Virus record (IMG/VR): IMGVR_UViG_3300037488_000888
Span: 1 to 24,446 of that record
Length of the DNA stretch: 24,446 nucleotides
Direction: 5' to 3' (one strand)
Source: a virus
Shown here one piece after another: positions 1 through 24,446 of the stretch (position 1 is its first letter; every line of letters starts with the position of its first letter). A program made the translations under genes and the position numbers. The notes under the pieces are model-generated. The model ran no database searches and had not been told where the DNA came from. It was given only the letters and a program-made list of their open reading frames with translations.

Positions 1-189
1 GAGCAGATCGCCAAGCGGCATCATCTTAGCAAACAGGCGTTTTCTAAGAGAGTTGATAAACTCCTTCAGGATTTTCACCTTCCACCACAAAACGGCATGC
101 GACCCGTTCAACAGCGCCATGTGTACGAGTCCGTCCACGTGGCCAAGTGGGGATACATCGAACAAGACGCACCAGCACCTAAACAATGA
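1..189 (+). CDS. C-terminal end of a possible helix-turn-helix protein (partial)
   Basis: Reading frame 1 is open from the first base to a TGA at 187-189 and gives 62 residues, so the start lies upstream of the window. The first 20 or so residues (EQIAKRHHLSKQAFSKRVDK) have the spacing of a helix-turn-helix: a short helix, a turn at the Leu-Ser, and a recognition-like helix rich in Lys and Arg. The tail (about residues 30-62) is polar and unrecognised. Its stop overlaps the ATG of the next gene in an ATGA junction at 186-189, which supports it as a real translated gene coupled to the resolvase. A role as a phage regulator or DNA-binding protein is inference from that helix pattern alone. Confidence 0.55.
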   Translation, partial: EQIAKRHHLSKQAFSKRVDKLLQDFHLPPQNGMRPVQQRHVYESVHVAKWGYIEQDAPAPKQ

Positions 190-644
190 CCACCTACATC
201 ACAATCGACCCTGGAGTAAACGGAGGAATCGCATGGCAAGGCTCCGCGCTTCCCTCCTGTATGGGAATGCCAGACAGCGACACCGAGATCGCGGAGGAGA
301 TCGGCCTGCTTTACAGTATGCGTCCCGGCGTGAAGTGCATCATCGAGGACGTTCCCAAGTTTGTGGGTAAGGCGCTGCCGGGATCGACCATCTTCCCGCT
401 CGCGTTCAACTGCGGCCTGATTCGGGGGATTGCGGTATCGCTGCGGATGCCGGTCATCCTAGTCAGGCCACAAGACTGGCAAAAGCATTTCCGGCTGGGG
501 ACCAAAGGCGACACAGCCGGCACCACGGAATGGAAGAACAAACTCAAGGCTGAAGCACAGCGGCGGTATCCGCATCTAAAGGTCACGCTGAAGACTGCGG
601 ATGCTCTGCTGCTTCTCGCCTACGCACAAGAAAAACAACTCTAA
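186..644 (+). CDS. RuvC-like Holliday junction resolvase
   Basis: This 152-residue protein has the layout of the RuvC/RNase H-fold nucleases. Strand 1 carries IDPGVNGGIAW with the first acidic residue at Asp8, a second acidic pair follows at Glu54-Asp55 in CIIEDVPKF, and a late acidic residue, Asp139, lies in KTADALLLLAY. The length matches the roughly 150-170 residues usual for the family. Known members cut four-way DNA junctions with metal ions held by these acids. In phages such enzymes are thought to resolve branched replication or recombination intermediates before packaging, which fits its place shortly upstream of the terminase genes. The ATG overlaps the stop of the preceding gene. 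The exact subfamily cannot be decided by eye. Confidence 0.85.
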   Translation: MTTYITIDPGVNGGIAWQGSALPSCMGMPDSDTEIAEEIGLLYSMRPGVKCIIEDVPKFVGKALPGSTIFPLAFNCGLIRGIAVSLRMPVILVRPQDWQKHFRLGTKGDTAGTTEWKNKLKAEAQRRYPHLKVTLKTADALLLLAYAQEKQL

Positions 645-649
645 TCACC

Positions 650-853
650 ATGTTTACACCCATCGAGCAATCACAACAACGCAGAAGCCAGAAGATCTTC
701 AAAGATTTACGCGCAGGCGAGGTGCGCGAAGTCAACGCTAAGAGTCTATCAGCCTTAAAGGGGATGATCCGCCATCGCATGAAGATGAATCCGGGCGAGA
801 CATACTCAGTAAACGAGCAAGGCCCACCATTCCAGATCCGACGTGAATCCTAA
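650..853 (+). CDS. small basic hypothetical protein
   Basis: A 67-residue protein begins five bases after the resolvase stop. It is rich in Arg, Lys and Gln, with a basic N-terminal half (QQRRSQKIFKDLRAGEVREV) and a short C-terminal stretch that looks like two beta strands (ETYSVNEQGPPFQIRR). There is no signal peptide or membrane segment. The length and composition would suit a small nucleic-acid-binding or adaptor protein, but I recognise no family. It is supported by tight packing between two other genes on the same strand and by ending two bases before the next ATG. Confidence 0.6.
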   Translation: MFTPIEQSQQRRSQKIFKDLRAGEVREVNAKSLSALKGMIRHRMKMNPGETYSVNEQGPPFQIRRES

Positions 854-854
854 T

Positions 855-1424
855 ATGCAGCTCGCACTACCTAATTTTGACTCGTTCGACTCAGATCAAC
901 TTCAAGAATACGCAGCCAGAGAACTGGGAATCATGCGGAATGAGGCGGAGATGGCGGCTGGTATTTCCGCGACGGCATTCAGTCGCGCGTGGGCGGTGGG
1001 CAAGGCGTGCGTCAAACTCAAGGATGCCGTTGGTGAGGAGAAATGGGAGGAGTACGCATCGCAAAACATCGGTGGAGGTGATTACTATGCGGTCTACCGC
1101 TGCATGCGACTGGCGCGTATGTCGCCGGAAGCGCCGCCTCTTCAGAAGTCTGGATCGAGCCAGTACAAGCAGCTTCAGATCGCGATTGGTGGCGAAACAG
1201 CGCCAAAGCCGACACCGAGGAAGACCGACGTATACAAGTTCCAAAACCTGATGGCGTCTCTCGGGTGCATCCGTCGGTGGTGGAGAGAGGGCACAGTGCT
1301 GGACACGCTTGATGAGGAGATGATCACCGAAATCCTCGAAGACATGCAATTCATTATTTCCATTTACGATGACCTCAAGAAACAGATTCCCGAAGCCGCC
1401 GTGTCCGCCGAAAGTGGACAGTGA
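855..1424 (+). CDS. hypothetical protein, DUF3102-like N-terminal half
   Basis: I chose the ATG at 855, one base after the previous stop. A GTG at 843 in the same frame would add four residues and overlap the previous gene; neither has a visible Shine-Dalgarno sequence. The product has 189 residues. Its first half is mostly helical and carries a pattern like that of phage and plasmid DUF3102-type proteins: a helix with AWAVGKACVKLKDAV, an acidic EEKWEEYASQ stretch, then YRCMRLARMS. The second half has an aromatic WW pair and an acidic helix near the end. The family link is a resemblance I noticed, not a search result. Its place just before the terminase small subunit suggests a late replication or packaging accessory role, which is inference. 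Confidence 0.65.
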   Translation: MQLALPNFDSFDSDQLQEYAARELGIMRNEAEMAAGISATAFSRAWAVGKACVKLKDAVGEEKWEEYASQNIGGGDYYAVYRCMRLARMSPEAPPLQKSGSSQYKQLQIAIGGETAPKPTPRKTDVYKFQNLMASLGCIRRWWREGTVLDTLDEEMITEILEDMQFIISIYDDLKKQIPEAAVSAESGQ

Positions 1425-1428
1425 AATC

Positions 1429-1623
1429 ATGCTGGGCGAAACACCGCCTCGTATGCAGCAGACCATGGACATCTCACGCGAGACGGTCGCAGACAGTCCG
1501 TTGTCTAAACAGTCTAATGCAATTCTTTTGCATGAGTGGGTTGAGTGGTGCCGATCCACAGGCCGGGAAGCGCACGCTGCGGATCTGATTGAGCGCACGC
1601 GGGCGGAGCTGCGCAATTCCTGA
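1429..1623 (+). CDS. small hypothetical protein upstream of terminase
   Basis: I take the ATG at 1429, four bases after the previous stop, giving 64 residues. An earlier in-frame ATG at 1369 would overlap the previous gene by 56 bases, which is out of character for this compact genome. The C-terminal half is predicted helical, with two Trp residues (LLHEWVEWCRSTGREAHAADL) followed by a charged helix ending in LRNS. There is no transmembrane segment. Its TGA shares a base with the ATG of the terminase small subunit (TGATG at 1621-1625), so the two are probably translationally coupled. The function is unknown. Confidence 0.6.
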   Translation: MLGETPPRMQQTMDISRETVADSPLSKQSNAILLHEWVEWCRSTGREAHAADLIERTRAELRNS

Positions 1624-2333
1624 TGGAGCCACTCACTCCAGAGCAGACGCAAGAGCGGTTCCAGTCGCTACTTGAGAAAGCCAAGCGCGGCATCGTCCTA
1701 TCTGGAGTAGATGCGGAGTTCTTGCATCGTCACAAAGACAAGGAGAGGTGGAAGAAGAACCTTGGCGAGGTTGCGGCGGTATTTAATGTGGCCGTCTCGG
1801 CGCTGCGGCGATGGCAAGACATCAACCCAGACGCATTTCAGAAGACGCCGCTTGGCTACGATCTGGATGCCATCAAGGTGGTGAGGAAGCAGTTTCTAGC
1901 AGATGGCAACTACACGCGGCTGAACGATGGCGACGAGGTGAACGTCGAAGGTGTGGAGGATGTGGCGACGCTGAAGGCGCGAAAGATCTTTCTTGAGTGC
2001 AAAAACCTTGAAATCAAAAACAAGAAAGCTGAATCAATCCTGATCGAGGTCGATAAAGTGCTGATCGCTTTCAGAGCAATCTGTTATGCGGTCAAAGACA
2101 AGTTCTCCCGCGTTCCTTCAGAGTTGGCGTATGAAGTGAGCGGTGTCACGCCAGCAGAAGCAGAGCAGCGGATTAGGGACAAGATCGACAAAATCTGCCA
2201 AGAGTTGTCTGTGGAAGACTATTCAAAGCTGGAGGAGGCGTTGACTACAATCACTGATGACGGCGATGATTTAGAACCAAAACCAGTTAAAGAGGAAAAG
2301 CCAAAGCCAAAGCCAAAGACGCGGAAGAAATGA
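1623..2333 (+). CDS. terminase small subunit
   Basis: This 236-residue protein sits directly before the terminase large subunit and shares an ATGA stop/start with it. Residues about 45-65 (NLGEVAAVFNVAVSALRRWQ) look like a helix-turn-helix with the terminal Arg-Arg-Trp typical of phage DNA-recognition helices. The middle, around residues 120-170, has the LEIKNKKAESILIEVDKVL and RVPSELAYEV pattern shared by many Nu1-type and related small terminase subunits, where it supports oligomer formation. The last 25 residues are low complexity, with alternating Lys-Pro pairs encoded by tandem copies of AAGCCA near 2299-2318. The known role is to bind the packaging site and hand the DNA to the large subunit. 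Position plus domain layout make the call solid; subfamily is uncertain. Confidence 0.8.
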   Translation: MEPLTPEQTQERFQSLLEKAKRGIVLSGVDAEFLHRHKDKERWKKNLGEVAAVFNVAVSALRRWQDINPDAFQKTPLGYDLDAIKVVRKQFLADGNYTRLNDGDEVNVEGVEDVATLKARKIFLECKNLEIKNKKAESILIEVDKVLIAFRAICYAVKDKFSRVPSELAYEVSGVTPAEAEQRIRDKIDKICQELSVEDYSKLEEALTTITDDGDDLEPKPVKEEKPKPKPKTRKK

Positions 2334-4165
2334 GTTCCATCATTTACAATGCAGTCAGGGAAATCTTCCGCCCAACGCCTAAGCTTCAAGTAGAGGACTG
2401 GCTGCGGACGCATGTGAGGTTTGAGCGCGGGCCGATCCTTGGCGCATTTGATACTAAAAATTCTCCATGGATCAAGGAGCCGCTGACGCAGCTAAAGAAT
2501 CACGAAACACGGGAGATCATCTGCGCGTGTTCGGTGCAGTCAGCGAAGACCGCCCTGGCCGAAGGAGCCATGCTCTACTTAATAGCGGAGGAAGGCGGTG
2601 ACATGTGTCTGTACCTCCAAACCGACGAGCACGCGGACGAGTTCCTTGATACTCGGTTTAAACATCGGATTCTGGACTGCAAACCAGTCAACAAGCTGCT
2701 CGCTCGTGGGGACAAATCTATTCAGAAAAGGACGGTGGCATTCGCGCACATGACCCAGTACGTGATGGGGGCCAGCAACATCCACAACCTCCAGTCAAAA
2801 GCGGCGAAGTACGTGATTGGAGATGAGGCAGCTTACTGGCCACACGGGCACATCGACGAATCAAGGAAGCGCACAACATCTTTTGATGCGCGGAACAGTA
2901 AGCGTATCTACGTCTCTACGCCTATGAACAACTCGGGCGAGTTTTACGAGTCATTCATGGCTGGCTCATGCAGTGAATGGCAGGTGCGGTGCCCCGAATG
3001 TAACGAGCACTGGCCGATGGTCCTTTCACAATTGCGGTGGGATGGCGAAGGGTCCAAGATGGCAGACGGGAAGTACGACCTCGCTCGCATTCGGAATACC
3101 GTTCGTTACGAGTGTCCAGCCTGTCACGTCATGCTTAAGGACGATCCGAGAATAAGGAGGTCGATAGCAAACAGCGGATTTTACCTCAACCAGAACTCGG
3201 CACCAGACCCGCGCGTTAAATCCTATCACTGGAACGCGCTGACCGTGCCGTGGGTGTCATGGGACACAATAGCCAGCGAGTTTCTCAAGGCTGAATACTC
3301 ACGCAAACTAGGCGATTACTCGCCGCTGGCTGAGTTTGTGCGCAAGCGGCTGGGCGAGTTCTGGGATATGCGTGAGTTCCAGTCCGAAGAGGTCAATTTG
3401 TCGGGTTCCTTCGCTATGGAGGAGGAATGGGATCAAGAGTTTAGTCGATATATGAGCGTAGACGTGCAACGCGACTATTTCCGGGTAGTGGTGCGTTTAT
3501 GGGCTGAAAACGGCGATTCTCGGCTCTTTTACGCGGGGGAACTGCACACTTGGCAGCAATTAGTGGATTTACAGAAGAGGTTTAACATTAACGACAGTAG
3601 AGTTTTTGTTGATTGCGGTTTTGAACGCTATCAAGGTGAAGTTTATCGACAGTGCGCGGACAACCATTGGTGGGCAGTTAAAGGAGACAAAGCTCAATTT
3701 TTTACGTGGACAATCATGGATAAGAGAACTGGGCGCGCGCAACAAGTTAGAAGGCCCTACTCGCAGGTTCAATACATTGATTCTGGCGTAGGGCTTGCTC
3801 GATCAAAAGTAAGAGGAGCCAGAAAAGCAGATCTCGCTAAACGGATTGTAATGTGTTCTGATCCGATGAAGCAAATCCTGCATCGTTTACGCGCGGGACA
3901 GGGGGCATCATGGCAGGTCGCGAACAACGCTCCAAAGTACTATTATACAGAAATCCAGAACGAGGTCTTTGTTATTGAAAAAGATAAGAAAACCGGCAAA
4001 AACAAAAACTATTTCAAGAAACTGGGGCCAAACCATTCGTTTGACTGTGAAGGAATGCAAGTGATGGCGGCGTACATTGAAAAGCGGCTAGGTACGGCGG
4101 ACATATTTGAAACACCGTCGCCGAAAGCGCCACAAGCAATCGAGCAGTACGCTGTCAACGCTTGA
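2330..4165 (+). CDS. terL: terminase large subunit, GpA (lambda A) family
   Basis: This 611-residue protein has the order expected for the lambda gpA family. A deviant Walker A lies at about residues 67-74 (CSVQSAKT), and Walker B at 161-166 (YVIGDEA, with Asp165 and Glu166). Two Cys-x-x-Cys pairs (CPECNEHW and CPACHVML, about residues 220-260) look like a zinc knuckle. A C-terminal RNase H-like nuclease follows, with acidic candidates in MSVDVQRDYF, VFVDCGFERYQ and the final HSFDCEGMQV. The family packs DNA with ATP and cuts concatemers at cos ends. Part of the nuclease domain (about 3470-3830) is more AT-rich than the ATPase half. The stop codon TGA lies inside the TTGACA motif at 4162-4167 that serves the next gene. 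Confidence 0.93.
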   Translation: MSSIIYNAVREIFRPTPKLQVEDWLRTHVRFERGPILGAFDTKNSPWIKEPLTQLKNHETREIICACSVQSAKTALAEGAMLYLIAEEGGDMCLYLQTDEHADEFLDTRFKHRILDCKPVNKLLARGDKSIQKRTVAFAHMTQYVMGASNIHNLQSKAAKYVIGDEAAYWPHGHIDESRKRTTSFDARNSKRIYVSTPMNNSGEFYESFMAGSCSEWQVRCPECNEHWPMVLSQLRWDGEGSKMADGKYDLARIRNTVRYECPACHVMLKDDPRIRRSIANSGFYLNQNSAPDPRVKSYHWNALTVPWVSWDTIASEFLKAEYSRKLGDYSPLAEFVRKRLGEFWDMREFQSEEVNLSGSFAMEEEWDQEFSRYMSVDVQRDYFRVVVRLWAENGDSRLFYAGELHTWQQLVDLQKRFNINDSRVFVDCGFERYQGEVYRQCADNHWWAVKGDKAQFFTWTIMDKRTGRAQQVRRPYSQVQYIDSGVGLARSKVRGARKADLAKRIVMCSDPMKQILHRLRAGQGASWQVANNAPKYYYTEIQNEVFVIEKDKKTGKNKNYFKKLGPNHSFDCEGMQVMAAYIEKRLGTADIFETPSPKAPQAIEQYAVNA

Positions 4166-4168
4166 CAG
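4152..4168. promoter_or_regulatory. inverted repeat containing a TTGACA start-linked motif
   Basis: CTGTCAA (4152-4158) and TTGACAG (4162-4168) are perfect 7-base inverted arms around a CGC spacer, over the end of the terminase gene. The right arm is the TTGACA (4162-4167) whose first T is exactly 20 bases before the ATG at 4182. The symmetry could form a small hairpin or a protein site; only one other copy of the motif (11506) shows it. Confidence 0.5.
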
Positions 4169-4181
4169 AGAACCGGATTCT

Positions 4182-4457
4182 ATGGGCGGACCATCAATTT
4201 TACGTTATGCGTCATTGCAGTACTGCGAGACGCTTTATGAGCAGTGCCTCGCGGCGCTGGCTGATGGTCAGGGCACCATGGTCATATCGACCTCGGGCGG
4301 CGGTGAATCTGAAACGCGATCCAGCGGCAATGACGGTGGTATTCCGGTCATGACGCTGATGCGCGCAGTCATGCGACGGATGCACCAGCTCGATCCGGTC
4401 AAATATCCAGCCATCTCGAACCGACTTAAAGCAGATTTCAGCACACTCGTTCTATGA
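4182..4457 (+). CDS. small head-tail joining protein, gpW position
   Basis: I chose the ATG at 4182, giving 91 residues. An ATG at 4107 in the same frame would overlap the terminase gene by 59 bases. The TTGACA motif exactly 20 bases upstream decides it. The protein is helical at both ends (YASLQYCETLYEQCLAALAD and MTLMRAVMRRMHQL) with a polar, Gly/Ser-rich beta-like middle, which fits the helix-hairpin-helix plan of lambda gpW (68 residues). Its place between the large terminase and the portal is the conserved place of gpW-type joining proteins, which plug the portal after packaging. The gpW label rests on position and secondary-structure pattern rather than clear sequence identity. Its stop overlaps the portal ATG. 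Confidence 0.6.
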   Translation: MGGPSILRYASLQYCETLYEQCLAALADGQGTMVISTSGGGESETRSSGNDGGIPVMTLMRAVMRRMHQLDPVKYPAISNRLKADFSTLVL

Positions 4458-6106
4458 CTTATCTCGAATCCATGATCCGCGCAGTAAATCCGAAGCTCGC
4501 TTTGGAGCGCGCGCGTGCGAAAGCGGCTCTCGATGCGGGAGAAAGGGTGGGATTCTGGCGCGTAGGGGCACAATCGAGCACAAACCGCAAAGCCAGCGGC
4601 CAGACGCTCGACCAGCCGGATTCATCGCGAAATCACACGGATCGGGTCACCTTGATTCGTGAGGCTCGCTGGCTGGAAGAGAACAGCAGCGTGGTCAAGT
4701 CGATCCTGCGGAAGTACAGGACCTTTTCGGTGGGCCGGCTCCAGTATGTCGCACGCACAAGCAACGAGTCGGTCAACAAACAGATCGGCGCGTATGTTGA
4801 AAGGTGGATGGCCAACGCAGACGCCAGCCAGCGGCACCATTTTCGCACGCTGGCCGGGCTTGGCGTGACCAGCATGAAGCGCGACGGCGACATTGGTTTT
4901 ATCGTGCTGGAAGAACCGATGACTCCTCTCGAACAGATGATGATGGTGTCTCCCATCCGCATCCAAGCCATCGAGGCGGACCGGATCGGCTCAATCGTTA
5001 ATCGTGAGGGGACAGACACGCGACCATTCAAGCCGTTGAAGAAGAACGAGCAGGACTTTTCCGGCGTCGTCGTCAATGGTGCGGGCAAGCCGATCCGATA
5101 TCGCATCTACAACCGCAGCCGCACAGGTGAGATGATGACTCCGGCGCTGGAAGTGCCGGCGCAAGATTTCCTGCACTTGTTCGACCCGACGCGGCTCGAT
5201 TCATATCGTGGCTTCTCAGTGTTCGATGCGGCGGTGACCGATATCAAGGATCTGATGGAGATCCTCGCGTGCGAGAAGATGTCGGTGAAGATGCTCTCCA
5301 GCATCTCGGGCGTAGTCAACAACTCGGACGGGTCGGCGGATCAGGACGTATCGCTGGATATCTCGCACGATTACAACCCGGATGCGGATCGGCTGAAGAA
5401 GATCGAGCCGGGTACCATTGAGTACCTCGCCGAGGGCGAAAGTTTCAACCCGGTTGAAAGCAACCGCCCGTCGCCGACGTTCAACGGTTTCCTCGATTCG
5501 CTCATTCGCAACTGCGGGATGGCGACGAACCTGCCGTTCGGATTCATCTACTCATGGGCGGGGCAGGGAACAGCAGTCCGGATGGAAGCGGCGCAGGCGG
5601 CGCGTGAGTTTGAGATGACTCAACTCACACTGGAGGAAAAGCTACTGAATCCTCTGGTGCGGCGCGTCATTGCTCGTGGGATGCAGCTCGGGCACATCCC
5701 AACGGTTCCAGATTTTGACTCCGGTGAATGGCGCTATCCTGCAAAGGTGACGGCGGACGTTGGGCGTGAATCAAAGGCATTGATCGACGAGACCATGGCC
5801 GGGATCATCTCGAAGACTCAGATCGCAGCGGATCGCGGCGAGGATCGCACGATCATCCGCGACCTCCTGCGCGCGGAAGCCATGGAGCTGGTCGAGGACG
5901 CAAAGATGGTGCAGGAGGCGTCTGGCGGCGTGCTGGATCTGCCGACAGCCATCTACATGCTCGAACGCCGGGCACCGAATGCGCCAACTATCGCAGCACC
6001 AGCGGCTGCACCTGCTGCGGATGACGACAGTCCTGATGAGGTGGAGGATACAGCCGAGGATGAGGTTGAGGATATTGCCGAGGGCGACACCGAGGAGGAC
6101 TCATAA
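4454..6106 (+). CDS. portal protein, lambda gpB family
   Basis: This 550-residue protein follows the gpW-position gene with an ATGA overlap and has the usual length of the lambda-type portal family. Recognisable stretches are the N-terminal WLEENSSVVKSILRKYRTF, the RDGDIGFIVL strand followed by IRIQAIEADRIG, the DFLHLFDPTRLDSYRGFSVF loop, and the wing or crown helices around MEAAQAAREFEMTQLTLEEKLL. Portals of this family form a dodecameric ring at one head vertex and are the docking site for the terminase. The last 50 residues change to Ala/Pro and then a strongly acidic tail (many Asp and Glu), disordered by appearance. A TTGACA motif follows three bases after the stop. Confidence 0.92.
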   Translation: MTYLESMIRAVNPKLALERARAKAALDAGERVGFWRVGAQSSTNRKASGQTLDQPDSSRNHTDRVTLIREARWLEENSSVVKSILRKYRTFSVGRLQYVARTSNESVNKQIGAYVERWMANADASQRHHFRTLAGLGVTSMKRDGDIGFIVLEEPMTPLEQMMMVSPIRIQAIEADRIGSIVNREGTDTRPFKPLKKNEQDFSGVVVNGAGKPIRYRIYNRSRTGEMMTPALEVPAQDFLHLFDPTRLDSYRGFSVFDAAVTDIKDLMEILACEKMSVKMLSSISGVVNNSDGSADQDVSLDISHDYNPDADRLKKIEPGTIEYLAEGESFNPVESNRPSPTFNGFLDSLIRNCGMATNLPFGFIYSWAGQGTAVRMEAAQAAREFEMTQLTLEEKLLNPLVRRVIARGMQLGHIPTVPDFDSGEWRYPAKVTADVGRESKALIDETMAGIISKTQIAADRGEDRTIIRDLLRAEAMELVEDAKMVQEASGGVLDLPTAIYMLERRAPNAPTIAAPAAAPAADDDSPDEVEDTAEDEVEDIAEGDTEEDS

Positions 6107-6108
6107 GA

Positions 6109-6114
6109 TTGACA
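6109..6114 (+). promoter_or_regulatory. TTGACA start-linked motif of the protease gene
   Basis: TTGACA, within the 11-mer TAAGATTGACA that begins with the portal stop codon. Its first T is 20 bases before the ATG at 6129. No -10-like box can be placed usefully, because 17 bases downstream falls on the start codon. Confidence 0.7.
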
Positions 6115-6128
6115 TTGCGGTGGCGAGT

Positions 6129-7040
6129 ATGCCAGTCACCGAAGAGCTTCAGACGTTCGCCGCATTTCAAGGAAAGGTTTCAGGAAACACCATCATGGGC
6201 GTTTCTTTGATTCAGGAAGGCCCGGCACTTGGTCACGGCGTGTTCGTGGATCGCAAGTCATTGGGTCAGTTCAAGGCTCTGGCGATGGCGAAGGGGCGGG
6301 TGAAGGCAAAGCTGAATCACTTCTCTTCTGTGCAGGACACGGTTGGATATTACGAGAATTTCCGGGTCAGCAAAGGCAAGCTCCTGGCCGATCTGACTCT
6401 ATTTGAAGCGCACGAAGGCAAGGACATGCTGCTCGAAATGATCAATGAAATTCCGGCAGCTTTTGGCGTTTCCTTGATGTTTGCGGCTGACTCTCCAGAA
6501 CTAGACAAGGAGAGCGGCAATTACATGACCCGCCCACGCGGCCTGTACTCGGCAGACTTTGTTGATACACCAGCCGCCAATGCAGATGGCGTGTTTTCGG
6601 CTGATCAGATTGACAGCGACGAACCTGTTATGGGTGACCCATCAATTCCGCCAGAAGATCCAAAGGCTGCCGAAGCTCCTTCCTTCGTTTCCGAATTTTC
6701 GGCACTGTCTGAAAAGATCGAACAATTGACCGCGCAGATGGCGGCCTACGAATCCAAGCTCGCGACCGAATGCGAGAAGATAGCCGCCGACATCAAGGCC
6801 TTTGCTGAAAAACCAGCGGCTGACGTTGAACTTCAAGCTCGCCTCGCTGCTGCTGCTCCTGCGCCGGCTGCCTTCTCCGCTCCAGTAAACGAGCAAGAAG
6901 TCGCTGCTCCAGTCATCGCTTTTACTGACGCCAAGAAAGCCGCTCTTGAAGGCAAGGTCGGACTGGAACGCATCAAGGCGGCCCGCGCTTTTTCTGAGAA
7001 GTTCCCTTCGGAAGCTTCTTACCTTTCCGCTCAATCCTAA
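6129..7040 (+). CDS. capsid maturation protease fused to scaffold
   Basis: The ATG at 6129 gives 303 residues. An in-frame ATG at 5979 would overlap the portal by 128 bases, and the TTGACA motif 20 bases upstream of 6129 supports the shorter form. Residues 1-155 resemble the herpesvirus-fold prohead proteases (S78/U35-like): VKAKLNH with His64, a LLADLTLFEAHEGKDML segment, FGVSLMF with Ser115, then a LYSADFVDTPAAN strand like the family's late conserved segment. Residues from about 168 onward are a scaffold: a coiled coil (SEKIEQLTAQMAAYESKLAT), an Ala/Pro linker and a short basic helix at the end. In this arrangement the protease is built into the procapsid and clears the scaffold. The catalytic residues are my assignment from the pattern. 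Confidence 0.8.
   Translation: MPVTEELQTFAAFQGKVSGNTIMGVSLIQEGPALGHGVFVDRKSLGQFKALAMAKGRVKAKLNHFSSVQDTVGYYENFRVSKGKLLADLTLFEAHEGKDMLLEMINEIPAAFGVSLMFAADSPELDKESGNYMTRPRGLYSADFVDTPAANADGVFSADQIDSDEPVMGDPSIPPEDPKAAEAPSFVSEFSALSEKIEQLTAQMAAYESKLATECEKIAADIKAFAEKPAADVELQARLAAAAPAPAAFSAPVNEQEVAAPVIAFTDAKKAALEGKVGLERIKAARAFSEKFPSEASYLSAQS
6610..6615 (+). promoter_or_regulatory. internal TTGACA start-linked motif inside the protease gene
   Basis: CAGATTGACAG lies inside the coding sequence, with the first T of TTGACA exactly 20 bases before an in-frame ATG at 6630. The spacing equals that of five ordinary gene starts in the window. Confidence 0.65.
6630..7040 (+). CDS. internally started scaffold protein (Nu3-like), in frame with the protease
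   Basis: An in-frame ATG at 6630, codon 168 of the protease gene, would make a 136-residue protein consisting only of the scaffold half. It contains a coiled coil at about residues 20-55, an Ala/Pro-rich linker around residues 70-90, and a final helical segment with GKVGLERIKAARAFSEKF. The start is preceded by TTGACA at the same 20-base distance seen at other starts. In lambda the scaffold Nu3 is translated from an internal start within gene C, and the domain boundary here falls in the matching place. That the internal start is used is inference; the motif, spacing and frame are seen directly. Confidence 0.6.
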   Translation: MGDPSIPPEDPKAAEAPSFVSEFSALSEKIEQLTAQMAAYESKLATECEKIAADIKAFAEKPAADVELQARLAAAAPAPAAFSAPVNEQEVAAPVIAFTDAKKAALEGKVGLERIKAARAFSEKFPSEASYLSAQS

Positions 7041-7058
7041 CAATTTTTTCTTACTACC

Positions 7059-8000
7059 ATGGCCCAAGCTAACCTGCTCGACATCGCCAAGCTCAATGGC
7101 TCCGACACCATTGTCGGGCTCATCGAGGAAACCCTGACCTACGCTCCAGAGGTTCAGATCATGCCAGCCCGCACGATCCGCGGCACCTCGTACAAGATCG
7201 CTTCGCGCGTCTCGTATCCCGGTGTCGGCTTCCGTGCTGCTAACGAAGGCTCGACTCCAACCAAGTCCGAATTTGAGAATCAACTCATTGAGTGCTACAT
7301 CCTCAGCGGTGCAGTGCAGGCCGACGTTGCAGTCGCTCGCGCTTACGAAGACGGTGAGCAAGCGTGGAAAGACATCGAGTCGGTCGGTGTCATGCGTCAG
7401 GCGATGATCGAGCTGGGCTCCCAAGTCATCTACGGAACCAGCCATCAAGCGAAGGGCTTCCCTGGCCTGCAAGCAATTCACACCGCGTTCAACTCCGGCC
7501 TCGTGGTTGATGCTGGCGGAACCTCGGCTGGAACTGGCTCCTCGGTGTACGGCATCAACACCGACACCCAAGGCGTTCAGCTCGTCTTTGGTGCTGGTAC
7601 GACCTTTGAACTGGGTGAGTGGCGCATTGAGAACGTCGGCACCTCCTCGGTGTATCCTGCGCACGTCGCTAACTTGACCGCTTGGGTCGGGATGCAGGTC
7701 GGAAGCAAGTACAGCGTAGGCCGCCTTAAAGACGCAACCGCTGATTCTGGCATGGGTGTCACCGACGCCAAGCTGGCTGAACTCCTCAGCAAGTACCCAG
7801 TCGGCTACCGTCCGAATTACTGGCTCATGAACCGACGCTCTGCCTTCCAGTTGCAGGTCAGCCGCTCTGCAACCACCATTCAAAGCGGTGTCAAAACTTC
7901 AAGCGGTTCTGAGATCTTTGCTCCGCTGCCTACTGAGTCGAATGGCATCTCAATCGTTATCACCGACTCCATCCTCAACGATGAAGCTCTCACCGCCTAA
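7059..8000 (+). CDS. major capsid protein
   Basis: This 313-residue protein directly follows the protease/scaffold gene, where tailed phages place the HK97-fold shell protein. The sequence is regular and moderately hydrophobic. It has a helical N-terminus (LLDIAKLNGSDTIVGLIEE), an extended E-loop-like segment (TIRGTSYKIASRVSYPGVGF), a long central helix (AWKDIESVGVMRQAMIELGSQVIYG), a Gly/Thr-rich A-domain stretch around residues 150-200, and the NYWLMNRRSAFQLQVS strand-helix common in capsid A domains. No TTGACA is present. Instead the 18-base gap before the ATG holds a pyrimidine-rich TTTTTTCTTACTACC, so this abundantly needed gene appears to use a different start signal. Codon choice is strongly biased to C-ending codons, as expected for a highly expressed gene. 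Confidence 0.88.
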   Translation: MAQANLLDIAKLNGSDTIVGLIEETLTYAPEVQIMPARTIRGTSYKIASRVSYPGVGFRAANEGSTPTKSEFENQLIECYILSGAVQADVAVARAYEDGEQAWKDIESVGVMRQAMIELGSQVIYGTSHQAKGFPGLQAIHTAFNSGLVVDAGGTSAGTGSSVYGINTDTQGVQLVFGAGTTFELGEWRIENVGTSSVYPAHVANLTAWVGMQVGSKYSVGRLKDATADSGMGVTDAKLAELLSKYPVGYRPNYWLMNRRSAFQLQVSRSATTIQSGVKTSSGSEIFAPLPTESNGISIVITDSILNDEALTA

Positions 8001-8019
8001 CCTTTAAGAATCTAAGACC

Positions 8020-8421
8020 ATGCCTAACGAATTCTCTCGAAACATTCAGGATGCGACGCTTAGCGTTTCGGCCACCATCCCGGCTACCGCGACTAACGCG
8101 ACAACTGATGACATTAACCTCGGCACTAACAGCAAAGGTTTTTTCACAGAAAACCACGAGCTGGAAATCTTTATTCCAGCTTTGACTAACGCGCAGCTCG
8201 GAAGCGGCGCAACGCTAACGGCGCTTGTGCAAAACGGAGCAGCAGCAACCCCGACGACCACGACCGGCATTAGTCGTGTTATCACCGGTGCTGGTGCAGG
8301 TGCTCCAGCCACTACCTTCCGCGTGCGCTTGCCTTCTGGGTCGCTTCAGTACGTGAACGTCAAGTTCACTACTTCATCTACAGGAGGCGCAGGCACTGCA
8401 ACAGTTAAATTACTGACCTAA
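8020..8421 (+). CDS. probable capsid decoration or stabilisation protein
   Basis: A 133-residue protein lies 19 bases downstream of the capsid gene and just before a strong terminator, so it is probably co-expressed with the capsid. It is rich in Thr, Ala and Gly with alternating hydrophobic residues, and looks all-beta (ATTFRVRLPSGSLQYVNVKF, then GTATVKLLT). It has no signal peptide or membrane segment. Small beta-rich proteins in this location often trim or cement the shell, as lambda gpD does, although gpD itself is not recognisable here. It also resembles in general plan the Bbp16-type capsid proteins of other phages. The role is inferred from position and composition. Confidence 0.65.
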   Translation: MPNEFSRNIQDATLSVSATIPATATNATTDDINLGTNSKGFFTENHELEIFIPALTNAQLGSGATLTALVQNGAAATPTTTTGISRVITGAGAGAPATTFRVRLPSGSLQYVNVKFTTSSTGGAGTATVKLLT

Positions 8422-8453
8422 TTTTGGTGTAGTGTGTTGATCTGTTCACGTGG

Positions 8454-8492
8454 GCGGCTGACAGGCTTCAATGCTTGTCAGCCGCTTTTTTT
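8454..8492 (+). terminator. intrinsic terminator after the capsid genes
   Basis: GCGGCTGACAGGC (8454-8466) pairs with GCTTGTCAGCCGC (8473-8485) over 13 base pairs with one G-U pair, leaving a six-base TTCAAT loop, and is followed at once by seven T (8486-8492). This is a textbook rho-independent terminator. It separates the capsid block from the connector genes, whose first ATG comes three bases after the T run. Downstream genes must rely on read-through or antitermination, since I see no promoter in the gap. Confidence 0.9.
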
Positions 8493-8494
8493 GT

Positions 8495-8854
8495 ATGACC
8501 TACGCATCACGCATCGCCGCCGCGCATGGCCGCATCCGCTCCAAGTTTGGAACAGATGCCAGCGGCGCTCAATTGTACGTGTGGCACAACAATGTGCAGA
8601 TTCACGCCTACCAGCCGAGCGGGAAGAATGGGCGAAACTTGATGGCGCAGATCATCGTCAAAGATGACACGGTGAGCGTGATCGCGACAAAGGCGCAATT
8701 CGCGACCGTGCCGAAGATCAATGACGAAATCAAGATGGGGGCAGTGCTGGCGACGGCGGTGGTCTATCGTATCGACAGCGTGACCACTACGCACATCCGC
8801 CCGTTCTACGACCTGGAGTTGATCGACCCGAACATGGAGGCGACGGCGGCATGA
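8495..8854 (+). CDS. probable head completion or connector protein
   Basis: The ATG at 8495, right after the terminator T run, gives 119 residues. An in-frame ATG at 8471 lies inside the terminator loop and is unlikely. The N-terminus is helical (ASRIAAAHGRIRSKFG) and the rest looks beta-rich (AQLYVWHNNVQIHAY, TVSVIATKAQFATV, then MGAVLATAVVYRIDSV). This plan, and the place between the capsid and tail-completion genes, suit a stopper or joining protein of the lambda FII type. I do not recognise the sequence itself. A TTGTCA lies exactly 20 bases before the ATG, one base off the motif seen at other starts, but within the right arm of the hairpin. Confidence 0.6.
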   Translation: MTYASRIAAAHGRIRSKFGTDASGAQLYVWHNNVQIHAYQPSGKNGRNLMAQIIVKDDTVSVIATKAQFATVPKINDEIKMGAVLATAVVYRIDSVTTTHIRPFYDLELIDPNMEATAA

Positions 8855-9507
8855 GTTTACTTGTGAAATTCAACACGTCGCTGCTTGAAAAAGCGATGTA
8901 TGACTACAAGAAGCTAAAGAAGAAAAGCGACGCATCGGTGGTGAATAAAGCAATGCGGTTCTGGCTTCCATTTGCGGCGAACAAGGTCAAGCAAAAGTCA
9001 ACGACAGCCGCTCAGGTGAGAATGGAGCTTACAGGCCAGTCAAAGCGAATCAGCAAGGTGGAAAAGAAGAAGCGCAACCAGCTAACAAACAGCGTTGCGT
9101 TCGCAATCGTAAAAGCACGCCTTCGCAAAAAAGGAAGAAAGCATTTTTCCAAGAAAGCCGCTTTTGTAAGCGATTTTTATGAAGCTGTCGAAAGTTTTGT
9201 AAATGCGCGCGTGCGGTCGATTGGTTTTTTGGCGGCTGGATTTATCCCGGCTTATAAATCGTTCAACGTGCCAAGAAAAGACATGCCGCGCAATCAGAAG
9301 CGATTTAAAGGGCGTTCACTTGGAAGAAAGGCTGTCCCTGTTTCAAATGGCAAGGTGACCGCGTTCGCTACCGTAAAGCGTGAAGGCGCCTTTATTATTG
9401 CGCCTAAAGCATTCACTTCATCCATTCCTGAAGTACGTCGGCAGTTTATTAAATGGATGGAAGAGGACGTAAAAGACGTTGCCAAGAAAACAGGATTTAA
9501 GAAATGA
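8851..9507 (+). CDS. Lys-rich tail completion / minor tail protein candidate
   Basis: This 218-residue protein overlaps its predecessor by an ATGA junction. It is strikingly basic, with runs such as YDYKKLKKKSDASVV, RISKVEKKKRNQ and RLRKKGRKHFSKK, and its DNA is more AT-rich than the neighbouring genes, hinting at a separate origin. Long helices at the start give way to strands near the end (KVTAFATVKREGAFIIAPKA) and a last helix with PEVRRQFIKWMEEDVKD. In siphophages the gene in this slot is commonly a HK97 gp10 or lambda gpZ-type tail completion protein, often basic and helical at both ends. That is the likely role, by position and general plan only. Confidence 0.6.
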   Translation: MSLLVKFNTSLLEKAMYDYKKLKKKSDASVVNKAMRFWLPFAANKVKQKSTTAAQVRMELTGQSKRISKVEKKKRNQLTNSVAFAIVKARLRKKGRKHFSKKAAFVSDFYEAVESFVNARVRSIGFLAAGFIPAYKSFNVPRKDMPRNQKRFKGRSLGRKAVPVSNGKVTAFATVKREGAFIIAPKAFTSSIPEVRRQFIKWMEEDVKDVAKKTGFKK

Positions 9508-9989
9508 CCACATTCCCAATCTGTCCCTCCGACCGGCTACAGCGGCGATTGCTCGAAGTTCTCGACAATGAACTGTTGTCGCTCTCTGCATTCACAGGCT
9601 TCACGCTCTGCGACGACCGAGAAAACGACGAGGCAAAGCTGCCGTTTATCGTCGCGCGCGTGACCGAATCAGACGAAATCCCGCAGGCCGGGACCGTATG
9701 GCACTGCCGTCTAAACGTGAACATGGTGGAGGATCGGCAGGAAGCCAACATGACACTGGGTGCGGACAGCCGGCCCCGGCATGAACTGCGGGCGGAGAAT
9801 ATCTCCGCGCTTTTGTACGGCGTCTGGAACACGACCACGCTGGGGCAAAAGATCAACGCAATCAGCAACGGCCAGGGCGTCTATGTGCTGAAACAGCACA
9901 GCAACAACATGACGCCCGGCTCCAGCGAGAACGACACGCTCTCGACAGAGTACGCATTCACCATCATCTGCGCTTCGACGCAGCAGTAA
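9504..9989 (+). CDS. probable tail terminator protein (gpU position)
   Basis: A 161-residue protein shares an ATGA overlap with the preceding gene and comes just before the tail tube gene, where lambda places gpU. Its N-terminal helix (SDRLQRRLLEVLDNELLSL) is followed by alternating strands and helices: PFIVARVTESDEIP, VWHCRLNVNMVED, a helical ISALLYGVWNTTTLGQKI stretch, and a final LSTEYAFTIICAS strand. This mixed alpha/beta plan, with a helix packed on a sheet and a closing strand, matches known tail terminators, which form a hexameric ring at the top of the tail. The function is inferred from order and fold pattern; no diagnostic motif exists for the family. Confidence 0.6.
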   Translation: MTTFPICPSDRLQRRLLEVLDNELLSLSAFTGFTLCDDRENDEAKLPFIVARVTESDEIPQAGTVWHCRLNVNMVEDRQEANMTLGADSRPRHELRAENISALLYGVWNTTTLGQKINAISNGQGVYVLKQHSNNMTPGSSENDTLSTEYAFTIICASTQQ

Positions 9990-9991
9990 GA

Positions 9992-9997
9992 TTGACA
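9992..9997 (+). promoter_or_regulatory. TTGACA start-linked motif of the tail tube gene
   Basis: TAAGATTGACA again starts with the stop codon of the previous gene; TTGACA begins exactly 20 bases before the ATG at 10012. The 11-mer is identical to that at 6104 and 16581. Confidence 0.7.
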
Positions 9998-10011
9998 CGC
10001 CCCCGATATTT

Positions 10012-10416
10012 ATGCCCGCCGTCGATGCACTCATTCAACACGGAAACATTCCTCTCTCCTCTTTAGAAGATGAGAGCAATGCCCTCACTCCAGACATTCT
10101 GGTTCAGTCTTTGACTATTACCGCCGCAAGGGATGAGAAGGCTTACCTGAACGCTGCTGGCGCGACCTTCGGGCTTGAGTACCGCAACCCGACGATTACC
10201 TTCGCGTTCGATGGTTACTTGTCCAACAAAACGCTTGGGTTGGCTAACAAGCACCCCGGAACTGCGGTGACCACGCTGGCCAACTTTACCGTTCTCACTT
10301 ACGGATTCGATCCGAATGACGGCACTATGATTTTCATGGACCCGAACCGCACGGAGACCAACACCGAGATGGCGAAAACAACCTTCTCAGTGAAGCAGTA
10401 CCCATTCGTCGTCTAA
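10012..10416 (+). CDS. probable major tail (tube) protein
   Basis: This 134-residue protein is preceded by the TTGACA motif and lies between the tail terminator candidate and the chaperone frameshift pair, where siphophages keep the tail tube protein. It is rich in Thr, Ala and Asn with clear beta alternation: ILVQSLTITAARDEKAYLNA, ATFGLEYRNPTITFAFDGYL, LANFTVLTYGFDPND, and KTTFSVKQYPFVV at the end. Tube proteins of this size form stacked hexameric beta-barrel rings. I see no extra Ig-like domain. The call rests on position, size and all-beta composition. Confidence 0.65.
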   Translation: MPAVDALIQHGNIPLSSLEDESNALTPDILVQSLTITAARDEKAYLNAAGATFGLEYRNPTITFAFDGYLSNKTLGLANKHPGTAVTTLANFTVLTYGFDPNDGTMIFMDPNRTETNTEMAKTTFSVKQYPFVV

Positions 10417-10418
10417 TT

Positions 10419-10820
10419 ATGGAAAGCTGGATCGCTTGCACGGACGTTGATGTGGCGTCTGCTTTTATGACGATGGGCGTTGTCATGAAGCCGGTGGTGC
10501 AGGTCAGGGCGGACAGCGGAAAGGAGTACGTGACCATGTACCTTTCCACGACTTCGGTGACGATGCCGGAGATTAACGTGGGGCACCTGATGAAGGCGCT
10601 GATGTCGGGGGAGCTGCAAAAGCTCGATCCGAACCACGAGTTGCTGGGGTATCTGATGGCGATCAAAAACAGACACGCTGCCAAGCGCGCACTTGACTCA
10701 GCAGAGCGCCAAGTGCTAATTACGAGGAAGGGCACCACTCGGACCGCTTACGTTCGCGAATCCATTACCAACAAAGGAATGGAAATGGCTGACCGATTCC
10801 TTGCCACTGGCAGACCATGA
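10419..10820 (+). CDS. hypothetical tail gene between tube and chaperone
   Basis: A 133-residue protein begins two bases after the tube stop and overlaps the next gene by ATGA. The first half alternates short strands (VVMKPVVQVRADSGKEYVTM) with an STTSVTMPEINV loop. The second half is helical (GHLMKALMSGELQKLDPNHE, then a HAAKRALDSAERQVLI stretch) and ends in KGMEMADRFLATGRP. There is no membrane segment or known motif. It has no counterpart in the lambda order, where the gene after the tube protein is G. A tail assembly role is likely from position, but I do not recognise it. Confidence 0.6.
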   Translation: MESWIACTDVDVASAFMTMGVVMKPVVQVRADSGKEYVTMYLSTTSVTMPEINVGHLMKALMSGELQKLDPNHELLGYLMAIKNRHAAKRALDSAERQVLITRKGTTRTAYVRESITNKGMEMADRFLATGRP

Positions 10821-11269
10821 TCGACATTCAAACCCAAGAAGACGACGGAGTTTCATTAGTTGACCTGCCAAACGAGCAGGAACAACGCAGAACAGACGCA
10901 TTCAATGCGGCGTACCACTGGAAAGGGAAAGAGTTTGAAGGCATCTCCTGTTCACGCAAAGACATCTGGGTGTCGATGTGCCACAAGTCCGGCTTCCCTT
11001 CGCTAGACGCCTGTTTCGATGAGTTCTCGCTATTCGCACCACTGAGCAAAGTGCTGATATTCGTCTGCATCACGCCCACCGCACAACTGCGAAAGCTGCG
11101 GGCTCAAGGCATCCAAGCGTTGATTGATGCGTGCGACGATTGGATCGACGCCAATATCAAGATCTCGGAAGAACGCGATGCAATCAGCCTTGGCCTGCGT
11201 ATCCTGAACGACTCGACGGCCAATCAATCCGAGGTGGTGCCTACAGCCGGCTCCGAGGGAAAGCACTAG
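10817..11269 (+). CDS. tail assembly chaperone, G-like
   Basis: The zero-frame product has 150 residues and ends at TAG 11267-11269, two codons after the slippery heptamer GGGAAAG. An acidic N-terminus (IQTQEDDGVSLVDLPNEQEQ) is followed by mixed helices (WVSMCHKSGFPSLDACFDEF), a hydrophobic LSKVLIFVCITPTAQLRKLR segment and a helical QALIDACDDWIDANIKISEE stretch. In lambda-type phages gpG and its frameshifted form gpGT bind the tape measure protein and guide tube assembly around it. The location just before the tape measure gene and the frameshift signal make the call strong although the sequence is not obviously lambda-like. Confidence 0.8.
   Translation: MIDIQTQEDDGVSLVDLPNEQEQRRTDAFNAAYHWKGKEFEGISCSRKDIWVSMCHKSGFPSLDACFDEFSLFAPLSKVLIFVCITPTAQLRKLRAQGIQALIDACDDWIDANIKISEERDAISLGLRILNDSTANQSEVVPTAGSEGKH
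11257..11263 (+). promoter_or_regulatory. -1 ribosomal frameshift slippery site GGGAAAG
   Basis: In the zero frame the site reads G GGA AAG, followed by CAC and the stop TAG. GGGAAAG is the same heptamer used at the lambda G/T junction. Slipping back one base lets GGA and AAG re-pair as GGG and AAA, and continues into the open frame that ends at 11514. Confidence 0.85.
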
Positions 11270-11514
11270 CTAGTCCGGTCTTTCAGGCGCACTACGTGTC
11301 ACTGGTGCGACCCATCACGGGTCTGACCGAACAGGAGATTCTGTGGGAGCTGCCACTTGCGCGCGGGCTCGCTTACCTGCACATGGCGCTCATCCAGCAG
11401 GGTATCGAAACCCAGTGGGTCGGTCATGACATGATGGAGGACGAAACCATCAAGAACGCCATGGATTACATCCAGCGGCGGAAGTCGAACCGCCTTGTCA
11501 ATGTATTGACATAA
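11263..11514 (+). CDS. T-like extension of the tail chaperone, made by -1 frameshift
   Basis: This frame has no plausible start of its own near its beginning: the only ATG upstream (11131) would give a basic, low-quality N-terminus read in the wrong frame of the G gene. Entered by a -1 slip at 11257-11263, it adds 83 residues to the first 149 of the G product, giving a 232-residue GT fusion. The extension begins ALASPVFQAHYVSLVRPITG and continues with helical segments (LTEQEILWELPLARGLAYLH and ETIKNAMDYIQRRK). It corresponds to the T domain that recruits tail tube subunits in lambda. Its last codons, TTG ACA TAA, contain the start-linked motif for the tape measure gene. Confidence 0.8.
   Translation, partial: ALASPVFQAHYVSLVRPITGLTEQEILWELPLARGLAYLHMALIQQGIETQWVGHDMMEDETIKNAMDYIQRRKSNRLVNVLT
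11496..11511. promoter_or_regulatory. TTGACA start-linked motif within an inverted repeat
   Basis: TGTCAA (11496-11501) and TTGACA (11506-11511) are perfect inverted arms around TGTA. The TTGACA begins 20 bases before the tape measure ATG at 11526 and lies in the last two sense codons of the T extension plus nothing of its stop. An AAAGGG at 11513-11518 is the only Shine-Dalgarno-like string near this start. Confidence 0.6.
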
Positions 11515-11525
11515 AGGGTGATTTC

Positions 11526-13298
11526 ATGGCTGCTACGCTAGACGCATCTCTTAGGCTCGATTCCAGTCAATTCACGGCTGGGCTTGGCAACGCAATGAAG
11601 AGCACCAACTCTGCGGTGTCGAAGATGTCGTCGGCGTTTGAAGCGTTGAAAAACATTGCGGTGGGTGGGGTGATTGGATCGACTTTTATGGAGGTGGCTA
11701 AAAGCGTCACCAATACCTACATTGAAGCGGAAAAACTCCAGAATGCACTAAAAGCCACAGCGGGCAGCGACATCCTTGGGATGCAGCAATATCAAGAGCT
11801 CAAAAGGCTCTCATCTGAAATTGGGTTAAACATGAGCGTTGCGGCAAAAGCAACACTTCAACTCCAAGCTGCGGGCATGAGTGCGGCTGACGCATTTAAG
11901 ACGATCAGAACACTTCAGAACGCGATCCGTTCTGGCGGTGGAGGAAATGAAGAGCTAGGCCGTTTCATCTACGGATTACAACAGCTTTACGCATCGCCTA
12001 AGCCGCTGGCCGAAGAACTTGGACAGTTGAAAGAAGCACTTCCGGTCACGGCCAAACTTTTACGTGAAGCGTTTGGATCGGCGAGGGCTGAGGACTTGCA
12101 GAAGCTCAACTTGAGCGGAAAGCAAGTGGCTGAGACATTGCTGAAAATGGCTGAGACAATGCCGAAAATGGCGCGCGGGCTAGGGGGCGAACTTGATGCG
12201 CTAAATGCAAAGTTTAACAATCTAAAGGAAACGATAGGTCAATCATCTTCTCAGATCTTAAAGCCAGCGGCCACTGGAACATCGTTTTTGCTAGACGTTC
12301 TTAATCTTTACCTGCAAATCAACAAGGCAGGCAAAGAGGCAAACGAGCTTAGATCAAATGGAGTTGATTTTGGCGTTGAAGAAGAAGACCAAAGAAAACT
12401 CCTTCGCGCATTAGAAACGCAAAAAAAGGTTGAAACAGACCGATTGAAAGCGACAGAAGAAAAAGCAAAACTGCAAGAGAAGCTCGATCAAGGGAACAAA
12501 GAGAATGCAGAGCTGGACCGTGCGCGCTGGCAATGGGAAGAGCAGTTCAAAAACGAGCAGCTCGCCAAGGACAAGCAAGCACAAGACGACGCCAAGAAGG
12601 CAGCCGATCAATCCATCTCGGATGCGAAGGAGCTACTAAGCCTGCACGAGGACACTGTACGCAAAATCAAAAGCGTACAGGAAGCCGTTTATTCGGCGCA
12701 GCAATCCATGGCCGGAACGGATGAAGAGAAGCTGGCCAATGCCAAAAAAGCACTGGAGGCAGAGGGCAATTTGCTGATGGGCGATGATCCTGGCGGATTC
12801 GATGCGCTAACCGAGTCGGCGTTCGAGGATGCGGTCAAAAACGGTCGCAATGTGACCGAAGGACAGGTTGAGCAGTACAACCGCATTATCGGGCTCAAGC
12901 AGGAGATTCTCGGTCTTGAGGAAAGTATTACACAGGAAGCCAAAAGCGGAGCGGCTGAACTGCGCGACCAGAACCGCGAAGCCGTTCAACGCTCAATCGA
13001 GAAGGCTGGCCGCACACCCGCCGAGAGAAAGCAGGAGATGCGGGACAATAACGACATGCAGCGGCAGCGCCGGCGCGCTTTTAATGATGACGTGCGGGAT
13101 GAGATGACCCGGCTGAAGAAGGAGGCTGAGAAAGCCAATGAAGGAAAACCAATCATGGAACGAGAAAGGACAGACCGAGAAGCCTTTAGGGATGCAGCAA
13201 GAGGAAACATCACAAGGAAATGGCAAAGCGCACTTCCTGAAGCCGCGCAAACATTGACCGACATCAAGGCCATCCTGAATAAACTCGCCACCGCCTAA
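11526..13298 (+). CDS. tail tape measure protein
   Basis: This is the longest protein in the window at 590 residues, and it follows the G/GT pair as expected. The N-terminal third has the pattern of the tape measure domain: LRLDSSQFTAGLGNAMKSTN, an ALKNIAVGGVIGSTFMEVAK segment, LSSEIGLNMSVAAKATLQLQ, and ALPVTAKLLREAFGSARAEDL. From about residue 270 it becomes long charged helices, rich in Lys, Glu, Gln and Ala, compatible with extended coiled coil, to the C-terminus. No lytic domain is visible. With the usual rule of thumb of about 0.15 nm per residue, tail length would be roughly 90 nm, which is short for a siphovirus. The TTGACA motif sits 20 bases before the ATG. Confidence 0.88.
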   Translation: MAATLDASLRLDSSQFTAGLGNAMKSTNSAVSKMSSAFEALKNIAVGGVIGSTFMEVAKSVTNTYIEAEKLQNALKATAGSDILGMQQYQELKRLSSEIGLNMSVAAKATLQLQAAGMSAADAFKTIRTLQNAIRSGGGGNEELGRFIYGLQQLYASPKPLAEELGQLKEALPVTAKLLREAFGSARAEDLQKLNLSGKQVAETLLKMAETMPKMARGLGGELDALNAKFNNLKETIGQSSSQILKPAATGTSFLLDVLNLYLQINKAGKEANELRSNGVDFGVEEEDQRKLLRALETQKKVETDRLKATEEKAKLQEKLDQGNKENAELDRARWQWEEQFKNEQLAKDKQAQDDAKKAADQSISDAKELLSLHEDTVRKIKSVQEAVYSAQQSMAGTDEEKLANAKKALEAEGNLLMGDDPGGFDALTESAFEDAVKNGRNVTEGQVEQYNRIIGLKQEILGLEESITQEAKSGAAELRDQNREAVQRSIEKAGRTPAERKQEMRDNNDMQRQRRRAFNDDVRDEMTRLKKEAEKANEGKPIMERERTDREAFRDAARGNITRKWQSALPEAAQTLTDIKAILNKLATA

Positions 13299-13300
13299 TC

Positions 13301-13942
13301 ATGCCAACGCCACCAACAAACCACACGCATTGGCCCGGATCAACAGATCCAATTCTTGCCGAGAACGGCCTGCGCTTGTCCGTCTCAGAAAGCGGCTGGG
13401 ACACGATGACCTTAAAGTACTGGGGCAGGACCGATACGCCAGCAACCTACGCAGCGACGCATTTCGCGACCGGAGGGCAACCGGCGTTCTATCCGAACAT
13501 GTACTTCAACGGCGTGAGCATCTCGCAGGAGGGATCAAACATCTACTCGTTCGACGTGCAGGCGGCGGGCTTGCTTGGCGCGCAGGCGGTGAAGCGCACG
13601 GTGTCGAGCAAGATTCAATCGTACAAGACCGGGCTAGGCACAGTTCCGGGGACGAGCAACACGGGCGAGATCCAAGGGCAATACATCAATCTTTCCTGCA
13701 CGTTCCATCAAGTCACCGAGTTTTTCCCGAACACGGCCACAAGACCCGAGAACGCTATCGCCTTGGGGCCGCTGCCGTCACCACCAAGTAATCCGTTCAC
13801 TACAATCACGACTCCGATCTACAACTTCCCTTACGGGTGGATTCAGGATGGGCTTGAGATCGAAACCATCAACGGCGACGGCGTGTCGATTTACCTTGTG
13901 AAGCAAAGCATGGTCTACATCTATTCCGTGATGCCCGGTTGA
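13301..13942 (+). CDS. probable distal tail / tail-tip structural protein
   Basis: This 213-residue protein starts two bases after the tape measure stop, where a distal tail or tip protein normally begins the adsorption module. It is mainly beta by composition, with aromatic-rich strands (WDTMTLKYWGRTDTPATYAA, NMYFNGVSISQEGSNIYSFD, YINLSCTFHQVTEFF), and ends in VSIYLVKQSMVYIYSVMPG. A helical patch of the kind AQAVKRTVSSKIQSY lies mid-protein. I do not recognise a named family. It is the only conventional-looking tip gene between the tape measure and the glycine-rich adhesin genes. Confidence 0.6.
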   Translation: MPTPPTNHTHWPGSTDPILAENGLRLSVSESGWDTMTLKYWGRTDTPATYAATHFATGGQPAFYPNMYFNGVSISQEGSNIYSFDVQAAGLLGAQAVKRTVSSKIQSYKTGLGTVPGTSNTGEIQGQYINLSCTFHQVTEFFPNTATRPENAIALGPLPSPPSNPFTTITTPIYNFPYGWIQDGLEIETINGDGVSIYLVKQSMVYIYSVMPG

Positions 13943-13943
13943 T

Positions 13944-14822
13944 ATGCTGCCAGAACTCCCAGTCATCGACCCGAAGGTCAACGGCGCGCGCGCGGGCGGA
14001 CTGCTCAACCGGTTGGTGGATCGCATCAAGCTCCAGCGGCTTCTCAGCTCGGAAACGGTCATCATCACCGAGACCAAGGACGGGCAGATCATCGACCGGC
14101 TCGGCTCTGGCGGAGTGGCCGCTCTTTTCGCTCTAGGCTTCGCCGTGTCGCTCGACGGCACCAATGTGGTAGTCGCACCCGGCAGGCTGCTGTACCCGCT
14201 CTGGGGTGCCATTCTGGGCGATAATCCGACGCCGGGCGACTGGCAAAAGGAAGTCAATTACATCGGCGGCACCTTGACGGGCACGGTGACACAAGTCTGG
14301 CTCAGTGTACTATGGTCGGAAAGCGACACCACTACGACCGGGCCGCTCGGTACGACCACCTACAACATCTCTGGCGCGGCAGGCGGACGAGGCGGCGGCG
14401 GTGGTGGTGGTGGCGCGGCTGCGGGCTTGCAACCGGATATCCGTGGGACGGCGGGAGATGCGGGCGAGAATGGCGACGGGACTGGCCTAGGCGGTAACGG
14501 TGGCATCGTGCTCGACTACGACACCGACCCGCCGACGCCAGTGACCGGGCTTGGCAACAGCTACGGTGCCAGCGGGGGCGCCGGCGGTGTGGGTGGTGCT
14601 GGCGGCGCAGGTGGAAGCACTACCTTTACGCGCGCGACCAAGGCAACCGCGCAGATCCGTAAGTGGTCGATCAACGGGATCTCGCTACACACAGCAAAAG
14701 GCACTGCTAGTCAGGCGGCATCATGGATTCAACTGGCGACCATTAGCGGCACCAGCATCACGCAGCATGTGGCGGGCAGCATCTCAATCACGCCCCCGGC
14801 CATCACTTTCATTATCGCCTGA
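13944..14822 (+). CDS. glycine-rich tail adhesin-like protein, paralogue 1
   Basis: First of three tandem paralogues, 292 residues. The N-terminal part (about 1-55) has a helix (GLLNRLVDRIKLQRLLS) and a strand with the shared ET..G element (VIITETKDGQII). A beta middle follows to about residue 143. Residues 144-225 are very rich in Gly (a run of eight, then NGDGTGLGGNGG and GGAGGVGGAGGAGG), compatible with polyglycine II helices. The C-terminal domain (237-290) begins QIRKWSING and holds the shared ITQHVAGSISI and final PAITFI. The glycine block resembles that of known phage adhesins with polyglycine sandwiches, but identity is inference. Its TGA overlaps the ATG of paralogue 2. Confidence 0.7.
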   Translation: MLPELPVIDPKVNGARAGGLLNRLVDRIKLQRLLSSETVIITETKDGQIIDRLGSGGVAALFALGFAVSLDGTNVVVAPGRLLYPLWGAILGDNPTPGDWQKEVNYIGGTLTGTVTQVWLSVLWSESDTTTTGPLGTTTYNISGAAGGRGGGGGGGGAAAGLQPDIRGTAGDAGENGDGTGLGGNGGIVLDYDTDPPTPVTGLGNSYGASGGAGGVGGAGGAGGSTTFTRATKATAQIRKWSINGISLHTAKGTASQAASWIQLATISGTSITQHVAGSISITPPAITFIIA

Positions 14823-15715
14823 TGCTGCCAGACATTCCAAACTTCAACCTGGGCGACGTGTACGTCTTGACCGGCAAAACGCTCGAAAAGATCGTGCGGC
14901 GGATCAAGATGCAGAAGCCAATCGAAGGTGCCAACATCCGGCTGGAAGAGACGAATGCGGGTATCCTGCTACATGCCGACCAGCAGGTGCAGGTGGCGCC
15001 AACGGTCGCAATCAATCACGACTTCAAGGCAACGTCACCCGCATTCAACACGCTGGACATCGCTGCTGGCAAAGTCTACGGCATCGAGTGGGGCACGCCA
15101 AGTATGAGCAACCCGCTGCCGACAAACTGGCTGGCGCAGCAGGCGAGTATCGGGCTGACCACTCTTTCGGTTCCGTCTGGCAGTAGCGTGTGGCTACGCA
15201 TCCAGCTCTCACAGACCGACGTAAACATGAGCGGCGCGCTCTCAGCTACGGGAGCGACAACGCTATCGGTCACGACCGGGGGCGGAGGTGCGGGTGGTGA
15301 CGGTGGCGGCGGTGGAGCCGGGGGAGATGGCACAGCCGGCTATGCTGGTGCTGCGGGTGAAGCTGCATCCGGCCAGACTGCCGGAGATCCGGGGACAGGC
15401 ACCCTGGGCGGAAGTAACGGGAACGAGAACTCAGGCACAGCAGCGGAAGGTGGGGACGGCGGAGATGGTGCTGCGGGTGGCGACGGACAGGTCAAATCGT
15501 TTACGCACTACACAACCCTGCTGATGGTGTTTCGTCGCTGGCAGGTCACGTCTGCCAGTCTTGTCGTCTCAGCCAGCAAGCCAACCGCATCGCCTGCCAG
15601 CAACATCTACATTCGGATCGCGTCTCAGACTGACGGAGTGGTCACACAGTACCACGCAGGCTCTTATCACATCACGCTGCCAGCAGCTACCTTTATCAGC
15701 TCCTTTGTTCCCTGA
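14822..15715 (+). CDS. glycine-rich tail adhesin-like protein, paralogue 2
   Basis: The middle paralogue has 297 residues and starts on the last base of the previous stop. It has the clearest N-terminal domain of the three: MLPDIPNFNL, then a GKTLEKIVRRIKMQKPIEGA helix and IRLEETNAGILL. The glycine-rich block (about 153-222) is more varied, with many Gly-Asp, Gly-Ala and Gly-Gly pairs. The C-terminal domain starts at VFRRWQVTSASLVV and ends YHAGSYHITLPAATF. These blocks align with those of its neighbours, which shows tandem duplication followed by strong divergence. It is likely a tail fibre or tip component exposed on the virion; the ligand is unknown. Confidence 0.7.
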   Translation: MLPDIPNFNLGDVYVLTGKTLEKIVRRIKMQKPIEGANIRLEETNAGILLHADQQVQVAPTVAINHDFKATSPAFNTLDIAAGKVYGIEWGTPSMSNPLPTNWLAQQASIGLTTLSVPSGSSVWLRIQLSQTDVNMSGALSATGATTLSVTTGGGGAGGDGGGGGAGGDGTAGYAGAAGEAASGQTAGDPGTGTLGGSNGNENSGTAAEGGDGGDGAAGGDGQVKSFTHYTTLLMVFRRWQVTSASLVVSASKPTASPASNIYIRIASQTDGVVTQYHAGSYHITLPAATFISSFVP

Positions 15716-16583
15716 TTTTCCCAACTTCTTCGGCAACCTGCATTATTTCCTCAAGGGAAAGACGCTGGCCATGTTTCGCAAGGCCATTTATGAGCAGATG
15801 CCGATTGCTGGCAACGGTATCACTCTGCAAGAGACCGACGACGGCATCATCGTTTCAAGCAAGCAAGGCAAAGCGACGGCCACTTCCAGCGTTATCGACT
15901 TCACCGGCATTCTGTCCGGCGAGAACGTCGTCATTCAAGGCGGCAAAGTGCTGGGAGTCTCGTGGAGCACGTACACGCCAAACAACCCTAGCAGCGGCGG
16001 GTGGACTGAGACGGTGGCGACGGTAGCAGGCACAACTCTTGCAGTGGCCACCGGTTTCACGATCTGGCTCAAGATCACATTTGTACCGACAACAAACCCG
16101 GTGGTAGGCGCACTCTCATCGGCTGATCAAGAGACTTTGACCGTGGTTGGTGGGACGGGCGGTGGAGGCGGAGGTGGCGGCGGAGGTGCTGCGGGTGGCA
16201 GGACGACCGGCGGTGACGGAGTGAATGGCACAGTCGGAGCCAACGGCACAGCCGGCACTCCTGGAGCAGGTGGTGCAGGCGGAGCGGCGGGAACAAATTC
16301 GCCAAGTTCCGGCGGACTAGAGGAGGGCGGAAACGGCGGATCTGGTGGCTACGGCGAAGGAGGCGACACAGGCCTAGAGGTGTTTTTTCAAAACTACGCC
16401 AAGGCCGCAGCACAGATTCGGCGGTGGACGGTATCCGCTGCGGTGCTGGAGGTGCACTCGTCGGCGCCAGCGGCAAGCGCGACAGTGGCATATCTGCCGA
16501 TGTTGAGCCGATCCGGATCGACCATCACGCACCACCAAGTCGGCAGCGTGTTTATCAGCCTGCCAAGCGTGACCTTCATCTAA
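15705..16583 (+). CDS. glycine-rich tail adhesin-like protein, paralogue 3 (TTG start)
   Basis: There is no ATG where the paralogue should begin. A TTG at 15705 gives an N-terminus FPDFPNFFGNLHYFLKGKTL that aligns with LPDIPNFNLGDVYVLTGKTL of paralogue 2, so I take it as the start (292 residues, 11-base overlap with the previous gene). An ATG at 15770 within KTLAM would remove the conserved segment. The helix and ITLQETDDGIIVS element follow, then a beta middle, a glycine-rich block (about residues 150-225, with ten Gly in a row near its start), and the C-terminal QIRRWTVSAAVLEVHSS ... ITHHQVGSVFISLPSVTFI domain. The function is as for its neighbours. Confidence 0.68.
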   Translation: MFPDFPNFFGNLHYFLKGKTLAMFRKAIYEQMPIAGNGITLQETDDGIIVSSKQGKATATSSVIDFTGILSGENVVIQGGKVLGVSWSTYTPNNPSSGGWTETVATVAGTTLAVATGFTIWLKITFVPTTNPVVGALSSADQETLTVVGGTGGGGGGGGGGAAGGRTTGGDGVNGTVGANGTAGTPGAGGAGGAAGTNSPSSGGLEEGGNGGSGGYGEGGDTGLEVFFQNYAKAAAQIRRWTVSAAVLEVHSSAPAASATVAYLPMLSRSGSTITHHQVGSVFISLPSVTFI

Positions 16584-16585
16584 GA

Positions 16586-16591
16586 TTGACA
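16586..16591 (+). promoter_or_regulatory. TTGACA start-linked motif upstream of a tail gene pair
   Basis: Third identical copy of TAAGATTGACA, beginning with the stop of the third glycine-rich gene; TTGACA starts 20 bases before the ATG at 16606. Confidence 0.7.
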
Positions 16592-16605
16592 CAACCCCGC
16601 ATTTT

Positions 16606-17358
16606 ATGCCGAACATCTTCGCGTTGACGCTGAAAGCGCAAAACAGTTATCCGGGCAACTCGGTCATTCCCTCCGCAACTCAGCAGGTGCCGGACTTGAT
16701 CGTTCGTGAGGAAAGTTTGATCTCTGGCGTGTTCGAGGTGTTTGGGAATAGCACAACCTCAACCAACTCTCTGGCCACCAGCGGCACGACGGTCAACTCA
16801 GTCCTGGCCGGTGGAAGCGCAATTGCTCTGACTAACCCTATCACGAATGCGACCTTGGCATTCAACTACTGGCGCGGGCTTTACATCACGGTCACGCAGC
16901 GTGACCCATTAGTGGAACCTGCTTCGGTGCGTCCTACAGCAACATCCACAACTTCGCTCCTGATCGAGGTCGCGTCTAAAGCCTTCACTGTTGCGGCGTC
17001 ACTTGGCTACGTGGTGGGGATGCGAGTACGTGCAACATCCGCAGCCAACGCGGCCAACTTCATGGAAGGCACGGTAACAAGCTATGCAACCACAGTCTTG
17101 ACTGTTGCGGTCGATACGATTGGCGGCACTGGCACTCTGGCCGACTGGACGATCACCGGCCTGATCTGCGCGCAGATCCAGAGCAACGGGTTTGGCGGGG
17201 TGGTTACCAATACTGTCGTTCCGCTGCCAATCTACGAAGGCGGCTCGTTCATTTACAGCACACCGACAGGCCGCAAGTCAGCAACCACTCAAACGCTGAC
17301 CATCCTCCTTAACGGCACAACCGGTCTTAACGTCAACGTGTTGGTTTTAGGCTCCTAA
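16606..17358 (+). CDS. tail protein with inserted beta module, paralogue A
   Basis: This 250-residue protein is all-beta by pattern and a paralogue of the next gene. The N-termini match (MPNIFALTLKAQNSYPGNSV against MPSTFKLSTLLQNSYAASAV), as do the C-termini (GGSFIYSTPTGRKSATTQTL against GGVLNIYNPSAGNSVATTDV). Unlike its partner it holds an extra module at about residues 108-184, with the hallmarks of a module common in phage tail proteins: KAFTVAASLGYVVGMRVRA, then FMEGTVTSYATTVLTVAV and GTGTLADWTITG. A virion surface role near the tail tip is likely. I do not know its ligand. Confidence 0.65.
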   Translation: MPNIFALTLKAQNSYPGNSVIPSATQQVPDLIVREESLISGVFEVFGNSTTSTNSLATSGTTVNSVLAGGSAIALTNPITNATLAFNYWRGLYITVTQRDPLVEPASVRPTATSTTSLLIEVASKAFTVAASLGYVVGMRVRATSAANAANFMEGTVTSYATTVLTVAVDTIGGTGTLADWTITGLICAQIQSNGFGGVVTNTVVPLPIYEGGSFIYSTPTGRKSATTQTLTILLNGTTGLNVNVLVLGS

Positions 17359-17362
17359 TCTT

Positions 17363-17848
17363 ATGCCATCTACATTCAAACTTTCCACGCTGCTCCAGAA
17401 CTCCTATGCAGCCAGCGCAGTCCGCGCACCCATCCGGCACTCAGTGCCAGAAATTAACGTATCACTTGCGGATCAATGGAGCGTTGCGGCGGAGTTCACT
17501 GCCAATTCGGCCAATACGATCGCGATCGGCACAGGTGTCTTGACCATCACCGTAAACGGCGTGACTCAGCTCGACCCGATCACGCGCGTCGGCATCATCC
17601 CAGCACGGGTACTAGGCTATATAATTTCTGTAGCAGGGCCAGCCAACGGATCTGTTGCGGTGGCTTGCGCAGGATTTGGCAGGATCACGTTCAGCTCAAT
17701 TAACGTCGGTGTCGGCGGAGTTCTCAACATTTACAACCCGAGCGCTGGCAACTCTGTCGCCACCACTGATGTTTTAACGATTACGCCTCCCGCTCCCGGT
17801 TATACGGTCAGCGTTGTCGCTTACGGGTCAGCAACCGTCCTGCCTTAA
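17363..17848 (+). CDS. tail protein, paralogue B without the module
   Basis: A 161-residue beta-rich protein begins four bases after paralogue A. It keeps the N-terminal QNSYAASAV region and the C-terminal VATTDVLTITPPAPGYTVSV region, but runs straight from one strand pair to the next where A carries its extra module of about 80 residues. The middle (TIAIGTGVLTITVNGVTQLD, then ARVLGYIISVAGPANGSVAV) resembles a single jelly-roll-like domain. It probably shows the ancestral fold of the pair, and may be a structural subunit that assembles with A. It ends five bases before the tRNA-like element. Confidence 0.62.
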   Translation: MPSTFKLSTLLQNSYAASAVRAPIRHSVPEINVSLADQWSVAAEFTANSANTIAIGTGVLTITVNGVTQLDPITRVGIIPARVLGYIISVAGPANGSVAVACAGFGRITFSSINVGVGGVLNIYNPSAGNSVATTDVLTITPPAPGYTVSVVAYGSATVLP

Positions 17849-17852
17849 CACC

Positions 17853-17916
17853 TTGGCCGGGGCGGCCCACGCAATCCTTCGCTATTGCGTAGCAGGTTCA
17901 AGTCCTGCTGGCCAAC
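17853..17916 (+). tRNA. tRNA-like element lacking a normal D arm
   Basis: TTGGCCG (17853-17859) pairs with TGGCCAA (17909-17915) as a 7-base-pair acceptor stem with one G-U. The T arm is canonical: stem GCAGG/CCTGC (17892-17896 and 17904-17908) around the consensus loop TTCAAGT, with the conserved closing G-C. CGCAAT/ATTGCG (17870-17875 and 17884-17889) makes an anticodon-type stem, but its loop CCTTCGCT has eight bases, so I cannot name the anticodon. Only ten bases remain for the D arm (GGG/CCC with a three-base loop), and the variable region is two bases. CCA is not encoded. At 64 bases it is either a degenerate tRNA or a tRNA mimic. Confidence 0.5.
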
Positions 17917-17945
17917 AACGGAGAGGTGGACGCCCAGCACACCTC

Positions 17946-18233
17946 ATGAATCCCACACAACTGGAAGAACTAGAGGAGCGGCTGCGAGACTTGAATCTCG
18001 TGGTCAAAGTCGGCCAAGGGCTGCTGTTCGGCGCTTTTGGTCTGGGTGTCTGGGTTACTACGATCCAGATCAAGATCAATTCGCACGATCAAAAGGTGGA
18101 CGAGGCATCAAAGCTGCGGACTGCGGATGTGGCAGCTATCCGGGCGCTGGAGCTGAAGGATAGCGCAGACACGCAACTGCTCCGATCGATAGTGGAGAAG
18201 CTCGACAAAATTGACAGGAAGCTGAATCCGTAA
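17946..18233 (+). CDS. small membrane protein with coiled coil, inner spanin candidate
   Basis: The ATG at 17946 gives 95 residues; earlier in-frame starts run through the tRNA-like element. A charged helix (residues 4-17) is followed by one membrane segment at 22-41 (VGQGLLFGAFGLGVWVTTIQ) and then a long heptad-like helix to the end (43-93), rich in Lys, Asp, Ala and Leu. One membrane span followed by a coiled coil is the plan of inner-membrane spanins (Rz-type) and is also seen in some XhlA-like holin partners. With a lipoprotein gene nearby, the spanin reading is attractive but unproven. The last codons include ATTGACAGG, 22 bases before the next ATG. Confidence 0.6.
   Translation: MNPTQLEELEERLRDLNLVVKVGQGLLFGAFGLGVWVTTIQIKINSHDQKVDEASKLRTADVAAIRALELKDSADTQLLRSIVEKLDKIDRKLNP
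18211..18216 (+). promoter_or_regulatory. TTGACA motif upstream of the holin candidate (22-base spacing)
   Basis: TTGACA inside AAATTGACAGG, in the coding end of the previous gene. Its first T is 22 bases before the ATG at 18233, two more than the usual distance. Confidence 0.4.
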
Positions 18234-18586
18234 TGCCTAGTCCCGGACAACCTCCTATTCACAAGAACGTGGCCAAACCATTCTGGGCGCACAAGGCACC
18301 TGTGGCGATCAAGCGCAAGAAACCCAACATCATCAACCGTACTGCTATGAACTGGGTATCAAAAAAGATTTTGCCTTTTCTACTCAATTGGAAGACGACG
18401 TTGGCCGGTGTCGCTCTGATCCTGCATGGGTGCAGCGCCATCGTGCAGGCGCTTCTCGATGTCACCGAGGGCACGTCCCTCACGCTCGACAGTTTGCAGC
18501 TCGCGGTCGGTGAGATCATCGCTGGTGCGGGTCTGATCGCCGCACGGGATGCGAACAAATCCAGCCAAGACTCAAGCGTGCGATGA
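18233..18586 (+). CDS. holin candidate
   Basis: This 117-residue protein starts on the last base of the previous TAA. A basic N-terminus (IKRKKPNIINR) leads to KTTLAGVALILHGCSAIVQALL (about residues 55-75) and then LAVGEIIAGAGLIAARDA (about 90-107), two hydrophobic segments joined by a short polar turn. The WKTTLAGV and AGAGLIAARDA pieces are typical of short two-span phage proteins often annotated as holins. An in-frame ATG at 18347 would drop the first 38 residues, including most of the basic region, and give a compact two-span form, so a dual-start pair like a holin and its inhibitor is possible. It is set in a lysis cassette; the exact holin class is unknown. Confidence 0.6.
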   Translation: MPSPGQPPIHKNVAKPFWAHKAPVAIKRKKPNIINRTAMNWVSKKILPFLLNWKTTLAGVALILHGCSAIVQALLDVTEGTSLTLDSLQLAVGEIIAGAGLIAARDANKSSQDSSVR

Positions 18587-18747
18587 AAACGATTCTCCTT
18601 ATCCTCGCGCTGGGCTCGTGCTCATGCGTCAGCGTCCAGCAGATGCCGGACGATTCGCTATTCCCAGACAAGAGCACTGATTGGCGTGACGGGTTCAAGG
18701 CCGGGATGATGGAAGGCTTGCTTTTGTCGGTGACTATTGCTTGGTGA
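18583..18747 (+). CDS. small lipoprotein, outer spanin candidate
   Basis: A 54-residue protein overlaps the holin candidate by ATGA. The N-terminus MKTILLILALGSCSC is a short signal peptide with a lipobox-like LGSC, so Cys13 would be the lipidated residue. The mature part is only about 42 residues, starting with SCVSVQQMPDDS. A short lipoprotein next to an endolysin gene and a membrane coiled-coil protein fits an outer-membrane spanin subunit. Against this, the C-terminal 15 residues (AGMMEGLLLSVTIAW) are hydrophobic, which is unusual for an Rz1-like protein, which is commonly Pro-rich. A lipoprotein of another role, such as superinfection exclusion, is an alternative. Confidence 0.55.
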   Translation: MKTILLILALGSCSCVSVQQMPDDSLFPDKSTDWRDGFKAGMMEGLLLSVTIAW

Positions 18748-18751
18748 CTTT

Positions 18752-19060
18752 ATGAAATTCTTCAACTGGTTCAAGACTCTGTGGCATCGCGATGCGGTCG
18801 CTAAGGCAACGCAGACCGCGCAGCTACTTGTGCAAGGACTGACCAATGATCAATTCCAGATTATTGTGGACAAGGTGGAGCACGCTAGTCATCTGCCAAT
18901 CAGCGGCTACGATAAAGCCATGCGCGTGCGGGAAGTCGTTACTTCGCCGCACTTCGTGCAGAGCTACAAGCTACCGCCATGGGTGCAGCAGGGTATCGAC
19001 TTTGCCAGTGTGGTTGTGCAACTCGCGTGGGTGGTGGCAAAACTAACCAAGCGCATCTGA
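18752..19060 (+). CDS. hypothetical protein of the lysis cassette
   Basis: The ATG at 18752 gives 102 residues; a TTG at 18737 in frame would overlap the lipoprotein gene. The N-terminus is amphipathic and aromatic (MKFFNWFKTLWHRDA), the middle is soluble helix (NDQFQIIVDKVEHAS, AMRVREVV), and the end (WVQQGIDFASVVVQLAWVVA) is hydrophobic with a Lys-Arg-Ile tail. One membrane span at the C-terminus is likely. It lies between the lipoprotein and a 33-residue membrane peptide and shares a base with the latter's ATG. An endolysin or holin regulator is possible, but I do not recognise it. Confidence 0.55.
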   Translation: MKFFNWFKTLWHRDAVAKATQTAQLLVQGLTNDQFQIIVDKVEHASHLPISGYDKAMRVREVVTSPHFVQSYKLPPWVQQGIDFASVVVQLAWVVAKLTKRI

Positions 19061-19161
19061 TGCCAACGCTCCCCGCATTCCTTCACGCTGCTTTTTTTGC
19101 TCTTATGGTTGTATGCTGGTTTTTCATGCTTGGCTGGATACTGAGTTCATTTTCCCCATGA
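19060..19161 (+). CDS. 33-residue single-span membrane peptide
   Basis: TGATG at 19058-19062 joins the previous stop to this ATG, and ATGA at 19158-19161 joins its end to the endolysin, so both ends are coupled. The product is PTLPAFLHAAFFALMVVC followed by WFFMLGWILSSFSP after the initiator Met. It has one strongly hydrophobic span of about 23 residues, few charges and several Phe and Trp. Its size and placement directly before the endolysin suit a lysis accessory, small pinholin-like or antiholin-like peptide. It is short enough that automated gene finders may skip it. Confidence 0.55.
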   Translation: MPTLPAFLHAAFFALMVVCWFFMLGWILSSFSP

Positions 19162-19718
19162 CCAAGCGCGACATCCAACTCATGCAGGAAAAGATTGGCG
19201 TGGTTCCTGACGGAGTGTGGGGACCGGCGTCGCGCGCTGCCTGCAAAAAGCATCTCGACCGCCTGTTGCCAGTGCCGGTTCAATGGCCGATGCAGGACGA
19301 CCAGTCGCTGACCGCGTTCTATGGACAGGCGGGCGACGAGAATAATCTGGTGAATCTATCGGTGGCTGACCTCGGAGTTCACTACGAAAACCAAGCTGTC
19401 AAAAGCATCCGCTGCCACACGCGCGTTGCATCGAGCTTGTTTCGCGTATTGACCGCAATCAGCAAGACCCATCCATACGTGCTCAAGCAGTACGCGGGAT
19501 GCTTCAACAACCGCAACATGCGCGGAGGCAGCCGCAAGAGTCTGCACGCATGGGGTGCAGCGATTGACTTAATGGCAGGATCAAACGGCAATCACACTGC
19601 ATGGCCGACTGACTCATCCATGCCGCTGGAGATCATGGAGTACTTTGCCGATGAAGGATGGCTTTCCGGCGGGGCCTACTTCGGTCGCGATGGAATGCAC
19701 TTTCAAGCAACAAGATGA
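19158..19718 (+). CDS. endolysin, M15 family peptidase with peptidoglycan-binding N-terminus
   Basis: The ATG at 19158 gives 186 residues; the earlier in-frame start at 19113 would overlap the membrane peptide. Residues 3-35 match the start of peptidoglycan-binding domain 1 (IQLMQEKIGVVPDGVWGPAS). The catalytic part has the M15 zinc-site signature SLHAWGAAIDL (His130, Asp137) and the late DGMHFQ (His181), with GWLSGGAYFGRDGMHF close to the pattern of the M15_4 subgroup. Such enzymes cut peptide bonds in the cell-wall stem peptide, as D-Ala or L-Ala-D-Glu peptidases. It has no signal peptide, so a holin would be needed for release, and it sits at the end of a cassette of membrane genes. Confidence 0.85.
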   Translation: MTKRDIQLMQEKIGVVPDGVWGPASRAACKKHLDRLLPVPVQWPMQDDQSLTAFYGQAGDENNLVNLSVADLGVHYENQAVKSIRCHTRVASSLFRVLTAISKTHPYVLKQYAGCFNNRNMRGGSRKSLHAWGAAIDLMAGSNGNHTAWPTDSSMPLEIMEYFADEGWLSGGAYFGRDGMHFQATR

Positions 19719-20272
19719 CTCGAACAATCTCACTCTCTGAATCGACCGCTGACCTCGGAATGCTGCCGGTGTTCTCGACGACGCCGCTCCTAATCACGGG
19801 CGCAGTTCCAGCCGCTCCCGCAATGTCGCAATGGGTGCTCGAACTCTGGAAGCGCCAGAATGACGCCAGAGAGGTGGGAGCAACTCCGCTGGCATCATCG
19901 GCTGGGTATGTGGCTGGAGGTGCCGTCACGTTCGTTCTGACGGCGGCACAGATGGATCTGGTGCTTTCGGACGAGATCAACAGTAACAACTACTGGATCG
20001 CCATCGGCGGGCTCGACAGCAACGGTTTCCCTTACCTGCTGAGATCCGGCAATATCGAGGTTATCCCGTCTGGCTTGTCGCTGACACCGACAACCACCAT
20101 CGCCTTTTCAGTGGTCAACGAGGTTGTCTCGTTTGCCTACAACGGAGCAATCTACCGCTTTGATGCGGTGACCGACACGCCACCGGGGCCGATTGACGGA
20201 AGCGTTGTGGTTATTGATGGGATGATCGTCGTCACCGTTGACGGCGTTTCCTATTCCGTTCCAGCCGTATGA
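19715..20272 (+). CDS. probable baseplate / upper tail-fibre protein
   Basis: The ATG at 19715, in an ATGA overlap with the endolysin stop, gives 185 residues. The protein has beta stretches and short helices: ISLSESTADLGMLPVF, MSQWVLELWKRQND, VTFVLTAAQMDLVLSDEI, and ISNS-like and GFPYLLRSGNIEVIPSG segments. The last 40 residues contain Gly/Asp-rich turns (DTPPGPIDGSVVVIDG) ending in a small beta hairpin. Similar small N-terminal beta domains occur in upper baseplate proteins (BppU type) of siphophages, which carry fibres, but this match is only by pattern. It leads straight into the fibre gene. Confidence 0.58.
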   Translation: MTRTISLSESTADLGMLPVFSTTPLLITGAVPAAPAMSQWVLELWKRQNDAREVGATPLASSAGYVAGGAVTFVLTAAQMDLVLSDEINSNNYWIAIGGLDSNGFPYLLRSGNIEVIPSGLSLTPTTTIAFSVVNEVVSFAYNGAIYRFDAVTDTPPGPIDGSVVVIDGMIVVTVDGVSYSVPAV

Positions 20273-21996
20273 GTGCCGTTACTACGCCAAGAAATGTTTC
20301 CCTGATTCAACGCGACGCCTCCGGAGACAATCAATGGATTGATCTGCTAGGGACGGCCAACACGAACAAGGCGATTGGGTTCAATGGGTCGGGCGTGATT
20401 ACTACGCTTTCGGCGGCGCTTGTGGGAACGGCCAACACCTTCACCACTGACCAGACGATTCAAGGCAAGCTGACGGTGCGTGCGGTAGTTGGCACGGATG
20501 TGAGTGTGGCGGCTTCTGCTATCGACTGGGCGACGAGCACGAGCTTTTACAAAACGCTAGCGGCAAACACGACTTTCACATTCGCCAACGCGCTACCGGG
20601 TCAAGGGATCACGGTTGCAATTACCAACACGAGCGGCAACTACATCGTCACGTGGCCGGGGACAATCAAATGGCCGAACGACTCAATCCCGGTGCAAAGC
20701 ATCGGTGCGAGGACGGATGTTTACTCATTCCGCAACATCAATGGCATCGTCTATGGTGCGGTCGCGCAGAGCGCCGGCGGAACTGAATCATTCGCTAACA
20801 CGCAGGCGCGCTTGGCGTCGGTTCCTTACAAGCTCGGCCTGATCGGTGTGCAGGTCGATACGCTGGAGGTCTGGGTTTCTGTCGGGCTCACGGCTGGCGA
20901 CTGGCAGATGATCAGCGGTGCCGGTGGAGTGCCACCATCGCACACGCATTCGTTTTCTGAGGTGCATTCGCTCCCAACGGTGGCACCGTCACTGACCGAC
21001 ACAATCGGCATTCCCCTGGGCGATGCAGGAGGTTCTCTCTCGCACTGGGCATCAATCAATCTCCTGCTGGATCTAGCGCGGGTGCCGCGTTCTGGGCGCG
21101 ACACGCTGCTCTCTCTTAATGATGCAGGCGTTACTCTCACGGATGCGCAGATCGTCGCAATCAACACGTTCTACCAGTACGTGGACGCCATGGGCATGAT
21201 CAGCGGCAATACCAGCCGATCACGCTTGATGCTGCCAGTCTGGGCAAACAACATGCAAGCCAACCTGCTGGACTGGCTGCACCCGGCAAGCTCTAGCCGA
21301 CCATTCATTCGCAACGCATCCACGGGTGCAAACAATGCTGGTGACTTCACACAGCCGGGCGGGTACATCGCGCCAACCGGAATTGCAAACTCCGGCATGA
21401 TCGACTTTGACTCAACCGTGGCACAAGTATGGGAAGAAACGGATTATTCCTTAACCTACTATTCGCACTCGCCACCGCTGACGGACGACAACACGATGAT
21501 CGGAGCGCGGAACGATACCGTGTCGGGCGGAACCAACAGGTGGTTCACCACATCACGCAGCACGACCACGCCGGGAGTGTTCCGGGCAGCGGTCGGATCG
21601 ACCGGCGGGAGTTTGCATGTGAACTTGGGTCTGCCAGAACTTTATGTGGGTGGAACGGTTGGCGCACTCAATCCGCTGGGCTTGATTCACTTTGCTCGCA
21701 AGGGCACTTTATTCAGCACCCGGCGGCGTTTAGCGGCAGGCATTATAGACACGACGGATTTGACGACCTCAAACGTCAACGCAAACGCGACGATCAGGGA
21801 CAACAAGCTGGGCGGGTTTCTCTTTTACAACGGCAACACAACCGGCAGCCTACTCGGTCCGGGTGGCATCCTGCACAACCAGCCTTCGTCTCTCTTCTAT
21901 CTTGGCCGGGCCATTGGTACTACTGGCGCGGCAACGGATACTTTCTCTTTGATGCTTTTCAATCTGGCCATTGCAATGGGGGCTCCTTCAGTATGA
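20269..21996 (+). CDS. tail fibre protein
   Basis: This 575-residue protein overlaps its neighbours by ATGA at both ends. Its N-terminal third has repeated short strands typical of phage fibres: an ANTNKAIGFNGSGVITTLSA segment, LTVRAVVGTDVSV, ALPGQGITVAITNTSGNYIV, and WPGTIKWPN. The middle (about residues 180-245) includes LGLIGVQVDTLEVWVSVGLT and a short Gly-rich linker. The C-terminal half looks like a jelly-roll sugar-binding or carbohydrate-acting module, with a YYSHSPPLTDDNTMIGARND stretch and several Trp and Tyr. No catalytic signature is evident. It is likely a host-binding fibre, co-expressed with the phosphodiesterase gene that follows. Confidence 0.7.
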   Translation: MSAVTTPRNVSLIQRDASGDNQWIDLLGTANTNKAIGFNGSGVITTLSAALVGTANTFTTDQTIQGKLTVRAVVGTDVSVAASAIDWATSTSFYKTLAANTTFTFANALPGQGITVAITNTSGNYIVTWPGTIKWPNDSIPVQSIGARTDVYSFRNINGIVYGAVAQSAGGTESFANTQARLASVPYKLGLIGVQVDTLEVWVSVGLTAGDWQMISGAGGVPPSHTHSFSEVHSLPTVAPSLTDTIGIPLGDAGGSLSHWASINLLLDLARVPRSGRDTLLSLNDAGVTLTDAQIVAINTFYQYVDAMGMISGNTSRSRLMLPVWANNMQANLLDWLHPASSSRPFIRNASTGANNAGDFTQPGGYIAPTGIANSGMIDFDSTVAQVWEETDYSLTYYSHSPPLTDDNTMIGARNDTVSGGTNRWFTTSRSTTTPGVFRAAVGSTGGSLHVNLGLPELYVGGTVGALNPLGLIHFARKGTLFSTRRRLAAGIIDTTDLTTSNVNANATIRDNKLGGFLFYNGNTTGSLLGPGGILHNQPSSLFYLGRAIGTTGAATDTFSLMLFNLAIAMGAPSV

Positions 21997-23171
21997 ACAA
22001 CCGCGAACCATATCTTGCCGAACTTCGCTCACATCGTGGCAACCTTTTAGGTCAGCCAGAACACACCGTGCAGAGCTACACGGCAGTCTCTAAGGCGGGA
22101 GCCGCGATGATCGAGCTTGACCTGCATCTGACATCTGACGGCGTGCCGGTCTGTATCCACGATGCAACGGTGGATCGCACGACCAACGGAACAGGAACGG
22201 TGGTGAGCAAAACGCTGGCACAGATCAAGGCGCTGGACGCGGGCGTTGACTTCGGGCCATCATATGCTGGGCAACAGGTGCCGACGCTGGTGGAGGCATT
22301 GCTGGCGATTAAACCGTATCGCGTGCGGGTCATGATCGAGCCGAAGGTCGGCGGCACAGAGAACGCCATGCTGAACGCGATGCAGCAAGCGGGATTCCCA
22401 CTGGAGCGCGTGACATTGCTGGCCGGTCTCTTCTTCCCGTCGGTGACTGCCGCGACCATGCGGCCATACTTTCCAACGGTGCCGATCTACTGGATCGCGA
22501 CGGGGCCGCCATCGGCGATTGGTGAGACCGCGCTTGTGGCTTTCAAAAACCAAGGATACGACGGCATCTCATACTGGCCTCCTGCTGGTGGAGCGGTATG
22601 GGGGCCAGAAGAGACCGCGCTAATGCAAAGGCTCAGTCTTGGCTATGCGCGGTACGGATTGGCTGGCGGGGCATCTGAGATCTTTGGCAGCGGCGCGAAT
22701 GTTTACCTAACCGACGACCCGACAACGGCGGTCTCAACCGTGGCCACCGCCAACTTCACCGCATTCAAGGCAGCTTATGCAATCACGGTTGGCAGTGACG
22801 GCCTGTACAACGATCCGGATGGCGACGGCTTCACGAACTTTGAAGAGATGATCTATGGGGGAAACCCGATGTCGTCGCGCAGGCTTCCAGCGACAGGCCC
22901 GTCAGTGCAGATCGTGGAAGCGGGTGGAGTGCGGACGGCATTCCTGACAGCCACACCAGCCGCCACCAGAATGTTCGTCACTTGGTACTTCGCTCCTCAG
23001 TGGAGCGACGACGGCATCACATGGACGGACGTGCCAAGCACTTCGTTCACCGCTCTCAATGATGGGTATCCTCGGGACTTGAGTCACCGGTTTGTGGTCG
23101 ATATGGGGCCGGTGCTGCCAACCAACACGAAGCGGGTGCGGCTCTATCCGAAGCTGTTCCCAATGCCTTAA
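21993..23171 (+). CDS. tail-associated glycerophosphodiester phosphodiesterase
   Basis: The ATG at 21993 overlaps the fibre stop (ATGA), giving 392 residues. The GDPD active-site set is present: HRG at 14-16 (His14, Arg15), EHT at 23-25 where the family has Glu-Asn-Thr, IELDLHLTSDGVPVCIHD with Glu41, Asp43 and His56, and IEPK with Glu115 and Lys117. A canonical calcium loop, DPDGDGFTNFEE (273-284), follows the catalytic domain, and a beta domain of about 100 residues ends the protein. GDPD enzymes break glycerophosphodiester bonds, and as tail parts can cut polyglycerol-phosphate polymers or other cell-surface phosphodiesters. The Asn-to-His change in the EHT motif is unusual. The true substrate is unknown. 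Confidence 0.85.
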   Translation: MNNREPYLAELRSHRGNLLGQPEHTVQSYTAVSKAGAAMIELDLHLTSDGVPVCIHDATVDRTTNGTGTVVSKTLAQIKALDAGVDFGPSYAGQQVPTLVEALLAIKPYRVRVMIEPKVGGTENAMLNAMQQAGFPLERVTLLAGLFFPSVTAATMRPYFPTVPIYWIATGPPSAIGETALVAFKNQGYDGISYWPPAGGAVWGPEETALMQRLSLGYARYGLAGGASEIFGSGANVYLTDDPTTAVSTVATANFTAFKAAYAITVGSDGLYNDPDGDGFTNFEEMIYGGNPMSSRRLPATGPSVQIVEAGGVRTAFLTATPAATRMFVTWYFAPQWSDDGITWTDVPSTSFTALNDGYPRDLSHRFVVDMGPVLPTNTKRVRLYPKLFPMP

Positions 23172-23178
23172 CCTCCGA

Positions 23179-23184
23179 TTGACA
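23179..23184 (+). promoter_or_regulatory. TTGACA motif upstream of the 80-residue tail gene (25-base spacing)
   Basis: CGATTGACATC lies in the 32-base gap after the phosphodiesterase gene. Its first T is 25 bases before the ATG at 23204, a longer spacing than the other copies. Confidence 0.4.
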
Positions 23185-23203
23185 TCCCGCACGCAATTAA
23201 GCC

Positions 23204-23446
23204 ATGGCCACACAAACCTTCAGCCTCGCAGCAGGCGCAACGAGCGCGTCCTTGACGGTCACGCCCAACACCATCTACGGCATCGAGACAACCCTGCCGG
23301 TGTACGTGTTTGCCACCAATGGCGCGCTCATTGCTGAGATGGGCACCAAGGATGCAATCAACATCATCCCGACCAACACGCCGATCACGATCAAGGCAAA
23401 GGACTCGAACACCGCGACCTGCACGGGCACAGTAGTTGGCGCTTAA
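23204..23446 (+). CDS. small beta-rich hypothetical tail protein
   Basis: An 80-residue protein is set off from the phosphodiesterase by a 32-base gap holding a TTGACA motif. It is Thr-rich with alternating strands: ATQTFSLAAGATSASLTVT, NTIYGIETTLPVYVFATNGA, and INIIPTNTPITIKAKDSNTA. It has no charge clusters, membrane span or Cys pair beyond one Cys. The pattern suits a small beta-sandwich or a fibre-capping protein. I do not recognise a family. Confidence 0.6.
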   Translation: MATQTFSLAAGATSASLTVTPNTIYGIETTLPVYVFATNGALIAEMGTKDAINIIPTNTPITIKAKDSNTATCTGTVVGA

Positions 23447-23449
23447 CGC

Positions 23450-23650
23450 ATGACCTCGAACATCACAGCCTTCATCGCGCCGGCGCTCCCGGTGCAGATT
23501 CCGGTGGCCTACTCGCCCACGGATGAGCTGTTGATGCTGATTGGTGCGGCGCTCGGTGGTGCGGCTCCAGTCGGCGACACGTTCGTGCTGGTCGGATCGG
23601 GTGCGGACCTCGTGCTGGACGGTGGCGGGAACAACGTAATTTACTCTTAA
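23450..23650 (+). CDS. short hydrophobic tail-region hypothetical protein
   Basis: A 66-residue protein begins three bases after the previous stop. It is rich in Ala, Leu, Val and Gly with Pro breaks (ITAFIAPALPVQIPVAYSPT, then LLMLIGAALGGAAPVGD and LVGSGADLVLDGGG). The hydrophobicity is moderate and spread out, so a membrane span is doubtful. The Gly-rich end could be a fold-capping loop. It ends five bases before the last fibre gene. Expression is plausible by packing, but its role is unknown. Confidence 0.55.
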   Translation: MTSNITAFIAPALPVQIPVAYSPTDELLMLIGAALGGAAPVGDTFVLVGSGADLVLDGGGNNVIYS

Positions 23651-23655
23651 AAGTC

Positions 23656-24446
23656 ATGGCTAACCAAAACCTTTCGCAGTTCACAGAAAAGACTTTCGTA
23701 GCGGATGCCGATCACACGTTCATCTGGGATACGGCTGCGTCGATCAGCAAGCGGGTGTCGCGGAACTCGTGGCTCAACTCGGGCACGCTCACGTCCGACG
23801 CACCCGTCACGATCAGCCAGACGTGGAACAATGCGGCGGTGGCGTTTACTGGGTTGAAGGTGAATGCGGTTAGCACCGACAGCTTGACCACAAGCAGACT
23901 TTTGGATTTACAGGCGGGCGGCGTCAGTAAGTTTAATGTGGATCGAACCGGCAACATTAACGTTGACCCGACTAATGGTTCGGCCGTTTTAACTTTTAAA
24001 GTTGGAGCAGGTACAGCTTTTCAGTATTATGGAGGTTCTGGATGGGGTTCACAGCCATTAAATGTAATGGCTGCGGCTGGCCTTAGTGTTTCACAAGGAA
24101 TTTTACAACTTGGGGCAAACACCATCCTCCTCCGCGACGGAGCCGACAACACCCTAGCCCTGCGCAACGGCGCGGCGGCGCAGACGTTCCGGGTGTACAA
24201 CACGTACTCCAATGCTGGAGCTGATTATGAGCGGTTCAACATTTCCTTTAACTCAAGCAGGCTTGAAATTTCTACCGGCCAAGCTGGGTCAGGAGTATCT
24301 CGTAAAATTGATTTTGGAACGTATGGAACGACCGGGATTACATTTTTCACAAACACTGCAAACAGATGGGGAATAAATGGTAGCGACGGTCACTTCATCG
24401 CAGCCGCCGACAACACCTACGACATCGGCGCGAGTGGTGCGAATAG
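23656..24446 (+). CDS. tail fibre protein (partial, runs off the end)
   Basis: The frame is open from ATG 23656 to the last base (263 codons), so the C-terminus is missing. The N-terminus (ANQNLSQFTEKTFVADADHT) is followed by repeated short beta elements of phage fibres: WNNAAVAFTGLKVNAVSTDS, LLDLQAGGVSKFNVDRTGNI, then NTILLRDGADNTLALRNGA and QTFRVYNTYSNAGADYERFN, the last being widespread in fibres. The visible end HFIAAADNTYDIGASGAN is the usual lead-in to a fibre tip region. The DNA alternates between GC-rich and AT-rich blocks, a sign of module exchange. An intramolecular chaperone domain may lie beyond the window. Confidence 0.75.
   Translation, partial: MANQNLSQFTEKTFVADADHTFIWDTAASISKRVSRNSWLNSGTLTSDAPVTISQTWNNAAVAFTGLKVNAVSTDSLTTSRLLDLQAGGVSKFNVDRTGNINVDPTNGSAVLTFKVGAGTAFQYYGGSGWGSQPLNVMAAAGLSVSQGILQLGANTILLRDGADNTLALRNGAAAQTFRVYNTYSNAGADYERFNISFNSSRLEISTGQAGSGVSRKIDFGTYGTTGITFFTNTANRWGINGSDGHFIAAADNTYDIGASGAN

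Follow-up and report, generated by a model that had tools for sequence, protein, structure and literature searches.

TTGACA sites and genes in the window

The window (the whole 24,446-nucleotide stretch of viral DNA that was analysed) contains eight TTGACA hexamers on the plus strand and four reverse-complement copies, all at the coordinates reported by the first-pass annotation. The hexamers and the associated genes are listed below, with spacings counted from the first T to the start codon.

1..189, +, sigma70-region-4-like phage protein, C-terminal part (open ORF; N-terminus outside the window)
4162..4167, +, TTGACA, 20 nt before the gene A ATG (4182); overlaps the TerL stop codon
4182..4457, +, gene A, ORF for a small 91-aa protein between TerL and portal
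6109..6114, +, TTGACA, 20 nt before the gene B ATG (6129)
6129..7040, +, gene B, head maturation protease/scaffold-like (weak phrog_976 match, E 6e-4)
6610..6615, +, TTGACA within gene B; the internal start C (6630, in frame) is 20 nt on
6630..7040, +, C, 136 aa, C-terminal product of B in the same frame
9992..9997, +, TTGACA, 20 nt before the gene D ATG (10012)
10012..10416, +, gene D, ORF, 134 aa, tail module
11506..11511, +, TTGACA, 20 nt before the gene E ATG (11526)
11526..13298, +, gene E, ORF, 590 aa, tape measure protein by position and length
16586..16591, +, TTGACA, 20 nt before the gene F ATG (16606); found in long relatives
16606..17358, +, gene F, ORF, 250 aa
18211..18216, +, TTGACA, 22 nt before an ATG (18233); also coding within the upstream gene
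23179..23184, +, TTGACA, 25 nt before an ATG (23204, 80-aa ORF)

At six of the eight sites the spacing to the ATG is exactly 20 nt, and at the other two it is 22 and 25. The reverse-complement copies, as described earlier, have no relation to start codons. Among 87,800 pairs of hexamer and spacing tested in the window, TTGACA with 20 is the most extreme, at a binomial P of 5.3e-10 (about 5e-5 after Bonferroni correction). When the sites were placed at random 200,000 times, no more than four of the eight ever shared a spacing.

The start at 6630 had been counted as a separate gene. Its TTGACA at 20 nt holds, but the start is an in-frame internal start within the gene at 6129. The B/C arrangement, with C as an internal-start product, resembles the lambda Nu3 scaffold. 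Gene E has no match in PHROG. The full homologue of the protein at 1..189 is found in another member of the window's clade (L007:136-612).

The identical 11-mer TAAGATTGACA is present in three copies, as first noticed. Part of this identity is accounted for, because in all three the preceding gene stops with its TAA. In the relative G002, TAAGATTGACA has the same spacing as the window site at 23179. The absence of a Shine-Dalgarno (SD) signal is confirmed: an SD-like 4-mer is present at 3 of 29 window starts versus 3.6 expected by chance.

The motif in related phages and host chromosomes

At genes A, B and D, TTGACA at -20 is present and invariant in related phages. The hexamer and the 20-nt spacing are kept in 32/32 distinct orthologous contexts for gene A, 31/31 for gene B and 22/22 for gene D. 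This constancy and the window statistics bear out the proposal that TTGACA is a true start-codon-linked signal. In the window's clade the spacing is exactly 20; related clades have 19-22 and in rare cases as much as 26. Within the window clade, 19 protein families carry TTGACA, with varying spacers. A second, Akkermansia-type clade, which consists of prophages with recombinases and includes an Akkermansia prophage, contains 219 sites before 87 gene families with a spacing of 19-22. A scan with the DNA pattern alone recovers distant phages (TerL/portal identity 28-35%) with the same nested B/C arrangement; in L319, L359 and L377, each of the nested starts has a motif at 20. In window-clade contigs, no early gene of the early half has the start motif, and Omnitrophota prophages with a related TerL lack it.

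In the Akkermansia-type clade, exact TTGACA is present at 132 sites with spacings of 19-22 versus 3 at 29-32. One-mismatch hexamers number 59 versus 58 in the same ranges, and only TTGACG is slightly raised. In this clade the hexamer tolerates practically no mismatch. A second element, a G at index 16-17 counted from the first T, keeps its distance to TTGACA rather than to the ATG; its frequency at index 17 is.81,.60,.56 and.75 for spacings of 19, 20, 21 and 22. The element is therefore a rigid unit of about 18 bp, followed by a start codon that may float by 0-3 nt. From -80 to -13 upstream of the site there is no conservation, so no other promoter is locked to it. The spacer is GC-rich (70% versus 59% upstream), has no -10-like column after TTGACA and shows no covariation for an RNA hairpin.

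The usual -35/-10 reading is impossible at a 20-nt spacing, as the first-pass annotation held. A standard sigma70 promoter, with -35 and -10 elements 16-18 bp apart and RNA beginning about 7 nt past the -10, was rejected because there is no -10 and the start codon would fall inside the promoter. A sigma70 promoter with its -10 inside the gene was rejected for lack of a -10 element. A sigma54-like -24/-12 promoter was considered for the resemblance to TTGGCAC and rejected; from the position of the G, the second element is at the wrong distance.

P8625 gp08 is the positional orthologue of gene A and has TTGACA at -36. In the P8625 clade, TTGACA is 34-42 nt before genes A and D, and many members have a -10-like box 16-18 nt after it. 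Leaderless mRNAs make up 10% of TSS in Akkermansia (PMC4782308). The sites of the window and Akkermansia-type clades resemble these leaderless sigma70 promoters in that TTGACA precedes the same late genes, A and D, and the start codon is at the expected RNA 5' end. They differ in having TTGACA at 19-22 nt without a -10-like box, whereas the P8625 clade has it at 34-42 nt, often with one. Between TTGACA and the ATG, P8625 has a palindrome, GTATCCA-n5-TGGATAC, which was folded; the explanation given below does without it.

The host count took in 145 Verrucomicrobiota genomes, and the spacing-control comparison was made in 14 of them. In these 14 genomes, the 13-16 spacer is not above the spacing control. 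In an Akkermansia genome (400 kb scanned), the 19-20 sites are solely in or beside the prophage. On these two results host-wide use was rejected, and the earlier suggestion of a host-lineage signal is not borne out. Since the tested host chromosomes are without it, the start motif is phage-specific.

A sigma-region-4-like protein beside the late genes

A small protein with a sigma70-region-4-like helix-turn-helix (HTH) is encoded in 18 of 18 long motif-bearing contigs (E 2e-14 or better), and its gene adjoins the late genes, just upstream of them. Phage P8625, which has no 19-22 site and four -36 sites, lacks it. Pfam Sigma70_r4 (PF04545) matches 5/19 family members (best 7.1e-6) and TIGR02937 sigma70 matches 7/19 (best 1e-3). 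The family also matches PHROG sigma factors, and the best match in a PDB sequence search is RpoD region 4 (E 0.02). Sigma region 4 entries lead the fold matches, with a modest VIA Z of about 6 that is shared with other HTH folds. Fold matches of the window-clade model are weak, and for L007 the curated sigma region 4 profile is not among the matches listed. Other HTH families (MarR, AsnC and KorA) also score. Sigma70_r2 is not among the 25 most frequent of the 36 Pfam families matched, and the N-terminal half has no recognised domain.

Pfam scans covering most of the non-structural genes in three phages find no single-subunit phage RNA polymerase (PF00940). PF00940 also has no match in 29 record searches, in which control genomes gave none either. 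Bacterial sigma factors recognise TTGACA through region 4. The sigma4-like protein is the proposed reader of the motif.

Late promoter, operator or translation signal

TTGACA at a nearly constant distance from late-gene starts, together with a sigma-like protein, in many Verrucomicrobia viruses suggests an undescribed late promoter. The chances are about even that TTGACA is a phage-specific late promoter, read by the sigma4-like protein and giving leaderless or nearly leaderless mRNAs. TTGACA, 19-22 nt before the start codon (exactly 20 in the window clade), would be its recognition half. The small phage protein, encoded just upstream of the late genes, would bind it on DNA and bring host RNA polymerase. 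Transcription would begin on the start codon or a few nt from it, with DNA opening very near the motif, and certain structural genes as well as the internal scaffold start would receive such mRNAs.

Divergent gene pairs bear on the level of action. The two motifs of each pair stand back to back, 7-10 bp apart, with a spacing of 19-21 nt to the respective start; the start codons are about 50 bp apart.

L238, divergent pair, ParB-like / nuclease-like
L250 and L481, divergent pair, ParB-like / RuvC-like
L490, divergent pair, ParB-like / TerS-like
L513, L520 and L529, further divergent pairs with back-to-back motifs

Because divergent genes share no mRNA, these pairs speak for action at the DNA level. 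The intolerance of mismatch, the G locked to TTGACA, the lack of conservation upstream, the GC-rich spacer, the co-occurring sigma4-like protein and the leaderless mRNAs of the host lineage are also in favour of the promoter. Compared with other starts, those of motif genes lie in more structured regions, not less structured ones, and in leadered RNA they are less accessible. Selection for RNA accessibility at motif starts is rejected; the trend is, if anything, the opposite. On leader removal, the gain in start-codon accessibility is 0.167 versus 0.102 in controls in the Akkermansia-type clade. In the window clade it is 0.098 versus 0.130, not above controls, which counts against a promoter. 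Also against a promoter are the modest statistics and fold Z of the sigma4-like match, and motif and protein may occur together through common descent. Several genes that lack the motif, the major capsid gene among them, are uncoupled as well.

Sigma region 4 bound to TTGACA usually sets the start about 35 bp downstream, which is 15 bp inside these genes. Given this distance and the lack of a -10 in the GC-rich clade, the positioning of polymerase is a difficulty for the promoter reading. A new architecture, in which a phage factor amounting to hardly more than a sigma region 4 reads one TTGACA and sets a start about 20 bp on, exactly at the start codon and without a -10, is put forward tentatively. 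Each late gene would then be controlled entirely by one 20-bp cassette. If the promoter reading is true, it would explain how structural genes are switched on, without Shine-Dalgarno sequences or ordinary late promoters, in a large group of Verrucomicrobia phages that is mostly uncultured and includes Akkermansia prophages. Should the sigma4-like protein prove to be the reader, promoter recognition outside the -35/-10 geometry could be tested on it directly. The spacing also offers an easy way to correct start codons and to locate late genes in these genomes.

Alternatively, TTGACA may be an operator, an asymmetric site for a phage regulator (a prophage late-gene repressor, stoperator-like, or an activator), with promoters elsewhere or cryptic. 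This is rather unlikely. The single orientation, gene-start positions and strict short sequence are consistent with it, as are the prophage lifestyle of the Akkermansia-type phages and the TGTCAA/TTGACA pairs at some sites, and the HTH protein may simply be a regulator. However, an operator needs no fixed distance to the start codon, yet six genes keep a spacing of exactly 20 across many alleles. The 80 bp upstream contain no other conserved promoter element, and separate promoters would hardly fit between divergent starts. Cluster A stoperators are repressor sites with a TGTCAA core and are not known to be at a fixed start-codon distance. They share with TTGACA an asymmetric form oriented with transcription. 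Stoperators of Cluster A mycobacteriophages are mentioned in PMC4351075.

The translational role first proposed is now the less likely reading. UUGACA in polycistronic late mRNA, 13-16 nt before the start codon, would replace the absent Shine-Dalgarno, with the ribosome or an RNA-binding factor of the phage recognising it, which is improbable. Orientation and spacing fixed relative to the start codon, service to an in-frame internal start, the location of several motif genes inside an apparent single late operon and the lack of both an SD excess and a -10 element all fit such a role. The back-to-back motifs, the G locked to TTGACA rather than the ATG, the structured start regions, the lack of hairpin covariation and the tested host genes that do not use the motif stand against it. 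In L454, the single full-length 16S read from Verrucomicrobiota, the anti-SD is normal and GUGUCAA is absent; complementarity of 16S to the motif was rejected on this read. Phage ribosomal protein bS21 was rejected as a reader, being absent in 20 contigs. On balance, DNA-level action is favoured over translation, and the co-occurring sigma4-like protein is in line with this. Chance or inheritance of one ancestral sequence, which could be entertained from eight window sites and homologous relatives, is refuted as a sole cause and has almost no probability left, given the 19 window-clade and 87 Akkermansia-type families with varying spacers and the distant phages recovered by pattern alone.

Start-Associated Sequences (SAS) of Cluster K mycobacteriophages are 13 bp long (GGGATAGGAGCCC), lie 3-7 bp from the start, contain an SD core (AGGAG) and are in the non-structural half of the genome (PMC3203893). 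Like SAS, TTGACA is a short, asymmetric, phage-only repeat in one orientation at many start codons in one genome half. It differs in being 19-22 nt from the start, in the structural half and without an SD; classification as a Cluster K SAS was rejected because sequence and spacing differ. ArpU, RinA and LtrA, and gp33 and gp55 of T4, are phage late regulators. Phage-encoded sigma factors of phiEco32 and 7-11 are described in PMC8948821. The proposed promoter would resemble these systems in that a phage protein redirects host RNA polymerase to later genes, and the sigma4-like protein is here encoded near packaging genes. It differs in having many single-element sites at start codons with no visible -10.

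The TTGACA element in the window and its close relatives

The window (24,446 bp, 55.5% GC) is the late-gene module of a siphophage of the lambda type; its + strand encodes TerS, TerL, portal, protease, capsid and tail proteins. As the first-pass annotation recorded, TTGACA occurs eight times on the + strand and four times on the - strand, and six + copies have an ATG at exactly 20 nt (first T to first base of the start codon). A pattern search returns six matches on the + strand and none on the opposite strand, where no relation to starts had been seen; the reversed pattern also returns none. Of the 87,800 combinations of hexamer and spacing tested in the window, none is as extreme as TTGACA at 20 (5.3e-10). 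Shine-Dalgarno sequences, described as largely absent, show no excess at 29 window starts (3 vs 3.6 expected). The common 11-mer TAAGATTGACA consists of the TAA stop of the upstream gene, GA and TTGACA. The start at site C (6630, 136 aa) lies in frame inside the protease gene B (6129-7040), a nested arrangement like that of lambda Nu3 in lambda gene C.

A TerL search gathered 53 viral loci, nearly all with 81-100% identity. In these relatives, 103 of 211 distinct TTGACA contexts are followed at exactly 20 by an ATG-initiated ORF, and every one of them lies on the coding strand. Compared orthologue by orthologue, hexamer and spacing are kept in gene A (4182, between TerL and portal; 32/32 distinct contexts), gene B (31/31) and gene D (10012, tail module; 22/22). 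The spacer varies among orthologues of these genes. For window genes without the motif, TTGACA at 20 is never seen in their relatives. Full contigs (~40 kb) carry five or six exact-20 sites, which are confined to the structural half in the two contigs examined gene by gene.

The window has several other features. A strong terminator-like hairpin (8452-8487; 15 pairs and a T run) follows the capsid gene (7059) and gene 8020 and is conserved in relatives; an ORF start listed at 8471, inside it, is probably not real. Two overlapping ORFs ahead of the tape measure gene (10817-11514) look like a frameshifted G/GT-like tail assembly chaperone pair. The regions 13944-16583 and 21996-23171 contain tandem related genes, tail fibre-like and with very glycine-rich stretches, and a GDPD-like protein with a DPDGDGFTNFEEMIYGGNP stretch, a type of motif common in Verrucomicrobia.

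Distant phage clades and host chromosomes

Spacings are 19/20/20/20/20 in a 56%-identical relative and 19-26 in clades at ~25% TerL identity. An Akkermansia prophage has several TTGACA sites at 19-20. Among 288 TTGACA in 80 of its viral relatives, 48, 47, 22 and 42 distinct sites lie at 19, 20, 21 and 22, and the controls are flat. Further distant phages with nested B/C starts and both motifs at 20 were recovered by searching for a DNA pattern only, two motif-ATG units ~500 nt apart. Nested motif-bearing B/C starts recur in the distant phages L319, L359 and L377. Host genomes from the genome scan belong to Opitutae, Akkermansia, Omnitrophota and a few others.

For 219 sites from 87 protein families, the Akkermansia-type clade gives the consensus (G)TTGACAC-N9-GG-Y followed by ATG or GTG. 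Whichever of the four spacings is used, the G element keeps its position relative to TTGACA. With 70% GC, the spacer offers no AT-rich melting region. No enrichment was found for one-mismatch hexamers and no conservation in the region -80 to -13.

In phage P8625 (Puniceicoccales host), four genes have TTGACA at -36. Several P8625 relatives have -10-like boxes at 17 nt, then 6-8 nt to the ATG, the same layout as leaderless sigma70 promoters. Between TTGACA (-36 to -39) and ATG, P8625 contains the palindrome GTATCCA-n5-TGGATAC (5412, 10736, 15558), also present in L080, L090 and L157 and not in other members of the clade. It is possibly an operator overlapping the -10 region or a start-codon-masking hairpin.

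The suggestion that the signal might belong to the host lineage is not borne out. In 14 Verrucomicrobiota genomes, 12 of which are among 145 that were counted, spacers of 13-16 and control spacers of 8-11 occur at about the same frequency. In 400 kb of an Akkermansia genome, excluding the prophage region, TTGACA has no peak at 19-20; a small one lies at 35, the distance typical of leaderless sigma70 promoters. Leaderless RNAs account for 10% of Akkermansia TSS (PMC4782308). On the host genomes covered, the motif is a phage feature, not a host feature.

The nearest published pattern is the Start-Associated Sequences of Cluster K mycobacteriophages, of unknown function, which differ in sequence, spacing and genome half (PMC3203893). 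No report of the motif was found in the open-access literature, in agreement with the first-pass annotation, which knew no named signal with this spacing; promoters are unmentioned in the P8625 paper.

DNA-level and RNA-level action

The motif had been read as translation-linked. Its link to starts stands; an RNA-level role is disfavored. The unpaired fraction is 0.434 at motif-gene start regions and 0.52-0.53 at other starts, and this greater structure counts against an RNA signal. So do the lack of detected covariation in spacer pairing and of a 16S complement to the motif in one full-length host 16S read.

Divergent gene pairs in independent genomes have back-to-back motifs 7-10 bp apart, with start codons separated by about 45-50 bp. 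These pairs, whose partners vary (RuvC-like, TerS-like, nuclease-like vs ParB-like, named from sequence reading), speak for DNA-level action. In L092-L096, L151-L153, L156 and L158, the gene A start codon lies within a terminator-like hairpin, with the left arm upstream of the ATG and the right arm and T run in the first codons. The arms vary together (L092-L096, L151, L153). Leadered transcripts would be silenced at such starts. Taken alone, action at the DNA level is fairly probable.

A sigma4-like protein as candidate reader

A single-subunit RNA polymerase was not found in the records searched (a search without positive control), and no sigma factor is among the Pfam matches listed for most non-structural genes of three phages. 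In an HMM comparison of clades, one non-structural family stands out as common to them, a 120-240 aa protein encoded directly before the late genes. The window contains its end:

1-189: sigma4-like protein, last 62 residues

The C-terminal half contains SMTEIAKRHGVTRAAVSKRCVELTEKLGLNPSRAMR, a stretch that appears close to sigma70 region 4.2. Pfam Sigma70_r4 is matched by 5 of 19 family members (best 7e-6) and TIGR02937 by 7 of 19; PHROG sigma families are also matched. RpoD region 4 is at the top of a PDB sequence search (E 0.02), and sigma region 4 is first in a fold search with modest scores. All 18 of 18 long contigs with the motif encode the protein, among them G038, which did not contribute to the profile, and it is also present in L319, recovered by DNA pattern alone. 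It was not detected in P8625.

In the proposed model, the sigma4-like protein would be made before the late genes, bind TTGACA and cause host RNA polymerase to initiate at the start codon or close to it. Late genes, singly or in groups, would each have such a start, with overlapping downstream genes translated by coupling, and the scaffold (C) would get its own mRNA. The usual distance between sigma region 4 and the transcription start is 35 bp, and this geometry is the weak point. The full model has about an even chance of being correct.

A conserved 193-aa protein (843-1424) adjoins the sigma4-like gene and distantly resembles the akkF016 family of Akkermansia-type phages (hhalign probability 84%).

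Follow-up and report, generated by a model that had tools for sequence, protein, structure and literature searches.

Does the head maturation protease gene of this phage contain a second, nested gene for a free scaffold protein and, if so, what marks its start? The question arises in an IMG/VR virus record of 24,446 bases (the whole stretch analysed, referred to here as the window), in which terminase, portal, protease, capsid and tail genes follow each other in a lambda-like order. Judging from the sequence comparisons presented below, the locus probably holds a nested scaffold gene whose own start carries an initiation element independent of Shine-Dalgarno (SD) pairing, a reading to which we assign a probability of roughly 0.78.

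The protease/scaffold locus is flanked by genes for a portal (PF05136) and a capsid protein (PF20911). The window protease matches the head maturation protease phrog_976 weakly (6e-4), and members of its family match the PHROG head maturation protease phrog_15531 at 1.2e-12. Pfam gave no match to the window protein, and a PDB sequence search with it returned coiled coils and chaperones only, with poor E-values. Elsewhere in the window, three adjacent genes with glycine-rich middles (13944–16583) look like tandem paralogues, and at 20269–23171 the end of a tail gene overlaps, in an ATGA, with a frame lying downstream that resembles glycerophosphodiester phosphodiesterase; in relatives G003 and G009 this place is taken by a single long ORF (1145 and 978 aa, respectively).

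The earlier note had placed a TTGACA inside the protease gene with an in-frame ATG 20 bases on, and this description was exact: TTGACA occupies positions 6610–6615 and ATG positions 6630–6632, separated by a 14-nt gap and lying in the protease frame, and the ATG is codon 168 of 303, opening an ORF of 136 residues. The hexamer alone is at chance in the window (12 found, 13.2 expected). Combined with a start codon at this distance, as TTGACA-N14-ATG, it is found at six places where 0.25 would be expected; all six are on the + (coding) strand, and none of the shuffles reached this number; four of the six sites extend to GATTGACA. No TTGACA motif was found at the start of the window major capsid gene (7059). 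Extra copies of TTGACA stand before starts at N16 and N19 (18211–18233 and 23179–23204). Coordinates of the sites and of the protease locus are collected in the table.

Table. Motif sites, genes and predicted protein regions in the window
Feature	Position	Strand	Remarks
TTGACA-N14-ATG, start of 91-aa gene before portal	4162..4184	+	
GATTGACA motif of full-length protease start	6107..6114	+	TTGACA at 6109, 14 nt before ATG 6129
Head maturation protease with fused C-terminal scaffold, 303 aa	6129..7040	+	ORF start ATG 6129
Predicted protease domain, residues 20–155	6186..6593	+	model and fold search
GATTGACA internal start-associated motif	6608..6615	+	in frame: CAG ATT GAC A (Q-I-D-S)
Putative nested scaffold ORF, 136 aa	6630..7040	+	in-frame start Met168, codon 168/303
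Predicted long scaffold helix, residues 186–242	6684..6854	+	model
Predicted C-terminal helices, residues 265–301, probable capsid-binding tail	6921..7031	+	model
Major capsid protein	7059..8000	+	directly 3′ of protease; PF20911 1.7e-10, phrog_212
TTGACA-N14-ATG, start of 134-aa gene	9992..10014	+	
TTGACA-N14-ATG, start of 590-aa gene (tape-measure position)	11506..11528	+	
TTGACA-N14-ATG, start of 250-aa gene	16586..16608	+	

A structure model of the protein was built from an alignment of 25 diverse members (mean pLDDT 75; an alignment of close relatives gave pLDDT 46). In this model Met168 lies in a disordered linker (residues 161–182, pLDDT <50) between the protease domain and the long helix, which bears out the suggestion that the internal start falls just past the one and before the other. 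The scaffold tail resembles the GL-R-V-AA of standalone scaffolds, but the profile match of the C-terminal region to these scaffolds is weak. H64 and S115, invariant in the alignment of 25 members, are by conservation the candidate catalytic His and Ser. The modelled protease domain matched 5jbl (Foldseek E 1.4e-4), T4 gp21 (VIA Z 10.8, rmsd 3.4, 131 residues aligned) and herpesvirus proteases (Z 6–8). According to the model, the window protease is of the T4 gp21/herpesvirus assemblin fold.

Close relatives gathered by protein search comprised 38 distinct complete genes with 68–100% identity; one of the six query peptides contained Met168, and queries from the protein start only gave essentially the same relatives. 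All 38 have the same internal GATTGACA, followed by the ATG after the same 14-nt gap, as the earlier note had expected of Met168 and its motif. Met168 is invariant amid variable residues: positions 164, 166, 167 and those from 169 onward differ, with DEPV, EEND, DEDV or EEID between motif and Met168, and GDPS, PTEQ or PIDP after it. When synonymous entropy was compared over 192 conserved degenerate codons, its minimum for the gene fell on codons 159–162, that is, on the motif, with Ile161 always ATT and Asp162 always GAC (38/38 each). The motif at the full-length protease start is kept in relatives as well. Ten relatives of 32–40 kb have 5–6 TTGACA-N14-ATG sites each, all in the same late genes and none beyond; thus, even in genomes of this length the motif is not a general start signal. 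The scaffold region itself comes in two types, 39–47% identical and mosaic with internal recombination (L014 5960–6355 and L013 5025–5432 compared with L015 7058–7465), next to a protease part that is about 90% identical or more.

Two further genes were reached via a capsid profile search. In L164 (70% N-terminal identity) an upstream codon is deleted and the N14 spacing is still kept. L171, with a protease domain 37% identical to that of the window (58/158 residues), retains TTGACA-N14-ATG, its motif encoding Val-Asp-Thr versus Ile-Asp-Ser in the window (Ile to Val, Ser to Thr). Joint loss of Met168 and TTGACA from a gene that keeps the scaffold domain, named beforehand as an outcome that would speak against an internal start, is found in none of the close relatives, and several very distant ones do not show it either.

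A motif-blind profile, made from residues 1–150 only, gave about 70 further loci, which were compared as 21 protease clusters. The nested ORF, 3′-coterminal with the protease ORF in the window, is conserved as a feature across these clusters, and in 20 of the 21 an in-frame ATG lies at most 45 codons past the end of the protease domain. TTGAC stands at N12–18 before this boundary ATG in 11 clusters, in eight of them at exactly N14, versus 1 of the 97 in-frame ATGs elsewhere in these ORFs (Fisher P-value 2e-9, which overstates independence because the clusters are related by descent). The [VIF]-D ahead of the start is coded xTT GAC in 11/11 clusters, versus 14/97 elsewhere, indicating that the nucleotides rather than the peptide are conserved; L262 has a second V-D that is otherwise coded, and with it counted as a miss P stays at 6e-9.

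The boundary is also found without the motif. L234, L200, L194 and L218 keep the boundary Met and have no TTGAC, L231 has the fused domain with neither boundary Met nor motif, and the clusters without TTGAC other than L231 have the boundary Met behind other leaders. As a mark of the internal start, TTGACA therefore holds for close and some distant relatives and not for more distant clades, and the nested start appears to be the broader feature, of which TTGACA is one mark.

In sister phages whose capsids are related, the protease is a different one, which by eye looks S49-like, and the scaffold has an ORF of its own (about 134–177 aa) ahead of the capsid gene. The separate scaffold gene of L174 lies directly behind the stop of the different protease and starts at TTGACA-N13-ATG. 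In Mu-I-like sisters (L179–L190) and in Akkermansia phage Chantilly the scaffold is fused, with a Met at the boundary behind A/C-rich leaders, and at starts of the isolate phages P8625 and Chantilly no TTGACA-N14-ATG was seen. In the early region of the 40 kb relative G003 (L137), early genes lie behind A/C-rich leaders with neither SD nor TTGACA; early and late genes may be set apart by two kinds of SD-less start.

We then asked what kind of signal the motif is. Over 21 contigs, TTGACA occurs 114 times on the + (coding) strand and 19 times on the – strand, and at N13–17 before ORF-opening ATGs 67 times and once, respectively; since the contigs were chosen for carrying the protease family, and several for carrying the motif, these counts describe rather than test, the test being the boundary-ATG comparison across clusters. 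No SD sequence (a purine-rich GGAG/GAGG-like core 5–17 nt before ATG) is present at 6630, and SD-like 4-mers are found at only 4 of 27 starts. Folding of the mRNA around the six TTGACA-N14-ATG starts revealed nothing unusual, the local mRNA not being unusually open. A hairpin TGTCAA-N3/4-TTGACA, with TTGACA as the right arm, can be drawn at 4152–4168 and 11495–11512, and orthologous starts in L164 and G009 have the same pairing ahead of them.

Capsid, terminase and portal all suggest phages of Verrucomicrobiota, and the host is probably a member of this phylum, which has SD-scarce members (PMC10783764). A search of genome contigs for the host with the protease profile gave no relative, and the strict motif TAAGATTGACA-N14-ATGAAA had 36 matches in bacterial genomes, about the number expected by chance and in no particular clade.

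We propose that ORF 6129–7040 codes for two 3′-coterminal proteins. Late mRNA read from ATG 6129 would give a scaffold fused behind a protease of the T4 gp21/assemblin fold, and ribosomes initiating separately at ATG 6630, within the disordered linker, would give the 136-residue scaffold alone. Initiation at 6630 would be directed by GAUUGACA, a UUGACA core 13–17 nt (here 14) upstream of the AUG, acting on the mRNA without SD pairing and marking other late-gene starts in this and related phages. Free scaffold, presumably in excess, would template the procapsid, a few protease-scaffold molecules would co-assemble with many free scaffolds, and the protease would later degrade the scaffold; this stoichiometry and assembly role are suggested by analogy with lambda, Mu and herpesviruses. 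What the comparisons of relatives support is the first step, the internal element with its start: the sequences, the constraint on them, the layout of the domains and the association of the motif with starts are all observed. We infer that ribosomes initiate at 6630, that the short product serves as the scaffold, and that the ribosome or a factor reads the element in RNA.

Alternatively, the motif could be a binding or cleavage site in late mRNA, recognised by a small RNA, an RNA-binding protein or an RNase, with initiation affected only indirectly. Confinement of the motif to a fixed set of late genes would suit such a site, as would the hairpin possible at two of the six window sites. We nevertheless consider it unlikely, since the N13–17 spacing peak over unrelated genes fits placement of an initiating ribosome better, and no candidate recognising factor was found among the ten genes scanned.

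In phage P2 gpO, the scaffold is released by proteolysis of a fused protein, and the same could be imagined here, with the scaffold freed in this way only and Met168 and the motif being incidental. The linker holding Met168, disordered in the model, would be easily cut, and the fused domain of L231, with no boundary Met, would be accommodated. Yet the invariant Met168, the fixed silent codon sites, the constant 14-nt spacing and the standalone scaffold genes of sister phages would all be left unexplained, which makes this account quite improbable.

TTGACA is also the sigma-70 –35 consensus, and could belong to an internal promoter giving a scaffold transcript, as for herpesvirus UL26.5. We rejected this very doubtful reading for want of a –10 box: the best matches to TATAAT at the six window sites reach only 1–3 of 6, and matches at N15–19 over the 67 sites are no better than at control offsets. 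The transcription start would also fall inside the gene, past the ATG. A conserved [IVF]-D peptide closing the protease domain, with an incidental Met, hardly deserves credence and was likewise rejected: Ile/Val/Phe-Asp does recur across clusters, but the silent sites are fixed in 38/38 genes, and xTT GAC is the spelling in 11/11 clusters at the boundary versus 14/97 elsewhere. With the conserved-protein account failing the codon test and the promoter account lacking a –10 box, the earlier suggestion that the motif acts on translation has comparative support; strand bias, spacing, absence of a –10 box and rarity of SD sequences fit an initiation element read in mRNA.

How does this nested scaffold gene compare with known systems? 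Given the T4 gp21/assemblin fold predicted for the protease, herpesvirus UL26/UL26.5 is the nearer counterpart in this respect: there, a protease of related fold is fused to a scaffold and a nested in-frame scaffold product is made. UL26.5, however, is made from its own transcript, whereas the evidence here favours internal translation. Phage Mu I/Z likewise joins a protease to a helical scaffold, with an internal Met where the two meet; the Mu-I-like proteases share these features and differ in having A/C-rich leaders instead of TTGACA and in belonging to another protease family. In lambda, C and Nu3 are nested between the portal and capsid genes, and the C protease is of the S49/ClpP type. 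The parallel with lambda drawn in the earlier note holds for the arrangement, a scaffold from an in-frame internal start in a protease gene between portal and capsid; it does not extend to the predicted fold, which is that of T4 gp21/assemblin rather than of lambda C, or to the start element, TTGACA at –20 rather than an SD. Nu3 is the scaffold that acts with C in lambda (PMC3224144).

The start-associated sequence (SAS) of cluster K mycobacteriophages is a short asymmetric repeat found at a fixed distance before phage starts, with a proposed role in translation (PMC3203893). It is 13 bp long, has the consensus GGGATAGGAGCCC, lies 3–7 bp from the start, partly pairs with 16S rRNA and is found at non-structural genes (PMC3203893). 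Both are phage start motifs at a fixed distance with a proposed translation role. The motif described here differs in being 6–8 nt long (GATTGACA, not GGGATAGGAGCCC), in lying 13–17 nt away with no SD, and in standing at structural genes, with one site inside a gene. In the part of the literature covered, we found no description of TTGACA as a start-associated element.

How SD-poor bacteria (Bacteroidota, some Verrucomicrobiota) choose start codons is a long-standing question. Tentatively, and with somewhat less than even confidence, UUGAC(A) 13–17 nt before AUG may be an undescribed SD-independent initiation element that many phages infecting SD-poor freshwater bacteria (probably Verrucomicrobiota) have in common. 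Their hosts may perhaps use it too, and it would be strong enough to initiate translation within a gene even during read-through of that gene. Neither a gene boundary nor a stop codon or an intergenic leader can account for the in-frame copy; the internal site is thus a clean test case, in which silent mutations would separate protein from RNA function. Recognition of the element would also make gene calling more accurate in a large group of uncultured phages, where the scaffold protein is otherwise overlooked.
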